A DNA stretch of 64,000 bases, taken from contig NC_008048.1 in the NCBI RefSeq assembly GCF_000013985.1, positions 1,674,001-1,738,000 on the forward strand, given 5' to 3'. The position numbers and the translations under genes were made by a program. This stretch comes from Sphingopyxis alaskensis RB2256 (GTDB taxonomy: Bacteria; Pseudomonadota; Alphaproteobacteria; Sphingomonadales; Sphingomonadaceae). The stretch's first letter is position 1. Each line of letters begins with the position of its first letter. Of this stretch, positions 1 through 64,000 are shown piece after piece. The notes under the pieces are model-generated. The model ran no database searches. It saw only the letters and a list, made by a program, of their open reading frames with translations, and had not been told where the DNA came from.

Positions 1-624
1 CTCGAAAAGCAATTTGCCGCCTACAAGGCCGAAATGGACAAGCGCCTTGCCGATCCAGCGGCAAGCGAAGACACGCCAACCCCTGCCAGCCTTGCACCGA
101 CGGTCAAGGCGCCCGCGGCGACCGCAGCGGTCGCAACCCCCACAACCAGACCGGCGAGCAAGCCGGGGGCCAAGCCCGCCGGACCCGACGCCGCCCGGCT
201 CGCGCTCGTCAAGGCGGTCGAGGTTCCGGCAACGGGCAACGAGACCAAGGACGCCTATGACTATGGCTATCGGCTTTGGGACGCCAAGCTCTATCCCGAG
301 GCGCAGGCGCAATTGAAAAGCGTCGTCGCCAAATGGCCGCAAAGCAGCTATGCGAGCTTTGCGCAGAATCTGCTTGGTCGCGCCTATCTCGACGAAGGCA
401 AGCCCAGCCTTGCCGCGGTCGCCTTCTACAATAATTACAAGGATCGCCCAAGTGGCCCGCGCGCGCCGCACAGCCTGATGTACATGGGCGTCGCGCTCGA
501 CAGGCTCGGTCGCAAGGCCGACGCCTGCAAGGCGTTCCGCGAACTCGACGAAGTCTATGGCGACAAGGCGCCGCAGGATGTCCGCACCGATGCTGCCGCC
601 GCAAAAGCAAAAGCCGGCTGTTGA
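1..624 (+). CDS. ybgF: Tol-Pal accessory protein YbgF/CpoB, C-terminal part
   Basis: Periplasmic protein that works with the Tol-Pal system to coordinate outer-membrane constriction with septal wall synthesis. The frame is already open at base 1, so the signal peptide and N-terminal coiled coil lie outside the window. What remains is a Pro/Ala-rich linker followed by TPR repeats, including DAYDYGYRLWDAKLYPEAQ and SYASFAQNLLGRAYLDEGK, the pattern of the family's C-terminal domain. It ends at a TGA and overlaps the start of tilS; a ybgF-tilS-ftsH order is common in alphaproteobacteria. The family call is firm; the missing N-terminus cannot be assessed. Confidence 0.88.
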   Translation, partial: LEKQFAAYKAEMDKRLADPAASEDTPTPASLAPTVKAPAATAAVATPTTRPASKPGAKPAGPDAARLALVKAVEVPATGNETKDAYDYGYRLWDAKLYPEAQAQLKSVVAKWPQSSYASFAQNLLGRAYLDEGKPSLAAVAFYNNYKDRPSGPRAPHSLMYMGVALDRLGRKADACKAFRELDEVYGDKAPQDVRTDAAAAKAKAGC

Positions 625-1582
625 AAGCGACGTCGCGGGGCGGCTCGCCGGCGATCTCGCGGCGCTGCTTGGCGTCGGCTGGCACCGGCTGCATTATGGC
701 GTCGCGGTATCGGGCGGCCCCGACAGCATGGCGCTGCTCTGGATGATGGTCTCGCTGCTGCCCGGTCAGGTGTGGGCGGCGACGGTCGATCATGGCCTGC
801 GCAAGGGATCGGACGATGAAGCGCGCATGGTCGCGGCCTTCTGCGCGCGCGAACATATCCCCCATTCGACACTGCGACCGCCGACGCCGATCCGCGGATC
901 GCTGCAGGCGGCGGCGCGCACCGAACGCTATCGTCTGCTCGAACAATGGCGCGAGGCCCATGCGCTCGACCATATCGTCACCGCGCATCATGCCGACGAT
1001 CAGCTCGAAACGATCGTCATGCGGCTCAACCGCGCGAGCGGCGTCGGCGGGCTCGCCGCGATCCGCGCCACCAACGGCGCCGTGCTGCGCCCGCTCCTTG
1101 GCTGGCGACGCCGCGAACTGGTCGATGTCGCGCTCGACAACGACCTGCCCTTCATCGACGATCCCTCGAACAGCGACGATCGCTTCGACCGCGCGCGCCT
1201 GCGTCATGCGCTGCGCTCGCAGACCGCGCTCGACCCCGTAGCCGCGGCGAAATCGGCGGCATGGCTCGCCGAGGCCGACGAGGCGCTCGACTGGACGGTC
1301 GATCGGCTCATCGCGGACTGGCCCGACGCCTCCGACATTGCGGTGATCCGCGACGAAGCCTATCCACCCGAACTGTTCCGCCGCATCGTGGCCCATCGGC
1401 TGCGCGCCAATGCGCCGCAGCTGGCGCTGCGCGGCGCCGCGCTCGACGGCGTGATCGCCGCGATGCGCGCCGGGCGGCGCGCGATGGTCGGCGCCTTGCT
1501 GATCGACGCCGATCGCGGGCTCGCAGGGACGATCTGGCGCATTTCCGCGGCGCCGCGCCGGAAGGCGCCCAAAAAGGCCTGA
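590..1582 (+). CDS. tilS: tRNA(Ile)-lysidine synthase TilS
   Basis: Converts C34 of the CAU-anticodon tRNA-Ile to lysidine using ATP and lysine, so the tRNA reads AUA instead of AUG. The N-type PP-loop motif SGGPDS is at about residues 41-46, followed by the family's VDHGLR and HHADDQLET segments. At about 330 aa it has the catalytic core and a short substrate-binding region but little of the C-terminal domain seen in E. coli. The start is uncertain: ATG 590 has AGGA 11 nt upstream, while in-frame ATGs at 557 and 578 lie deeper inside ybgF with weaker ribosome-binding sites. It overlaps ybgF and probably shares its transcript. Confidence 0.93.
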
Positions 1583-1662
1583 TTGCCTCATTGTCATTTA
1601 ACCCGATTATCCTATCTTGTCGGGTAGGAGCGCGCATTGCGCCGTTGAGGAAAGAACTCCGA

Positions 1663-3606
<1,944 letters not shown>

Positions 3607-3667
3607 ATCGCTCGCCCAGGCTGTTCGATTCGGGGGCTGATCATTGGCGGGGAACAGATTGCGGCGC

Positions 3668-4054
3668 ATGACCGGCCGGGCCCGTGCGCGGCTCCTGTCT
3701 CCTGTTCTTGCCGCACCCCTTCTGTGCGCCATGGCGCCGGGCGACATGAGCATCGCCGCCTTCCTCGCACGCGCGGGATCGCTCGAACGGCTGGGGCCGC
3801 TCGCGCTCGCGACACCGCAGGGCCACCAGCTCAAGAATGAAGTGATCGCGGCGGGCAGGCGCTACAAGGCGCGCATCGACGCCGAGCGCCGCGCCGGCCG
3901 CAAGACGACGAGCTGCCCGCCCGAATCGGGCAGCCTGACCCCCGAACAATGGCTGGCGCATCTGCGCAGCTATCCGGAGCGCCTGCGCGGCCGGATCAGC
4001 ATCTATGCCGCCTTCGACGCGTTGATGAAGAAACGCTATCCCTGCCCCGCCTGA
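3668..4054 (+). CDS. Small exported protein of unknown function
   Basis: About 128 aa with a positively charged N-terminus and a hydrophobic stretch (LLSPVLAAPLLCAMAPG) that looks like a signal peptide. The mature part is helical and basic, with two cysteines (TTSCPPESG and the C-terminal RYPCPA) that could form a disulphide in the periplasm. I do not recognise a family. ATG 3668 is taken as the start; an in-frame TTG at 3644, with GGGGG about 8 nt upstream, would add eight residues. It follows ftsH by about 60 bp, precedes another exported protein, and keeps the local GC and codon pattern, so it looks like a real gene. Confidence 0.6.
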   Translation: MTGRARARLLSPVLAAPLLCAMAPGDMSIAAFLARAGSLERLGPLALATPQGHQLKNEVIAAGRRYKARIDAERRAGRKTTSCPPESGSLTPEQWLAHLRSYPERLRGRISIYAAFDALMKKRYPCPA

Positions 4055-4093
4055 TCCGCCAAGGATGCGGCAATGATGGACAAAGGAGCGGAC

Positions 4094-4582
4094 ATGCGAT
4101 CCGGTAAAATGTTGAGCAGCCTGCTGACCCTGGTCTGCCTCGCCATTTCATCCGCGCCCGCGACTGCGCAGGGCGGCGGCGCGCTGACGAGCAGGATCGA
4201 ACTGGAAAAGGCGTTGCCGACCGCCAACCGCAACGCGGAACTTTACACCTATGTCGATCCCAAGGTCGTCGTTCCCGGCGATCGTGTCCGGGTCACCCTG
4301 ACCTTCACGAACAACGGCACGGCGCCGGCGAGCGGCGTGAACATTACCAATCCGATCCCCGAAGGGCTCGTCTTCAACAGGACTGACGACAGCACCGATT
4401 TCAGCGTCTCGGTCGATGGCGGAAAGCGTTTCGGTCCGCTCGCTTCGTTGACGGTGCCTGTCGAAAATGCAGCTCCGCGGGCTGCGACCGCGTCCGACGT
4501 CACCCATGTGCGCTGGCTGTGGTCGCAACCCGTCGCGCCGCAGCAGAGCCGCTCCGTGGCCTTCTTCGGCCTCGTCAAATGA
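4094..4582 (+). CDS. Exported DUF11-like beta-sandwich protein
   Basis: A 162-aa protein with a clear Sec signal peptide (MLSSLLTLVCLAISSAPATAQ, cleavage near residue 26). The mature part resembles one DUF11 (conserved repeat) module: VVPGDRVRVTLTFTNNGTAP followed by NITNPIPEGLVF. Such Ig-like modules are found in bacterial surface and cell-wall proteins. No enzymatic motif is visible. ATG 4094 is preferred over ATG 4073 because AAAGGAG lies 5 nt upstream. It stands alone rather than as part of a large repeat protein, so the role is unknown; a periplasmic or surface binding role is inference. Confidence 0.72.
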   Translation: MRSGKMLSSLLTLVCLAISSAPATAQGGGALTSRIELEKALPTANRNAELYTYVDPKVVVPGDRVRVTLTFTNNGTAPASGVNITNPIPEGLVFNRTDDSTDFSVSVDGGKRFGPLASLTVPVENAAPRAATASDVTHVRWLWSQPVAPQQSRSVAFFGLVK

Positions 4583-4598
4583 AGGCCTGGCCGGGGCC

Positions 4599-5204
4599 AT
4601 GACGATCTATTGCGACGAATCGGGTGGGCTGAACGCGGGCGCCATGACCTTTTCCGCGGTGATGCTGACGCCCGCCGCAGCAAGCGCGATCCACACGCGC
4701 TTCCGCAGCGTCACCGGACTGCGCGGCGAACTCAAGGGCAGCCGGATCAGCCTTGTCGGGCGCGCGTGGTTGCTCGAACTCTTCGACCGCGCGGGCGGGC
4801 GCGCGTGGGTTGCGGTCGCCGAACGCGACCGGCTCGCGCAGAGCCCTGGCGGCAGGCTGCCGAGCGACCTCGAACTCTATGCCGCGCTGCTCGACCTCGC
4901 GATCGGCCGCTGGCTGCCCGAGACGGGCGGCGTGTGCACCGATGTCGTGATCGACGACGGGCGCTACGACCCCCATATCCTCGCCCGTGTCCGCGCCGAG
5001 ATTCAGGCGGGGCTCGGCCAGTGGGGCCGCGCCTCGCTCGCCGACAGCCGCCGCAGCGAGGGCGTGCAGATCGCCGATGTCATCGCCAACAGCCTGTTCA
5101 ACATTGCCGTCAAATCGCCGCGCGCGCGCCGCATCCGGACGCTGCTGAATCCGCTGCTGGAAACAAGGGCGATCCGCATCGCCGACCTCACTGCCATGCC
5201 ATAG
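4599..5204 (+). CDS. DUF3800 domain protein
   Basis: A 201-aa protein with the DUF3800 layout: an N-terminal acidic motif (IYCDESGG), a middle VIDDGRYD segment and a C-terminal SRRSEGVQIADVIANS block. The conserved acidic residues recall an RNase H-like nuclease fold, but the family has no established biochemical role. DUF3800 genes often occur in accessory or mobile regions. Here it starts 16 bp after the DUF11-like gene and its TAG stop touches the end of a palindromic element (5204-5375), so the element may have inserted exactly at its 3' end. No signal peptide, so it is cytoplasmic. Confidence 0.8.
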   Translation: MTIYCDESGGLNAGAMTFSAVMLTPAAASAIHTRFRSVTGLRGELKGSRISLVGRAWLLELFDRAGGRAWVAVAERDRLAQSPGGRLPSDLELYAALLDLAIGRWLPETGGVCTDVVIDDGRYDPHILARVRAEIQAGLGQWGRASLADSRRSEGVQIADVIANSLFNIAVKSPRARRIRTLLNPLLETRAIRIADLTAMP

Positions 5205-5375
5205 AGCGGCGTCCTGTATATCTGATCCACCGGGATTGCGTCAGGAAGCGTCTCGGCGAGGAGCGTTGTGCAGGCCGGGCTGGTTGCCCGGACAGGCAAC
5301 GCGACGAAGTCCGAGGGGCTTGCTGACGCAACCGCAGGCTCCGTCTCGGTGAATCAGATATACAGCACGCCGCTC
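5204..5375. repeat. 172-bp palindromic (MITE-like) element
   Basis: The two ends form an inverted repeat: 5204-5226 matches the reverse complement of 5353-5375 in 22 of 23 positions (core CTGTATATCTGAT). Further in, TTGCGTCAG near 5238 pairs with CTGACGCAA near 5323, and the centre holds a CCGGGC/GCCCGG hairpin (5275-5291). The whole could fold as one long hairpin. No transposase is inside and no clear target-site duplication is visible. It begins in the stop codon of the DUF3800 gene. Confidence 0.7.
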
Positions 5376-5380
5376 CAGAA

Positions 5381-5406
5381 AAGGGCCGCAGTTTCCCGCG
5401 GCCCCT
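5381..5406 (-). terminator. Terminator of rpoZ
   Basis: GC-rich hairpin (AAGGGCCGC paired with GCGGCCCCTT, one bulge) 24 bp after the rpoZ stop. Read on the minus strand the stem is followed by a short T-containing stretch. It lies just outside the palindromic element. Confidence 0.55.
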
Positions 5407-5429
5407 TGGCGATCGATTGTCAGCGGCGC

Positions 5430-5774
5430 TTATTCGAAGTCGCCGCCGCCGCCCGCGGGGCTGCGCGGCGGTGCCGCCGCGGTCAGGCGCAGCGCTTCGG
5501 CCGAGCGGCTGATTGAACTGATTTCATCGGGCGTATCGTCATCGTCGATGACGACCTTCTGCAACGAGCCGACGAGCGCTTCATGCAGATCCTTGGGACG
5601 GATCGTCTGCTCGGCGATCTCGCGCAGCGCGACGACAGGGTTCTTGTCGCGGTCGCGGTCGACGGTCAGCTCCGAGCCGCCCGAGATTTCGCGGGCGCGG
5701 TGCGCGGAGAGCAGGACCAGGTCGAAACGGTTGGGAACTTTGTCGACGCAATCCTCGACGGTAACGCGGGCCAT
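5430..5774 (-). CDS. rpoZ: RNA polymerase omega subunit
   Basis: Small subunit that helps assemble the beta' subunit into core RNA polymerase. The N-terminus [20 protein letters not shown] is the family signature, followed by [12 protein letters not shown] and [13 protein letters not shown]. At 114 aa it carries the extended C-terminal tail usual in alphaproteobacteria, rich in Gly and Pro. It is single on the minus strand, closed by a hairpin at 5381-5406, with about 135 bp to the divergent phospholipase D-like gene. Confidence 0.96.
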
Positions 5775-5909
5775 GATAATTCCTTAAACGGGAGAGGCCA
5801 GCCCTGTGCGGGGCATGGCGGCAAGCGCTGCGCGCTAGCAGGCTCGCCCCCGCCTGTCAACGAAAGCGCCGCCCTTGCGGCGCGCGCCAATGCCGTCCTA
5901 TGAGCAGGC

Positions 5910-7100
5910 ATGGCCGATCCCTGCCCCACTGCCGATCCGATGCAAGGGCTGACGGCGGACGTGGCGGATCATCGGATCGAGTTGATCTTCGACGGCGGCG
6001 AGCGGATGACGCGCCTGCTCCGACTGATCGATCGGGCGGCGCACAGCATCGACCTCATCATCTATATATTTGAAGGCGACGCCGCAGGACTCAGCGTCCT
6101 GCGCGCGCTGACCGCCGCGGCGCGGCGCGGCGTGCGCGTGCGCGTGTTGATCGACAGCTTCGGGTCGGGCGACACGCCCGACGCGCTGTTCGCGCCGCTG
6201 CGCGAAGCGGGCGGCGGCGCCACCTTTTTCTCGCGCCGCTGGCGTTCGTCCTATCTCATCCGCAATCACCAGAAGCTGATCCTGATCGACAATGCGGTTG
6301 CCATGACGGGGGGCTTCAACATCGCCGACGATTATCTGAGCGCGCCGCGCAGCGATGGCTGGCTCGACATCGGCATGATCGTCGAGGGGCCGAGCGTCGC
6401 GCGCGCGGCCGACTGGTTTGCCGAAATCCATGATTATACGGTCAGCAACGACGGTAAGCTCCTGATATTGCGGCGGCTGATCCGCGAATGGCCGGTCGAT
6501 GGCGGCGCAGTGTCATGGCTTGTCGGCGGGCCGACGCAGCGGCTTTCGCCCTGGGCACGCGCCGTGCGCGCCGACCTGAACGATGCGCGTCAACTCGACA
6601 TGGCAATGGCCTATTTTTCACCCGGCCAGGGCCTGCTCCGCCGCCTCGGCCGCGTCGCGCAGCGCGGTCGCGCGCGCTTCATCATGGCGGGCAAGTCCGA
6701 CAATGGCGCCACGATCGGGGCCTCGCGCCTTCTCTATGGCTATCTGCTTCGCAAGGGCGCCGACGTGTGGGAATATCGGCGGTGCAAGCTGCACATGAAG
6801 CTGATCGTCGTCGACGATGTGGTCTATATCGGCTCGGCCAATTTCGACGTGCGCAGCCTGTTCGTCAATGTCGAGCTGATGGTGCGGATCGCCGATGCCG
6901 GCTTTGCGGCGCAGATGCGGCGCTTTGTGGCGGGCCTCCAGCCCGATTGCGACATCATCACCGCCGAGGCGCACAAGGCACGCGCAAGCTGGTGGACGCG
7001 GCTGCGCTGGACACTCGCCTGGTTCGTCGTCGGCGTCGCCGATTATACGGTGTCGCGCAAACTCAACTTCGGCCTCGGTGACCCCGATCCCGATGTCTAG
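5910..7100 (+). CDS. Phospholipase D-like / cardiolipin synthase family protein
   Basis: A 396-aa enzyme of the PLD superfamily with two HKD-type motifs: NHQKLILIDNAVAMTGGFN (catalytic His about residue 120) and LHMKLIVVDDVVYIGSANFD (His about residue 295). Paired motifs of this spacing are typical of bacterial cardiolipin synthases of the ClsB/ClsC type, which act on phosphatidylglycerol, though some relatives are phosphodiesterases. There is no N-terminal transmembrane pair, so it resembles ClsB more than ClsA. A hydrophobic segment near the C-terminus (LRWTLAWFVVGVADYTV) may anchor it to the membrane. The stop lies 3 bp from that of the convergent methyltransferase; a shared role in phospholipid metabolism is plausible but inferred. 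Confidence 0.85.
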   Translation: MADPCPTADPMQGLTADVADHRIELIFDGGERMTRLLRLIDRAAHSIDLIIYIFEGDAAGLSVLRALTAAARRGVRVRVLIDSFGSGDTPDALFAPLREAGGGATFFSRRWRSSYLIRNHQKLILIDNAVAMTGGFNIADDYLSAPRSDGWLDIGMIVEGPSVARAADWFAEIHDYTVSNDGKLLILRRLIREWPVDGGAVSWLVGGPTQRLSPWARAVRADLNDARQLDMAMAYFSPGQGLLRRLGRVAQRGRARFIMAGKSDNGATIGASRLLYGYLLRKGADVWEYRRCKLHMKLIVVDDVVYIGSANFDVRSLFVNVELMVRIADAGFAAQMRRFVAGLQPDCDIITAEAHKARASWWTRLRWTLAWFVVGVADYTVSRKLNFGLGDPDPDV

Positions 7101-7103
7101 CCC

Positions 7104-7742
7104 CTAATCCTTCCAGGCCCAGAAGAGGAAACAGGGCGGCACATTCACCCACTCGAACGCATTGTCGATGCGGGCGAAATGCGCGGCAAGGAAATCGCGC
7201 GCGCGGGCACGGAACTGATAGACGAGGAAGGCGCCGCCGGGGCGCAGCACGCGGTGGGTCGCCGCGGCAATCGCCGGACCGACGCCGGCAGGCAGGGTCG
7301 AGAATGGCAGGCCGGAAAGCACATAATCGGCATGGTCGAACCCGTGCGCGCGAACAATGTCCTCGACGTCGGCGGCCGAACCATGGACCGCGATGAAACG
7401 GCTGTCGCGAATGTCCCTCCGCAGATAATCGACAAAATCCTCGTTCGTGTCGATCGCGATCAGGGTCGCGTCGCCGGCCAGGTGTTCGAGCACCGGGCGG
7501 CAGAAGGTGCCGACGCCGGGACCATATTCGACGAACAGCCTGGTGTTTTTCCAGTCGATGGGTTTCAGCATGTGGCGGATCAGCGTCGGCGACGACGGCA
7601 CGATCGACCCGACCATGACCGGATGCTTGATGAACCCGCGCACGAACATGCCCCACGGCCCGAAAAAGCGTTTCACCCCCTCGCGCAGTCGGCGGACCAG
7701 CGGGGCTTTGGTTTGTTGGGCCTGCGCCCGCGGATTGGTCAT
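7104..7742 (-). CDS. SAM-dependent methyltransferase, phospholipid N-methyltransferase (PmtA)-like
   Basis: A 212-aa class I methyltransferase. The SAM-binding motif I is LFVEYGPGVGTFCRPVL, with an acidic strand (LIAIDTNEDF) after it and GLPFSTLP as the post-motif loop. The segment before motif I (GFIKHPVMVGSIVPSSPTL) is characteristic of the PmtA branch, which methylates phosphatidylethanolamine towards phosphatidylcholine in alphaproteobacteria; the fold is also related to KsgA-type rRNA methylases. The basic, amphipathic N-terminus (VRRLREGVKRFFGPWGMFV) could mediate membrane contact. Substrate is inferred from family resemblance. It converges on the phospholipase D-like gene with a 3-bp gap. 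Confidence 0.75.
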   Translation of the reverse strand: MTNPRAQAQQTKAPLVRRLREGVKRFFGPWGMFVRGFIKHPVMVGSIVPSSPTLIRHMLKPIDWKNTRLFVEYGPGVGTFCRPVLEHLAGDATLIAIDTNEDFVDYLRRDIRDSRFIAVHGSAADVEDIVRAHGFDHADYVLSGLPFSTLPAGVGPAIAAATHRVLRPGGAFLVYQFRARARDFLAAHFARIDNAFEWVNVPPCFLFWAWKD

Positions 7743-7886
7743 GATGGCTTTCGCGTTGTTGGGTCGATCAAATGCGTGGCAAAATCAGGGGCGTCGCGCA
7801 AGGAAAGAGTCTGTCTTGACTCTGGACAGCCCGACGACGGTGTGTAGGGAGGGCGCACGGCTGACGGAGAGCAAAGAGGGGCGGAC

Positions 7887-9209
7887 ATGGCGACAGCATC
7901 GCACTCCATCCCCTCCGACCGCATGGCGGTGCTCTTCGCGGTGATGCTCGTCGCGGCGGCAGGCAACACCGCCATGCAGTCGATCCTTCCGGCTATCGGC
8001 GCCAAACTGCGCATCCCCGACGTGTGGGTCAGTCTGGCCTTCAGCTGGTCGGCGCTGCTCTGGGTGCTCACCGCGCCGCACTGGGCGCGCCAGTCGGACA
8101 AGCGCGGGCGCAAGGCGCTGATGGCGCTGGGGGTGATCGGTTTCCTGTCGTCGATGGCGCTGTGCGGTCTCGTCCTGTGGTCGGGGCTGCAGGGCTGGTT
8201 CGCGGCGGGCATGACCTTCGTCCTTTTCGCGCTCTTCCGCAGCCTTTATGGCGGGCTGGGTTCTGCCGCGCCGCCCGCGGTGCAGGCCTATGTCGCCGCG
8301 CGCACCGACCCCGACCAGCGGACGCAGGCGCTGTCGCTCGTCTCCTCCTCCTTCGGGCTCGGCACGGTGATCGGTCCCGCGATCGCGCCCTTCTTCATCC
8401 TTCCCGTCGTCGGCCTCGCCGGGCCACTGCTCGTCTTCGCTCTCATCGGGCTTGCCGTGCTCATCGCGCTGCGCTGGCGCCTTCCCAACGACGTGCCGCG
8501 CTTTGCCGCGCGCGGTTCGATCATGTCCTATCCCACCACCGGCGCGTCGTCGCAGGCCGCCACGGACGAAGATGACGAACAAACCTCCGATCGGAGCGCT
8601 TCCGAACCGCAGCCGCTGCGCTGGACCGACACGCGCGTGCGCCCTTGGCTTTTTGCCGGGTTCCTCGGCGGACAGGCGCAGGCGATGATGCTCGGCGTGA
8701 TCGGTTTTTTGATCCTCGACCGGCTGAACCTGCGGCTGCGTCCCGACGAGGGCGCGGCGATGACCGGCATCGTGCTGATGGCGGGCGCCTTTGCGACCCT
8801 GCTCTCGCAATGGGGACTGATCCCGCTCCTCAAAATGTCGCCGCGCACCGCGGTGCTCGGCGGCGCGGCGCTCGGCGGCGCGGGGACGCTCCTCACCGGC
8901 CTGTCTTACGACTTTCACGGTATCGTCATCGGTTTCGCCCTCGCCTCGCTCGGCTTCGGCCTGTTCCGTCCGGGGTTCACCGCCGGCGCCTCGCTCGCCG
9001 TGCCGCGCCGCGACCAGGGCGGGGTCGCGGGGATGACCGCGTCGATCAACGGATCGGCCTATATCGTCTCCCCCGCGATCGGCGTCCTCGTTTATAACTG
9101 GCACCCCATCGTGGCCTACGGCCTGATGGCGGGATTCTGCGGCTGGCTCGTGCTCTGGGGCTGGGCGGCGCTGCGGCTGGACCAGCCTGTTAGGGACAGG
9201 ACCCATTAA
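7887..9209 (+). CDS. MFS transporter
   Basis: A 440-aa major facilitator transporter with about 12 hydrophobic segments. Between helices 2 and 3 it has the family loop (ARQSDKRGRKALMALG), matching the MFS motif A pattern. A longer hydrophilic stretch (about residues 215-250, rich in Asp, Glu and Ser) forms the central cytoplasmic loop. Its nearest recognisable relatives are drug:H+ antiporters of the TetA type, but the substrate cannot be assigned from sequence. ATG 7887 follows GAGGGG by 5-6 nt. It is divergent from the methyltransferase across 144 bp. Confidence 0.85.
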   Translation: MATASHSIPSDRMAVLFAVMLVAAAGNTAMQSILPAIGAKLRIPDVWVSLAFSWSALLWVLTAPHWARQSDKRGRKALMALGVIGFLSSMALCGLVLWSGLQGWFAAGMTFVLFALFRSLYGGLGSAAPPAVQAYVAARTDPDQRTQALSLVSSSFGLGTVIGPAIAPFFILPVVGLAGPLLVFALIGLAVLIALRWRLPNDVPRFAARGSIMSYPTTGASSQAATDEDDEQTSDRSASEPQPLRWTDTRVRPWLFAGFLGGQAQAMMLGVIGFLILDRLNLRLRPDEGAAMTGIVLMAGAFATLLSQWGLIPLLKMSPRTAVLGGAALGGAGTLLTGLSYDFHGIVIGFALASLGFGLFRPGFTAGASLAVPRRDQGGVAGMTASINGSAYIVSPAIGVLVYNWHPIVAYGLMAGFCGWLVLWGWAALRLDQPVRDRTH

Positions 9210-9235
9210 TAGCGAACCACATCAGTAAATACCTT

Positions 9236-9261
9236 GTCATCCCGGCGAAGGCCGGGACGAC
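9236..9261. repeat. Single palindromic repeat (CCGGC-stem family), possible bidirectional terminator
   Basis: Perfect hairpin TCCCGGC-GAAG-GCCGGGA (9240-9257) flanked by GTCA and CGAC, between two convergent genes. It has the same core as the two hairpins inserted in glyS (17796-17889) and probably belongs to that dispersed family. It may also stop transcription from both sides. Confidence 0.65.
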
Positions 9262-9269
9262 ATGCGCAT

Positions 9270-11591
9270 TCAGTCGCGCGGCTCATCATGCTTCTGGTCG
9301 CGGACCGGTTTCAGCATTCCCGGCGCGAAAAAGCCGATCGGGTCGACGCTCATCGCCTTCTGCTTGATCTCGCCCTGGATCTTTTCATAATCCTTTTCCA
9401 TGGCTTCGGTCACGGAAGCCCGCGTATCTTTCAGCGCCGCCTCGAAATCGGCCATCGTGACCGTGTCGGCGCCGATCGAGCGCTTGAGCGCCGCCAGCCC
9501 CGCGCGGCGCGACAGGTCTTCCAGGTCGGCGCCAGTGAAGCGCGCGGTCCGTTCCGCCAACAGCGCAAGGTCGACATCGCCTGCCAGCGGCATCTTGCCA
9601 GTCTGGATTTCCAGGATGCGCCGCCGCCCCTCGCGGTCGGGCACCGACACGTAAATCAGTTCGTCGAGCCGTCCGGGGCGCAGCAACGCGGGGTCGATCA
9701 GGTTCGGGCGGTTGGTCGCACCGATCACGACGACCGACTGCATCTCCTCGATCCCGTCCATTTCGGCGAGGATCGTATTGACGACGCGCTCGGTCACCTG
9801 CGGCTCGCCCGACGTGCCGCTGCCGCGCGCGGGGACCAGGCTGTCGAGTTCATCGATGAAAATGATCGTCGGGGCGACCGCGCGGGCGCGCGCGAACAGG
9901 CGCGCGATCTGCTGTTCGCTCTCGCCATACCATTTGGAGAGCAGGTCCGACGATTTGATCGCGATGAAATTGGCGTCCGATTCGCGCGCCGCCGCCTTCG
10001 CGAGCAGCGTCTTGCCGGTGCCCGGCGGGCCATAGAGCAGGAAACCCTTGGCCGGGCGGATGCCGAGACGGCGAAAGGCTTCGGGGTGCTTCAGCGGCAG
10101 TTCGATACCCTCGATCATCTTGTCACGCGCCGCGTCGAGCCCGCCGATGTCGCTCCAGCGGGTCTTGGGCGCCTGCACCATTACCTCGCGCATCGCCGAC
10201 GGCTGGACGCGCTTCAGCGCATTGTTGAAGTCGGCGCGCAGCACGCTGAGTTCGTCGAGCACCTCGGACGGGATGGTCCCGTCCTCGAGGTTCAGCCTGG
10301 GCATGATCCGCCGCACCGCCTCGATCGCCGCTTCGCGGGTCAGCGCGGCCATGTCGGCGCCAACGAAGCCAAAGGTCGTGCGCGCCAGTTCGTCGAGGTC
10401 GACATCGTCGCCCAGCGGCATACCGCGCGTGTGGATACCCAATATCTCGCGCCGTCCCTTCTCGTCGGGGACTCCGATCACGATCTCGCGGTCGAACCGG
10501 CCCGGCCGCCGCAGCGCTTCGTCGATCGCGTCGGGGCGGTTGGTCGCGGCGATCACGACCAGGTTGGTGCGTGGCTCCAGCCCGTCCATCAGCGTGAGCA
10601 ATTGCGCAACGAGGCGCTTTTCGGCCTCGCCATGCACCTGTCCGCGTTTCGGCGCGATCGAATCGATCTCGTCGATGAACAGGATCGACGGCGCCGCCTT
10701 GGCCGCAGCCTCGAAAATGTCGCGCAGCCGCTTTTCGGATTCGCCATAGGCGCTGCCCATGATCTCGGGCCCGTTGATCAGGAAGAATTGCGCCTCGCTC
10801 TCGTTCGCGACGGCGCGGGCGAGCCGCGTCTTGCCGGTTCCCGGCGGACCGTGCAGCAGCACACCGCGCGGCGGATCGACGCCGAGGCGGCGAAAAAGTT
10901 CGGGATAGCGCAGCGGCAGCTCGACCATCTCGCGCAGCTGGTCGATCGTCTCGCCAAGGCCGCCCAGATCGTCATAGGTGACGTCGGTGCGACGCGCGTC
11001 GTGCGGTTCCTGATATTCGGGGAGCAGCTCGACCTCGGTATTCTCGTCGATCGTGACGACGCCCTTGGGACTCGCCGACACGACGAGCAACCGCACCTCG
11101 GCCAGCGCATAGGCCGGGGCGTTGAGCATCTGGCGCAGTTGCGGCGGCATGTCACCGGCGGAAACGCGCTGCTGCCCCGCGGTCGCGACCGTATCGCCCG
11201 CGACGAGCGGGCGGCCGAAAAAGCTGCGCTTGAGCGCGTTCGCCGAGCCTTGCAGGCGCAGATTTTCCTGCGCGGGCGCAAAGACGACGCGCGTTGCCGG
11301 GCGTGTTTCGACGCGGCTCAGAACCACCATATCACCCGCGCCAGCGCCGGCGTTGGCCCGCTGCAGGCCGTCAAGGCGGATGACGTTCAGCCCCTCATCC
11401 TCGGGATAGGGCGCGACGACGCGCGATGCCGTGTCGCGCTTGCCGCTGATCTGCACGACGTCGCCTTCGCTGAGGCCCAGCTCGGCCATCGCCGCGCGCG
11501 GGATGCGCGCGATCCCGCCACCGCTTTCCTCCGCGCGGGCGTTCGCGACCTGCAATTTGACCTGTTTTTCTTTTACCACTGCTTCGGCCAA
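9270..11591 (-). CDS. Cdc48/p97-family double AAA ATPase
   Basis: A 773-aa protein with the full Cdc48 architecture: an N-terminal double-psi barrel domain (about residues 1-190), then D1 with Walker A GPPGTGKT at 248-255 and Walker B ILFIDEID near 303-310, and D2 with Walker A GPPGTGKT at 521-528 and Walker B IIFIDELD. Both modules keep their arginine-finger regions (RRPGRFDRE and LRPGRLDEL). Archaeal and eukaryotic homologues pull proteins out of complexes for degradation; in bacteria these genes are sporadic and the role and adaptors are largely unknown. The start ATG fits the conserved N-domain. It is divergent from a LysR gene. Confidence 0.93.
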
Positions 11592-11733
11592 GGGGTATCT
11601 CCCGCAAAATGGTCAGAATGACGAAGATAGGACGACGGTTCCCGATTTGCGACCCCCGACTCCGGGCAATTCATGCCGCAGCGCACAAATTTGTGGCATG
11701 TCCGCGGCGCTCATGTCATCACCACCGGTCATC

Positions 11734-12612
11734 ATGCCCCGCCTTCCTCCCCTCAGCAGCATGGAAGCCTTTCTCGAGGTCGCCCGCCACGGCACGGTCA
11801 AGGCGGCCGCCATCGAGCTCGGCCTGTCGATGCCCGCGCTGTCGCGCCGAATCCAGACGCTCGAACATGCGGTCGGACGCCCGCTTTTCAACCGCCACCA
11901 TCATGGACTCAGCCTGACCGAGACGGGGCGGACACTGCAAGCCCAGCTCTCTCCCATCCTCGACGAGCTGCGCGCGGTCATCGCGCAGGCGGGCAGCCCC
12001 GACGCCTCGCTGCGCCTGCACCTCAACGTCCTGCCGCTCTTCGCCCAACAGCGGCTGTTCCCGCGCCTGCCCGAACTGCGACGCCAGCATCCCGAACTGC
12101 ATATCGACATCGACACCATGTCGCATGCCGAGGCGCGGCTGGGCGACGGCATCGACGCGGCGATCGCGCTCGCGCGCTCAATCGATCCGGCGCTCTATGC
12201 GGCGCGGCTGGACCAGGACAAGGTATTCCCGATCGCGGCGCGCACGCTGACCGACGGCGACCGGCCGATCACCGTGCCCGAACAATTGCAGCGGATGACC
12301 GTGCTTTTGCACCGCGAAATGCCCGAAACCTTCACCGAATGGAAAAAGGCGATCGGCATGACCTATCTCGAACCCGCGGGGATCGACTATTTCGATTCGG
12401 GGCCGCTGATGCTCGAGGCGGCGGCGCAGGGCATCGGCATCGCCTTCATGCACGGCCACCATTTCGACGACGCGCACGACCCGCGGCTCGTCCGCCTGTT
12501 CGACTATGACGTGGACAGTCCCTACAGCTACTGGTTCGTCTGCCGCCCGCGCGCGCTTCGCCAGCCGGCGGTCAAATTGTTCCACGACTGGCTGCTCGCA
12601 GCGAGAATCTGA
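11734..12612 (+). CDS. LysR-family transcriptional regulator
   Basis: A 292-aa LysR regulator: winged HTH at about residues 5-62 (SMEAFLEVARHGTVKAAAIE, then LSRRIQTLEHAVGRPLFNR) and a periplasmic-binding-like effector domain behind it. The effector domain resembles the GcvA branch, including the C-terminal YWFVCRPRAL-type segment. ATG 11734 directly precedes the HTH; in-frame ATGs at 11713 and 11698 would add a short tail. It is divergent from the Cdc48-like gene with about 120 bp between them, so that gene is a candidate target. The effector is unknown. Confidence 0.88.
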   Translation: MPRLPPLSSMEAFLEVARHGTVKAAAIELGLSMPALSRRIQTLEHAVGRPLFNRHHHGLSLTETGRTLQAQLSPILDELRAVIAQAGSPDASLRLHLNVLPLFAQQRLFPRLPELRRQHPELHIDIDTMSHAEARLGDGIDAAIALARSIDPALYAARLDQDKVFPIAARTLTDGDRPITVPEQLQRMTVLLHREMPETFTEWKKAIGMTYLEPAGIDYFDSGPLMLEAAAQGIGIAFMHGHHFDDAHDPRLVRLFDYDVDSPYSYWFVCRPRALRQPAVKLFHDWLLAARI

Positions 12613-12629
12613 CATTCCAGCGGGGAAAA

Positions 12630-12704
12630 TGGTGCTGCTGGACAGGATTGAACTGTCGACCTCGTCATTACCAATGACGCGCTCTACCACTGAGCTACAG
12701 CAGC
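12630..12704 (-). tRNA. tRNA-Thr(GGT)
   Basis: 75-nt cloverleaf with encoded CCA. Acceptor stem GCTGCTG/CAGCAGC, D-arm GCTCAGTGGTAGAGC, anticodon stem CGTCA/TGACG around loop TTGGTAA (anticodon GGT), T-arm with GTTCAATC. It converges on the LysR gene, 17 bp from its stop. Confidence 0.93.
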
Positions 12705-12820
12705 AACCGGGCCGCCACACGAACTGATGCGCACGGGGCAGGCGCGGCCTATGGCGGGGCGCCCTTCGCCTGTCAAGGTGCGAGGCTTGACGATCAAGCG
12801 ATTTCGCGGGCATGGCCACA

Positions 12821-12952
12821 ATGGTGAGCAAGCCGCCATCCCCCGCCGACCCCGAACGCGAACGCCGCTTGGGCGAAGCGCTTCGGGAAAACCTGCGCAA
12901 ACGCAAAGCACAGGCCCGCGAGGCGAAGGGCGAAACGCCGTCTAAAGACTGA
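12821..12952 (+). CDS. Small conserved-looking protein, 43 aa
   Basis: Short highly charged protein beginning MVSKPPSPADPERERRLGEA and ending GETPSKD, predicted to be one helix with disordered ends. ATG 12821 is chosen; ATG 12812 in the same frame adds three residues. Proteins of this size and composition occur in sphingomonads as unannotated conserved genes, a statement from memory that a homology search should test. Its last bases overlap the 3' end of the convergent DUF1905 gene. It is too short for most gene callers and no function can be suggested. Confidence 0.5.
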   Translation: MVSKPPSPADPERERRLGEALRENLRKRKAQAREAKGETPSKD

Positions 12953-13256
12953 CCGTCACCGTCACATCGTCGCCCTCGGCCAGCCCCTCGGCCTTGCGCA
13001 CCGCCGCTTTCACGGGCAGCAGCCAGCCGCCACTTTCCCGGTGCGGAAAGACCGAGGTGTTCCAGACCGTGTAACCGATTGTCGCGCGCACTCTTGCCGA
13101 TCCGAACCCGCGCCGCCCGTCGAGCCACTGTCCGCCGATCGCCGCCAGCCGAATGCCGTCGGCCGCCTCGCCCGTTATGGTCACAAAGAACCACGCGGCG
13201 GGCGCCGTCGCCGATTGCCAGCGCCACAGCGGCGTCGTGACGGTGAAGGATTCCAG
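12942..13256 (-). CDS. DUF1905 domain protein with apparent CTG start
   Basis: A small beta-barrel protein of the DUF1905 family: ESFTVTTPLWRWQSATAPAA at the N-terminus and the conserved FPHRESGGWLLPVKAAVRKA near the end. The N-terminal strand belonging to the domain is only included if translation starts upstream of the first ATG/GTG/TTG (GTG at 13184). The only codon that fits after the in-frame TAG of the preceding gene is CTG at 13256, with GAAG 9 nt upstream, giving 104 aa. The alternative is read-through from the cyclophilin, which is in the same frame. DUF1905 proteins have no known function. Confidence 0.72.
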   Translation of the reverse strand: MESFTVTTPLWRWQSATAPAAWFFVTITGEAADGIRLAAIGGQWLDGRRGFGSARVRATIGYTVWNTSVFPHRESGGWLLPVKAAVRKAEGLAEGDDVTVTVSL

Positions 13257-13262
13257 CGCGTG

Positions 13263-14273
13263 CTACTTCGTTCCGACCCGGCGCACCGGCACCGGAATGT
13301 TGCAGATGTCGGCGCCCCCCGCAGGCCGGATGAAAAAGGGATCGCGACGATTGGCGCGCGCGTCGGCATATTTCGCAAAGCTCGCGCTCTCGGTCGACAG
13401 ATATTCGAACCGGGGCTGTGCCGCGGCAGGCAACTCGCTCGCAATGCGCACAGACGCGATCGGCACCCGCTGCGCTTCCTCTTCATAGAAGCCGAGCGCG
13501 CCCGTCCCACGCGGCAGACTCGACAGATGTTCGATCCCCGCGACGACGCGGCCGACGAGCGCGATATTGCGGTCTAGATGACGCGGCGCATGACCGATCA
13601 CGGTATAAAGTTCGGCGCCGCTGCCGGTATCGGGCGAAAGGTTGCGGCCGACGCCGACCATGCCATAGCAGTGAACGGGCCAGGCGGACTGTTCTTGACG
13701 ATCAACGGCAATCGGCCAGCCCCTAAAAACAAGGGTCTCCTCGGCGAAGGGATCGCGCGGAATTGCCCACTTGACCGCCTGAACCTTCTTGTCTCCCGAT
13801 TGACGGAAGGCAGCTAGCAGCCCGGCTTCCTCAGACTTCATTTTCGTATGCAATGCCGCCTGCAAATACTTGTCGAGCGGCGCTTCATATTCGCTCTCAC
13901 GCACCGTCACCAAGCCATTCGGCAAAGCCTTCTTCTCCGTCGCATCGCCCCATTGCACGACATAATTGTCCTGAACGCGGTTGATGCTGGTGCCGTCCCA
14001 CCAGTGCGCCGCGGCGAGCTTGCGGATATTGCCGATCCACCCCTGGCTGAAGGGCGCGGGCATCAGCTGAATGACGACGCGGCGCGCCTTGCCCGCTGCA
14101 TCCGGCGCTAGGTCCATGACCAAAAGGTCCGAGGGCGCAATCGCGACCCAGTCCGCCGCGGGCGCCGCATCGACGATTTCCCCCGGCGACAGCGGCGTGG
14201 GGGGCGGCTCCTCAGCGGCGGCGGGAAGGGCAAGAGCGAAAGCCGCGGCGGCGGCGAGGAGGCGATGCGTCAT
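13263..14273 (-). CDS. Exported cyclophilin-type peptidyl-prolyl isomerase
   Basis: A 336-aa protein with a Sec signal peptide (LLAAAAAFALALPAAAEE). The mature part has cyclophilin features spread over a longer frame: LAAAHWWDGTSINRVQDNYV corresponds to the substrate loop, QWGDA to the strand after it, and CYGMVGVGRNLSPDTGSGAEL to the core around the active site. It should catalyse prolyl isomerisation of periplasmic proteins. It is longer than a minimal cyclophilin, with inserts typical of sphingomonad members. Its TAG is in frame with, and two codons before, the apparent CTG start of the DUF1905 gene, which looks cotranscribed. Confidence 0.82.
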   Translation of the reverse strand: MTHRLLAAAAAFALALPAAAEEPPPTPLSPGEIVDAAPAADWVAIAPSDLLVMDLAPDAAGKARRVVIQLMPAPFSQGWIGNIRKLAAAHWWDGTSINRVQDNYVVQWGDATEKKALPNGLVTVRESEYEAPLDKYLQAALHTKMKSEEAGLLAAFRQSGDKKVQAVKWAIPRDPFAEETLVFRGWPIAVDRQEQSAWPVHCYGMVGVGRNLSPDTGSGAELYTVIGHAPRHLDRNIALVGRVVAGIEHLSSLPRGTGALGFYEEEAQRVPIASVRIASELPAAAQPRFEYLSTESASFAKYADARANRRDPFFIRPAGGADICNIPVPVRRVGTK

Positions 14274-14352
14274 GCGTCTATGTCTGCCACGGCCATCCCG
14301 CTTGCGAAAGCCCCGCCAACCGATTAGGGCGCGCCTTCCAGTGCAAGGATGC

Positions 14353-14443
14353 GGAGCGGTGGCCGAGTGGTCGAAGGCGCTCGCCTGGAAAGTGAGTATA
14401 CGTCAAAAGCGTATCGAGGGTTCGAATCCCTCCCGCTCCGCCA
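14353..14443 (+). tRNA. tRNA-Ser(GGA)
   Basis: 91-nt class II tRNA with encoded CCA. Acceptor GGAGCGG/CCGCTCC, anticodon stem CTCGC/GTGAG around CTGGAAA (anticodon GGA), a long variable arm (TATACGTCAAAAGCGTATC) and T-loop TTCGAAT. Confidence 0.95.
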
Positions 14444-14558
14444 CCCCCTTTTCTTTCGACACGCAGCGACGCAACCGCGCTTCGTCAGGCGCGTGGAACG
14501 GGCGAATATGGCGAGAAACCCCTGCCTGACATGGCTTCGTTACAGCGCGGAAGGGAAA

Positions 14559-14635
14559 TGGCGCACCCGGAGCGATTCGAACGCCCGACCCTCAGATTCG
14601 TAGTCTGATGCTCTATCCAGCTGAGCTACGGGTGC
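14559..14635 (-). tRNA. tRNA-Arg(ACG)
   Basis: 77-nt tRNA with encoded CCA on the minus strand. Acceptor GCACCCG/CGGGTGC, anticodon stem TCAGA/TCTGA around CTACGAA (anticodon ACG, to be edited to ICG), T-loop TTCGAAT. It lies 54 bp from the 3' end of ppdK on the same strand. Confidence 0.95.
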
Positions 14636-14689
14636 GTGGAGCGGTGCCTTTAGGGGCCTGTGCGGAGTCGCGCAAGCCCCTTTGGGCGA

Positions 14690-17347
<2,658 letters not shown>

Positions 17348-17448
17348 GTCTTACTCCTGCTGCCCCGGGGAGGAGGTTGCGGCTGGATAGGTATGCAATC
17401 GCACTTGGTCGATTCAGTTTTGCTTTGGTCTTTCCAGACTTCCCTACT

Positions 17449-17529
17449 CCGTTCGCATCGAGCGAAGTCGAGATGCCCATCGTTCCTGCTCGCCTTCCCG
17501 GTGTCTCGACTTCGCTCGACACGAACGGG
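17449..17529. repeat. Paired palindromic repeat, family 1, copy A
   Basis: Two inverted arms: 17449-17477 (CCGTTCGCATCGAGCGAAGT onwards) and 17498-17529 (ending CTCGACACGAACGGG), about 20 bp apart. The left arm folds on itself through GCATC (17455-17459) and GATGC (17472-17476), where other copies have GTGTC and GACAC. It lies in the glyS-ppdK intergenic region. Confidence 0.88.
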
Positions 17530-17544
17530 ATTTCAAATGTGGTC

Positions 17545-19737
17545 TCAGCCCTCTATCTTCGAGAAATCCGCAACGCCATGCACCGCGCCGGTAAAGCGCG
17601 CGAGCAGTCCAAGCCGATAGGCGCGCACCACTTCGTCGGGGTCGTTGACCATCACGCCCTCGAAAAAGGCGTCGATCGGCGCGCGAAGGCTGGCGAGGGC
17701 GGCCATGGCGTCGGTGAAGCGTTCGTCGGCGACGGCGTTGAGCGCAGCCGGTTCGGCGGTGTCGAGGGCTGCGAGGAGCGCGGCGTCATGCACCGTCATG
17801 CACTCCGGCGAAAGCCGGAGCCCAGGAGTGCCTTCCTCCAACACCTGCGCTGCCCCGCCCCGGGTTCCGGCTTCCGCCGGAACACTGGCTTGTTTCAAAA
17901 TGTTCGCTGCACGCTTGTAACCCGCGAGCAGGTTGGTGCCGTCCTCGGTCGCCATAAACGCCTGCAACGCCTTCACCCGCGCAAGCAAGCGAACCAGATC
18001 ATCCTCGCCGCCGAGCGCGAAAACCGCGTCGATCAGGTCGTGCCGGACGCCGGCTTCGCGCTGCTGGACTTTGAGGCGGTCTGCGATGAAGTCGCGAACT
18101 TCATCCATGAAAACTGTGGCAAGGCCTGCGGAAATTGCAGCATCTTTCGTTGCGTAGGCATCAGGATATTCCCGCTCATCTACGATGTCCTGATCGACAA
18201 AGTATCGACGTGCTGCAGCCAGCCAAGTCCCAATATCTCCGCGTAACGAGCTTCTGACCGTTAGCGCAATGATACCCAATCCAGCGCGGCGCAAGGCAAA
18301 GGGGTCTTTCGACCCGGTCGGCTTCATATTCTTCATGAAGAAGCCAGCAATCGTATCCAGCTTATCCGCCAACGCCACAGCCACCGTCACCGGCGCGGTC
18401 GGGACGTCATCGCCCTGCCCGACCGGCTTGTAATGGTCGCGGATCGCGTCGGCGACCGCTTGCGGAAGCCCTTCGGCGCGGGCGTAATAGCCGCCCATCA
18501 GGCCCTGCAATTCGGGGAACTCGCCGACCATTTCGGTGACGAGGTCGGCTTTCGCCAGCTCGGCCGCCTGCCGCGCGAGCGCTGGGTCGCAATTCGGGAC
18601 GATGCCTTCGTTCGCCAGCCATTCGGCCAGCTTCGCAACGCGCTCGACCTTGTCCGCGACCGTCCCCAGCTTTTCGTGAAAGGTGATCCGGTCCAGCTTC
18701 TTCGCGTGATCCGCCAGCTTCGTCTTGCGATCCTGTTCCCAGAAGAAGCGCGCATCCGACAATCGCGCCGCCAGCACCTTCTGGTTCCCCGCCACAATCT
18801 CCGCGCCGCCGTCGACCGCATCGATATTCGCGGTGCAGACAAAACCGTTCGCCAGCTTCCCATCCGCATCGTTCACGACAAAATATTTCTGGTTCACCCG
18901 CGCGGTCAGCTGGATCACCTCCGGCGGCACCGCCAGGAACGCCTCGTCGAAGCGCCCCAGAAGCGGCACCGGCCATTCGGTGAGGCCGGCATTCTCGATC
19001 ACCAGCCCCTCGTCCTCGACGAGGCTCAGCCCGGCGTCGGCCGCGGCCTTGGCGGCGCCGTCGCGGATGATACGCGCCCGCTCCGCATGGTCGACGATGA
19101 CATGGCATGCGCGCAGCTTTTCCGCATAGTCCGATGCCGAGCCGATCGTGATCTCGCCCGGGCAGTGAAAACGGTGGCCGCGCGTTGCGAAACCGGCGGA
19201 AATCCCCCCAACTTCACATGGAATCAGCGCTTCGCCAAAGATCGCGACGATGCCCGACAGCGGGCGCACCCAGCGCAGGCTTTCGCTGCTCGCACTGTCC
19301 CTGCCCCAGCGCATCGACTTGGGCCAGGCAAAAGCGCGGACGATCGCGGGGATCGCCTCGGCCAGCACCTCGGCGGTCGCGCGGCCCGGCTTGTCGATCA
19401 CGGCGAACCAGACGCCGTCGCGGTCTTCGAGCTGGTCCTGCGTCAGCCCGGTCTTGCGCAGGAAGCCTTCGAGGGCCTGCGGCGGCGCGCTGGTGCGCGG
19501 GCCTTTGAGTTCCTCGCTGACGGCTGCGGTCGCGTCGGGCAGGTCGCGAGCGATCAGGGCAAGGCGGCGCGGCGTCGACCAGATGGTCAGATCGCCGACC
19601 ACGATACCCGCGGCGCTCATCTGCGTCCGGAACAGCTTTTCTAGCTCGGCGCGCGCGCCGGCCTGCATCCGCGCGGGGATTTCCTCGCTGCGCAGTTCGA
19701 GAAGAAAATCGGTCATGCCAAATCCCCCGATCCCCAA
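17545..19737 (-). CDS. glyS: Glycyl-tRNA synthetase beta subunit
   Basis: Beta subunit of the heterotetrameric glycyl-tRNA synthetase; it binds tRNA while the alpha subunit (glyQ, just upstream) carries the catalytic site. It starts MTDFLLELRSEEIPARMQ, the family N-terminus, and ends in the DALR-type anticodon-binding domain. At 730 aa it is about 30 residues longer than typical alphaproteobacterial members. The excess maps to residues 617-650 (SVPAEAGTRGGAAQ to PGLRLSPECM), which are encoded by a palindromic repeat pair inserted in frame. Other copies of a different repeat lie just upstream of its start and just downstream of its stop. Confidence 0.95.
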   Translation of the reverse strand: MGIGGFGMTDFLLELRSEEIPARMQAGARAELEKLFRTQMSAAGIVVGDLTIWSTPRRLALIARDLPDATAAVSEELKGPRTSAPPQALEGFLRKTGLTQDQLEDRDGVWFAVIDKPGRATAEVLAEAIPAIVRAFAWPKSMRWGRDSASSESLRWVRPLSGIVAIFGEALIPCEVGGISAGFATRGHRFHCPGEITIGSASDYAEKLRACHVIVDHAERARIIRDGAAKAAADAGLSLVEDEGLVIENAGLTEWPVPLLGRFDEAFLAVPPEVIQLTARVNQKYFVVNDADGKLANGFVCTANIDAVDGGAEIVAGNQKVLAARLSDARFFWEQDRKTKLADHAKKLDRITFHEKLGTVADKVERVAKLAEWLANEGIVPNCDPALARQAAELAKADLVTEMVGEFPELQGLMGGYYARAEGLPQAVADAIRDHYKPVGQGDDVPTAPVTVAVALADKLDTIAGFFMKNMKPTGSKDPFALRRAGLGIIALTVRSSLRGDIGTWLAAARRYFVDQDIVDEREYPDAYATKDAAISAGLATVFMDEVRDFIADRLKVQQREAGVRHDLIDAVFALGGEDDLVRLLARVKALQAFMATEDGTNLLAGYKRAANILKQASVPAEAGTRGGAAQVLEEGTPGLRLSPECMTVHDAALLAALDTAEPAALNAVADERFTDAMAALASLRAPIDAFFEGVMVNDPDEVVRAYRLGLLARFTGAVHGVADFSKIEG
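17796..17889. repeat. Paired palindromic repeat, family 2, in frame inside glyS
   Basis: Two perfect 18-bp hairpins, CTCCGGCGAAAGCCGGAG (17803-17820) and TTCCGGCTTCCGCCGGAA (17865-17882), facing each other as an inverted pair 44 bp apart. Translated on the minus strand they read SVPAEAGTR and LRLSPE, with no stop in the glyS frame. The single hairpin at 9240-9257 has the same stem. Confidence 0.88.
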
Positions 19738-19740
19738 ACC

Positions 19741-19822
19741 CCGTTCGCATCGAGCGAAGTCGAGATGCCGCGAAGGACAGCGCTAGGCCGCTGCGTGTCT
19801 CGACTTCGCTCGACACGAACGG
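19741..19822. repeat. Paired palindromic repeat, family 1, copy B
   Basis: Same structure and orientation as the copy at 17449-17529: left arm 19741-19769 with GCATC/GATGC stem, right arm 19793-19822 with GTGTC/GACAC. It occupies the glyQ-glyS gap and ends 3 bp before the glyS start codon, so it is part of the glyS leader. Confidence 0.88.
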
Positions 19823-19852
19823 AGAAGAGGACGGCGGAACAACGATAGGCCA

Positions 19853-20785
19853 TCACAGCGTCCACCCCGGATAGTTTTGGGTCCAGCGTTCGGACTGGCT
19901 GTCGATCCATGCCTTGCAGCTGCCTTTTGCGAGGTCGCGGACGCGGGCCATGTAGTTGGCGCGTTCCTGCACGCTGATCACGCCGCGCGCCTGGAGCAGG
20001 TTGAACAGGTGGCTCGCCTCGATCGCTTGGTCATAGGCGGCCAAGGGCACCCCCGCATCGATCGCCCGCTGGCATTCGGCCTCGGCGGCCTTGAAGCCCG
20101 CGAACAGCGCGTCGGTGTCGGCAACCTCGAAGTTCCATTTCGAAAATTGCCGTTCGTTTTCCAGAAACACGTCGCCATAGCTCACGCCCGGCACATCGCC
20201 GACGGGGTCGGAAAACCTGAGGTCGTACACATTGTCGACATTCTGGATATACATGGCGAGCCGTTCGAGGCCGTAGGTCAGCTCGCCCGCGACGGGCTTG
20301 CAGTCGAAACCGCCCATCTGCTGAAAATAGGTGAACTGCGTCACCTCCATTCCGTCGCACCAGACCTCCCAGCCCAGCCCCCACGCGCCGAGCGTCGGCG
20401 ATTCCCAGTCATCCTCGACGAAACGGATGTCGTGGAGCAGCGGGTCGATGCCGATCGCGGCGAGGCTGCCGAGATATTGTTCCTGCAAGTCGGCGGGCGA
20501 TGGCTTCAATATCACCTGATACTGATAATAATGCTGAAGCCGGTTCGGATTCTCGCCATAGCGGCCATCGGTGGGCCGACGGCTCGGCTGGACATAGGCG
20601 ACGTTCCACGGCTCGGGGCCGAGGCTGCGCAAGGTCGTAGCCGGATGGAACGTCCCCGCCCCGACGCGCATGTCATAAGGCTGTAAAATCGCGCAGCCAC
20701 GCGCGCTCCAATAGGCGTGCAGCGTCAGGATCATGTCCTGAAAGCTGAGGGGCTTTTTCCCTTCGACGTCGGCCACGACCGCCAT
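19853..20785 (-). CDS. glyQ: Glycyl-tRNA synthetase alpha subunit
   Basis: Catalytic subunit of the alpha2-beta2 glycyl-tRNA synthetase, activating glycine with ATP. The 310-aa product has the class II core, starting [20 protein letters not shown] with the usual [39 protein letters not shown] and [14 protein letters not shown] blocks. Two starts compete: ATG 20785, with AAGGGA immediately before it, and GTG 20776, for which the same AAGGGA is at a better 9-nt spacing; the latter gives [15 protein letters not shown]. It leads the glyQ-glyS unit, with repeat copy B between the two genes. Confidence 0.97.
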
Positions 20786-20900
20786 TCCCTTCGCAGGTGC
20801 AAAAATCGCCGCCGCATTGGCCCAGCGACGGCAACGGGTCAAGCCGTTGCGACCGCATCCATCCGGACGCTGTCAGCCGTGCATCGCAAAATGTCATGTC

Positions 20901-20940
20901 TTGTTGACATAGTCAGCGAATCATGTCATTTAGTCAACAA
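20901..20940 (+). promoter_or_regulatory. Promoter with inverted-repeat operator for the XRE gene
   Basis: TTGTTGAC (20901-20908) and GTCAACAA (20933-20940) form a perfect inverted repeat, centres 32 bp apart (about three helical turns). A possible -35 TTGACA (20904-20909) and -10 CATTTA (20927-20932) are 17 bp apart inside it, and further TGACAT copies surround it. This fits autoregulation by the XRE repressor encoded 38 bp downstream. The region is much AT-richer than its surroundings. Confidence 0.5.
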
Positions 20941-20977
20941 CACCTGACATCCGGTCAGGCGCGCATGATGGATTGCG

Positions 20978-21193
20978 ATGAACAACCAGCTGAAAGTGCT
21001 GCGCGCGATGCGAAACTGGAGCCAGGCCGAACTGGCCGACCGGCTGGACGTATCGCGGCAGGCGGTGAACGCGATCGAAACGGGCAAATATGACCCGTCG
21101 CTGCCGCTCGCATTCAAGCTGGCGCGGCTGTTCGACATGCCGATCGAGGAGATTTTCGACGATGGCCACAAGGGACAGGACGATGGCGAATGA
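20978..21193 (+). CDS. Small XRE-family HTH regulator
   Basis: A 71-aa protein that is almost only a lambda-repressor-like HTH (LKVLRAMRNWSQAELADRLD, then SRQAVNAIETGKYDPSLPLA), resembling the short YozG/YgzD-type regulators. Such proteins bind DNA as dimers and commonly pair with a membrane protein encoded downstream. Here the next gene overlaps by 11 bp and is a multi-helix membrane protein, the usual arrangement. An inverted repeat overlapping its probable promoter suggests autorepression. No effector-binding domain is present. Confidence 0.88.
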   Translation: MNNQLKVLRAMRNWSQAELADRLDVSRQAVNAIETGKYDPSLPLAFKLARLFDMPIEEIFDDGHKGQDDGE

Positions 21194-21794
21194 CACCGGC
21201 AAATCCACCGCGCCGTCGATGACGGTCGTGGTCGCGATCGCCATCGCTACCGCGCTGTTTGCCGGTGGCTTTGCCGGTTTCAATGAGGCACGGATCGAGG
21301 CGGGAGACGCGGCCGTCGCGACATGGGCGGCACCGCTGATCGTCGTCGCGCTCGGCGTCGCCGCGCTCGGCCTTTACGTCCGGCGCCACGCCGACGGCTT
21401 TCGCACCTGGTCGCAGCGCAAGCGGCTCTATTGGGCAAGCCTGCTCTTTTCGGGTGTGATCGGCATGGTCGCCGCGATGCTGTTGCAGGAAGGACCCGGC
21501 GACGGGCTGATGAGCAACGAGGCGCTGTCGCCCAATGTGGCGATCGGCCTGTCGCTGCTGTGGGTCGTCGGGCTGGTGATCGCGCTCGCCCTTTATCACC
21601 GCGCGGTCGACGATCATGAGCGCCATGCCTATCATCAGGCGTCACTTGCGGGTTTCTACGCCTTCATCTTCCCCTGCCCCGTCTGGTGGGTGTTGTGGCG
21701 CGCCGACTTGGCGCCGCCGGTCGATGCCATGGCGCTTTTCGGTCTCGTTCTGATCGTCAACGCCGCCGTCTATCTCTGGTTCAAGTTTCGCTGA
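21183..21794 (+). CDS. Multi-pass membrane protein paired with XRE regulator
   Basis: About 203 aa with five to six hydrophobic segments (for example MTVVVAIAIATALFAGGFAG, WAAPLIVVALGVAALGLYV, GLSLLWVVGLVIALALY). ATG 21183 is preferred, preceded by AGGGACAGGA; an in-frame ATG at 21162 would add seven residues and lengthen the overlap with the regulator. No enzymatic or transporter motif is recognisable. Gene overlap implies translational coupling to the HTH gene; in similar pairs the membrane protein is thought to modulate the regulator, but that is inference. Confidence 0.75.
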   Translation: MANDTGKSTAPSMTVVVAIAIATALFAGGFAGFNEARIEAGDAAVATWAAPLIVVALGVAALGLYVRRHADGFRTWSQRKRLYWASLLFSGVIGMVAAMLLQEGPGDGLMSNEALSPNVAIGLSLLWVVGLVIALALYHRAVDDHERHAYHQASLAGFYAFIFPCPVWWVLWRADLAPPVDAMALFGLVLIVNAAVYLWFKFR

Positions 21795-21859
21795 CAGCTT
21801 TCCGCTTTCCCCCTCTGCACGCTTCGGGCCATAAGCGGCCCCATGAAAGGCAACGCCCC

Positions 21860-22831
21860 ATGACGACCTGGTTCAAGATTCTCGCCTCCAGCTGCGCGAT
21901 CATTCCCTTTGCGCAGTGCGCACTGATCCCCGGCGGCAATATCGTCCACGCGGCCGAAACGCCCCCCGCCCCTGTCACAATGGCGCCCGCGACCGCCGCC
22001 GAGACCGCCCCCGAGACCGCCGATGCCGACCCCGCGCTGTGGGTGGTCAGGGACGAGGACACGACCATCTATCTGTTCGGCACCGTCCATGTGCTGAAAC
22101 CCGGCCTCAGCTGGTTCGACGAGGCGGTGAAGGATGCGTTCGACAAGTCCGACCAGCTGATGCTCGAACTCGTGCTGCCCGACGATCAGGCCGAGGTGGC
22201 CAGGACGATGCTGCCGCTCGCGATCGACGCGAACGGCACGACGCTGACCTCGCGGCTCGATGCCGAGCAGCTCGCGGCCTATCAGGCGGCGATGGCGAGC
22301 GTCGGCCTGCCTCCGGCGCAATTCGACATGTTCGAACCCTGGTTCCCCGCGATCACCCTGTCGGTCCTGCCGCTCACCAAATTGGGCTATGACCCCGAAC
22401 AGGGCGCCGAAAAGCAGCTCACGCGCTTTGCCAGGGCCAGCGGCAAGCCGGTCGCGGGATTCGAAACACTGGGCGAACAGCTCGGCTTCTTCGACAGCCT
22501 GCCCGAAGCGCAGCAGATCGCCTTCCTCAATTCGGTGGTGAAGGATCTCGACAAGCTGGGGCCGACGCTCGACAGGATGGTCGTGCTGTGGGCGAAGGGC
22601 GATCCCGACGGACTCGCGGTCGCGATGAACGAAAGCCTCGCCGCAACGCCCGCGCTGGCGCAGACGCTGCTTTACGATCGCAACGCGCGCTGGGCCGACG
22701 CGCTCAAGGCGCGGATGGAGCAGCCGGGCACGGTGTTCGTCGCGGTCGGCGCGGGGCATCTGGCGGGCGAGAAAAGCGTGCAGGATTATCTGAAAGAGCG
22801 CGGCCTGACCGTAACGCGGGTCGATTATTGA
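21860..22831 (+). CDS. TraB/GumN family protein (first of two)
   Basis: A 323-aa exported protein of the TraB/GumN superfamily, which shares a fold with TIKI metalloproteases. After a signal peptide and an Ala/Thr/Pro-rich linker (about residues 35-60) comes the hallmark YLFGTVHVLKPGLSWFDEAV, then a conserved LMLELVLP segment and a C-terminal VFVAVGAGHLAGEKS. ATG 21860 follows AAAGG with 9-nt spacing. The second paralogue begins inside its stop codon, so the two are translationally coupled. Protease activity in bacterial members is not well shown. Confidence 0.87.
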   Translation: MTTWFKILASSCAIIPFAQCALIPGGNIVHAAETPPAPVTMAPATAAETAPETADADPALWVVRDEDTTIYLFGTVHVLKPGLSWFDEAVKDAFDKSDQLMLELVLPDDQAEVARTMLPLAIDANGTTLTSRLDAEQLAAYQAAMASVGLPPAQFDMFEPWFPAITLSVLPLTKLGYDPEQGAEKQLTRFARASGKPVAGFETLGEQLGFFDSLPEAQQIAFLNSVVKDLDKLGPTLDRMVVLWAKGDPDGLAVAMNESLAATPALAQTLLYDRNARWADALKARMEQPGTVFVAVGAGHLAGEKSVQDYLKERGLTVTRVDY

Positions 22832-23727
22832 GGCGGGCACCGGCCTCGCCCGACCAAGGGCGTCGCCGCATCGCGGCGGCGCTTTTGCCGGTGCTGCTCG
22901 CGGCATGCGGACCCGTCGAACCGGCGATGAAAGCCCGGCCCGCGATGTGGCTGGCGGAGGACGTCGATACGCGCATCTATATTCTGGGATCGATGCACGC
23001 GCTGCCGCGCGGCACCGACTGGGATGACGGCGCGGTTGGCGCCGCGATCGAGGCCGCCGATACGCTGGTAATGGAGTTGTCGCCCGCCGAGCTGGACGCG
23101 GCGGCCGATGCGTTCCGCGAGCTTGCGCCGCGCAGCACCCCGTTGGCCATCGAAGCGCGGCTGACCGGCAAGGCGCTGACGGGCTATCGCGCACTGGAGG
23201 CGCGCGGGCGGCGGCTGAACGGCGACGGGCTCGACGACTGGGCGGTGATGGTGCTGATCGGCCAGCGCGTCGCGCAGAATGCCGCGCTGTCGCCCGACGA
23301 GGGCGTCGAGACGCAGCTGACCGAGCGGTTCGAAGCCGCGGGCAAACCGATCACCGGGCTGGAGCGTGCGCGCGGGCAATTGATGCTTTTTGAAACGCTG
23401 GATCCCGCGACGCAGCGCGCGCTGCTGGTTCGCGCCGCCGAGGAGGCCGATACGGCAACGCGCGACGTGCTGGCGCTGACCGCAGCGTGGAGCCGCGGCG
23501 ACGTCGCCGCGCTCGAAAAGGTCGTCAACGAGGACATCGACGCCGCGCCTGCCGCACGCAAGGCGATCATCACCGACCGCAACCGTCGCTGGACCGCGTG
23601 GGCGGCACGCCGGATGGAGCGGCCCGGCACCGTGCTGATGGCAGTCGGCGCAGGGCATCTGGTCGGCGCCGAGGGCGTGCCGGCGCTGCTGGAAGCGCGG
23701 GGGGTGCGGGTGCGGCGGGTGCAATAA
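22828..23727 (+). CDS. TraB/GumN family lipoprotein (second of two)
   Basis: A 299-aa paralogue of the preceding gene with the same landmarks: IYILGSMHALPRGTDWDDGA, TLVMELSP and VLMAVGAGHLVGAEG. It probably starts at TTG 22828, which overlaps the previous TGA; no ATG suits the signal sequence. The N-terminus (RIAALLPVLLAACG style) ends in a lipobox LLAAC, so it is likely an inner- or outer-membrane lipoprotein, unlike its soluble neighbour. Sequence identity between the two is moderate, so the duplication is not recent. Confidence 0.82.
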   Translation: MRRAPASPDQGRRRIAAALLPVLLAACGPVEPAMKARPAMWLAEDVDTRIYILGSMHALPRGTDWDDGAVGAAIEAADTLVMELSPAELDAAADAFRELAPRSTPLAIEARLTGKALTGYRALEARGRRLNGDGLDDWAVMVLIGQRVAQNAALSPDEGVETQLTERFEAAGKPITGLERARGQLMLFETLDPATQRALLVRAAEEADTATRDVLALTAAWSRGDVAALEKVVNEDIDAAPAARKAIITDRNRRWTAWAARRMERPGTVLMAVGAGHLVGAEGVPALLEARGVRVRRVQ

Positions 23728-23877
23728 TCGGTCGAAACCGGTCGCCGCCGTCCCTTGCCGGCTGCGCCTTCCCGTCCCGCTTGCTTTTCCGCCCGTTCCC
23801 CGCTAAGCGCCGCGGCTTCCGTCATGGTCATCCCTGGAGGCGTGGCGGGCTGTGTAACTGTTTCTCGGAGAAATGAT

Positions 23878-24516
23878 ATGAGCGATCAGCTGACGCTGAC
23901 GGCCGAGACGCGCGAACGCGGAGGCAAGGGAGCCTCGCGTGAACTGCGTCGCAATGGCCGCGTCCCCGCCGTCGTCTATGGCGGCAAGGAAGAACCCCTG
24001 ATGATCCACGTCGAGGAAAAGCTGCTGATGAAGCAGCTGATGACGGGTCACTTCATGAACTCGGTCGTGATGATCGAGGTCGGCGGCAAGCAGATTCGCA
24101 CGCTGCCCAAGGACGTCGCTTTCCACCCGGTCAAGGATCGCCCGATCCACGCCGACTTCCTGCGCATCGCCAAGGACGCCACGGTTCAGGTTGCGGTGCC
24201 GGTCGTGTTCCAGAACGAAGAAAAGTCGCCGGGCCTGAAGCGCGGCGGCGTGCTGAACATTGTTCGTCACGAGCTGGAACTTGTCTGCGACGCGGACAAT
24301 ATCCCCGACGAGATCGCAATCGACGTCACCGGCTTCGATATCGGCGATTCGATCCACATCAGCAATGTCACTCTGCCGAAGGGCGTCGAAAGCGCGATCA
24401 CCGACCGCGACTTCACCATCGCCACCATCGTCGCCCCATCGGCGCTCAAGTCGAGCGACGGCGACACGACAAAGGATGAAGGCGAAGACGCTGCCGAAGG
24501 CGGCGACGAAGCCTAA
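23878..24516 (+). CDS. rplY: 50S ribosomal protein L25/Ctc
   Basis: Binds 5S rRNA in the large ribosomal subunit. The 212-aa form is the long CTC type, with an N-terminal L25 domain (starting [20 protein letters not shown]) and a C-terminal beta domain, ending in a disordered acidic tail ([14 protein letters not shown]). The frame is open upstream, but ATG 23878 with CGGAG 7 nt before it gives the family N-terminus. It is cotranscribed with pth or separated from it by the hairpin at 24529-24553; the rplY-pth pairing is widespread. Confidence 0.97.
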
Positions 24517-24528
24517 ACTATCCGGACC

Positions 24529-24553
24529 GCCCCTCCCCCATGCGGGAGGGGCG
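24529..24553 (+). terminator. Hairpin between rplY and pth
   Basis: GCCCCTCCC and GGGAGGGGC form a strong stem around CCATGC, followed by GTTTCC. It may be a partial terminator that lowers pth expression relative to rplY, since no separate pth promoter is evident. Confidence 0.55.
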
Positions 24554-24582
24554 TTTCCACCAGACCCGGGAAAGGCAACGCC

Positions 24583-25152
24583 ATGCAGCTCTGGGTCGGC
24601 CTCGGCAATCCGGGGCCCAAATATGCGATGCACCGGCACAATGTCGGCTTCATGGCCGCCGATGTCATCGCCGAAATCCATGATTTTCCGCCGCCTGTGA
24701 AGAAGTTCCAGGGCTGGTTGCAGGACGGGCGCATCGGCTCGACGCGCATCCTGTTGCTCAAACCCGGCACCTTCATGAACGAAAGCGGGCGCAGCGTGCG
24801 CGCCGCGCTCGATTTCTACAAGCTGGCCGCCACCGACGTCACCGTCTTTTACGACGAGCTCGACCTCGCGCCGATGAAGGTCAAGGTGAAACGCGGCGGC
24901 GGCGCGGCGGGGCACAACGGCATCCGGTCGATGATCCAGCATATCGGCGACGATTTCCGCCGCATCCGCATCGGCATCGGCCATCCGGGGCACAAGGACC
25001 GCGTGACCGGCCATGTCCTCGGCAATTATCACAAGAGCGAGATGGAACCGCTGGCCGACCTGCTCGGCGCGATCGCCGCCGAAGCGGAATGGCTGGCCAA
25101 GGGCGACGATGTAAGATTCCAGAGCGATCTGGCGCTGCGGTTGCAAGGGTGA
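24583..25152 (+). CDS. pth: Peptidyl-tRNA hydrolase
   Basis: Releases tRNA from peptidyl-tRNA that has dropped off ribosomes. The 189-aa length is standard. The N-terminus MQLWVGLGNPGPKYAMHRHN includes Asn9 and the catalytic His19, followed by KPGTFMNESGRSV and FYDELDL with the catalytic Asp. The GGGAAGHNGIRSM substrate loop is present. It follows rplY by 66 bp on the same strand, with a hairpin between them. Confidence 0.97.
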   Translation: MQLWVGLGNPGPKYAMHRHNVGFMAADVIAEIHDFPPPVKKFQGWLQDGRIGSTRILLLKPGTFMNESGRSVRAALDFYKLAATDVTVFYDELDLAPMKVKVKRGGGAAGHNGIRSMIQHIGDDFRRIRIGIGHPGHKDRVTGHVLGNYHKSEMEPLADLLGAIAAEAEWLAKGDDVRFQSDLALRLQG

Positions 25153-25269
25153 GTTGGGGGCCGGTGGCGGCCAAAGGCGGACGTCGCGATCCCAAAGCCG
25201 CAGTCCAACCACCGATTTGGCACGCGCCGCCAACTAAGGCATGATGGCGTCCGAAAGGAGCCGTTCGCC

Positions 25270-26259
25270 ATGCCGCATACCCCCAATCGCCGCGAAATCC
25301 TGGCCGGGGCCGCCGCGCTGTCCGCCGCCCCTGCCCTGCTCCACGCCGCGACGCCCGCGGGCGACCCGTCGCTGAAAGGCCGCACCATACTGATCACCGG
25401 CTGTTCGAGCGGGTTTGGGCGCATCGGCGCGCTCCACTATGCCCGGCTCGGCGCGAAGGTCATCGCGACGATGCGCGGGCTGCCGCGCCCCGAAGCCGAA
25501 AGCCTGGCGGCCGAAGCCGCGAAGGATAAGCTCGACCTCGATATCGTCGAGATCGACGTGACGAGCGATGCGTCGGTTGCGAGCGGGACTGCAAAGGCGC
25601 TCGCCATCGCGGGCGGGCGCATCGACACGCTGGTCAACAATGCCGGGATCGGCATCACCGGGCCGGTCGAGGTGCAGGATATGGAAGCGACGCAGCTCAT
25701 CTTCGACACCAATGTTTTTGGCATCCAGCGCATGCTGCGCGCGCTGTTGCCACAGATGCGCGCGGCGAAGGGCGGGCAGGTCTTCAACATTTCGTCGCAG
25801 CTCGGGCGCGTCATCGTGCCGGGTGGCGGCCATTATTCGGCGACCAAGTTCGCGGTCGAGGCGCTGTCCGAGCAGATGGCCTATGAACTGGTGCCGCATG
25901 GCATCGACGTGACGGTGATCCAGCCGGGGGGCTATCCGACGAAGGTGTGGGTCAATCGCAACGCCTATACCGGGGCATTAAAGGCGCGAAGCGATGCGGC
26001 GCTGCTCGACGCCTATGCGCCCTTCACGCGCGGCATGGGGACCGAGGACGGCAGCGGGCGCAGCGCCGATCCCGCCGACGTGCCGCGCGCGATTGCCGAG
26101 ATCATGGCGATGCCCGCGGGCAAACGGCCGCTGCGCCGCGCGGTGCATCCGGGGACCAGGCCGCAGGAAGCGATCAACCGCGTGTCGGCCGAGGTGCAGC
26201 TCGCGTGGCTGGGCGGGTCGCCGACGCTGGGACCACTGGTCAAGGCGGTCCACGACTGA
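25270..26259 (+). CDS. Tat-exported short-chain dehydrogenase
   Basis: A 329-aa SDR with an N-terminal Tat signal (NRREILAGAAALSAAPALLH). The SDR body has the nucleotide-binding TILITGCSSGFGRIGA, the NNAGIG motif and the catalytic pair YSATK (Tyr and Lys). A Rossmann enzyme needing NAD(P) in the periplasm would have to be exported folded with its cofactor, which is what Tat allows; the substrate is unknown. The glycine motif and short C-terminal region resemble retinol-dehydrogenase-like SDRs. It converges on the CAP gene with 13 bp between the stops. Confidence 0.83.
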   Translation: MPHTPNRREILAGAAALSAAPALLHAATPAGDPSLKGRTILITGCSSGFGRIGALHYARLGAKVIATMRGLPRPEAESLAAEAAKDKLDLDIVEIDVTSDASVASGTAKALAIAGGRIDTLVNNAGIGITGPVEVQDMEATQLIFDTNVFGIQRMLRALLPQMRAAKGGQVFNISSQLGRVIVPGGGHYSATKFAVEALSEQMAYELVPHGIDVTVIQPGGYPTKVWVNRNAYTGALKARSDAALLDAYAPFTRGMGTEDGSGRSADPADVPRAIAEIMAMPAGKRPLRRAVHPGTRPQEAINRVSAEVQLAWLGGSPTLGPLVKAVHD

Positions 26260-26272
26260 GGCGCGGGCGGGC

Positions 26273-26926
26273 CTATGGCGTCCGTTTGGGCGGCGGCGGC
26301 GGCGATCCGTCAGCGGTCTGCGACATCAAGGCGACACACATGGTCCGGTGGACCGGATGCCGCCCGCACGCGACCCCGACAAAGCGGTGTGTCGGGCGAA
26401 GCAGGCTGAACCGGTGGCCGCGGTCGGGGACGCCATCGTCGATCAGCAGCTGGTCGACGACGCCTTCGGGCGTGTGGTGGCCATAGGTGATGACTTCGTT
26501 GACATAGGGGCCGCCGCCGCGGGCGCGCATCCGTTCGCCCGGTCCCTGCCCCCGGGTATAATGGCCGACCGCGCCCGATCGCGACTGGACCGCGACATGA
26601 TCGGCGGCGGCGCGGGCGAGCAGGTCGCTCCACGCGAGTTCGGGCAGCGGTTTTTCGCGGCGAAGTTCGCGGATCGCCTCATCGACCGCGACGACGCCTT
26701 CGCGCGTCAATATGTCGATCTCGCCCTCTTCGGCGCCGCGCAGCCGCCGCCCTTCGAATCGCGGGCGATAGTCGCGCAGGAAATCGGCATAGGCGGCGGG
26801 ATTGCTGCGAAGGCGGTTGAGTTCGGCGAACACGCCTGCCTCGAACCGGTCGGGGGCGGCGCGGGCGGCGGTCGCGCCCAGCGCGAGGAGGAGAAGGACG
26901 GCGGCGATCGGGCGCGAGGGCTTCAT
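26273..26926 (-). CDS. CAP (SCP/PR-1) domain secreted protein
   Basis: A 217-aa protein with a signal peptide (AAVLLLLALGATAARAA) and a bacterial CAP domain: FAELNRLRSNPAAYADFLRD, LARAAADHVAVQSRSGAVGH and the HRFSLLRPTHRFVGVACG block. His residues typical of the CAP cavity are kept in the GH and HRF segments. Function of bacterial CAP proteins is mostly unknown; lipid or metal binding has been proposed for some. ATG 26926 is chosen because the signal peptide follows directly; a start at 26947 would add seven residues. The tail is Pro-rich. Confidence 0.82.
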   Translation of the reverse strand: MKPSRPIAAVLLLLALGATAARAAPDRFEAGVFAELNRLRSNPAAYADFLRDYRPRFEGRRLRGAEEGEIDILTREGVVAVDEAIRELRREKPLPELAWSDLLARAAADHVAVQSRSGAVGHYTRGQGPGERMRARGGGPYVNEVITYGHHTPEGVVDQLLIDDGVPDRGHRFSLLRPTHRFVGVACGRHPVHRTMCVALMSQTADGSPPPPPKRTP

Positions 26927-27042
26927 AGGCCCGCGATAAAGCGCCAAGTCTGAACGCTGCGCAACCGCAAAGACTGGCGCGCCGCGCGACTTGGCGCTAG
27001 GGGCGCTGCGACGCCGGGGTCCTCCGGCCGGATGGAGTTTTT

Positions 27043-28140
27043 ATGGGTTTCAAATGCGGGATCGTCGGGCTGCCCAATGTCGGCAAGTCCACCCTGTTCA
27101 ACGCGCTGACCGAAACCGCGGCGGCGCAGGCGGCGAACTATCCCTTCTGCACGATCGAGCCGAATATCGGCAATGTCGCGGTGCCCGACGACCGGCTCGA
27201 CAAGCTGGCGGCAATCGCGAACAGCAAGAAGATCATCGCGACACAGCTCGCCTTCGTCGATATTGCGGGCCTCGTGCGCGGCGCGTCGAAGGGCGAGGGG
27301 CTGGGCAACCAGTTCCTCGGCAATATCCGCGAGGTCGACGCGATCGTCCATGTGCTGCGCTGTTTCGAGAATGACGACATCCAGCATGTCGAAAACAAGG
27401 TCGACCCCGTCGCCGATGCCGAGACGGTCGAGACCGAACTGCTGCTCGCCGACCTCGAAAGTCTGGAAAAGCGCCTGCCCGCCTTTGTCAAAAAAGCGGC
27501 ACAGGGGGACAAGGAAGCGAAGATCGCCACATCGGTGCTGGGTCAGGCCCTCGACCTGCTGCGCGAAGGCAAGCCCGCGCGGCTGGTCGAACCCGGCGAC
27601 GACGAGGAAGCCCGTGTGCTGCGCACCGCGCAGCTTTTGACCTCCAAACCCGTGCTTTATGTCTGCAACGTCGACGAGGGCAGCGCGGCGAACGGCAACG
27701 CCTTTTCGGAAAAGGTGTTCGCCAAGGCTGCGGCCGAGGGCGCGCAGGCAGTGGTCGTTTCGGCGGCGATCGAGAGCGAACTGGTGACGATGGACATGGC
27801 CGACCGGCTGGAGTTCCTGGCCGAAATGGGCCTGAAGGAAACCGGCCTCGCGCGCGTCATCCGCGCCGGGTATGAGCTGCTCCACCTCATCACCTTCTTC
27901 ACCGTCGGCCCGCGGGAAGCGCGCGCATGGACCGTGCATCAGGGCGCGACCGCGCCCGAAGCCGCGGGCGAGATCCACAGCGATTTCCAGAAGGGCTTCA
28001 TCCGCGCCGAAACGATCGCCTATGACGATTATGTCGCGCTGGGCGGCGAAGCCCGCGCGCGCGAAGCGGGCAAGCTGCGCGCCGAGGGCAAGGCCTATGT
28101 CGTGCACGACGGCGACGTGATGCATTTCCTGCATAGTTGA
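27043..28140 (+). CDS. ychF: Redox-regulated ATPase/GTPase YchF (Obg-like)
   Basis: P-loop NTPase of the OLA1/YchF group that associates with ribosomes and is linked to stress responses. The 365-aa protein begins with MGFKCGIVGLPNVGKSTLFN (G1), has the DIAGLVRGASKGEGLGNQ switch region, a coiled-coil insertion around residues 130-210, and a C-terminal TGS domain. It is monocistronic here; just after its stop lies the left arm of a GIY-YIG-bearing palindromic element. Confidence 0.97.
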   Translation: MGFKCGIVGLPNVGKSTLFNALTETAAAQAANYPFCTIEPNIGNVAVPDDRLDKLAAIANSKKIIATQLAFVDIAGLVRGASKGEGLGNQFLGNIREVDAIVHVLRCFENDDIQHVENKVDPVADAETVETELLLADLESLEKRLPAFVKKAAQGDKEAKIATSVLGQALDLLREGKPARLVEPGDDEEARVLRTAQLLTSKPVLYVCNVDEGSAANGNAFSEKVFAKAAAEGAQAVVVSAAIESELVTMDMADRLEFLAEMGLKETGLARVIRAGYELLHLITFFTVGPREARAWTVHQGATAPEAAGEIHSDFQKGFIRAETIAYDDYVALGGEARAREAGKLRAEGKAYVVHDGDVMHFLHS

Positions 28141-28160
28141 TCGCGAGGCTGACCAAACTT

Positions 28161-28545
28161 CGTCATTGCGAGGAGCGTAGCGACGAAGCAATCTCCAGCG
28201 ATGCACCCTGACGCTCAGCCCGCAGTTTACATCATGACCAACCGGAAGGGCGGCGTGCTATACACCGGCGTCACGTCGAATCTTATCGGTCGTGTATGGC
28301 AACACCGGGAAAGCGGACCGGCTTTTCTGCGCGCTATCGATGCGACAAGCTCGTTTGGTTCGAAGTACATGGTGACATGCATTCAGCTATCAGCCGCGAG
28401 AAGCAGATCAAGGCGGGATCGCGTGCCAAGAAAATCGCTCTTATTGAAGCCGGCAATCCAGAGTGGCGGGACCTGTTTCCTGAACTAACCGGAGAATAGG
28501 CTGATAGCTGGAGATTGCTTCGTCGCTCTGCTCCTGGCAATGACG
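28161..28545. mobile_element. Inverted-repeat-bounded unit carrying a broken GIY-YIG gene
   Basis: Two 39-bp arms in inverted orientation, 28161-28199 and 28507-28545, match at 36 of 39 positions (both contain CGACGAAGCAATCTCCAGC in their common orientation). Each arm also has its own small stem ATTGC/GCAAT. The only content between them is the frameshifted GIY-YIG gene. It lies between the convergent ychF and merR genes. No target duplication is visible. Calling it mobile is inference. Confidence 0.55.
28201..28499 (+). pseudogene. GIY-YIG nuclease, frameshifted
   Basis: The N-terminal half (VYIMTNRKGGVLYTGVTSNL, the GIY-YIG strands with TY-G variant) is in the frame of ATG 28201, and the C-terminal half (FSARYRCDKLVWFEVHGDMH, then AISREKQIKAGSRAKKIALI) continues one frame over. 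The switch falls near 28312-28322. Together they give a normal single-domain GIY-YIG protein of about 95-100 aa, including the catalytic Glu in SREKQIK. The shift could be real or a sequencing error. It lies between inverted arms. Confidence 0.82.
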
Positions 28546-28551
28546 GATGCT

Positions 28552-28953
28552 TCAGGGCTCGAACGCCGCCATAATCGGGCACGGCCCCGTCTCGCTCGCG
28601 GCGCATTGATCGGCGAGGCGCGCGAGAGCGGCGCGCGTTGCGGTCATCTGGGCGATCTTGGCGTCGAGCGCGTCGATGCGCTGGCGCGCGAGGGCGCGGA
28701 CACGGGCGCGGTCGTCGCTCTGGTCGAGCGCGAGCAATTCGCCGATCTCGTCGAGCGTGAAGCCCGCTGCCTGCGCCGCGCGGATAAATCTAAGCCGTCT
28801 GAGATCATCATCGCCATAGCGGCGCACGCCGCCGCCCCAGCCGTCGCCGCCGCTGCGCGCGGGCGTGCCCATCAGGCCGCGGCGCTGATAATAGCGTATC
28901 GTCTCTACCCCGACATCGCCCGCGGCGGCCAGTTTGCCGATCGTCATCTGCAT
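28552..28953 (-). CDS. MerR-family metal/redox-type regulator
   Basis: A 133-aa MerR protein: winged HTH starting MTIGKLAAAGDVGVETIRYY, a coiled-coil dimerisation helix, and a C-terminal loop with two cysteines (DQCAASETGPCPIM) that match Cys117 and Cys126 of mercury MerR. The third Hg ligand, Cys82 of Tn501 MerR, has no counterpart in LLALDQSDDRARV, so a response to Hg(II) is unlikely; another metal or thiol-reactive signal is possible. ATG 28953 is chosen over ATG 28947. It is divergent from a glutaredoxin-MauE gene across a MerR-type promoter, which it probably controls. Confidence 0.87.
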   Translation of the reverse strand: MQMTIGKLAAAGDVGVETIRYYQRRGLMGTPARSGGDGWGGGVRRYGDDDLRRLRFIRAAQAAGFTLDEIGELLALDQSDDRARVRALARQRIDALDAKIAQMTATRAALARLADQCAASETGPCPIMAAFEP

Positions 28954-28956
28954 CGC

Positions 28957-28988
28957 TTGACTCCGTACCATGGTACGGATGCTATAGG
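28957..28988 (+). promoter_or_regulatory. MerR-type promoter/operator
   Basis: TTGACT (28957-28962) and TATAGG (28983-28988) are 20 bp apart, the over-long spacing typical of MerR-controlled promoters. The spacer holds a perfect 16-bp palindrome CCGTACCATGGTACGG (28963-28978), similar to the mer operator. The ATG of the divergent gene is 6 bp after the -10 box, so the message should be nearly leaderless. Confidence 0.75.
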
Positions 28989-28994
28989 AGGGGC

Positions 28995-29732
28995 ATGACA
29001 AAACAGGCAATCCTTCATCGCATGGTCATGCCGGGGCACATCTGCCCCTATGGCCTCAAAGCCAAATATCTGCTCGAGCGCCGCGGCTATAGAGTCGACG
29101 ACCGCTGGCTGACGACGCGCGAGCAGACCGATGCGTTCAAGGCGCAGCATGGCGTCCAGACGACGCCGCAGACCTTCATCGACGGGGTGCGGATCGGCGG
29201 TTATGACGATCTGCGCCGCCATTTCGGGCTGAAGGTCGCCGACCCCGATGCGGCCAGCTATACGCCCGTGATCGCGCTGTTCGCGATGACCGCGCTGATG
29301 GCGCTGGCGGCGAGCTTTGCCGCCTATGGCGATGCCTTTACGCTTCGCGCCGCCGAATGGTTCATCTCTTTCAGCATGATGGTGCTCGCGCTGCTGAAAT
29401 TGCAGGATGTGGGCAGGTTCGCGACGATGTTCCTCAATTACGACCTGCTCGCGCGCCGCTGGGTTCCCTATGCGAGCATCTATCCCTTTGCCGAGGGGCT
29501 GGCGGGCGTGTTGATGACCGCGCACGCGCTGCCCTGGCTGTCGATCCCGCTGGCGCTGTTTATCGGCGGCATCGGCGCGGTGTCGGTGTTCAAGGCGGTC
29601 TATATCGACCGGCGCGACATCAAATGCGCGTGCGTCGGCGGCAGCAGCAAGGTGCCGCTGGGCTTCGTGTCGCTGACCGAAAATCTGATGATGGTCGCGA
29701 TGGCGCTGTGGATGGCGCGCATGTGGGTGTGA
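28995..29732 (+). CDS. Glutaredoxin-MauE/DoxX fusion membrane protein
   Basis: A 245-aa protein with an N-terminal glutaredoxin-like domain (about residues 1-80; motif CPYG at 17-20, monothiol where classical glutaredoxins have CPYC; VQTTPQTFIDG is the cis-Pro segment). The rest has four to five transmembrane helices of the MauE/DoxX type, with a CxC pair (Cys211, Cys213) in KCACVGGSSKVPLG. This suggests thiol-disulphide or metal handling at the inner membrane. AGGAGGGG is only 1 nt before the ATG; with the promoter so close, initiation may be leaderless. Probably regulated by the divergent MerR. Confidence 0.82.
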   Translation: MTKQAILHRMVMPGHICPYGLKAKYLLERRGYRVDDRWLTTREQTDAFKAQHGVQTTPQTFIDGVRIGGYDDLRRHFGLKVADPDAASYTPVIALFAMTALMALAASFAAYGDAFTLRAAEWFISFSMMVLALLKLQDVGRFATMFLNYDLLARRWVPYASIYPFAEGLAGVLMTAHALPWLSIPLALFIGGIGAVSVFKAVYIDRRDIKCACVGGSSKVPLGFVSLTENLMMVAMALWMARMWV

Positions 29733-29766
29733 GGACGTCGCCGAACTGTCATTGATGAAACGCAGA

Positions 29767-29810
29767 GCTGGGCTATCGAGGGGCATCGATTCGCCCCGAC
29801 GGAGCCCAGC
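29767..29810 (+). promoter_or_regulatory. Hairpin covering the phoD ribosome-binding site
   Basis: GCTGGGCT (29767-29774) pairs with AGCCCAGC (29803-29810), and inside it GGGGC (29780-29784) pairs with GCCCC (29793-29797). The only Shine-Dalgarno-like sequence for phoD (GGAG, 29801-29804) enters the outer stem, 2 nt before ATG 29813. This could reduce translation unless the stem opens. Confidence 0.45.
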
Positions 29811-29812
29811 CC

Positions 29813-31378
29813 ATGTACAACCGCCGCCATTTCCTTGCCGGAGCGACGCTCGCCGGGCTTGCCGCGCCGGCGATCGTCCGCGCGCAGGGTATCTTGCGCG
29901 ACTTTCCCTTTCAGCTTGGCGTCGCGGCGGGCGACCCGGCGAGCGATGGTTTCGTCATCTGGACGCGCCTCGCGCCCGAGCCGATGGAGCGCCACGGCGG
30001 GATGCCGCTGACCAATGTGCCGGTCGAATGGGAGGTCGCCAGCGACGGCGGCTTTCGCGACGTGGTGGCAAAGGGCACCGCGCTGGCGCGCCCCGAGCTG
30101 GCGCACAGCGTCCATGTCGAGGTCGCGGGATTGCAGCCCGATCGCCCCTATTATTACCGTTTCACCGCCGCGGGCGAACGCAGCCTGCGCGGGCGCGCGC
30201 GGACGCTTCCCGCGCCCGGCGCGCGTGTCGATGCGCTGACGTTCGGCGTCGCGGGATGCCAGCATTTCGAGTCGGGCTTTTACGGCGCCTATCGCCACAT
30301 GGCGCGCGAGGATCTGGCCTTCGTCTATCATTATGGCGATTTCATCTATGAATATCGGCAGGATTATCTGTTCGACGACGGGCTGCCGATCCGCCCGGTG
30401 CGCCAATATGCGCAACGCGCGCTGTTCGACCTGACCGATTTCAGAACTGCCTATGCGCAGACCCTGCTCGACATCGACCAGCAGGCGGTGCGGTCGGTCC
30501 ACGCGCATCTGTCGAGCTTCGACGATCACGAGATCCGCAACAATTGGGTGTCCGACCACGACAATTGGAAATTGGGGCTCGACAAGGAAGACCCCGATGC
30601 TGCGTCGCCCGAGATTTTCATGCTCAAGAAACAGGCGGCGATGCAGGCGTGGTACGAACATATGCCCGTGCGCCGGTCGCTGTTGCCACGCGGCGGCATG
30701 GTCGCGGCGCACCGCGAGCTGCGTTATGGCGACCTGATGGCGATGCAATTGCTCGACACGCGGCAATATCGCGACGACCAGCCATGCGGCGACGGCTTCA
30801 AACCCGCCTGCCCCGACGTGTTCGCCAGGGACCGGCAGGTGCTCGGCAAGGTGCAGGAGGAATGGCTGGCGCGCAATCTGGCGCGCGGCGGCGCGACGTG
30901 GAACGCGCTGGCGCAGCAGGTGACGATGATGTCGCTCGACCGGCGGCGGCGGCCCGAAGAGAGTGAAAAGATCGTCAACCTCGACAGCTGGGCAGGTTAT
31001 GAGGTGGCGCGGACGCGGATGTTGTCGCGCTTTGCGGGGCTGAACAACAATATCGTGCTGACCGGCGACGAGCATCAGAATTTCTGCGGCGATCTGGTGC
31101 TGAAGGACAAGGTCGTCGGCGCCGAGTTTGTCGCGACATCGATCTCCAGCGGCGGGGACGGCAGCGACAAGCGCGTCGGCACCGACGAATGGCTGGCGCG
31201 CAATCCCGAACTCAAATTCGCCAACGACCAGCGCGGTTATCTGGTCTGTGAGGTCAATCGCGAGGCGTGGCAGACGCACTTCATGGTCGTCGACAAGGTC
31301 TCGACGCCGGTGAACAGCCTGTCGAAACGCGCGACGGGCGTGGTCGAACGCGGCGTTGCGGGCGTGAAGATGGCGTAA
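29813..31378 (+). CDS. phoD: Alkaline phosphatase D / phosphodiesterase PhoD
   Basis: A 521-aa Tat-exported metallophosphatase that releases phosphate from esters in the periplasm. The Tat signal is NRRHFLAGATLAGLAAPAIV. An N-terminal FN3-like domain (GVAAGDPASDGFVIWTRLAP) precedes the catalytic part, with FGVAGCQHFESGFYGAYRHM, the metal ligands in YHYGDFIYEY and FDDHEIRNNW, and LTGDEHQNFCGDL near the end. The active-site Tyr of PhoD (in DFIYEY) is kept. Length is normal. Its leader forms a hairpin over the ribosome-binding site. No Pho box was identified by eye. Confidence 0.92.
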   Translation: MYNRRHFLAGATLAGLAAPAIVRAQGILRDFPFQLGVAAGDPASDGFVIWTRLAPEPMERHGGMPLTNVPVEWEVASDGGFRDVVAKGTALARPELAHSVHVEVAGLQPDRPYYYRFTAAGERSLRGRARTLPAPGARVDALTFGVAGCQHFESGFYGAYRHMAREDLAFVYHYGDFIYEYRQDYLFDDGLPIRPVRQYAQRALFDLTDFRTAYAQTLLDIDQQAVRSVHAHLSSFDDHEIRNNWVSDHDNWKLGLDKEDPDAASPEIFMLKKQAAMQAWYEHMPVRRSLLPRGGMVAAHRELRYGDLMAMQLLDTRQYRDDQPCGDGFKPACPDVFARDRQVLGKVQEEWLARNLARGGATWNALAQQVTMMSLDRRRRPEESEKIVNLDSWAGYEVARTRMLSRFAGLNNNIVLTGDEHQNFCGDLVLKDKVVGAEFVATSISSGGDGSDKRVGTDEWLARNPELKFANDQRGYLVCEVNREAWQTHFMVVDKVSTPVNSLSKRATGVVERGVAGVKMA

Positions 31379-31393
31379 GCCGCCCGGCGGGCC

Positions 31394-33205
31394 TCATTTT
31401 CGGCCGAACAACCGTTCGACATCGCCCATCGCCAGCTTTACCCAAGTCGGGCGGCCATGGTTGCACTGGCCCGAATGCGGCGTGACCTCCATCTGGCGGA
31501 GCAGCGCGTTCATCTCCGCGACGCTCAATGTGCGCCCCGCGCGCACCGACCCATGGCACGCCATCGTCGCGGCGACCAGTTCGAGCCGTTCGTTGAGGCC
31601 GAGCGCGGCGTCATAGCCCGCCAGATCGTCGGCGATGTCGGTGACGAGCCTGTGGCAATCAATCGCCCCCAGCATCGCCGGGGTCGCGCGCACCATTACC
31701 GCACCGGGGCCGAAGCGTTCGAGCTCGACACCGAGCGCGGCGAGCCCATCCGCCGCGGCCTCCAGCCGGTCGCACGCGGGTTCGTCGAGTTCGACGACTT
31801 CGGGGATCAGCAGGCCCTGCGACGGGACCGCCTGCCCCGCCATGCCGCGCTTCAGCGTTTCGAGCACCAGCCGCTCGTGCGCCGCATGCTGGTCGACGAT
31901 GACCAGCCCGTCCTCGGCCTCGGCGACAATATAGGTTTTCGCGATCTGGCCGCGCGCGATGCCCAGCGGATGCGCCTCGGCGGCGGGCGGCGGCGTCGCC
32001 GCGACCTCGGCGCGCCCGGCGAGCGGCGCGGGCGCGGTGAAGGGCATCAGCCGGTCATAGACGCGCGCAACGTCGGCCGCGGGCAACGATACCTCGGCGG
32101 CGAAGGGATGCACCGCCGCGCCGGCGCGCCGGTCGAAGAGGAATCCCGTCGCCGGCGGCGGCGCGACGGGTTCCTGCTGCCACGCCGCGAGCGCCGCCTC
32201 GGCGGGCTTCTGCACGCTGCGAAAGCCATGTTCGTCGAGCGCGCGCCGGAGGCCCCCGACGATCATCCCGCGAATGAGCTGCGGATCGCGAAAGCGCACC
32301 TCGGTCTTTGCGGGATGGACATTCACATCGACCTCGCCCGTCGGCACGTCGAGAAACAGCGCGACGACCGGGTGCCGGTCGCGCGCGAGCAGGTCGGCAT
32401 AGGCGCCGCGCAGCGCGCCGACGAGCAGCCGGTCCTTCACCGGGCGGCCGTTGACGAACAGATATTGATGGTCGGCAATGCCGCGATTGTAGGTCGGCAG
32501 GCTGATGACGCCGCCCAGATGCACCTCGCCGCGGTCGAGGTCGACGCCGATGCTGTTCGCGGCAAGGTCGCGACTGGTGAGCGCGGCGACACGCCCGACG
32601 CGGTCCTGCCCGCCCTGCACGTCGAGCACGCGGCGGCCGTCATGCTCAAGCGTGAAGCCGACGTCGGGGCGCGCCATCGCGAGCCGCCGCACGACATCGA
32701 GGCAGGCGGCATATTCGCTGCGCGCGCTGCGCAGGAACTTGCGCCGCGCGGGGACGCGCGCGAACAGATGCTCGACGATCACGCGCGTGCCCTGGCCAAG
32801 CGCCGCCGGGCCTTCGGCGACGACAGCGCCATTGTCGACGACGCGCCGCCAGCCGTCGCCGCCCGCCGTCCGGCTTTCGAGCGTCAACCGCGCGACGCTG
32901 GCGATCGAGGGCAGCGCCTCGCCCCGGAAGCCCAGCGTCGTCACCGCCTCGATCGCGTCGTCGGGCAGCTTCGAAGTCGCATGGCGTTCGAGCGCGAGTA
33001 CCATGTCGGCGGCGGTCATGCCGCAGCCGTCATCCTCGACCTCCAGCCGCGCTATGCCGCCTTCGGCGATTCGCACCGCGATGCGAGTCGCCCCCGCGTC
33101 GATGGCATTTTCGACCAGTTCCTTGAGCGCCGCGGCGGGTCTTTCGACCACTTCACCGGCGGCGATCCGATTTACGAGCGTTTCCGGCAGGCGGCGTATT
33201 GACAT
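31394..33205 (-). CDS. mutL: DNA mismatch repair protein MutL
   Basis: Couples MutS mismatch recognition to strand excision. It begins MSIRRLPETLVNRIAAGEVV and has the GHKL ATPase motifs (ELVENAIDAGA, VEDDGCGM, TLGFRGEALPSIASV). The 603-aa protein has the C-terminal dimerisation domain; a motif like HGRPT near the end matches the PHGRP element of alphaproteobacterial MutL. An endonuclease motif DQHAAHERL is present where nicking MutLs have DQHA(x)2E(x)4E, consistent with an organism lacking MutH. It converges on phoD and diverges from mreB across 196 bp. Confidence 0.96.
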   Translation of the reverse strand: MSIRRLPETLVNRIAAGEVVERPAAALKELVENAIDAGATRIAVRIAEGGIARLEVEDDGCGMTAADMVLALERHATSKLPDDAIEAVTTLGFRGEALPSIASVARLTLESRTAGGDGWRRVVDNGAVVAEGPAALGQGTRVIVEHLFARVPARRKFLRSARSEYAACLDVVRRLAMARPDVGFTLEHDGRRVLDVQGGQDRVGRVAALTSRDLAANSIGVDLDRGEVHLGGVISLPTYNRGIADHQYLFVNGRPVKDRLLVGALRGAYADLLARDRHPVVALFLDVPTGEVDVNVHPAKTEVRFRDPQLIRGMIVGGLRRALDEHGFRSVQKPAEAALAAWQQEPVAPPPATGFLFDRRAGAAVHPFAAEVSLPAADVARVYDRLMPFTAPAPLAGRAEVAATPPPAAEAHPLGIARGQIAKTYIVAEAEDGLVIVDQHAAHERLVLETLKRGMAGQAVPSQGLLIPEVVELDEPACDRLEAAADGLAALGVELERFGPGAVMVRATPAMLGAIDCHRLVTDIADDLAGYDAALGLNERLELVAATMACHGSVRAGRTLSVAEMNALLRQMEVTPHSGQCNHGRPTWVKLAMGDVERLFGRK

Positions 33206-33398
33206 GGGGCCTGTCCTAGCGCAGTCGGACGCAAATCGCGACCCACCCGCACAGCCCGATCTTCCCGTCCAGCCCGCCGCCCTCGGCCGAGCCGGAGTCT
33301 TCCCCAGATTTGGTCCTGTTGTCGGACGGCAACGAGCAATTTATGACGACGGTGGGCGGCCCGTTCGGACGCCGCGCCGTCGATGACAGGAACTATAG

Positions 33399-34448
<1,050 letters not shown>

Positions 34449-34465
34449 TCGGGTAGCATCGCGTC

Positions 34466-35368
34466 GTGGTCCGCCCGGCACATCGACGTCCGGGGCAATC
34501 CCGAAAGGCCCAGTACAGCCTGTTCGTCGCCTATGTCATCGCGGTGACCGGCGCGGTGGCCGGGCTGTTGCTCGCGATATTGTCGGTCGCCGATCCCGTC
34601 GGCTTTGCCCAGCTGCGCATCGCAAGCCAGGAACTCGCCGCACCGATCGCGCGCGGGACGCGCTCGGTCATCGGTTCGATTTCGGGCATCGACGACAGCG
34701 TCGGCGCCTATGTCGCCGCAGGATCGCAGAACCGGCGGCTGCGCAAGGAGCTGGCCGACACGCGGCGCCAGCTGGTCGCGACCAGTTCGCTCCAGGAAGA
34801 GAATCGGCAGCTCAAGGCACTGCTCAAGCTCCAGGAAACCGACAAGACCGCGCTCGCCAACGGCTATCTGCTCACCTCGACCTCGACGAGCAGCAGGCGC
34901 ATCGCATTGCTCAGCATCGGGCGCAATCTGGGCGTCGCCGCGGGCCAGCCGGTGCGCGGCGCCGACGGGCTGATCGGCCGCGTGCTGACCGCCGGGCCGT
35001 CGGTGTCGCAGGTGCTGTTGCTCACCGACGTCGACAATATCGTCCCCGTGCGCCGCGCGCGCGACGGGCTGCCCGCGCTCGCCAGCGGTCGCGGCAACGG
35101 CTATCTTGACGTTCGCACGCTCAATATCGCGAACAATCCGTTCAAGCCCGGCGACATCCTGGTCACATCGGGCACCGGCGGCCTCTATCCGCCGAACATC
35201 CCCGTCGCGATCGTCGTGCGGCGCCAGGACGACGGCGCGCTCGCGCGTCCGCTCGCCGACCCCGGCAAGGTCGACGCCGTCGCGGTGCTGCGCCCCTATA
35301 CCCCCGACAATATCGAGGCGGCGGGTCGCCCCGGTCCGGCCGCGCTCCCTGTCGCCGCCGCGCCATGA
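34466..35368 (+). CDS. mreC: Rod-shape protein MreC
   Basis: A 300-aa bitopic protein that links MreB to the periplasmic wall machinery. A short basic N-terminus precedes a transmembrane helix (about residues 16-37, AVAGLLLAILSVADP), then a coiled coil (around residues 85-130, RKELADTRRQLVATSSLQEE) and two beta domains typical of MreC (SSRRIALLSIGRNLGVAAGQ, GDILVTSGTGGLYPPNIP). It ends in an Ala/Pro-rich tail. It starts 17 bp after mreB and overlaps mreD by 4 bp. Confidence 0.95.
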   Translation: MVRPAHRRPGQSRKAQYSLFVAYVIAVTGAVAGLLLAILSVADPVGFAQLRIASQELAAPIARGTRSVIGSISGIDDSVGAYVAAGSQNRRLRKELADTRRQLVATSSLQEENRQLKALLKLQETDKTALANGYLLTSTSTSSRRIALLSIGRNLGVAAGQPVRGADGLIGRVLTAGPSVSQVLLLTDVDNIVPVRRARDGLPALASGRGNGYLDVRTLNIANNPFKPGDILVTSGTGGLYPPNIPVAIVVRRQDDGALARPLADPGKVDAVAVLRPYTPDNIEAAGRPGPAALPVAAAP

Positions 35369-35886
35369 ACCGCAAGGGTCCGCGCCTTGGCGAACCCGCC
35401 TCGCTGTGGCGGATGCGGATCGTGCCCGTGGCGAGCGTGATGCTCGCCTCGGCGCTGCCGCTGATGCTGCCGCTGATCGCCAGTTCGCCGGTGCTGCCGC
35501 CGGTCGGCCTGCTGTTTTTCCTCTGCTGGCAATTACTGCGCACCGAAATGTGGCCGGTGTGGGTCGGGCTGCCGCTCGGCCTGTGGGACGATCTGTTCAG
35601 CGGCGCGCCGATCGGCACCGCGGCCGGACTATGGACGCTCGCGAGCATCGCCATCGCTTATTCGTCGCAGCGCATTTACTGGCGCGGTTTCTTTCACGAC
35701 TGGGTGATCGCCGGGCTGTTGATTGCGGCGATCCAGTCGCTCGCCGCGCTCATCACCCACCCCGATGCCGATACCGCGCATGTGCTCGGGCTGGTCGTGC
35801 CGCAGATCGTCATTTCGGTGTTGCTGGTGCCGCTGATCATGCGCCTGACCGGCAAGTTTGACAACTTCCGGCTGAAACGCCGATAA
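35365..35886 (+). CDS. mreD: Rod-shape protein MreD
   Basis: A 173-aa integral membrane protein with about five transmembrane helices (for example VASVMLASALPLMLPLIASS and LGLVVPQIVISVLLVPLIM). The conserved GLPLGLWDDLFSGAPIGTAA block, with its Asp pair, is the main family signature. It acts with MreC and PBP2-RodA in the elongasome. ATG overlaps the mreC stop (ATGA). The next gene, mrdA, starts 10 bp after its stop. Confidence 0.92.
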   Translation: MNRKGPRLGEPASLWRMRIVPVASVMLASALPLMLPLIASSPVLPPVGLLFFLCWQLLRTEMWPVWVGLPLGLWDDLFSGAPIGTAAGLWTLASIAIAYSSQRIYWRGFFHDWVIAGLLIAAIQSLAALITHPDADTAHVLGLVVPQIVISVLLVPLIMRLTGKFDNFRLKRR

Positions 35887-35896
35887 AACTGCGCAC

Positions 35897-37807
35897 ATGT
35901 TCAACAAGAAGCACCCGCCGATCACCGAAGCGTGGAGGGGTCTCACCTTCACCCGCCGCGCGCTCGTCGTCGGCGGCGCGCAAGCGGCGGTGGGTGTCGC
36001 GCTGGCGGCGCGCATGGCTTATATCTCGGTGATCGACAACGACCGCTATGTGCTTGAATCGGAAAGCAACCGCGTCAATCTGACGCTCATCCCGCCGCGC
36101 CGCGGCTGGATCGTCGACCGCAATGGCAAGGCGCTCGCGAACAACCGCGTCAGCCTGCGCATCGACATCATTCCCGACCGTCTGCACAATCGCGAGATGG
36201 TGCTGGGTCAGCTCCGGACGCTGTTGCGGCTCGACGGCGACACGATGGAACGCATCAACCGCGACCTCAAGGCCGCATCGGGGTTCCAGCCCGTCGCGAT
36301 CAAGGAGAATATGACCGAGGCCGAATATAGTTCGATCCTCGTCCGCCTGCCCGAACTGCCCGGCGTCGCGCCGCAGCGCGGCTTTGCCCGCAACTATCCG
36401 ACCGGCGCCGCGGTGGGCCATCTGATCGGCTATGTTGGGGCGCCCAATGCCGAAGAATATGAGAAAGCGAAAGATCCGCTCTACATCACGCCCGGCTACA
36501 AGATCGGCAAGGACGGGCTCGAAAAATATTTCCAGGAAGTGCTGAAGGGCAAACCCGGCGCGCGGCGCGTCGAGGTGACTGCGCGCGGCAAGGTGGTGCG
36601 CGACCTCGACACCCAGCCCGACGTGCAGGGCAAGACGGTGCATCTGACGATCGACGCCGACCTGCAGGAATATGTCGCACGGCGCATGGGGCGCGAATCG
36701 GGTGCGGCGGTCGTCATCGACTGCCGCAACGGCGACATCCTCGCCTTCGTGTCGATGCCGAGTTTCGACCCCAACAGCTTTTCCGACGGGATCAGCAGTT
36801 CGGAATATGCCTGGCTGCGCGCCGACGATCACCAGCCGCTGATCAACAAGGCGACGCGCGGGCTCTATCCGCCCGGATCGACGCTGAAACCGATGGCGGC
36901 GATCGCGGCGATCGACCATGGCGTCGACCCCGGCGAGCGCCATACCTGCATCGGCGGCTATCGGCTCGGCAGCCGCTTTTTCCGCTGTCTCGGCACGCAC
37001 GGCAGCATCGACATGCCGACCGCGATCGAAAAAAGCTGCAACAGCTATTTCTACTGGCTGGCGCACCGGCTGGGTTACGACGCGATGGCGCCGACCGCGC
37101 GGCTGCTGGGGCTGGGCGAGGAGTTCCGGCTTGCGGGCAGCAATCAGCGGTACGGCACCATCCCCGACAGCGCATGGAAACGGCGCAAATATGATCAGGA
37201 GTGGACCGCGTCGGATTCGCTGAACGCGGTGATCGGCCAGGGCTATGTCAGCGTCAATCCGCTCCAGCTTGCCGTGATGACCGCGCGCATCGCGTCGGGC
37301 CGGCGCCTGTATCCGCGTCTCGTCAACCGGCAGTTCACCAACGAACCCCTGCCCTTCTCCGCCGAAGCGCTGGCGGTGGCGCGCGCGGGCATGGACCGCG
37401 TCGTCAACGGCGCGGGCACCGCGGTGCGCAGCCGCCTGCCGCTCGACGGCATCACCATGGCGGGCAAGACCGGCACCGCACAGGTGCGCGGGCTGGCGTC
37501 GGGTTCGCGCGGACAGGGCGGCGCGTGGAAATATCGCGACCACGGCCTGTTCGTCGGGTTCGCGCCGGTCGACAATCCGCGCTACGCCACGGGCATCGTC
37601 ATCGAGCATGGCATGGGCGGCAGCCGTGCCGCGGCGCCGGTTGCGCGCGATTTCATGACCTTCCTCTTCGACCGCGAAAAGGGAATGGAGGCGCTCGAAA
37701 CGCTCGAGGCCGGTTGGGGCGGCACGATCGGCGAGCGCATGGAACGCGACTATGCGGCGTGGAAAGCGGGGGCGTCGAGCGATCCCGATCCGGGCGTTCC
37801 GCAATGA
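35897..37807 (+). CDS. mrdA: Penicillin-binding protein 2
   Basis: Class B transpeptidase that cross-links new peptidoglycan during elongation. The 636-aa protein has a single N-terminal transmembrane helix (ALVVGGAQAAVGVALAARMA), a dimerisation domain with RNRVNLTLIPPRRGWIVDRN-like block, and the transpeptidase domain with the active-site S328-T-L-K331 (YPPGSTLKPM), SCN (KSCNSYFYW) and KTG (AGKTGTAQVRG). The C-terminal tail is acidic. It overlaps rodA by 4 bp (ATGA), its partner glycosyltransferase. Confidence 0.97.
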   Translation: MFNKKHPPITEAWRGLTFTRRALVVGGAQAAVGVALAARMAYISVIDNDRYVLESESNRVNLTLIPPRRGWIVDRNGKALANNRVSLRIDIIPDRLHNREMVLGQLRTLLRLDGDTMERINRDLKAASGFQPVAIKENMTEAEYSSILVRLPELPGVAPQRGFARNYPTGAAVGHLIGYVGAPNAEEYEKAKDPLYITPGYKIGKDGLEKYFQEVLKGKPGARRVEVTARGKVVRDLDTQPDVQGKTVHLTIDADLQEYVARRMGRESGAAVVIDCRNGDILAFVSMPSFDPNSFSDGISSSEYAWLRADDHQPLINKATRGLYPPGSTLKPMAAIAAIDHGVDPGERHTCIGGYRLGSRFFRCLGTHGSIDMPTAIEKSCNSYFYWLAHRLGYDAMAPTARLLGLGEEFRLAGSNQRYGTIPDSAWKRRKYDQEWTASDSLNAVIGQGYVSVNPLQLAVMTARIASGRRLYPRLVNRQFTNEPLPFSAEALAVARAGMDRVVNGAGTAVRSRLPLDGITMAGKTGTAQVRGLASGSRGQGGAWKYRDHGLFVGFAPVDNPRYATGIVIEHGMGGSRAAAPVARDFMTFLFDREKGMEALETLEAGWGGTIGERMERDYAAWKAGASSDPDPGVPQ

Positions 37808-38910
37808 TCCCCGTCCCGCCCGCGATCCGGCGCGTTCCGTGGAAGCTGATCGCCATCCTGTGCGGTATTACCGGGTTCGGCCTGCTCGTCCTCTATTCGG
37901 CCGCGGGTGGCAACTGGTCGCCCTGGGCGTGGCAACAGGGGGTGCGTTTCCTCGTTTTCCTCGGCGGCGCGCTCGTCCTTGGCCGCCTGCCCCTGCGGAT
38001 TTTCGAGGATTTTTCCTACCTTGCCTATATCGGCGTGCTCGTCCTCCTCTTTGCGGTCGAACTGCTGGGCTTCGTCGGCGGCGGCAGCCAGCGATGGCTC
38101 AACCTCGGCTTCATGAACCTCCAGCCATCGGAGCTGATGAAGGTCGCCATCGTCGTCGCGCTGGCGCGCTTCTATGCCCAGCTTCCGCCCGCCAGCACGC
38201 GCAGCCTTACCGCGCTGTGGCCGGCGCTGGTGATGATCGGGCTTCCGGCGGCACTGGTGATGCTGCAACCCGATCTCGGCACCGCGCTGTCGATCTGTGT
38301 CGGCGGGGTGATCGTGATGTTCGTCGCGGGCCTGCCGCTCTGGTGGTTCGGCAGTACGGCAATCGCTGGCGTCGCGGCGCTGCCCATCCTCTTCTCCTTT
38401 CTCCACGATTACCAGCAACGGCGCGTGCTCATCTTCCTCGACCCCGAAAGCGACCCGCTGGGCGCGGGCTATCACATCAGCCAGTCAAAGATCGCGATCG
38501 GATCGGGCGGGATCGGCGGCAAGGGCTTCCTCAACGGATCGCAAAGCCACCTTGACTATCTTCCCGAAGGGCACACCGATTTCATCTTTGCGACGATGGC
38601 CGAGGAATGGGGGCTGATCGGCGGCCTTGCGCTGCTCTTCGGCTTTTTCCTGCTGCTCCGCTGGTCGACGCGCGTTGCGCTGAAGGCGCGGACGCGCTTT
38701 GGCCAGCTCACCGCCGCGGGGCTGACCATGACGATCTTTTTCTACATCGCGATCAACCTGATGATGGTGATGGGCCTCGCCCCCGTCGTCGGCATCCCGC
38801 TCCCGCTCTTTTCCTATGGCGGGTCGTCGATGCTGACGATCATGACGTGCATCGGCATCATCCTCGCGATCGAAAACGACAGCAAGACGGGCCCGCGCCG
38901 CTTGCACTGA
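37804..38910 (+). CDS. rodA: Peptidoglycan glycosyltransferase RodA
   Basis: SEDS-family polymerase of the elongasome, joining lipid II into glycan strands. About 368 aa with ten transmembrane helices. Recognisable blocks are GGGSQRWLNLGFMNLQPSEL, which contains the catalytic-Asp-adjacent SEDS segment, PEGHTDFIFATMAEEWGLIG and GIPLPLFSYGGSSMLTIMTC. The frame is open far upstream, but ATG 37804, overlapping the mrdA stop, gives the family N-terminus. It is the last gene of the mre operon; a GGGGGA-TT-TCCCCC stem at 38981-38994 lies downstream. Confidence 0.96.
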   Translation: MIPVPPAIRRVPWKLIAILCGITGFGLLVLYSAAGGNWSPWAWQQGVRFLVFLGGALVLGRLPLRIFEDFSYLAYIGVLVLLFAVELLGFVGGGSQRWLNLGFMNLQPSELMKVAIVVALARFYAQLPPASTRSLTALWPALVMIGLPAALVMLQPDLGTALSICVGGVIVMFVAGLPLWWFGSTAIAGVAALPILFSFLHDYQQRRVLIFLDPESDPLGAGYHISQSKIAIGSGGIGGKGFLNGSQSHLDYLPEGHTDFIFATMAEEWGLIGGLALLFGFFLLLRWSTRVALKARTRFGQLTAAGLTMTIFFYIAINLMMVMGLAPVVGIPLPLFSYGGSSMLTIMTCIGIILAIENDSKTGPRRLH

Positions 38911-39022
38911 CAAAAAATTTCCGCAAGGCCATTGCCAAGGATGCACCGCCATGATAGCGGGCCGCTCTCTTCACGGCGCAGGGGGATTTCCCCCGCATCG
39001 CGAAGGCCGGAAACCGGCAGAT

Positions 39023-39098
<76 letters not shown>

Positions 39099-39546
39099 TT
39101 TTTCCACAGCAAAACCAAGCACTTACGCGAGAGCGATATTCGCTCGCCCGTGTGGTCCGCGCAACTCTCTAGCGCATTTCTAGCAGCTTAGCCCTTTCGC
39201 AACAGCGCCCCGCACCCGAAGGAGCGAGGCGCTGGCAGCGTCAGGACAGAAGGAGTTGAGCCCCCGCTGCTGGCTCCGATGTTCTTAACGAGGGTCGATT
39301 GCCTTGACCTCGGACGCGGAGGGCGCTGCCGCGTCACCGTCTCGCCGGGTCCGGTTCCCGTCACGCGAGGCGGCTTTGTCGTTCGGTTCCTTGCACGATG
39401 AGCAGAGGCGTACACTGACCACGTCCTCCGAGAAGTAGGGTCAGTTCGTATCGCCGCCGCGCCATCGAGCCTCCATCGCAATGGAGAGCTTGAATCACGC
39501 AGGCCGCCAAACCTCAAGACGGTTTATGAGTTTACGGCCCAAACAC
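39099..39546. other. Gene-free region after tRNA-Lys
   Basis: No credible gene. A minus-strand reading of 109 codons (39188-39517) is rich in Arg, Thr, Pro and Ser with no recognisable motif. There is a GAGCGA-TAT-TCGCTC hairpin (39131-39145). The position just 3' of a tRNA is a common integration site, and base composition is less coding-like than around it, so a decayed insertion is possible; no integrase remnant or repeat of the tRNA end was seen. Confidence 0.5.
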
Positions 39547-40770
39547 CTAGGCCTTGAGCTTCTCGAACGGCACATCCTTGTCCATCCGCACTTCGCCGGG
39601 CATGGCGAGCACACGTTCGGCGATCTGGTTGCGGAGAACTTCGTCCGCGCCCCCGGCAATACGCATCACCGTCGAATAGATATAATCATACTGGACGTCG
39701 CCGGTGGCGCTATCGCCCGGCTCACCGGCAATTCCGGCGAGGCCGCGCAGTTCAAGCGCCAGCCCGTTGGTCCGCTGGTATCGACTGGCATAGGCCAGCT
39801 TGACCATCCCCGCGAGCGCGCCGGGATTTTCGCCCTTCGACACCATCGTGCGCAGCCTTGCCTGAAAGAAACGCTCCCCCTGTTCTTCCGCCAGCGCTTC
39901 GGCAAGTTGTTGCCGCACCGCGCCATCGTCCAGCATCGTGCCGCCATGGCCGTCCGGCGTTGCCGCCGCATAATCGAGCAGCGTTGCGACCCCGCTGCGA
40001 TGCGCGCCCGATCCCAGCCGTTCGCCCATCAGCACGGTCATGCAACAGGCCCAGCCCTCGCCTTCCGCGCCCAGCCGATTGGCGTCGGGAATGCGAACGT
40101 CGGTCAGGAATGTCTCGTTGAATTCGCTGGCCCCTGAAATCTGGCGGATCGGCCGCGTTTCGATTCCCGGCGTCTTCATATCGACCAGAAAGAATGTCAG
40201 CCCCTTGTGCTTCGGCACACCGGGGTCGGTTCGCACCACCAATATCCCCCAGTCGGTCAGATGCGCCCAACTCGACCAGACCTTCTGGCCGTTGACGATC
40301 CAGTCGCCCGAACCATCGTCGGCACGAACCGCCTTGGTGCGAAGCCCGGCAAGGTCCGATCCCGCCGCGGGTTCGGAGAAAAGCTGACACCAGGTGATCT
40401 CGCCCTTCAGCGTCGGTTCGACGAATCGGGCCTTTTGTTCCTCGGTGCCGTGCCTTGCGATGACCGGCAGCGCCATGCCGGTGCCGATCGAAACAAATGG
40501 TCCCTTGGGCAGGTGATAGCGACCTTCTTCTTCGGCGAAGATCACTGCCTCGATCCCCGAAGCCCCGCGCCCACCAAGCTCCCTGGAAAAGGTCAGGCCC
40601 GACCAGCCACCTTCATATAATTCCCGAATCCACGCCCGTCCGCGCGCCGCTTCTTCGGTGTCCGACATTTTCGCACCGGGCGGGATTTCATGCGCCGGGG
40701 CGTGGGCGGCGAGCCAGGCGCGCGCTTCGGCGCGAAAGGCGGCTTCTTCGGGGCTGTCGTTGAAATCCAT
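39547..40770 (-). CDS. Acyl-CoA dehydrogenase, large subunit-like (407 aa)
   Basis: FAD-dependent alpha,beta-dehydrogenase of acyl-CoA. It has the N-terminal helical domain, the beta domain with WCQLFSEPAAGSDLAGLRTK (FAD/substrate) and KVWSSWAHLTDWGILVVRTD, and a C-terminal helix bundle ending RIAGGADEVLRNQIAERVL. ATG 40770 gives MDFNDSPEEAAFRAEARAWL, the usual N-terminus; the frame is open further upstream. Its partner, a 363-aa dehydrogenase, is just upstream on the same strand. Paired dehydrogenases of about 400 and 360 aa are typical of heteromeric enzymes acting on bulky cyclic or steroid acyl-CoAs; that substrate is inferred. Confidence 0.9.
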   Translation of the reverse strand: MDFNDSPEEAAFRAEARAWLAAHAPAHEIPPGAKMSDTEEAARGRAWIRELYEGGWSGLTFSRELGGRGASGIEAVIFAEEEGRYHLPKGPFVSIGTGMALPVIARHGTEEQKARFVEPTLKGEITWCQLFSEPAAGSDLAGLRTKAVRADDGSGDWIVNGQKVWSSWAHLTDWGILVVRTDPGVPKHKGLTFFLVDMKTPGIETRPIRQISGASEFNETFLTDVRIPDANRLGAEGEGWACCMTVLMGERLGSGAHRSGVATLLDYAAATPDGHGGTMLDDGAVRQQLAEALAEEQGERFFQARLRTMVSKGENPGALAGMVKLAYASRYQRTNGLALELRGLAGIAGEPGDSATGDVQYDYIYSTVMRIAGGADEVLRNQIAERVLAMPGEVRMDKDVPFEKLKA

Positions 40771-40783
40771 TATCCTGCCCTCC

Positions 40784-41875
40784 TCAGGCCGCCTGACCCT
40801 GGCGCCCGGGCTGCGCGGCGAGCAGCCGGTTTGCCCAAAAACCCCGATTGCCGAGATGCACCGCAAGCATCCGTTCGCGGCGGTAATAGAAGTGACAGTT
40901 GGCTTCGAACGTATATCCGATGCCGCCGTGCACCTGAAGATTCTCGCGGGCCGCCATCTCGAAACATTTGATGCCCGAAAGCCGCGCCGCCGCCGCCGCC
41001 GCAGGCAGGTCATCGGGTGAGGATTGAGCCGCCCAGCCACCGAAATAGGCGTTCGACCGTGCAAGCTCGGTCGCCACCGCCACATCGGCCAGCTTGTGTT
41101 TGATCGCCTGGAAACTGGCGAGCGAGCGACCGAAAATCTGGCGCTCCAAGGCATAATCGCGGGCCATGTAGAGACAGGCTTCGGCAGCGCCCGCAGCTTC
41201 AAATGCGGCCTGGACCGCGGCCTGATCGATCAACCGGTCGAGCTTTCCGCGGCCCGGCATCGGATCGGCCATCGCCGCATCGAAGTCGAGGCGATAGTGC
41301 GGGCGGAGCTGGTCGAAGCTGTCGAGCTTAGTCCGCGTCACCCCCGGCTGATCGAGCTCGACGAGCGCGAGATCGCCCCCCGCGACGAGCACCACCGCAA
41401 TATCGGCGATCCCCGCATCGGCGACGGGGAACTTGCTTCCCGACAGCTTGCCGCCTTCGAGTCGCGCACCCGTCGCAAAGACCGGCCCTGGCCCCTCGGC
41501 ATAAGCGAAGGTCGCCACCGCCTCGCCCGACGCGAGCCGTGGCAGCCAGGCCGCTTTCTGCGCATCGCTCCCCGCGAGCCGGATCGCTTCGGCTCCGAGG
41601 ATGATCGAACTCATGAACGGCACCGCGGCATTGGCGGCACCCAGCGCCTCCATGATAACGCCGAGGTCGAGTGCGCCGAGGCCAAGTCCCCCATGCTCTT
41701 CGGGGATCGCCGCCCCCAGGAACCCCATTTCGGCGAGCGCGCGCCACAGGGGCTCGTCCCAATCCGCGCCCGAATCGATCAGCTGGCGCAAGCGATCGAA
41801 GGGCGAGAGGTCGGCAAGCAGCGCGCGGGCTTGCTCGCCGAGCATTTTCTGTTCATCGCTGAGGTCGAAATTCAT
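40784..41875 (-). CDS. Acyl-CoA dehydrogenase, small subunit-like (363 aa)
   Basis: Second member of a dehydrogenase pair. The N-terminus MNFDLSDEQKMLGEQARALL and the loop GAAIPEEHGGLGLGALDLGV are typical; the beta domain is shorter than in its partner, and the C-terminal domain has RQIFGRSLASFQAIKHKLAD and HGGIGYTFEANCHFYYRRER. The Glu in GYTFE could be the catalytic base. It starts the minus-strand operon, 13 bp before the 407-aa partner, and diverges from the crotonase gene across 90 bp that hold AGTTGTATAACT (41915-41926), a possible TetR-type operator. Confidence 0.9.
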   Translation of the reverse strand: MNFDLSDEQKMLGEQARALLADLSPFDRLRQLIDSGADWDEPLWRALAEMGFLGAAIPEEHGGLGLGALDLGVIMEALGAANAAVPFMSSIILGAEAIRLAGSDAQKAAWLPRLASGEAVATFAYAEGPGPVFATGARLEGGKLSGSKFPVADAGIADIAVVLVAGGDLALVELDQPGVTRTKLDSFDQLRPHYRLDFDAAMADPMPGRGKLDRLIDQAAVQAAFEAAGAAEACLYMARDYALERQIFGRSLASFQAIKHKLADVAVATELARSNAYFGGWAAQSSPDDLPAAAAAARLSGIKCFEMAARENLQVHGGIGYTFEANCHFYYRRERMLAVHLGNRGFWANRLLAAQPGRQGQAA

Positions 41876-41965
41876 CGGAAGGCTTGCCCTGTTGTTGCGA
41901 TCCGTGTCATAGCGAGTTGTATAACTAGGTCAACCATGACAAACACCGGGAAGGAGTCGCTGGCT

Positions 41966-42766
41966 ATGCAATATGAAACCATCCTGGTCGACGTCGCCGA
42001 TCATATCGCGACGATCACGCTCAACCGGCCCGAGGCGCTGAACAGCTTCACGCGGCAGATGATGGCCGAATTCGAGCATCTGTGGAAGCGGGTCGCGCGT
42101 GACGACAGCATCCATTGCTGCGTGCTGCGCGCTGCCCCCGGAAAGGCATGGTGCACCGGCGTCGACGTCAAGGAATCGCAGAAGCCGGGACAGGCGGTCG
42201 TCGATCTCGATAACATCTGGCATTGCGAAGATCCCGGCATCTATCTCGGCCCCAAGTCGATGAACTGCTGGAAGCCGGTGGTCGCGGCGGTCCACGGCAT
42301 GGCGGCTGGCGGCGCCTTTTATTGGCTCAACGAGAGCGACATCATCATCTGCTCCGAAGACGCGACTTTCTTCGATCCGCACGTCACCTATGGCATGACG
42401 AGCGCACTCGAACCGATCGGCATGACCTATCACATGCCGCTCCATGACGTGCTACGCATGGTGCTGCTCGGCAACGACGAGCGGATCGGCGCGGGGACCG
42501 CGCTGCGCATCGGGCTGGTCAGCGAGATCGTGCCGCTGGGCGAGTTGTGGCCGCGCGCACACGAACTCGCCGCCGCCATCGCCGCGAAGCCCCCGGCAGC
42601 GACGGCGGGGTCACTCAAGGCGATCTGGCAATCGCTCGACCTTCCCCGCTCGGTCGCGCTGCAGCAGGCGCTCAAATATTGCCAGATCGGCAATCCGGCG
42701 GGCGTACCGCAGGTCGACCGCGCCGCCCTGATGGCCGACAAGGCCAAGAAGTTCACCATTCGCTGA
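41966..42766 (+). CDS. Crotonase-family enzyme (enoyl-CoA hydratase/isomerase-like)
   Basis: A 266-aa crotonase. Oxyanion-hole segments are present (APGKAWCTGVDVKES and AAVHGMAAGGAFYWLNESDI). Where classic enoyl-CoA hydratases have the catalytic Glu in a PE-like motif, this protein has FFDPHVTYGMTSALEP, with His in its place, so it may be an isomerase, hydrolase or retro-aldolase instead. ATG 41966 has AAGGAG 9 nt upstream; ATG 41936 is an alternative. It heads a plus-strand operon with two dehydrogenases, a thiolase and an NPD-type enzyme. Confidence 0.88.
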   Translation: MQYETILVDVADHIATITLNRPEALNSFTRQMMAEFEHLWKRVARDDSIHCCVLRAAPGKAWCTGVDVKESQKPGQAVVDLDNIWHCEDPGIYLGPKSMNCWKPVVAAVHGMAAGGAFYWLNESDIIICSEDATFFDPHVTYGMTSALEPIGMTYHMPLHDVLRMVLLGNDERIGAGTALRIGLVSEIVPLGELWPRAHELAAAIAAKPPAATAGSLKAIWQSLDLPRSVALQQALKYCQIGNPAGVPQVDRAALMADKAKKFTIR

Positions 42767-42791
42767 CGCGATCGGAAGGGAGCGCCGGCCG

Positions 42792-43880
42792 ATGTCGATA
42801 CTCTATGACGAGGGACAGATTGCGATCGCCGCCGAGTCGCGCCGCATATTGGAGGCGCGGGTCAGCACCGAAGCGCTGTTGCCGCTGCTCGAGGTGCAGG
42901 ACCGGATCCACGATCCCTTCTGGGATCTCGCGCGCGAGCAGGGCTGGACCGGCGTCGCGCTGCCGGAACGCTATGGCGGGCTCGGGCTTGGCTTGATCGA
43001 GCTCGGCCTCGTGGCCCTGCAGGCGGGGCGCAGCCTCTCCGGCGCGCCCTTCCTCACCGCAAGCTACGGCGCCGCCCGCGCGCTTCTCGACCATGGCAGC
43101 GACGCGCTCAAGAACGAGTGGCTGCCGCAGCTCGCGTCGGGCGCAGCAATCGGCGCGGTGGCCTTTGCCGAAGGGCAGGAGGTGATCGGACGGGGCGTTG
43201 CCTTCGATCACGGCAGTCTGTCGGGCGGGAAATCGGCGGTCGCCGGCGGAACGCGCGCCGATGTCGCCATCGTGACCGCGAGCGATGGCGGCGAGACGAT
43301 ACTCGCACTCGCCCCGATCACGGGCAGCCGCCGCGATGCCGTGGAGAGCTTCGACAACAGCCGCTGCTATGCCGATATCGGCTTTTCGGCGACGCCGGCT
43401 GTCGAACTCGCGCGCGGCGCTGAGGCCGAACGGGCAGCGCTGCACATTCTGGCGACGCAATCGGTCGTCACTGCGCACGAACAGGCCGGCGGCGCCGAGC
43501 GCCTGCTCGAGATCGGACGCGATTATGCGCTGACCCGCCGCGCGTTCGGGCAGCCCATCGGCGGCTTCCAGTCGGTCAAGCACCGGCTCGCCGAAATGTA
43601 CGCGCAGGTCGAGCTGGCACGCGCCGGCGCCGCTCATGCCGCGTCGCGCGAAGGCGAAGCCGATTTCATCATCGCCGCTGCGGCGGCGCGGATTCAGGCG
43701 ACCGAAGCCTATGACAGCGCCGCGCGCGACTGCATCCAGATCCACGGCGGCATCGGCGTCACCTGGGAAGCGGGGCTTCACCTTCACATGCGCCGCGCGC
43801 GCAGCCTCGCGATCGAGCAGGGCAATCTTTTCTTCTGGGAGGATGTGCTCGTCGATCGCCTGAGGGAGCAAAGACGATGA
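42792..43880 (+). CDS. Acyl-CoA dehydrogenase, small subunit-like (362 aa)
   Basis: Small member of the second dehydrogenase pair. It has MSILYDEGQIAIAAESRRIL, the loop GVALPERYGGLGLGLIELGL, and a C-terminal domain with RRAFGQPIGGFQSVKHRLAE and IHGGIGVTWEAGLHLHMRRA. The Glu in GVTWE is the candidate catalytic base. It starts 25 bp after the crotonase gene and overlaps the 401-aa partner by 4 bp (ATGA), implying a tight complex. Its counterpart at 40784-41875 is similar in size and layout, so the pairs are mirror images around the divergent promoter. Confidence 0.9.
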   Translation: MSILYDEGQIAIAAESRRILEARVSTEALLPLLEVQDRIHDPFWDLAREQGWTGVALPERYGGLGLGLIELGLVALQAGRSLSGAPFLTASYGAARALLDHGSDALKNEWLPQLASGAAIGAVAFAEGQEVIGRGVAFDHGSLSGGKSAVAGGTRADVAIVTASDGGETILALAPITGSRRDAVESFDNSRCYADIGFSATPAVELARGAEAERAALHILATQSVVTAHEQAGGAERLLEIGRDYALTRRAFGQPIGGFQSVKHRLAEMYAQVELARAGAAHAASREGEADFIIAAAAARIQATEAYDSAARDCIQIHGGIGVTWEAGLHLHMRRARSLAIEQGNLFFWEDVLVDRLREQRR

Positions 43881-45082
43881 CCGACATCGAAGCCTATCGG
43901 CGCAAGGCGCGCAGCTGGCTCGAGTCCGTGGCGCCGCGCTATGGACGGGCGGCGCGCGCGGGGTTGAGCGAAGAAGAGGATCTGGCGCTCGGGCGGGCTT
44001 ATCTCAGGGAACGCCATGCGGCGGGCTATGCCGGGATCAACTGGCCGACTGAGTATGGCGGTCAGGGACTCGGCCATATCGAAAAGGTCGCCTTCGACAC
44101 CGAAGAGATGCCGTTCGGCATGCCGACCGCCTATTTCAGCATCTCGCTCGGCATGCCGGTCCCCGTCCTCATGCGCTTTTGCGAAGACAGGCAATGGGTG
44201 CGCGAGCGCGTGCTCAAGGCGCTCACCGGCGAGGAAATCTGGTGCCAGCTTTTTTCGGAACCGGCGGCGGGGTCGGACCTCGCCGGGCTGCGCACGCGGG
44301 CCGAGCCTGACGGCAACGGCTGGAAGATCAACGGGCAGAAGGTCTGGACGAGCTGGGCGCAATATAGTGACTATGGCGTCATCGTCGTGCGCACCGACCC
44401 GACGGTGCCCAAGCACAAGGGGCTCACATACTTCTGGGTCGATATGAAGGCGCCGGGCGTCACCGTGCGCCCGATCAAGCTCGCGGGCGGCGACAGCCAT
44501 GTCAACGAGGTGTTCTTCGACGATGTGAAGGTCGGCGACGATCATCGCATGTCGCCGGTCGGCGGCGGCTTTGCGGTCGCGATGGCGACGCTGATGATCG
44601 AACGCTATGTCGCGACCGACAGCGCGGGCTTCGGTCCGCACCTCGACCTGTTCGTCGATCTGGCGAAAGAGATGAAGCTGAACGGCCGCCCCGCGATCGA
44701 GGACGGCCGCATCCGCCAGCAGATCGCGCGCAACTATGCGATGCGGAGCGCGCTCGATGCCATCACCACCCGCGCGATGCGGATGATGCAGGCGGGCATG
44801 GAACCCGGCCCCGAAGGCTCGCTCAACAAGCTCGTGTCGGTGCGTTCGCGCCAGAAGCTGTCCGAACTCGCGCTCGACCTGCAGGGCACTGCGGGTCTCG
44901 CCTTCGATGCGCACGCCCCGGTCAAGCAGGACTGGGGCGTGAGCTGGATCAACGCGCCGACGGGTCGCATCGCGGGCGGCGCCGACGAAATGCTGCTCAA
45001 CACGATTGCCGAAAAGATCCTCGGACTTCCGCAGGATTACCGCCCCGACAAGGGCGTCCCGTTCAACCAGATTCCCGCCTGA
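43877..45082 (+). CDS. Acyl-CoA dehydrogenase, large subunit-like (401 aa)
   Basis: Large member of the second pair. It contains AGINWPTEYGGQGLGHIEKV, WCQLFSEPAAGSDLAGLRTR and KVWTSWAQYSDYGVIVVRTD in the beta domain and a C-terminal GRIAGGADEMLLNTIAEKIL. The strong resemblance to the 407-aa gene at 39547-40770 (identical WCQLFSEPAAGSDLAGLRT) shows the two pairs descend from one duplicated pair. It overlaps the small subunit gene and is 18 bp before the thiolase. Confidence 0.9.
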   Translation: MTDIEAYRRKARSWLESVAPRYGRAARAGLSEEEDLALGRAYLRERHAAGYAGINWPTEYGGQGLGHIEKVAFDTEEMPFGMPTAYFSISLGMPVPVLMRFCEDRQWVRERVLKALTGEEIWCQLFSEPAAGSDLAGLRTRAEPDGNGWKINGQKVWTSWAQYSDYGVIVVRTDPTVPKHKGLTYFWVDMKAPGVTVRPIKLAGGDSHVNEVFFDDVKVGDDHRMSPVGGGFAVAMATLMIERYVATDSAGFGPHLDLFVDLAKEMKLNGRPAIEDGRIRQQIARNYAMRSALDAITTRAMRMMQAGMEPGPEGSLNKLVSVRSRQKLSELALDLQGTAGLAFDAHAPVKQDWGVSWINAPTGRIAGGADEMLLNTIAEKILGLPQDYRPDKGVPFNQIPA

Positions 45083-45100
45083 TCACAAGGATATCAGACC

Positions 45101-46351
45101 ATGGCCGAAGCCTATATCATCGACGCCGTCCGCACCCCGCGCGGGATCGGCAAGCCCGGCAAGGGCGCGCTGTCGCATCTCCACCCGCAACATCTCGCCG
45201 CAACGGTGCTGAAGGCGATCAGGGATCGCAATAATCTCGACACCAGGACCGTCGACGACATCATCTGGTCGACCTCGACCCAGCGCGGCAAACAGGGCGG
45301 CGACCTCGGCCGCATGGCAGCGCTGTCGGCGGGTTATGACATCAAGGCATCGGGAACGACGCTCGACCGCTTCTGCGGCGGCGGCATCACCTCGGTCAAT
45401 CTCGCCGCGGCGACGGTGATGAGCGGCATGGAGGATTGCGTCGTCGCGGGCGGCACCGAGATGATGAGCTACACCGCCCAGCTCGCGGCCGAAGAAGCGA
45501 ATGCCGGGATCAAACCGCTCGGCATGGGTGCGGGCCACGCGGCGCTCGACGAGCTTCACCCGCAGTCGCATCAGGGCGTGTGCGGCGACGCCATCGCCGC
45601 AATCGAGGGAATCGACCGTGCCGCCGTCGATGCGCTCGCGCTCGTCAGCCAGCGGCGCGCCGACCGTGCGATCAAGGAGGGTCGCTTCGCCAAATCGCTG
45701 GTGCCCGTGCTCAACCCCGACGGCAGCATCGCACTCGACCATGAGGAGTTTCCGCGCCCCGAAACCACCGCCGAAGGTCTCGCCGCGCTCAAGCCGAGCT
45801 TCGACGCGATCGCCGATTTCGACTTGGGCGGCGGCGTGACCTTCCGAAAGCAGATTCAGCGGCGCTATCCGGGGCTGGAGTTTCGCGGCGTCCACCATGC
45901 CGGAAACTCGTCGGGGGTCGTCGACGGCGCTGCGGCGCTGCTCGTCACCTCGAAGGCCTATGCCGACAAACACGGCCTGAAACCCCGCGCGCGCATCGTC
46001 GCCTACGCCAATATCGGCGACGATCCGACCTTGATGCTCAACGCCCCGGTCCCCGCGGCGAAGAAGGTGCTCGATAAGGCGGGGCTCACCAGGGACGACA
46101 TCGACGTCTGGGAAATCAACGAGGCTTTCGCCGTCGTTGCGGAGAAGTTCATCCGCGACCTCGACCTGCCCCGCGACAAGGTCAACATCAACGGCGGCGC
46201 GATGGCGCTCGGCCACCCGATCGGCGCCACCGGATCGATCCTGATCGGCACCGCGCTCGACGAGCTGGAACGCTCGGGCGGTCGTTACGGCCTCGTCACC
46301 ATGTGCGCCGCAGGCGGCATGGCGCCAGCGATCATCATCGAGCGGATCTGA
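45101..46351 (+). CDS. Thiolase (acetyl-CoA acyltransferase)
   Basis: A 416-aa thiolase for the last step of a beta-oxidation-like pathway, releasing acetyl- or propionyl-CoA. The nucleophilic Cys92 is in DRFCGGGITSVN, the His in INGGAMALGHPIGATG and the second Cys in TMCAAGGMAP. WEINEAFAVV is also present. It lies in the same operon as the dehydrogenase pair. Chain-length preference is not readable from sequence. Confidence 0.93.
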   Translation: MAEAYIIDAVRTPRGIGKPGKGALSHLHPQHLAATVLKAIRDRNNLDTRTVDDIIWSTSTQRGKQGGDLGRMAALSAGYDIKASGTTLDRFCGGGITSVNLAAATVMSGMEDCVVAGGTEMMSYTAQLAAEEANAGIKPLGMGAGHAALDELHPQSHQGVCGDAIAAIEGIDRAAVDALALVSQRRADRAIKEGRFAKSLVPVLNPDGSIALDHEEFPRPETTAEGLAALKPSFDAIADFDLGGGVTFRKQIQRRYPGLEFRGVHHAGNSSGVVDGAAALLVTSKAYADKHGLKPRARIVAYANIGDDPTLMLNAPVPAAKKVLDKAGLTRDDIDVWEINEAFAVVAEKFIRDLDLPRDKVNINGGAMALGHPIGATGSILIGTALDELERSGGRYGLVTMCAAGGMAPAIIIERI

Positions 46352-46377
46352 CCGGCTTTCCTGCGGGAGAATAGGAA

Positions 46378-47358
46378 ATGGCTTTCAAGACGCGGATTAC
46401 GGAGATGCTGGGGATTGCGCATCCGATCGTCCAGGGGGGGATGCAGAGCGTGGGCTATGCCGAACTGGCGAGTGCGGTGTCGAACGCGGGCGGGCTTGGC
46501 ATATTGACCGCGCTGACGCAGCCGGACCCTGGGGCATTGCGCGCCGAGATCGAGCGCTGCCGCGCGATGACCGACAAGCCGTTCGGCGTGAACCTGACTG
46601 TATTTCCGACGATCAACGCCCCCGACTACAAGGCCTATGCGCAGGCGATCATCGACGGCGGGGTCAAGATCGTCGAGACCGCGGGCACGCAGGCGGTGCG
46701 CGAGATATGGGAGATGCTGAAGCCGCACGGGGTCACCATCCTCCACAAATGCACCGCGGTGCGCCACGCGCTGTCGGCCGAGCGCGCGGGCTGCGACATC
46801 ATTTCGATCGACGGCTTCGAATGCGCGGGCCACCCCGGCGAGGACGATGTTCCCGGCCTGATCCTGATCCCGGCCGCCGCCGACAAGGTGAAGATCCCGA
46901 TGCTCGCCTCGGGCGGCTTCGGCGACGGGCGGGGGCTCGTCGCGGCGCTGTCGCTCGGCGCCGAAGGCATCAACATGGGCACACGCTTCTGCGCGACGGT
47001 CGAGGCGCCGATCCACGACAATGTCAAACAGGCCTATATCGACAATGACGAGCGCGGCAGCTTCCTGATCTTCCGCAGCCTGAAAAACACCGCGCGGGTC
47101 GGCAAAAACGCGGTCAGCGAGGAGGTCGTGCGCCGCCTTTCGGTTCCCGGCGCCACCTTCGCCGACGTGGCCGAACTGGTCAACGGCAAGGCAGGTCGCG
47201 AACTGCTCGAAACCGGCGACCTTTCCAGGGGCGTGTTCTGGGCCGGAATGGTCCAGGGGCTCATCCACGACATCCCAACATGCCAGCAACTCGTCGAACG
47301 CATCATCAAGGAAGCACAAGATATCCTCGACCAAAGACTCGCCGGGTTCAGAAGGTAG
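46378..47358 (+). CDS. NPD-type flavoenzyme (nitronate monooxygenase / enoyl-CoA reductase family)
   Basis: A 326-aa TIM-barrel FMN enzyme of the 2-nitropropane dioxygenase superfamily. It begins with GIAHPIVQGGMQSVGYAELA and has the FMN-binding ASGGFGDGRGLVAALSLGAE. Usually annotated as nitronate monooxygenase, but members located in CoA-ester operons can be reductases of cyclic enoyl-CoAs (IpdC in steroid degradation is the known case). Its place at the end of the dehydrogenase-thiolase operon favours a catabolic role on a CoA intermediate; this is inferred. Confidence 0.85.
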   Translation: MAFKTRITEMLGIAHPIVQGGMQSVGYAELASAVSNAGGLGILTALTQPDPGALRAEIERCRAMTDKPFGVNLTVFPTINAPDYKAYAQAIIDGGVKIVETAGTQAVREIWEMLKPHGVTILHKCTAVRHALSAERAGCDIISIDGFECAGHPGEDDVPGLILIPAAADKVKIPMLASGGFGDGRGLVAALSLGAEGINMGTRFCATVEAPIHDNVKQAYIDNDERGSFLIFRSLKNTARVGKNAVSEEVVRRLSVPGATFADVAELVNGKAGRELLETGDLSRGVFWAGMVQGLIHDIPTCQQLVERIIKEAQDILDQRLAGFRR

Positions 47359-47750
47359 AGGCGGGAGCCGGGAGGAGCAGGCGCCGGGACGCGGAAGACG
47401 TGAACCAGTCCTCCGCAGCCTTTCCCTGGAAAATCGGCACGAACTCCAGCCTGCTTGAAAGAACTCAAAGCCTGATCCGAAACGGTCAGGAACAGTTTCA
47501 TGATTTTGCGATCGATCCCTTCTGACGCCGCATCGCAAGGGCATGAAGTCGCGTGAGATAGTCATGAATCAGACGCCAACCGCGAACCCGTCAGCGGCGC
47601 GATTACCGCCAAGCCTGCGTCATATGCCTGCTGGAGATCATCGGCGTCGTCCGACGATAGGGAGATAGAGCGGCGCCTCATCGCGCCCTGCCATGCCGGA
47701 GCCATGGCGCCTGTTTGCTTGCACCCTCCCCCTCCCCCCGCTATGCCTGC
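47359..47750. other. Gene-free region before the MoxR gene
   Basis: About 390 bp without a supported gene. Minus-strand readings enter from the antisense of the preceding gene and show no known motif. There is no strong hairpin directly after the operon's stop codon. Confidence 0.5.
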
Positions 47751-47767
47751 TTGACGTTCACGTTAAG
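47751..47767 (+). promoter_or_regulatory. Palindromic motif before the MoxR gene
   Basis: TTGACGTTCACGTTAAG, together with the preceding C, is an imperfect palindrome that matches the motif at 50685-50702 (reverse strand) in 14 of 18 positions. It overlaps the ribosome-binding region of the MoxR gene, as expected for a repressor site. It resembles operators of LiuR-type MerR regulators of acyl-CoA catabolism; that link is a memory-based guess. Confidence 0.4.
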
Positions 47768-47784
47768 GGAAAGGCTCTCCGTCC

Positions 47785-48630
47785 ATGCGTTTCGAAGGAA
47801 CCAGCGCCTATATCGCCACCGACGACCTCAAGGTCGCGGTCAACGCCGCGACGCTGCTCCGCCGCCCCCTTCTCGTGAAGGGCGAACCGGGCACGGGCAA
47901 GACCGTGCTCGCCGAGGAGATCGCGAAAGCATTCGACGCGCCGCTGATCACCTGGAACATCAAATCGACGACCAAGGCGCAGCAAGGGCTTTACGAATAT
48001 GATGCGGTGGCGCGCCTGCGCGACGGGCAACTTGGCGAAGAGCGCGTCCACGACATCCGCAATTACATCAAGCGCGGAAAATTGTGGGAAGCCTTCACCT
48101 CGCCCAAGCTCCCCGTTCTGCTGATCGACGAGATCGACAAGGCCGACATCGAGTTTCCGAACGATCTGCTCCAGGAGCTCGATCGCATGGCCTTTCATGT
48201 CTATGAGACCGACGAGACGATCACCGCCCAAGAGCGCCCGATCGTCGTCATCACCTCGAACAATGAAAAGGAGCTGCCCGACGCCTTCCTGCGCCGCTGC
48301 TTCTTCCACTATATCAAATTCCCCGACCGCGACACGATGGCGGAAATCGTCGAGGTCCACTTCCCCGGCATCCAGAAGACGCTGGTGAGCCGCGCGATGG
48401 ACATTTTCTACGACGTTCGCGAGGTGCCGGGGCTCAAGAAAAAGCCGTCGACGAGCGAACTGATCGACTGGCTCAAGCTGCTGCTCGCCGAGGATATGCC
48501 GCTCGAAGTGCTGCAGAACCGCGATGTCGGCAAGGCGATCCCGCCCTTGCACGGCGCCCTCCTCAAGAATGAGCAGGATGTGATGCTATTCGAAAAGCTC
48601 GCCTTCATGGCGCGGCGCCAGGGGGGCTGA
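47785..48630 (+). CDS. MoxR-family AAA ATPase
   Basis: A 281-aa single AAA module of the MoxR class, chaperone-like ATPases that act with a VWA-domain partner. Walker A is VKGEPGTGKTVLAEEIAKAF, Walker B LLIDEIDKADIEFPNDLLQE, sensor 1 VVITSNNEKELPDAFLRRCF. The matching VWA protein is encoded at 50741-51919; the pair is usually adjacent, but here an NTF2-like gene and a reverse-strand chemoreceptor gene stand between. Upstream it has a palindrome shared with the VWA gene. Substrates of this pair are not known; related pairs insert metal cofactors. Confidence 0.92.
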   Translation: MRFEGTSAYIATDDLKVAVNAATLLRRPLLVKGEPGTGKTVLAEEIAKAFDAPLITWNIKSTTKAQQGLYEYDAVARLRDGQLGEERVHDIRNYIKRGKLWEAFTSPKLPVLLIDEIDKADIEFPNDLLQELDRMAFHVYETDETITAQERPIVVITSNNEKELPDAFLRRCFFHYIKFPDRDTMAEIVEVHFPGIQKTLVSRAMDIFYDVREVPGLKKKPSTSELIDWLKLLLAEDMPLEVLQNRDVGKAIPPLHGALLKNEQDVMLFEKLAFMARRQGG

Positions 48631-48634
48631 GCGC

Positions 48635-49051
48635 TTGGATACCGCTGCCAAGAACAGGGCCGTGCTGCAACATGCCTTCGCCGAAACCGCGAAGGGTAAT
48701 GGTCGCCCCTTTGTCGAGATGATGGCTGACGATGTCGTATGGACGATCATCGGCACGACGAGCTGGTCGCGCCGCTATTCGGGCAAGCAGGCTGTGATCC
48801 GTGACTTGCCGGGTCCGCTCGCCGCCAATTTTGACGGGCCGAATATCGTTACCGCCGAGCGCTTCATCGTCGAAGGTGATCTGGCGGTCGTCGAGGGACG
48901 CAATCACAGCACCACCAGGCGCGGCGAAGCCTATGCCAATCGCTATAGCTGGACGTTCCGCTTCCATACCGGAAAAGTGGCGGAGATCACCGAATATACC
49001 GACACCGATCTGATCGCGCGGGTGCTCGACCCGCTCCCTGCTCAGAGCTGA
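48635..49051 (+). CDS. NTF2/SnoaL-like protein
   Basis: A 138-aa protein with the SnoaL-like cone fold: an N-terminal helix ([20 protein letters not shown]), the [16 protein letters not shown] strand and the C-terminal [20 protein letters not shown]. Such proteins are small-molecule hydrolases, isomerases or binding proteins; no catalytic residue can be assigned. It starts at TTG 48635, with GGGGGG about 9 nt upstream, 4 bp after the MoxR stop, suggesting co-translation. Its 3' end overlaps the convergent chemoreceptor gene by 10 bp. Confidence 0.78.
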
Positions 49052-50439
49052 TAGGCCACCTCGACGTCGCCCCAGCGGCGGCCGCCGATGATCGCGGGCA
49101 TATAGACGTTGCGCACGGTCAGATAATTGATCCCGTCGCCTTCCTGGCGATAGACGGTCATGAAAAAGGGCGCCGTGCTGCGCTTCGCGGCCGCATCGGT
49201 CTCGTCATACAGGATGCGACCGTTGCGGCAGTGGGCGGTGTCATGTTCAAGGTCGCCGGTCGGCGCGCGCGAACAGTCGGTGATGTGCGTCGGCAGAAAG
49301 CCGTTCATGTCCCCGGCGGACGACATCTTGATCTCGGGATGTTCGGCGACGATGCGGTCGAACAGCGGCCGCCAGTTGGCGTCGGCCCAGTCGCACAAAC
49401 TGGTGCGAAAGCGTTCGGGGTTCGAGTTGGGCACGCGCACATAATCGGTGTCGAACAATTGCTCCATCGTCAGTTCGCCGCGCGCCAGCGCGCGTTCGGC
49501 AATCGCGACAAATTCGTCGCGCACCTTGGCCGCGAGCGCGACGATCGCCGAATCCTGCGGGCTGACCCCGGCGGAGATCACCGCATTGAACATGCGGTTC
49601 GACACATGCTCCATCGTCAGGATCGAATCGCGCGTGCCTGCCAGCGTCGAACTATTATCGCGCACCGATGTGACGACGCGGTCGAGCGCCTCGCGCACCT
49701 TGGCGCCGTTCGCATGGACCATCGCGCTCGATTGCGCGATGCGGTCGCTCTGGTCGTCGAGCAGCGCGACGAGGTGCGTCGCATCGTGAAGCGCGTCGGT
49801 GATCGTTTCGAACTGCGCCTCGGCGCGGCTCGACTGTTCGACCCCCGACTGGATTTCGGTGACCAGCCCGCCCGCTTCGGCGGCGAGGCTGCCGATCGAG
49901 CGGCGGATTTCGTCGGTCGCGCCGCGCGTATTCTGCGCGAGCTTCTTCACCTCGGCGGCGACGACGGCAAAGGTGCGGCCGGAATCGCCCGCACGTTCGG
50001 CCTCGATCGCGGCGTTGAGTGCGAGCATGTTGGTCGTCTTGGCGATCGATTCGATCGACTGGCTGACCTGCTGCACCTGTTCCATCACCGCGGCGAAATT
50101 GGTGACATGCGTGCCCAGCCGCGCGATCAGGTCGATCACCGAGCGGAACTCGCTGACCGCCAAATTGACCCGCTCGGCGCCGGCGTCGAGTTGCTCGCGC
50201 GCGCGCGCCGACAACAGCTTCGCTTCGTCGGTCGAATCGGCGATCTGGCGCTGGTCGGCCTCGAGGCCGACGACATATTCCTCGAGCCGGCCAAGCTCGG
50301 CGATCTGGCGGTCCATCTGGTCGGTCGCGCGCTTGATCCGCCCCGCGGCATCGCTGCACCCCACCGCCAGCTCACCGCAATCGCTCGCAACCGACTCGTC
50401 GAGGATCGGCGCCGCCGGATTGATCGGATCATATTTCAT
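49042..50439 (-). CDS. Soluble methyl-accepting chemotaxis-type protein
   Basis: A 465-aa protein without transmembrane helices. Residues about 20-300 are a coiled-coil signalling domain with the hairpin tip [20 protein letters not shown] and [20 protein letters not shown], which contact CheA/CheW. The C-terminal part ([46 protein letters not shown], ending [12 protein letters not shown]) resembles the sensor domain often placed after the signalling domain in cytoplasmic receptors; its ligand is unknown. ATG 50439 is preferred over 50484. No other che gene is in the window. Confidence 0.9.
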
Positions 50440-50684
50440 TGGCTTGCCCACATCGCAGAATGATCGCGAAGCTATGCCGAACATTGGTTAACGGGGCGTC
50501 AACGGGTGAAGGCGCGGACGTGGCGGCTTCGGGGTGACGAGCGGACGCAAGCAGACGCCCCCTTCATCACCGAATAGCCGTTTTCCGGGTAGGCGCGGCA
50601 ATGATTTATCCTGCCGGATGACGCCGTCGCCCGCCTCGACATACTTCCCCGGATTGCCGCCATTCGCCATCGTTCGGACGCTCT

Positions 50685-50702
50685 CTTTCCGTAAACGTAA
50701 AG
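50685..50702 (+). promoter_or_regulatory. Palindromic motif before the VWA gene
   Basis: CTTTCCGTAAACGTAAAG, an imperfect palindrome 38 bp before the VWA start codon. Its reverse complement matches the motif in front of the MoxR gene (47750-47767) at 14 of 18 positions, suggesting both genes respond to the same regulator. Confidence 0.4.
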
Positions 50703-50740
50703 TGATTGCGCCCGCGTCCCTGACAGGATAGTCCTGCCCC

Positions 50741-51919
50741 ATGTTTTTCGGCTTCCTCGACGAGCTTCGCGCCGCGGGCATTCCCGCCAGCCTGAAAGAG
50801 CATCTGATGCTGCTGGAGGCGCTCGACCGCGAGGTCATCGACCGTACCCCCGAACAATTCTATTACCTCTCCCGCGCCATCTATGTGAAGGACGAGGGCC
50901 TGCTCGACCGCTTCGACCAGGTGTTCAACAAGGTTTTCAAGGGGCTGCTCACCGATTACGGCCAGAACCCCGTCGACGTGCCCGAAGAATGGCTGAAAGC
51001 CGTCGCCGAGAAATATCTGACCCCCGAAGAGATGGAAGCGATCAAGTCGCTAGGCGACTGGGACGAGATCATGGAGACGCTCAAAAAGCGGCTCGAGGAA
51101 CAGCAGAAGCGCCATCAGGGCGGCAACAAATGGATCGGCACCGGCGGCACCAGCCCCTTTGGCAATTCGGGCTACAACCCCGAAGGCGTGCGGATCGGCG
51201 GCGAGAGCAGGCACAAGCGCGCGCTGAAAGTCTGGGAAAAGCGCGAGTTCCAGAACCTCGACAACACCAAGGAACTCGGCACCCGCAACATCAAGATCGC
51301 GCTGCGCCGCCTGCGCAAATTCGCGCGCGAAGGCGCCGCCGACGAGCTCGACATTCCCGGCACGATCGACGGCACCGCGCGGCAAGGCTGGCTCGACATC
51401 AGGATGCGCCCCGAACGGCGCAATGCGGTCAAGCTGTTGCTCTTTCTCGACGTCGGCGGCTCGATGGACCCGTTCATCAAGCTGTGCGAGGAATTGTTCA
51501 GCGCCGCGACGAGCGAGTTCAAGAATCTGGAGTTCTTCTACTTCCACAACTGCCCGTACGAAGGCGTGTGGAAGGACAATAAGCGCCGCTGGTCCGAACG
51601 GCATCAGATGTGGGACATCCTGCACAAATATGGCCATGATTACAAAGTTATCTTCGTCGGCGATGCGTCGATGAGCGCCTATGAGATCACCCATCCCGGC
51701 GGCAGCGTCGAACATTTCAACGAGGAATCGGGCGCGGTCTGGCTCCAGCGGATCACCCATGTCTATCCCGCTGCCGTGTGGCTCAATCCGGTGCCCGAGG
51801 CGCATTGGGGCTACACCCAGTCCGTCAAGCTCATCAAACAGCTGATGAACGACCGCATGTATCCGCTGACCCTCGCCGGCCTTGACGATGCGATGCGCGA
51901 GCTGACGCGAAAGCATTGA
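50741..51919 (+). CDS. VWA-domain (CoxE-like) protein, partner of MoxR ATPase
   Basis: A 392-aa protein of the CoxE-like VWA group. The N-terminal half is helical (MFFGFLDELRAAGIPASLKE); the VWA domain starts near residue 220, with a MIDAS-like motif LFLDVGGSMDPF (DxGGS where the canonical form is DxSxS), so metal binding may be altered. The segment DYKVIFVGDASMSAYEI follows. In related systems such a protein works with a MoxR ATPase as a chaperone; the ATPase gene is 2.1 kb upstream. ATG 50741 is preceded by GGATAG. Confidence 0.87.
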   Translation: MFFGFLDELRAAGIPASLKEHLMLLEALDREVIDRTPEQFYYLSRAIYVKDEGLLDRFDQVFNKVFKGLLTDYGQNPVDVPEEWLKAVAEKYLTPEEMEAIKSLGDWDEIMETLKKRLEEQQKRHQGGNKWIGTGGTSPFGNSGYNPEGVRIGGESRHKRALKVWEKREFQNLDNTKELGTRNIKIALRRLRKFAREGAADELDIPGTIDGTARQGWLDIRMRPERRNAVKLLLFLDVGGSMDPFIKLCEELFSAATSEFKNLEFFYFHNCPYEGVWKDNKRRWSERHQMWDILHKYGHDYKVIFVGDASMSAYEITHPGGSVEHFNEESGAVWLQRITHVYPAAVWLNPVPEAHWGYTQSVKLIKQLMNDRMYPLTLAGLDDAMRELTRKH

Positions 51920-51968
51920 GCGAGGCGGCCTGATTAGGCCGTGACGATTTCAAGCTGATCCCCTAATC

Positions 51969-52048
51969 CCGTTCGTGTCGAGCGAAGTCGAGACACCCTG
52001 AAGGCGTGCGCTGCCGATGGGTGTCTCGACTTCGCTCGACACGAACGG
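51969..52048. repeat. Paired palindromic repeat, family 1, copy C (perfect arms)
   Basis: Arms 51969-51998 and 52019-52048 are perfectly complementary over 30 bp, with a 20-bp spacer. Each arm contains GTGTC/GACAC around a 12-nt loop (GAGCGAAGTCGA). It lies between the VWA and Amj genes, both read rightwards, where it could act as a transcription barrier. Confidence 0.92.
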
Positions 52049-52073
52049 ATTTCATAAGTTCCGCTAGGCCCTC

Positions 52074-52880
52074 ATGATCGACCTCCCCCTCGTCACCATC
52101 CTGCTCCTAACCGGCTTCATCAACCTGATCGGTGCGCTTGCTTATGCCGCGCGGATCGCCGGGGTGCGGACGCGGCGGATTGCCATGTCGTTTGCGCTGT
52201 TCAACATCCTCGTGCTGTTTTCGCGCACCTCGAACAGCTTCCTTGGCCCGTTCCTCGCCAAGCGTATCGAAACGCGCCTGCATGACGGCAGCGGCGCGTC
52301 GCTGTTCGTCGACATGCAGCTGGTGCTTGCCGCGGCGAGCGTCGCGACGTTGATCGGCATTCTGCTGGTGCCGACGGGGCAGCGGATGTTTGCCGCCGCG
52401 ATCGGCTGGTACCAGACCAACCGGTCGACGACAAAGCTGGCGGTCAAGGCGGTGAGCCCGAGCGGATTGCGGACTTTGGGCCGCTCGCTGACGCTTCCCA
52501 GCCTCGCGCACCTCAAAGGCTGGAAGATGCCCAGAGGGATCAGCTGGGGCGTGCTGATCGCCAATTGCCTCGCGCAATCGCTGCTCGCCGTCGGCGTCGT
52601 CGCCTCGCTCTACGCCGGTTATCTCGCGCCCGATTTCCGTGTCACCGCGTCGCAGCTTTCCGCGCTGATCAATGGCTTTGCGACGATATTGCTGTTCGCC
52701 TTCATCGACCCGCAATTGTCGGTGATGACCGACGATGCGGTCGAGGGCAAAGTCGACGAGGCGGAGTTCCGTCGCGCGATCACCTTCATTTCGCTCAGCC
52801 GCCTTGCCGGTACGATTCTCGCGCAGGCGTTGCTGCTACCCGCCGCAATGCTGATCGCATGGGTCGCCGTCCATGTCTGA
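52074..52880 (+). CDS. amj: Amj-family lipid II flippase (DUF2837)
   Basis: A 268-aa membrane protein of the Amj family, an alternative to MurJ that flips lipid-linked peptidoglycan precursors. The N-terminal TILLLTGFINLIGALAYAAR and the highly conserved AGVRTRRIAMSFALFNILVL, then SRTSNSFLGPFLAKRIETRL, match the family; six or so hydrophobic segments follow. It overlaps the DUF817 gene by 8 bp. The assignment rests on family pattern; activity in alphaproteobacteria is not shown. Confidence 0.82.
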   Translation: MIDLPLVTILLLTGFINLIGALAYAARIAGVRTRRIAMSFALFNILVLFSRTSNSFLGPFLAKRIETRLHDGSGASLFVDMQLVLAAASVATLIGILLVPTGQRMFAAAIGWYQTNRSTTKLAVKAVSPSGLRTLGRSLTLPSLAHLKGWKMPRGISWGVLIANCLAQSLLAVGVVASLYAGYLAPDFRVTASQLSALINGFATILLFAFIDPQLSVMTDDAVEGKVDEAEFRRAITFISLSRLAGTILAQALLLPAAMLIAWVAVHV

Positions 52881-53730
52881 CGGCGCGCGCGGCCACAGCC
52901 GCTTCCACGCCGTTCGCTCGCGGCTCGAGGCGATGGCGGTCGAACCGGGACCGCGCGGCTGGTTCCTCGAGTTCCTCGTCTTCGGATTCAAACAGGGGTG
53001 GGCGTGCCTGTTCGGCGGCCTGATGCTCGCGCTGCTGCTCGGCACGCATTTCTTCTGGCCCGACGATGCGCCGCTCCACCGCTATGATGCGATCACCATC
53101 GGCGCGGTGCTGATCCAGCTCGCGATGCTTGCCTTCCGGCTTGAAACGCCGAAGGAGGCGCTGGTCATCCTGATCTTCCACATCGTCGGCACGGTGATGG
53201 AGCTGTTCAAGACCGCGGCGGGATCGTGGCAATATCCCGAGGCGAGTCTGCTTCATATCGGCGCGGTGCCGCTGTTCTCGGGTTTCATGTATGCCGCCGT
53301 CGGCAGCTATATCGCGCGCGTATGGCGCATCTTCGACTTTCGCTACACCGGCTATCCGCCCGCGTGGACGAGCTATGTGCTGGCAGCGGCGATCTATATC
53401 AATTTTTTCGCGCACCATTGGACCTATGACATCCGCTGGTTCCTCTTCGCGGCCACCGGCCTGCTCTTCTGGCGCTGTCAGGTCTGGTTCCGCCCGCTCC
53501 ACGTCCACCGGCGGATGCCCCTGCTCGTCGGCTGGGGGCTGGTCGCGCTGTTCATCTGGTTCGCCGAAAATATCGGGACGTTTGCGCGCGCCTGGACCTA
53601 TCCCAGCCAGAATGACGGCTGGCATATGGTCGGGCTGGAAAAGCTCGGCAGCTGGTATCTGCTGATGATCATCTCGTTCGTGCTGGTCAGTCTGGTGCAG
53701 CGGCCGAAAGGGCGGAGCACCGCTCCCTGA
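52873..53730 (+). CDS. DUF817 membrane protein
   Basis: A 285-aa protein with seven or eight transmembrane segments and the conserved blocks of DUF817: FGFKQGWACLFGGLMLALLL, MELFKTAAGSWQYPEASLLH and VPLFSGFMYAAVGSYIARVW. The conserved His (INFFAHHWTYD) and charged residues suggest an enzymatic or transport role, but the family has no known function. Its start overlaps the Amj stop, so it is probably cotranslated with the flippase. The end is followed by a palindromic repeat shared with the convergent peptidase gene. Confidence 0.85.
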   Translation: MSDGARGHSRFHAVRSRLEAMAVEPGPRGWFLEFLVFGFKQGWACLFGGLMLALLLGTHFFWPDDAPLHRYDAITIGAVLIQLAMLAFRLETPKEALVILIFHIVGTVMELFKTAAGSWQYPEASLLHIGAVPLFSGFMYAAVGSYIARVWRIFDFRYTGYPPAWTSYVLAAAIYINFFAHHWTYDIRWFLFAATGLLFWRCQVWFRPLHVHRRMPLLVGWGLVALFIWFAENIGTFARAWTYPSQNDGWHMVGLEKLGSWYLLMIISFVLVSLVQRPKGRSTAP

Positions 53731-53746
53731 CCATCGCCACCGCGTA

Positions 53747-53806
53747 GGCGGGGGCCGCCAGCGGTTTACTCCTCAATGCCGAGCAAGGCCGACAGCGGCC
53801 CCCGCC
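53747..53806. repeat. Inverted GC-rich repeat between convergent genes
   Basis: GGCGGGGGCCGC (53747-53758) and GCGGCCCCCGCC (53795-53806) are perfectly complementary, 36 bp apart. It lies between the stops of the DUF817 and M24 genes and could terminate both. The arms resemble yet another dispersed repeat family (GCGGGGGC core). Confidence 0.6.
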
Positions 53807-53823
53807 GTCGCGGGGGCGACGGG

Positions 53824-55068
53824 CTACGCAAACGGCCTATCGATCGACGGTGGCGGTTCGCTGAACCACTTCGGCCCCGCCTCGGTCATGTAAAAACAAT
53901 CTTCCAGCCTGATCCCGAACTCGCCCGGAATATAAATCCCCGGCTCGTTGGAAAAACACATGCCCGGCGCCAACTCCGTCGTCTCGCCGCGCACGAGGTT
54001 GACCGGCTCGTGCCCGTCGAGGCCGATGCCGTGGCCGGTGCGGTGCGACGTGCCGGGCAGCTTGTAGCCGGGGCCCCAGCCAAGGCTTTCATAATAGGCG
54101 CGCACCGCGTCGTCGACCGCGCCCGCGGGCGTGCCAAGCTTCGCCGCGGCGAAAGCGACATCCTGCCCCTTGCGCATCTGATCCCACACCTGCCGCTGGC
54201 GCGGGCTCGCCTTGCCGTATACGAAGCTGCGCGAAATGTCGGACTGATAGCCATGGACCGAGGCGCCACAGTCCATCAGCACGACCTCGCCCGGCTTCAC
54301 CGCCTGCGGCTGGCCCGACCCGTGCGGATAGGCGCTCGCCTCGCCGAGCAGGATCAGCTCGAACTCGCTCTTGCCGCCCAGCGCCACGGTCGCTGCGCGC
54401 ATGATCGCGCCGATCTCGGCAGGGGTCATCCCCGCCTCGATCCGCGGCGCGGTGTGGCGATAAGCGGCGAGCGTGATGTCGTTCGCGATCTGCATCAGCG
54501 CGATTTCGGCCGCCGATTTCATCATCCGGCACCCGCGCACGACGGGCGCGCCGTTGACGACGGTCGCGTCGGGCATCGCTTTCTCCAGCCCGTCGACCGC
54601 GAAATAACGCACCGTTTCCTCGACGCCGATCTTGCCCTTCGCCAGCCCGCGCCTGCCAAGCCAGGCCGCGACGGCGGCGAGCGGATTCTCATCCTCGTTC
54701 CACGTCAGCACTTCGGCCTCGATACCCAGGCTTTCGCGCACCGAGGGTTCCTCGAAGAAGGGCGTGACGATCGCGACCTCGCCCTCGCGCGTCAGCACTG
54801 CGGCGGTGAGCCGCTCGCTGCGCCACCATTCGACCCCGGTGAAATAGACGAGGCTCGATCCCGGCTCGATCAGCAGGGCGCCGATGTCATTTTCCTGCAT
54901 CAGCGCCGTGGCCTTGGCGATCCGCGCCATGCGTTCGGCCTTGCCGATCGGCACCGCCTTGGCGGCGAGGTTGGGCAGGCTGGCGGTGTCGGTGGCCAGT
55001 ACCGGCGCAGACAAGGTCGCCACCAGCCCGCCCAATGCCGCTGTGCCGAGAAATTGCCGCCGGTGCAT
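53824..55068 (-). CDS. Tat-exported M24 (Xaa-Pro) peptidase
   Basis: A 414-aa metallopeptidase with a Tat signal (HRRQFLGTAALGGLVATLSA). It has the creatinase-like N-terminal domain and a pita-bread catalytic domain, with the metal ligands in LMDCGASVHGYQSDISRSFV (one Asp), HRTGHGIGLDGHEPVNL (His) and FSNEPGIYIPGEFGIRLEDC (Glu, Glu). It should cleave peptides with proline at the second position, in the periplasm. ATG 55068 is chosen because the Tat motif follows; upstream ATGs add a tail. It lies downstream of a DUF1343 gene (11 bp), in one operon. Confidence 0.87.
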   Translation of the reverse strand: MHRRQFLGTAALGGLVATLSAPVLATDTASLPNLAAKAVPIGKAERMARIAKATALMQENDIGALLIEPGSSLVYFTGVEWWRSERLTAAVLTREGEVAIVTPFFEEPSVRESLGIEAEVLTWNEDENPLAAVAAWLGRRGLAKGKIGVEETVRYFAVDGLEKAMPDATVVNGAPVVRGCRMMKSAAEIALMQIANDITLAAYRHTAPRIEAGMTPAEIGAIMRAATVALGGKSEFELILLGEASAYPHGSGQPQAVKPGEVVLMDCGASVHGYQSDISRSFVYGKASPRQRQVWDQMRKGQDVAFAAAKLGTPAGAVDDAVRAYYESLGWGPGYKLPGTSHRTGHGIGLDGHEPVNLVRGETTELAPGMCFSNEPGIYIPGEFGIRLEDCFYMTEAGPKWFSEPPPSIDRPFA

Positions 55069-55079
55069 CGCCCTGCCCC

Positions 55080-56288
55080 TCAGTTGTAGATCAGCAGATC
55101 CGCGATTTCTTCTTGCCACGCCGCCTCGTCGGGCAGCGCCAGCGCGTCGAGGTCGCCGGGGCCAGCGCGCGCATCATCGACCCATTCGCGCAAACCCGGC
55201 CCGCCGTTGATCACATCAATCGCCAGTACATCGTCGGTATATTCATATTTGAAATCGAGCCCGCGCCAGATTGGATAGTCGGGATAGAGCGAGCGGATCG
55301 CCTTGAAGCCCAGCGCCTGCACGCGCCACGGGCGGAACGAGCTATGATCGTACCATGCACCCTCGGCGTGGATATGGACGCCGCTGCTCAACTGGCCGAC
55401 ATGCTTGTGAAAGGTCGGCTGGAACCAGATGTCGCGCAGCTTGCATCCGCTTAGCCATTCGGGCGCAAGGCGCTGCATCTCCGCGATCACCGCCTTGGCG
55501 TCGATGTCGGGCGCGCCGAAGAGTTCGAGCGGGCGCGTCGTGCCGCGGCCCTCGCTCAAGGTCGCTCCCTCGACCATCACCGTCCCGGCATAGGCGCGCG
55601 CCATGTTGACGTTCGCGGCATTGGGGCTGGGGTTGATCCAGACGCGCTCCATGGGCCAGCCGAAGCCGGGGCCTTCGGGCGCCCACCCTTCCATTTCGAT
55701 CACGCGGTAATCGACGTCGAGGCCGAAGTGACGGACGAACCAGTGCCCCATCTCGCCCATCGTCAACCCGTGGCGCATCACCATCGGCCCGGCGCCGACA
55801 AAACTCTCCCAGCCGGGGCGCAGGCGCGTCCCCTCGACGGGACGGCCCGCGGGATTGGGACGGTCGAGCACCCACACCGCCTTGCCATGCTGCGCCGCGG
55901 CTTCGAGCACATAGAGCAGGGTCGTCACATAGGTGTAGATGCGGCAGCCGAGATCCTGGAGATCGACCAGCATCACGTCGAATGTGTGCATCGACTGGCC
56001 GGTCGGTCGGCGCACTTCGCCATATAGGCTAAAGCATGGAACCCCATACACCGGATCGGTGAAATCGGGCGACTCCATCATATTGTCCTGAAGGTCGCCG
56101 CGCACCCCATGCTGCGGCCCGAACACCGCGCTGACCTTCACCCCGGCCGCAACGAGGGCGTCGAGGCTGTGCGTCAGGTCGGCGGTAACCGATGCCGGAT
56201 GCGCCAGCAGCGCGACGCGCCTGCCTTCGAGCGGTTTGCGGAGATCCGGGTCGGCGAGCAGGCGGTCGATACCGAAGGAGATAGTCAT
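55080..56288 (-). CDS. DUF1343 (NamZ-type exo-N-acetylmuramidase) family protein
   Basis: A 402-aa protein with the DUF1343 layout: GIDRLLADPDLRKPLEGRRV, the FGPQHGVRGDLQDNM loop, DVMLVDLQDLGCRIYTYVTT and VLDRPNPAGRPVEG. NamZ of Bacillus releases N-acetylmuramic acid from the non-reducing ends of glycan fragments. No signal peptide is visible, which would place this one in the cytoplasm. It starts at ATG 56288, overlapping the DOMON-like gene by 4 bp. Role in wall recycling is inferred from the family. Confidence 0.88.
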   Translation of the reverse strand: MTISFGIDRLLADPDLRKPLEGRRVALLAHPASVTADLTHSLDALVAAGVKVSAVFGPQHGVRGDLQDNMMESPDFTDPVYGVPCFSLYGEVRRPTGQSMHTFDVMLVDLQDLGCRIYTYVTTLLYVLEAAAQHGKAVWVLDRPNPAGRPVEGTRLRPGWESFVGAGPMVMRHGLTMGEMGHWFVRHFGLDVDYRVIEMEGWAPEGPGFGWPMERVWINPSPNAANVNMARAYAGTVMVEGATLSEGRGTTRPLELFGAPDIDAKAVIAEMQRLAPEWLSGCKLRDIWFQPTFHKHVGQLSSGVHIHAEGAWYDHSSFRPWRVQALGFKAIRSLYPDYPIWRGLDFKYEYTDDVLAIDVINGGPGLREWVDDARAGPGDLDALALPDEAAWQEEIADLLIYN

Positions 56289-56851
56289 GCCCGCCCGCGT
56301 GCCTCAAGCGTTAAGGCAAAGCAATCGGGATGATGGAAATCGGGCTGCCCCGGCGGATGCGCGAGCGCCCAATAGCTTTTGGTGCCGTCGCGTTCCTCGA
56401 TCACGGCAGAGAGGCCCAGCTTGGCCCCGACATCGGGAAAGATGCCGGGTTCGACGCGCAGCGCATAGCTCTGCTCGCTGCGCTCGGCTGCGATTTCCCA
56501 AGGCGCCAGTTGGTCGGAGCGCAGAAGCGACCGATAATCGTCGAACTGGTAACAGGCCCAGCGGCCGTCGGGGCTATAGTTGAACTCGGTATAGTCGGGC
56601 TGCCCCTCTTCGGTCAGGAACGCCTCGAAACAGGTGCTTTCCCACAATCCGTCGGTCGCGCTGTCGGCGATGACCAGCTCGCCCTCGCCATCGGGAAGCA
56701 CCAGATCGGCGATCGCCCCGTCGATCAGGAAGCGAAGTGCGAAGCCATCGTCGAACGACAGGCTGACCTCGACCGCAACCGACCGCACGGCGCGCGCGGG
56801 CGTGCCGGGGTGACAGATGAGTTGACGTCGTTCGCTGGAATGAGCCGACAT
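56285..56851 (-). CDS. DOMON-like domain protein
   Basis: A 188-aa beta-sandwich protein of the DOMON-like group: GLWESTCFEAFLTEEGQPDY and TEFNYSPDGRWACYQFDDYR are the conserved blocks. Some DOMON-type domains bind sugars or haem; no ligand residues can be named here. It begins at ATG 56851, directly after the stop of the GIY-YIG gene (no gap), and overlaps the DUF1343 gene (ATGA). Its promoter region is therefore inside or across the inserted element. Confidence 0.82.
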   Translation of the reverse strand: MSAHSSERRQLICHPGTPARAVRSVAVEVSLSFDDGFALRFLIDGAIADLVLPDGEGELVIADSATDGLWESTCFEAFLTEEGQPDYTEFNYSPDGRWACYQFDDYRSLLRSDQLAPWEIAAERSEQSYALRVEPGIFPDVGAKLGLSAVIEERDGTKSYWALAHPPGQPDFHHPDCFALTLEARGRA

Positions 56852-57169
56852 TCAGTCCCTCTCCGTTCGTCCTGAGCCTGTCGAAGGACCGTTCTTCCCT
56901 TTTGCCAAGTTCGAAATGCTGTCCCAATCGCCGCGGATCAATGCCATTTTTTTCGCGCGGCTCCACCCCTTAATCCGGCGTTCGGCTTCCAAGGCTTCGA
57001 TCCGCGTCGGAAACTCCTGACTCCACACGAGCGTCACTGGCAATTTGTCCGCCGTGAACCCTTGGATGGCGCCGGATTCGTGCTGCGCGACACGATATGG
57101 GAGATTGTCCGTGTGACCGGTGTAAAAGGCCCCTCCGCGGCAATGCAACATATAGGCCCAAAAGCTCAT
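56852..57169 (-). CDS. GIY-YIG nuclease family protein, intact
   Basis: A 105-aa single-domain GIY-YIG protein: [19 protein letters not shown] (GIY and YIG strands read as AYM and YTG), the conserved Arg in YRVAQHESG, and the catalytic Glu in [20 protein letters not shown] 57169 is chosen; a TTG at 57205 lies inside the flanking repeat. The C-terminal residues [14 protein letters not shown] are encoded by the left repeat arm. It resembles UvrC-type nucleases only in this domain. It occupies the tyrS/DOMON-like divergent gap, bounded by inverted arms. Confidence 0.87.
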
Positions 57170-57220
57170 GGGCACGGTGTAAAAGGAAGAACGGCCCTTC
57201 GACAAGCTCAGGGCGAACGG
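56863..57220. mobile_element. Inverted-repeat-bounded unit carrying an intact GIY-YIG gene
   Basis: Arms 56863-56903 and 57181-57220 form an inverted repeat of about 40 bp with three mismatches and one length difference in a C/T run (TTCGACAAGCTCAGG-type sequence). Each arm has an inner stem, TCCT/AGGA on the left and CCCT/AGGG on the right, so two of the mismatches are compensatory (T56870-A56888 versus C57195-G57213). The only cargo is the GIY-YIG gene, whose stop lies 9 bp outside the left arm. Mobility is inferred. Confidence 0.6.
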
Positions 57221-57261
57221 TGTTGGGTTTGCTTCGACGTCATGCTAAGCGCCCGCCCGCT

Positions 57262-58488
57262 ATGACCAACTATCAATCCGACCTGCTGCGCCTTCTCGAC
57301 GAGCGAGGCTATATCCATCAGATGACCGACGCGGAAGGGCTCGATGCGCTCGCCGCGAAACAGATCGTCCCCGGATATATCGGCTTCGACGCGACCGCGC
57401 CCAGCCTGCACGTCGGCAGCCTCGTCCAGATCATGATGCTGCGCCGCCTGCAACAGACGGGGCACAAGCCCATTGTGCTGATGGGCGGCGGGACGACGCG
57501 GATCGGCGACCCGACGGGGCGTGACGAAAGCCGCAAGATGCTGTCGGACGAGGTGATCGCCGCGAACATCGCGTCGATCTTCAGCATCTTTCGGCAGTTC
57601 CTGGTGTTCGGCGATGGTCCGACCGACGCGGTGATGGTCGATAATCAGGACTGGCTCGGCAAGCTCGGCTATATCGAGCTGCTCCAAGAAGTCGGCAGGC
57701 ATTTCACGATCAATCGCATGTTGACCTTTGATTCGGTCAAGCTGCGGCTCGAGCGCGAACAGCCGATGACCTTCCTCGAGTTCAATTACATGATCCTCCA
57801 GGGCTATGACTTTCGCCACCTGTCGCGCGAAATGGGTGTGCGGCTCCAGATGGGGGGATCGGACCAGTGGGGCAATATCGTCAACGGCATGGAACTGGGC
57901 CGCCGCATGGACGGCGCCGATCTCTATGGCCTGACGACTCCGCTGCTCACCACCGCCGCGGGCGCCAAAATGGGCAAAACGGCTGCCGGCGCGGTCTGGC
58001 TTAATCCCGAACAACTGTCCCATTTTGACTATTGGCAATATTGGCGCAACTGCGACGACCGCGATGTCGGCAAGTTCCTGAAGCTCTTCACCGACCTGCC
58101 GCTCGCCGAGATTGCGCGCCTCGAAGCGCTCGAGGGCGCCGAGATCAACGAGGCGAAGAAGATTCTCGCCAACGAGGCGACCGCAATGTGCCGCGGCGTC
58201 GATGCAGCCAGCACCGCGGCCGAGACCGCCACGCAAACCTTTGAAAAGGGCCGGATTGGCGGCGACCTGCCGCACGTCGCTGCGCCCGCCGACGGGATCG
58301 GCATCGTCGATGCCCTGCGCGAACTCGGCTTTGCTGCCTCGAACAAGGAAGCGCGCCGCAAGCTCGAAGAGGGCGCGGTGAGGGTGGACGGCAGCGTCGT
58401 TCGCGACCCCAGCTATCGGATCGTCCCGGCGGGCGGCGACATTGCGATCAGCCTCGGCGCCAAAAAACATGGTCTCGTGACGCGGTAA
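57262..58488 (+). CDS. tyrS: Tyrosyl-tRNA synthetase
   Basis: Charges tRNA-Tyr. The 408-aa protein has the class I HIGH motif as HVGS ([20 protein letters not shown]), the [12 protein letters not shown] block and KMSKS as KMGKT. A C-terminal S4 RNA-binding domain ([20 protein letters not shown]) is present. The frame runs open upstream through the inserted element, but ATG 57262 gives the family N-terminus ([20 protein letters not shown]). The inserted GIY-YIG unit ends 41 bp before the start and may carry or disrupt its promoter. Confidence 0.97.
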
Positions 58489-58534
58489 GGCACAAACAGC
58501 ATTTACCACTTCTTCAGCATTCCGGCGGAACGTC

Positions 58535-58903
58535 ATGGCCAAATCAACAAGGTCCACGAAAATGCGCAAGATTGACACGAGCAAGGCCCATTATGTCGGC
58601 CTCGACCAGCGGATCGCTCCGCGGAGCGACGTCTATTGCCGCCTGCCCTTCGTCATGCCCGACGGGCGGCAGGAAATGTGCACCTGCGTCAACATCAGCG
58701 CCGACGGCCTGTTGATGCGCTTCGAGCGCGGGCTGGAGCCCGGCGATCTCATCGTGTTCCGCATGCCCATCATCGGCCGTGCCGCGGCAAAAGTGGTCTG
58801 GTCGCTGGGCGGCAAGACCGGGGTGCAGTTCGAAAAATCGATCTCGGTCGAGGATTATCTGCCGATGATCCGCGCGATGGGCGCACGCGGGGACGTGAAC
58901 TGA
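58535..58903 (+). CDS. PilZ domain protein (c-di-GMP binding)
   Basis: A 122-aa single PilZ domain. The c-di-GMP motifs are RIAPR (RxxxR, about residues 26-30) and NISADG (D/NxSxxG), so binding is likely. No partner domain is present, so it probably works by contacting another protein. The ATG at 58535 follows TCAGCATTCCGGCGGAA, with CGGCGGAA as the Shine-Dalgarno; ATG 58562 would also give an intact domain. It stands 46 bp after tyrS. Confidence 0.85.
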   Translation: MAKSTRSTKMRKIDTSKAHYVGLDQRIAPRSDVYCRLPFVMPDGRQEMCTCVNISADGLLMRFERGLEPGDLIVFRMPIIGRAAAKVVWSLGGKTGVQFEKSISVEDYLPMIRAMGARGDVN

Positions 58904-58972
58904 GGCAACGCGTCGGCAATCCGGTCCATCGTTCCGTTCGTTTCGAGACGGTCAGATCGAGCGCATGATGAT

Positions 58973-61039
58973 CTACCCGCTCCGTAGCAGCGGCACCGCC
59001 GCATCGCGTTCGAAGAGATAGAGACAAAGCCGCACCGCCTCGCCGCGCGCGCCCTCCATCCCGCCGTCGCGTTCGACGAACAGCCGCGCATCGTCGTGCG
59101 CGACGGGGAGCAGGCGCACCAGCTGTTCGGGGCTCGCCAGCCGATAATCGGCCTCCCCCGACTGTTTGAGGCCCAGCAGTTCACCGCCGCCGCGCAGTTC
59201 GAGATCCCTTTCGGCAATCACGAAGCCGTCGTTGGTCTCGCGCATCAGCGCCAGCCGCTCGCGCGCCGTCTCCGACAGAGTCGGCGACCGCAGCAGCAGG
59301 CACACCGATTTCGCTGCGCCGCGCCCGACGCGACCGCGCAGCTGGTGCAGCTGGGCGAGGCCGAAATGCTCGGCATGTTCGACGACCATCAGGCTGGCGG
59401 CAGGGACATCGACGCCCACCTCGATCACGGTCGTGGCGACGAGCACGCCGATCGCGCCGGACTGGAAGCGCGCCATGACGTCATCCTTTTCGGGCCCTTT
59501 CATCCGCCCGTGGACCAGCCCGACGCGCGCCGCGCCCAGCCGCTCGGCGAGCAGCGCGGCGCGGGCCTCGGCCGCCGCCAGCTCGCTTGCCTCGCTTTCG
59601 GCGACGAGCGGGCACACCCAATAGGCCTGCGCGCCCGTCGCGAGATGGCGTTCGAGCGAGGCGATCACCTCGTCGAGCCGCTCGACCGACACGACGCGCG
59701 TGTCGACGGGGGTGCGCCCCGGCGGCATCTCGTCGATCCGCGACACGTCCATTTCGCCATGATTGGCGAGCAGCAGGGTGCGCGGGATCGGCGTCGCGGT
59801 CATCACCAGCAGGTGCGGCGGCCGCGCCGCCTTTTGCGTCAGCATCAACCGCTGCGCGACGCCGAAGCGATGCTGTTCGTCGACGACGACGAGCGCGAGA
59901 TCCCTGTATGTCACCGCCTGCTGAAAAATCGCATGGGTGCCGATCAATATGTCGATGCTGCCGTCGGCGAGGCCCATCAGCGTCGATTCGCGCACCCGCC
60001 CCTTGTCGCGCCCGGTCAGGATGGCGAGGTTCACCGGCAGGCCCGCGAGCATCGCCCGCAAGGTCGCATGATGCTGGCGCGCCAGGATTTCGGTCGGCGC
60101 GAGCAGCGCCGCCTGCGTCCCCGCTTCGACCGCGGTCAGCATCGCACGCAGCGCCACCAGCGTCTTGCCCGACCCGACATCGCCCTGCAGCATCCGCAGC
60201 ATCGGCGTGTCCTGCGCCATGTCGCCCGCAATCTCGCGCCCGACGCGCTCCTGCGCCCCCGTGAGCCCGAACGGCAGGCGTAGCGCGCCGGTCAGGCGGC
60301 CGTCACCGACGATCGCGCGCCCCCTGCGGTTGCGCAGCCCCTGCCGGATCAGCATCAGCGCGACCTGATTGGCGAAAATCTCGTCATAGGCGAGCCGGTC
60401 GCGCGCGGCCTCGTCGCGCGGGTTGGCGTGCGCGCGCGCCACCGCCTCGCGCCAGTCGGGCCAGTTGCGGCTCGCGAGCAGGGGCGCGTCGATCCATTCG
60501 GCGAGGTCGGGGCGCCGGTCGAGCGCGATCGCGGCAAGCTGCGACAGCCGCGCGTTGGTGAGGCCTTCGGTCAGCGGATAGACGGGCTCATGCTCAGCTA
60601 TCGCGCCTTCGTCGCCGGGTTCGGCGACATGGTCGGGATGGACGATCTGGCGCATGTCGCCGTACAGGTCGAGCCGCCCCGACACGCGGCGCGTCTCGCC
60701 CAGCGGGAACAGCTTGCGCGCCAGCCCCGATGTCCGCCCGAAATAGACGAGCCGCACATGATCGCCCGCGCGATCGAACGCCTCGACGCCGAACGGGGCA
60801 CGCGGGCTGCGGCCGGGACGATAATCCTGCACGGTCAGATCGACGATGATCGTCTGTCCGGGCTGCGCCTGATCGAGCCGCTCGACGGCGATGCGCGAGA
60901 TGAGTCCCGTCGGCAGATGGAACAGCACATCGACGAGGCGCTCCAGCCCAAGCCGCGTCAGTGGCTTGGCGAGTTGCGGCCCGACACCTTTCAGGTCAGT
61001 GAGCGCGGCAAAGAGTGGATTGAGGATTTCGGGTCGCAT
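58973..61039 (-). CDS. recG: ATP-dependent DNA helicase RecG
   Basis: Branch-migration helicase that reverses stalled forks and processes Holliday junctions. The 688-aa protein has the N-terminal wedge (OB-fold) domain and the SF2 motifs: GDVGSGKTLVALRAML (motif I), VVVDEQHRFGVAQRLML (DEQH, motif II), TATPIPRTLLL (motif III) and QLRGRVGRG (motif VI). ATG 61039 is chosen over 61078. It is divergent from sdhE; the roughly 245-bp gap between them is full of hairpins. Confidence 0.97.
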   Translation of the reverse strand: MRPEILNPLFAALTDLKGVGPQLAKPLTRLGLERLVDVLFHLPTGLISRIAVERLDQAQPGQTIIVDLTVQDYRPGRSPRAPFGVEAFDRAGDHVRLVYFGRTSGLARKLFPLGETRRVSGRLDLYGDMRQIVHPDHVAEPGDEGAIAEHEPVYPLTEGLTNARLSQLAAIALDRRPDLAEWIDAPLLASRNWPDWREAVARAHANPRDEAARDRLAYDEIFANQVALMLIRQGLRNRRGRAIVGDGRLTGALRLPFGLTGAQERVGREIAGDMAQDTPMLRMLQGDVGSGKTLVALRAMLTAVEAGTQAALLAPTEILARQHHATLRAMLAGLPVNLAILTGRDKGRVRESTLMGLADGSIDILIGTHAIFQQAVTYRDLALVVVDEQHRFGVAQRLMLTQKAARPPHLLVMTATPIPRTLLLANHGEMDVSRIDEMPPGRTPVDTRVVSVERLDEVIASLERHLATGAQAYWVCPLVAESEASELAAAEARAALLAERLGAARVGLVHGRMKGPEKDDVMARFQSGAIGVLVATTVIEVGVDVPAASLMVVEHAEHFGLAQLHQLRGRVGRGAAKSVCLLLRSPTLSETARERLALMRETNDGFVIAERDLELRGGGELLGLKQSGEADYRLASPEQLVRLLPVAHDDARLFVERDGGMEGARGEAVRLCLYLFERDAAVPLLRSG

Positions 61040-61080
61040 CGGTGATCGGTGTTTAGCGCGAGCTTTGCCAACTTGCACCT

Positions 61081-61270
61081 CCCCTCTCCCCTCCCTCTCC
61101 CCTTGCGGGAGAGGGCGGCGAGACTTACGAGCTTGCTCGTTAGTCGCAGCGGGTGAGGGGTATGCGCTTGCAAAGCAAGCGCGCCCTCGCCATGCGGGCG
61201 CTCACCCTCATCCAACTTCGCCTGGCCGCAAAGCGGCAAGGCTTCGTATCCTTCTCCCATTAAGCGAGAA
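61081..61270. repeat. Hairpin-rich repeat region between recG and sdhE
   Basis: Several strong hairpins lie in tandem: CCCTCTCCC/GGGAGAGGG (61093-61115), ACGAGC/GCTCGT near 61127-61140, GCGCTTGC/GCAAGCGC (61164-61182) and CTTCTC/GAGAAG near 61251-61271. The first belongs to the widespread CCCTCTCCC-type repeat. It forms the divergent leader of recG and sdhE, with no gene inside. Confidence 0.7.
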
Positions 61271-61285
61271 GGGAAAGAGAAACAG

Positions 61286-61546
61286 ATGACCGACCGCCTG
61301 AAACGTCTCAAGTTCCGCGCCTGGCACCGCGGCACGCGCGAGGCCGACTATATGATCGGCGGCTTCTTCGACCGCTATTCGCCCGCCTGGGGCGAAACTG
61401 AACTCGCATGGTTCGAGGCCGTGGTCGAGGAGGATGACGTCGACATCATGGCGTGGGCGCTCGGCACCGCCGCGCCGCCCGCGCATCTCGACAAGCCCGA
61501 CCTGATCGCGGCGATGCGCCGGCTGGACTATATCCCGCTGCCATGA
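61286..61546 (+). CDS. sdhE: Succinate dehydrogenase FAD assembly factor
   Basis: An 86-aa protein that promotes covalent FAD attachment to SdhA. The RGxRE signature is RGTREADYMIGGFFDRY, with Glu and Gly in the expected places, followed by WFEAVVEEDDVDIMAWALG. It overlaps mfd by 4 bp (ATGA), a recG | sdhE-mfd order seen across alphaproteobacteria. Confidence 0.95.
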   Translation: MTDRLKRLKFRAWHRGTREADYMIGGFFDRYSPAWGETELAWFEAVVEEDDVDIMAWALGTAAPPAHLDKPDLIAAMRRLDYIPLP

Positions 61547-64000
61547 CCCGAAGCGCCGCCGACATTCTTGCCGCGATCGCATCGGCCGCGGCGCCGCTGA
61601 CGCTGGCGCGCGCCGCCGACGGTTTCCTGCCGCTGCTGCTCGCCGACCTCGCGCGAGCGAGCGACAAGAGGCTGGTCTATGTCGCGACCGACGATGCCGC
61701 GATGCAGGCGATCGCCGACGCCGCGCCCTTCTTTGCCCCCGACCTCACCGTCCATCGCTTCCCGGCGTGGGACTGCCTGCCGTACGACCGCGCGGGGCCT
61801 TCGATGCGCGTCAGCGCCGACCGGCTGGCGACGCTGTCGGCGTTGCAGGCGGCGCCCAGGCGCGGCGAACTGATCCTGACCACCGTCGCCGCGATCACGC
61901 AGCGCACGCTCACCCCCTTCCGCATCCGCCAGCTCGCGACGACGCTCGCCGCAGGCCAGCGGATTGACCGCGACGCGCTCGCCGAGCTGCTCGTCGCCAA
62001 CGGCTTCAGCCGCGTCGACACCGTCGCCGACCAGGGCGAGTTCGCGGTGCGCGGCGGCCTGCTCGACCTGTTTCCGGCGGGCGAAGAGACCGGGCTGCGC
62101 GTCGATTTTTTCGGCGACGAGATCGAAAGCATCCGCCGCTTCGACCCCGCCGACCAGCGCAGCCTGGGGGCCGCCAAGGCGCTGCAACTTCTCCCCGCAT
62201 CCGAAACCCTGCTCGACGAGGCGACGATCAAGCGGTTTCGCTCGGCCTATCGCGAATTGTTCGGCGCGCAGGCGACGGGCGACCCGCTCTATCAGGCGGT
62301 CAGCGACGGGCGGCGGCAAGCGGGCATGGATCATTGGCTGCCGCTGTTCGAGGAGCGGATGGCGACGCTGTTCGACCATATCGACCCCGCGACCCCGGTG
62401 CTGCGCGGCCACCGCACCGACGCAACCGCCGAAACGCGCTTCGCCGCGATCGCCGACTATCATGCCAACCGCGTCGCCGCCGAACGCGAATCACCCGGCA
62501 GCTACCGCCCGCTCGCGCCTGAGGCGCTGTATCTGACCGAAGCCGAATGGAGCGGGGCGGAGCAAGACCGTCCGGTTCATATCGTCACCGCCTTCGACGT
62601 TCCGCCCGCGGCAACGGTCGTCGACCTCGAAACTTTCGCGGCGCGCGATTTCACCCCCGAACGCACCGCCGACCTCAATGTTTACGACAAGGTCGCCGAC
62701 CATCTGTCGGACGAACGCCGCAAGGGACGGCGCACAATCATCGCCAGCTATTCGGGCGGTGCGCGCGAGCGACTTTCGGGACTGCTGCGCGACCATGGCG
62801 TGACCTCGCTGGTACAGGTCGACACCTGGCAAGAGGCGTTGGGTTCAAGTTCCGCTCGTGTCGAGCGAAGTCGAGACACCCCGCAGGAAAGCGCTGCCCC
62901 GACGGGTGTCTCGACTTCGCTCGACACGAACGGGAATAAAGGTGCGGCGGGAACGGGCACGGTGGCGATGGTCGTCCTCCCCCTTGATCACGGCTTCGCC
63001 TCCGACGCGATCAGCCTGCTCACCGAACAGGACATATTGGGCGAACGCCTCGTCCGCCGCCAGAAACGCCGCAAAAGCGCCGACGCCTTCCTCGCCGAAC
63101 TGGCGACGCTCAGCGTCGGCGATCTGGTGGTTCATCTCGACCATGGCATCGGCCGCTATGAGGGACTGACCTCGATCCCGGTCGGGAACAGCCCGCACGA
63201 TTGCGTCGCGCTGACCTATGCCGGCGGTGACAAGCTCTACGTTCCCGTCGAAAATCTCGACGTCCTCTCGCGCTATGGCGGCGAAAGCGACGGCGTCGCG
63301 CTCGACAAATTGGGCGGCGAGGCGTGGCAGCGGCGCAAGGCGCGGATGAAGGAGCGGATCCGCGAGATTGCGGGCGAACTGCTCGCCACCGCGGCGCAGC
63401 GCGCACTCCGCCCCGGCGAGATCCTCACGCAGGATGCCGCCTACCCCGCCTTCGCCGACCGCTTCCCCTATCAGGAAACCGACGATCAGGACCGCGCCAT
63501 CGGCGACGTGCTCGCCGACATGGCGTCGGGGCGACCGATGGACCGGCTGGTGTGCGGCGACGTCGGGTTCGGCAAGACCGAGGTGGCGCTGCGCCCGGCG
63601 TTTGTGGCCGCAATGGCGGGCGTTCAGGTCGCGGTGGTGGTGCCGACGACCCTGCTCGCGCGCCAGCATTACAGCAATTTTGTCGACCGTTTCAAAGGCT
63701 TTCCGATCCATATCGGTCGCCTGTCGCGCCTTGTCCCCGCCGCCGAGGCGCAAAAGACCCGCGAAGGCCTGGCGAGCGGCCAGATCGACATCGTCGTCGG
63801 CACCCATGCGGTGATCGCCAAATCGGTCGAGTTCAAGAATCTCGGCCTCGTCATCGTCGACGAGGAACAGCGCTTCGGCGTCGTCCACAAGGAACGGCTG
63901 AAGCAACTCAAGGCCGATGTCCACGTCCTCACCCTCACCGCGACGCCGATCCCGCGCACCTTGCAAATGGCGATGTCGGGCTTGCGCGAACTCAGCGTGA
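61543..64000 (+). CDS. mfd: Transcription-repair coupling factor Mfd, N-terminal two thirds
   Basis: Removes RNA polymerase stalled at DNA damage and recruits UvrA. The frame runs open to the window end (about 819 codons seen). It has the UvrB-like N-terminal part (VHRFPAWDCLPYDRAGPSMR), the RNAP-interacting domain (VGDLVVHLDHGIGRYEGLTS) and the translocase with Walker A CGDVGFGKTEVALRPAFV and DEEQ (VIVDEEQRFG). Residues about 435-469, between the damage-domain end and the RNAP-interacting domain, come from a palindromic repeat pair inserted in frame. Overlaps sdhE. Confidence 0.95.
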   Translation, partial: MTRSAADILAAIASAAAPLTLARAADGFLPLLLADLARASDKRLVYVATDDAAMQAIADAAPFFAPDLTVHRFPAWDCLPYDRAGPSMRVSADRLATLSALQAAPRRGELILTTVAAITQRTLTPFRIRQLATTLAAGQRIDRDALAELLVANGFSRVDTVADQGEFAVRGGLLDLFPAGEETGLRVDFFGDEIESIRRFDPADQRSLGAAKALQLLPASETLLDEATIKRFRSAYRELFGAQATGDPLYQAVSDGRRQAGMDHWLPLFEERMATLFDHIDPATPVLRGHRTDATAETRFAAIADYHANRVAAERESPGSYRPLAPEALYLTEAEWSGAEQDRPVHIVTAFDVPPAATVVDLETFAARDFTPERTADLNVYDKVADHLSDERRKGRRTIIASYSGGARERLSGLLRDHGVTSLVQVDTWQEALGSSSARVERSRDTPQESAAPTGVSTSLDTNGNKGAAGTGTVAMVVLPLDHGFASDAISLLTEQDILGERLVRRQKRRKSADAFLAELATLSVGDLVVHLDHGIGRYEGLTSIPVGNSPHDCVALTYAGGDKLYVPVENLDVLSRYGGESDGVALDKLGGEAWQRRKARMKERIREIAGELLATAAQRALRPGEILTQDAAYPAFADRFPYQETDDQDRAIGDVLADMASGRPMDRLVCGDVGFGKTEVALRPAFVAAMAGVQVAVVVPTTLLARQHYSNFVDRFKGFPIHIGRLSRLVPAAEAQKTREGLASGQIDIVVGTHAVIAKSVEFKNLGLVIVDEEQRFGVVHKERLKQLKADVHVLTLTATPIPRTLQMAMSGLRELSV
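62856..62929. repeat. Paired palindromic repeat, family 1, copy D, in frame inside mfd
   Basis: Arms 62856-62880 and 62905-62929 are perfectly complementary over 25 bp (TCGTGTCGAGCGAAGTCGAG onwards), with a 24-bp spacer. In the mfd frame they translate as ARVERSRDT and GVSTSLDTNG without a stop. Same family as 17449, 19741 and 51969. Confidence 0.92.

Follow-up and report, generated by a model that had tools for sequence, protein, structure and literature searches.

Small GIY-YIG nuclease genes framed by REP-like inverted repeats in Sphingopyxis alaskensis and other bacteria

The closest described systems are the REPINs with their RAYT transposases, the CGTC-tagged REPs and the Ssn nucleases of Neisseria. 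As in the REPIN-RAYT system (PMC3116915, PMC3733652), the units analysed here combine inverted REP pairs, gene-free copies and a gene framed by its cognate REP. The enzyme differs, being a GIY-YIG protein (PF01541) rather than an HuH tyrosine transposase. CGTC REPs were reported in 2013 to lie mainly between genes and apparently to lack a dedicated transposase (PMC3733652). According to the same paper they carry a CGTC tag, an 8-bp stem starting with AT and a 4-nt loop, and form dimers with spacers mostly of 20-100 bp, features that recur below. No dedicated enzyme is reported there, whereas the type II arms described here frame GIY-YIG genes.

The third system belongs to Neisseria. A 2025 study in Nature Communications is said to have found that GIY-YIG nucleases, Ssn, cut single strands site-specifically at such repeats, and the Ssn/NTS work is reportedly framed as modulation of natural transformation. 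The features reported for Ssn, a stand-alone GIY-YIG protein with a many-copy repeat, agree with the Neisseria member of our set, around which dRS3/CGTC-1 repeats lie. Pairs built like REPINs, arms evolving in concert and empty sites are not known to us from that work. Our literature search gave no title or abstract opening linking GIY-YIG to REPs among the matches listed, and no paper on GIY-YIG together with repetitive extragenic palindromic sequences or with dRS3. The pairing of nuclease and repeat is probably already known; its REP/REPIN reading may be new.

Two framed GIY-YIG genes in the window

The window, 64,000 nucleotides of the S. alaskensis RB2256 chromosome, contains two units, A beside ychF and B beside tyrS:

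27043..28140, + strand: ychF (TIGR00092), upstream neighbour of unit A
28161..28202, + strand: left arm of unit A, inverted repeat of type IIh, CGTCATTGCGAGGAGCG...
28201..28500, + strand: GIY-YIG gene A, frameshifted, with ORFs in the frames of 28201.. and 28296..28499
28504..28545, - strand: right arm of unit A, inverted repeat
56852..57169, - strand: GIY-YIG gene B, open, start chosen by eye at MSFWAYML...
56863..56898, + strand: left arm of unit B (locus L003), type Ib, CCGTTCGTCCTGAGCCTGTCGAAGGACC..., overlapping the 3' codons of the ORF
57185..57220, - strand: right arm of unit B, inverted repeat
57262..58488, + strand: tyrS (TIGR00234), neighbour of unit B

The first-pass annotation had described two units bracketed by arms of about 40 bp, and this description holds: the arms measure 36-42 nt (42 nt and 90% complementary in unit A), and each pair encloses one GIY-YIG gene. 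Its impression that the bracketing exceeds chance is confirmed as well, since among 340 further gene predictions from the window and 400 kb of the same genome just 1 reaches an arm score of at least 14, and none reaches 16. One copy is indeed broken and the other intact. In gene A the domain lies in two pieces in different frames (PF01541 at 26.2 bits, locus L007), while in genome G050 the gene at this site sits in one frame. Gene B has an uninterrupted domain (PF01541, 51.9 bits). Its ORF as called by the program begins at 57205 with TTG, upstream of the start chosen by eye. At both the ychF and the tyrS sites the nuclease is absent in most relatives examined. The supposed "two hairpins" do not survive for these arms: single arms of A and B fold weakly (DNA fold z 0.69, -0.07, 0.27 and 0.17), and arm A carries the CGTC tag, although neither of its arms alone gives a stable stem.

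For three of the proteins, a Pfam search gave PF01541 and no other family. NCBIfam gave no match at E <= 0.001 for gene B or for two further nucleases of this genome, L001 and L002, and none at 0.1 for gene B; PADLOC matched no defence family in three proteins. The closest solved sequences to L001 are the UPF0213 proteins PDB 1zg2 (E 2.4e-12) and 1ywl (E 2.7e-12). As reported for Ssn, these are stand-alone proteins with intact catalytic-type residues: in the alignment Tyr, Tyr, Gly, Arg and His are invariant in 142 of 142 sequences and Glu is present in 140. To judge by a median dN/dS of 0.066, the genes are under purifying selection.

Generality of the framing and its agreement with nuclease descent

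The association of GIY-YIG genes with inverted repeats is real and general. An arm score of at least 14 was reached at 120 of 140 GIY-YIG loci, whereas in 80 of these loci only 6 of the 763 remaining genes reached it; arms were present at 96/117 GIY-YIG loci versus 14/3181 random intervals, and a phylum-wide search found them at 23 of 30 loci. The whole genome of S. alaskensis has seven PF01541 genes, of which five are bracketed, and no two of these have the same repeat sequence. Without arms are UvrC (L006) and L005, which adjoins an IS5-type transposase fragment. Neisseria also has its repeat around the gene, as reported for Ssn: the N. gonorrhoeae homologue is encircled by dRS3/CGTC-1 copies, with 12 ATTCCC-N8-GGGAAT matches in 12.3 kb, of which 11 lie no farther than about 720 nt from the gene.

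The arms fall into two supertypes, I (GAGC..GTCGA) and II (CGTC). On the nuclease tree the supertype changes only twice, against a minimum of 22 in 200 shuffles (143 rows, 110 labelled); within types we counted 9 changes versus 17 shuffled (type I) and 3 versus 8 (type II). The patterns were written after the arms had been seen, so this test is not blind, and since linked flanks are inherited together, agreement of the trees alone is no proof of function. The conserved yqeY-nuclease-dnaG locus adds a comparison with repeats elsewhere in each genome. Here the arms vary between genomes and track the variant of the dispersed repeats. The arm variant accounts for 22/38 (G261) and 34/49 (G262) dispersed copies for GTCCC, 20/57 (G263) and 22/38 (G264) for GTGTC, 43/59 for GTGGT (G265, with 61 of its 64 places listed), and 9/40 (G260) and 0/4 (G259) for GTTTC. 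Only the observed one of 630 permutations attains this agreement. Both flanks are those of the dnaG locus in the S. alaskensis genome at five of these seven loci, namely G259, G260, G261, G263 and G264. A weaker 20-kb form of the arm-match test was equalled in 198 of 5000 shuffles.

The claim that arms match the copies in their genome stands for the dnaG-locus nuclease, and framing by REPs of the genome's own family is seen more generally, but hardly for genes A and B: in 400 kb, 12% of this genome, arm A has one dispersed copy, arm B none, and the arm variant of L002 none. The L002 arm, CGTC-ATCCCAGC-GAAA-GCTGGGAT, fits the features of CGTC REPs (tag, 8-9-bp stem beginning with AT, 4-5-nt loop), and some nuclease arms are textbook CGTC REPs. 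The CGTC pattern has 90 matches in this genome, and 19 of the 20 listed are CCGGCG variants, a type found on no nuclease of this genome. Overall, the proposed partnership of GIY-YIG proteins with repeats is strongly supported by the framing, the agreement of clades with arm types, the match at the dnaG locus and the Neisseria case. These data suggest that the small stand-alone nuclease and its repeat family function and evolve jointly.

Gene-free pairs and their turnover

Five compact gene-free pairs lie in the window, four of type Ia and one of worn CGTC type (no strand assigned):

17449..17528: type Ia pair, GCATC/GTGTC arms
19741..19822: type Ia pair, GCATC/GTGTC arms
51969..52048: type Ia pair, GTGTC/GTGTC arms, 100% complementary
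62852..62933: type Ia pair
about 53731..53822: worn CGTC-type pair, CGTCGCCCCCGCG... type

The first-pass annotation took these for the same architecture as the units. They are inverted, with spacers of 20-36 nt, but none of the five matches arm A or B; arms of type Ia belong to a third nuclease, L001 (G000:C2:1007 kb). Through arm-to-arm pairing the four Ia pairs give strong folds (z -6.7 to -11.9). Exact Ia homodimers occur in 26 of 60 genomes, with none for the reversed-pattern control, and those listed are 67-80 nt long, mostly 76-80; in this near-constant size they resemble REPINs. We dropped their count as a measure of freshness because many pairs are GTGTC/GCATC heterodimers, which escape it. 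Type I nuclease matches at E <= 1e-25, some of them broken, did not clearly set the 14 genomes with at least seven exact homodimers (8 with such a match) apart from the remaining 46 (19 with one).

Copy number, as the first-pass annotation expected, is not independent of the nuclease gene: across 60 same-genus genomes the number of Ia copies correlates with that of GIY-YIG genes (Spearman 0.48, p 1.2e-4). The five genomes with 0-1 Ia copies each have a single UvrC-sized match, yet copies number 27, 29, 47, 47 and 124 in five further genomes with one match, two of which are only 76% and 87% complete. Many repeats beside nothing more than a UvrC-sized match were seen in G053 (124), G023 (47), G037 (47), G091 (99; its match is UvrC), G096 (183), G112 (71) and G224 (160).

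Gene-free pairs appear and vanish between species at orthologous sites. An empty site in at least one relative was found for 21/21 Ia, 21/27 CGTC and 3/3 Ib pairs. Other kinds of palindrome are absent in a relative as often (13/16), so this turnover is not peculiar to these repeats. In the cases examined no clean insertion ends were seen between filled and empty sites, and one difference between near strains covers 146 nt, longer than the pair itself. Spread of the repeats by the nuclease is plausible from such comparisons.

Proposed cutting and repair, and alternative explanations

Could the arms be terminal repeats of an autonomous element that transposes as a whole? The sporadic presence at ychF and tyrS and the five differently armed units of one genome would fit, although several species carry the same gene at these sporadic sites, a pattern that agrees with loss as well as gain. 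Among nuclease pairs of 70-100% identity, after removal of loci fetched twice, both flanks are common in 541 of 660 (31/32, 88/103 and 422/525), and clean ends were not seen. Because neighbours are mostly conserved, we reject a hopping unit, and with it the "selfish gene" in that sense, for well-sampled nucleases, and consider such an element very improbable in general. Ten Rhizobium phage records match at only 36-37% identity, and a scan of viral contigs by exact peptide words, a method limited to close relatives, found no phage carriage. No more credible is that an unrelated mobilising enzyme put REPs beside a non-essential gene. The mainly intergenic position of CGTC REPs and the lack of a dedicated transposase reported in PMC3733652 would suit this, but other genes are rarely framed (6/763 and 1/340), and the nucleases have inverted frames whose type goes with their clade.

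A host-side function is possible, if rather unlikely: the nuclease would cut single-stranded DNA at the repeat and so tune recombination, the uptake of DNA or the entry of phages and plasmids, with the repeats kept as marks and spread otherwise. This is reminiscent of what is reported for Ssn/NTS in Neisseria. The same family in N. gonorrhoeae with its clustered repeats (11 of 12 close to the gene), vertical inheritance at dnaG under purifying selection, and the persistence of repeats without a solo nuclease all speak for it. Taken alone, however, it leaves unexplained the inverted flanks of its own repeat at each nuclease, the five different nuclease-repeat pairs in one genome and the gain and loss of gene-free pairs; nor did PADLOC match a family in the three proteins.

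We regard it as reasonably probable that each unit is a cognate pair, in which the nuclease cuts its REP-like repeat and host repair maintains and spreads gene-free pairs. The GIY-YIG endonuclease, a stand-alone protein some 95 residues long, would recognise and cut the repeat framing its own gene, most likely when replication exposes it in single-stranded or hairpin form. Host repair would then use other copies of the repeat as template, so that arms and dispersed copies stay alike, and would occasionally leave a pair with no gene at a new site. Gene-free pairs would thus be non-autonomous repeats that the nuclease sustains in trans, comparable to REPINs and their RAYTs. The nuclease gene itself would be mostly inherited vertically and often lost, gene A apparently being lost here. 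We know of no strand-joining step or covalent strand transfer by GIY-YIG enzymes. It is quite conceivable, if short of probable, that CGTC REPs, together with a second REP superfamily (CCGTTCG..GAGC..GTCGA), have their missing enzymes in the GIY-YIG nucleases. This would be a RAYT-independent REPIN-like system in which a purely hydrolytic nuclease cuts the repeat, while gene-free pairs are spread and kept uniform by host repair.

For CGTC REPs, which PMC3733652 describes as apparently having no dedicated transposase, a cognate nuclease framed by the repeat is a direct candidate enzyme. It makes the spread of repeats open to testing in sphingomonads, which grow easily, and provides many pairs of enzyme and site whose specificity can be read. 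If the single-strand cutting reported for Ssn holds here, REP biology would be tied to DNA uptake and replication forks.

Nuclease genes framed by inverted arms

As the first-pass annotation had proposed, each of two repeat pairs in the window (G000:C2:1674001-1738000, in a genome of 3.37 Mb) brackets one GIY-YIG gene. One copy is indeed broken and the other intact, gene A being split over two frames and gene B forming an open frame.

Unit A, 28161-28545: one GIY-YIG gene framed by inverted arms
Unit B, 56863-57220: one GIY-YIG gene framed by inverted arms

Five of the seven PF01541 genes in this genome are bracketed, by five different repeats.

L001 (conserved yqeY-nuclease-dnaG site): GCATC-type Ia arms
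L002: textbook CGTC-1 palindrome
L003 (gene B): type Ib arms
L004: TCCTGCG palindrome
L007 (gene A): type IIh arms

The unbracketed genes are UvrC (L006) and L005, an armless solo GIY-YIG gene (G000:C2:738891-739109) adjoined by an IS5-type transposase fragment; its arms were perhaps lost through an IS insertion.

Arms were scored as ungapped inverted matches (+1/-2) with a threshold of 14. This threshold was reached at 96 of 117 GIY-YIG loci, a count that takes in UvrC and gene A, versus 14 of 3181 random intervals from the same loci. Among 140 loci (those kept of 147 GIY-YIG loci after exclusion of UvrC L006 and of six others that lay close to a contig end or lacked a domain match), 120 reached it, versus 6 of 763 genes drawn from 80 loci (L038-L117); at a score of 20 the counts were 89 and 2. 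Among 340 other genes of the RB2256 genome, one reached an arm score of 14 and none reached 16. The CGTC-type protein L002, used as a query, had matches in 100 of 200 genomes of the phylum, and 23 of the 30 loci given by this search, one of which (L118) is L002 again, had arms of at least 14, several being plain CGTC-1 palindromes. Such arms were seen, among other loci, in Sphingomonadales, Betaproteobacteria, Bradyrhizobium, Chloroflexota, Bacteroidota (Algoriphagus) and Myxococcaceae. At L122 and L126, nucleases of one genus (g17), the arms of 66-73 nt exceed nearly all others.

Correspondence of nuclease and arm type

On the tree of 143 nucleases, built from 97 columns and with many forks unresolved, arm supertype (110 labelled rows) changes twice, versus at least 22 times in 200 shuffles, and ten fine arm types (108 rows) change 15 times, where 100 shuffles gave 46 or more. 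Changes inside type I numbered 9 versus 17 shuffled, and inside type II 3 versus 8. The gene A piece, on a long branch of unsure placement, clusters with L145 from another genus, and both carry TTGCGAGGAGC arms. Because arms are linked flanks, this agreement shows a lasting unit rather than a function.

Comparison at a conserved locus is a stronger test of pairing than the tree. With loci fetched twice removed, both flanks are common to 541 of 660 nuclease pairs at 70-100% identity, 527 of 1326 at 60-70% and 34 of 2147 at 50-60%. The neighbours of the L038 nuclease are yqeY, then dnaG and rpoD; L001, L046, L055, L056, L059 and L074 have the same two flanks, yet their arms differ. Seven genomes were compared, including L102 (G265), which is not at the dnaG locus, and L086 (G262), which matches it by one flank only in another arrangement, and leaving aside G266 and G267, both searched, whose places were not listed; the arm variant was the commonest dispersed variant in five of them (G261-G265). 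In G260 it came second, being commonest within the Ia loop type, and it was missing from the four dispersed copies of G259. Among 630 arm permutations, the observed arrangement alone reaches this level. In a weaker test confined to the 20-kb loci (16 of them, with 31 dispersed repeats), the figure was 198 of 5000 shuffles.

Copy number and turnover of the repeats

The suggestion that repeat copy number is tied to the nuclease held in part. Across 60 same-genus genomes, Ia copies and GIY-YIG matches rose in number together (rho 0.48, p 1.2e-4, a statistic that, like those following, ignores shared ancestry). The median was 56 copies where a genome had several matches (50 genomes), and the ten with one match held 0, 0, 0, 0, 1, 27, 29, 47, 47 and 124 (p 0.0023 versus the other 50). 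Where a type I match reached E <= 1e-25 (27 of 60 genomes, a few with broken genes), the median was 61 copies, versus 44 elsewhere (p 0.019). By hand tally, an L002-type match (E <= 1e-12) occurred in 12 of 25 phylum genomes with at least 10 CGTC-pattern copies versus 27 of 175 others. Seventeen of 18 repeat-rich genomes checked had one GIY-YIG match, mostly of UvrC length; in G091 the sole match is UvrC by family.

In 400 kb of the RB2256 genome, arm A had one dispersed copy, arm B and the L002 arm none, and the CATCCCGGCG variant 11; this type makes up 19 of the 20 CGTC repeats listed, out of 90 pattern matches in the genome. None of the nucleases of this genome has the CATCCCGGCG variant as its arms, and CATCCCGGCG-type arms frame relatives' nucleases at L019, L022 and L029. 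Since the arms are rare here, CATCCCGGCG is common without a framed nuclease and repeat-rich genomes may have a single match, enzymes and repeats seem to have been lost at different times, the pairs falling out of step.

A nuclease lies near ychF, which adjoins unit A, in 2 of 30 loci read (split in G000, one frame in G050; one of the 30 loci was 147 nt only), and near tyrS, which adjoins unit B, in 3 of 30 (G000, G050, G009). Coordinates gave further sites in G021 at ychF and in G001, G004 and G048 at tyrS. The same tyrS gap holds a gene-free CGTC pair in three relatives (L220, L223, L225). Finding one gene repeatedly at one position favours an old site that has often lost its gene no less than it favours recent insertion.

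In the same genus, 26 of 60 genomes contain exact Ia homodimers, and the reversed-pattern control gave none; those listed measure 67-80 nt, mostly 76-80. With up to 2 mismatches allowed, the RB2256 genome gave 121 matches to the single Ia repeat (control 0), and the 66 places listed include ten close pairs, all in the same direction, 46-56 nt apart. In 20-kb stretches surrounding ychF and tyrS, an empty orthologous site in at least one relative was found for 21 of 21 mappable Ia pairs, 21 of 27 CGTC pairs and 3 of 3 Ib pairs, orthologous pairs from several genomes entering more than once. Such turnover is not peculiar to nuclease-linked repeats, since other palindromes, too, form pairs that are absent from at least one relative, in 13 of 16 cases. 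These compact palindromes, of the CCCCTCCCGCTTGCGGGAGGGG... kind and similar, include:

L260:13950-14048
L264:4578-4673
L278:15107-15202

No clean pair boundaries were found among the cases read. Two CGTC-type pairs, judged by eye, apparently lie inside a coding frame (L259:2551-2626, L267:17110-17187).

The enzyme and its Neisseria relative

The nuclease has about 95 residues and matches PF01541 only in Pfam; UPF0213 proteins are its nearest solved sequences. Tyr, Tyr, Gly, Arg and His are invariant in 142 of 142 proteins and Glu is present in 140, residues which we take to be catalytic, as in the GIY-YIG family. Median dN/dS was 0.066 over 41 nuclease pairs, at least two of them invalid through misalignment. 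Tandem GIY-YIG domains, about 100-170 nt apart, share one open frame at L086:9995-10660 and L076:78-812; in the L086 genome, G262, repeats are offset by either about 90 or about 42 nt, and stem variants differ between these two spacings.

The literature search gave, among the matches listed, no paper joining GIY-YIG and REPs. A 2025 Nature Communications study reportedly presents the Ssn nucleases, of GIY-YIG type, which cleave single-stranded DNA at the NTS repeat in Neisseria and are said to affect transformation there. In the plasmid collection, one Neisseria gonorrhoeae record holds an L002 relative (46.7% identity) whose gene has 11 CGTC-1/dRS3-type palindromes around it, none farther off than about 720 nt; the family described here is therefore probably the Ssn family. 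Two records filed as plasmids, NZ_CP119142.1 and NZ_AP026896.1 (2.2 and 4.9 Mb), resemble whole chromosomes.

That the enzyme may spread gene-free pairs is a good hypothesis. It is likely, by analogy with the Ssn work, that the enzyme acts upon its repeat, and the pairing of nuclease and repeat is well supported by the sequences compared.
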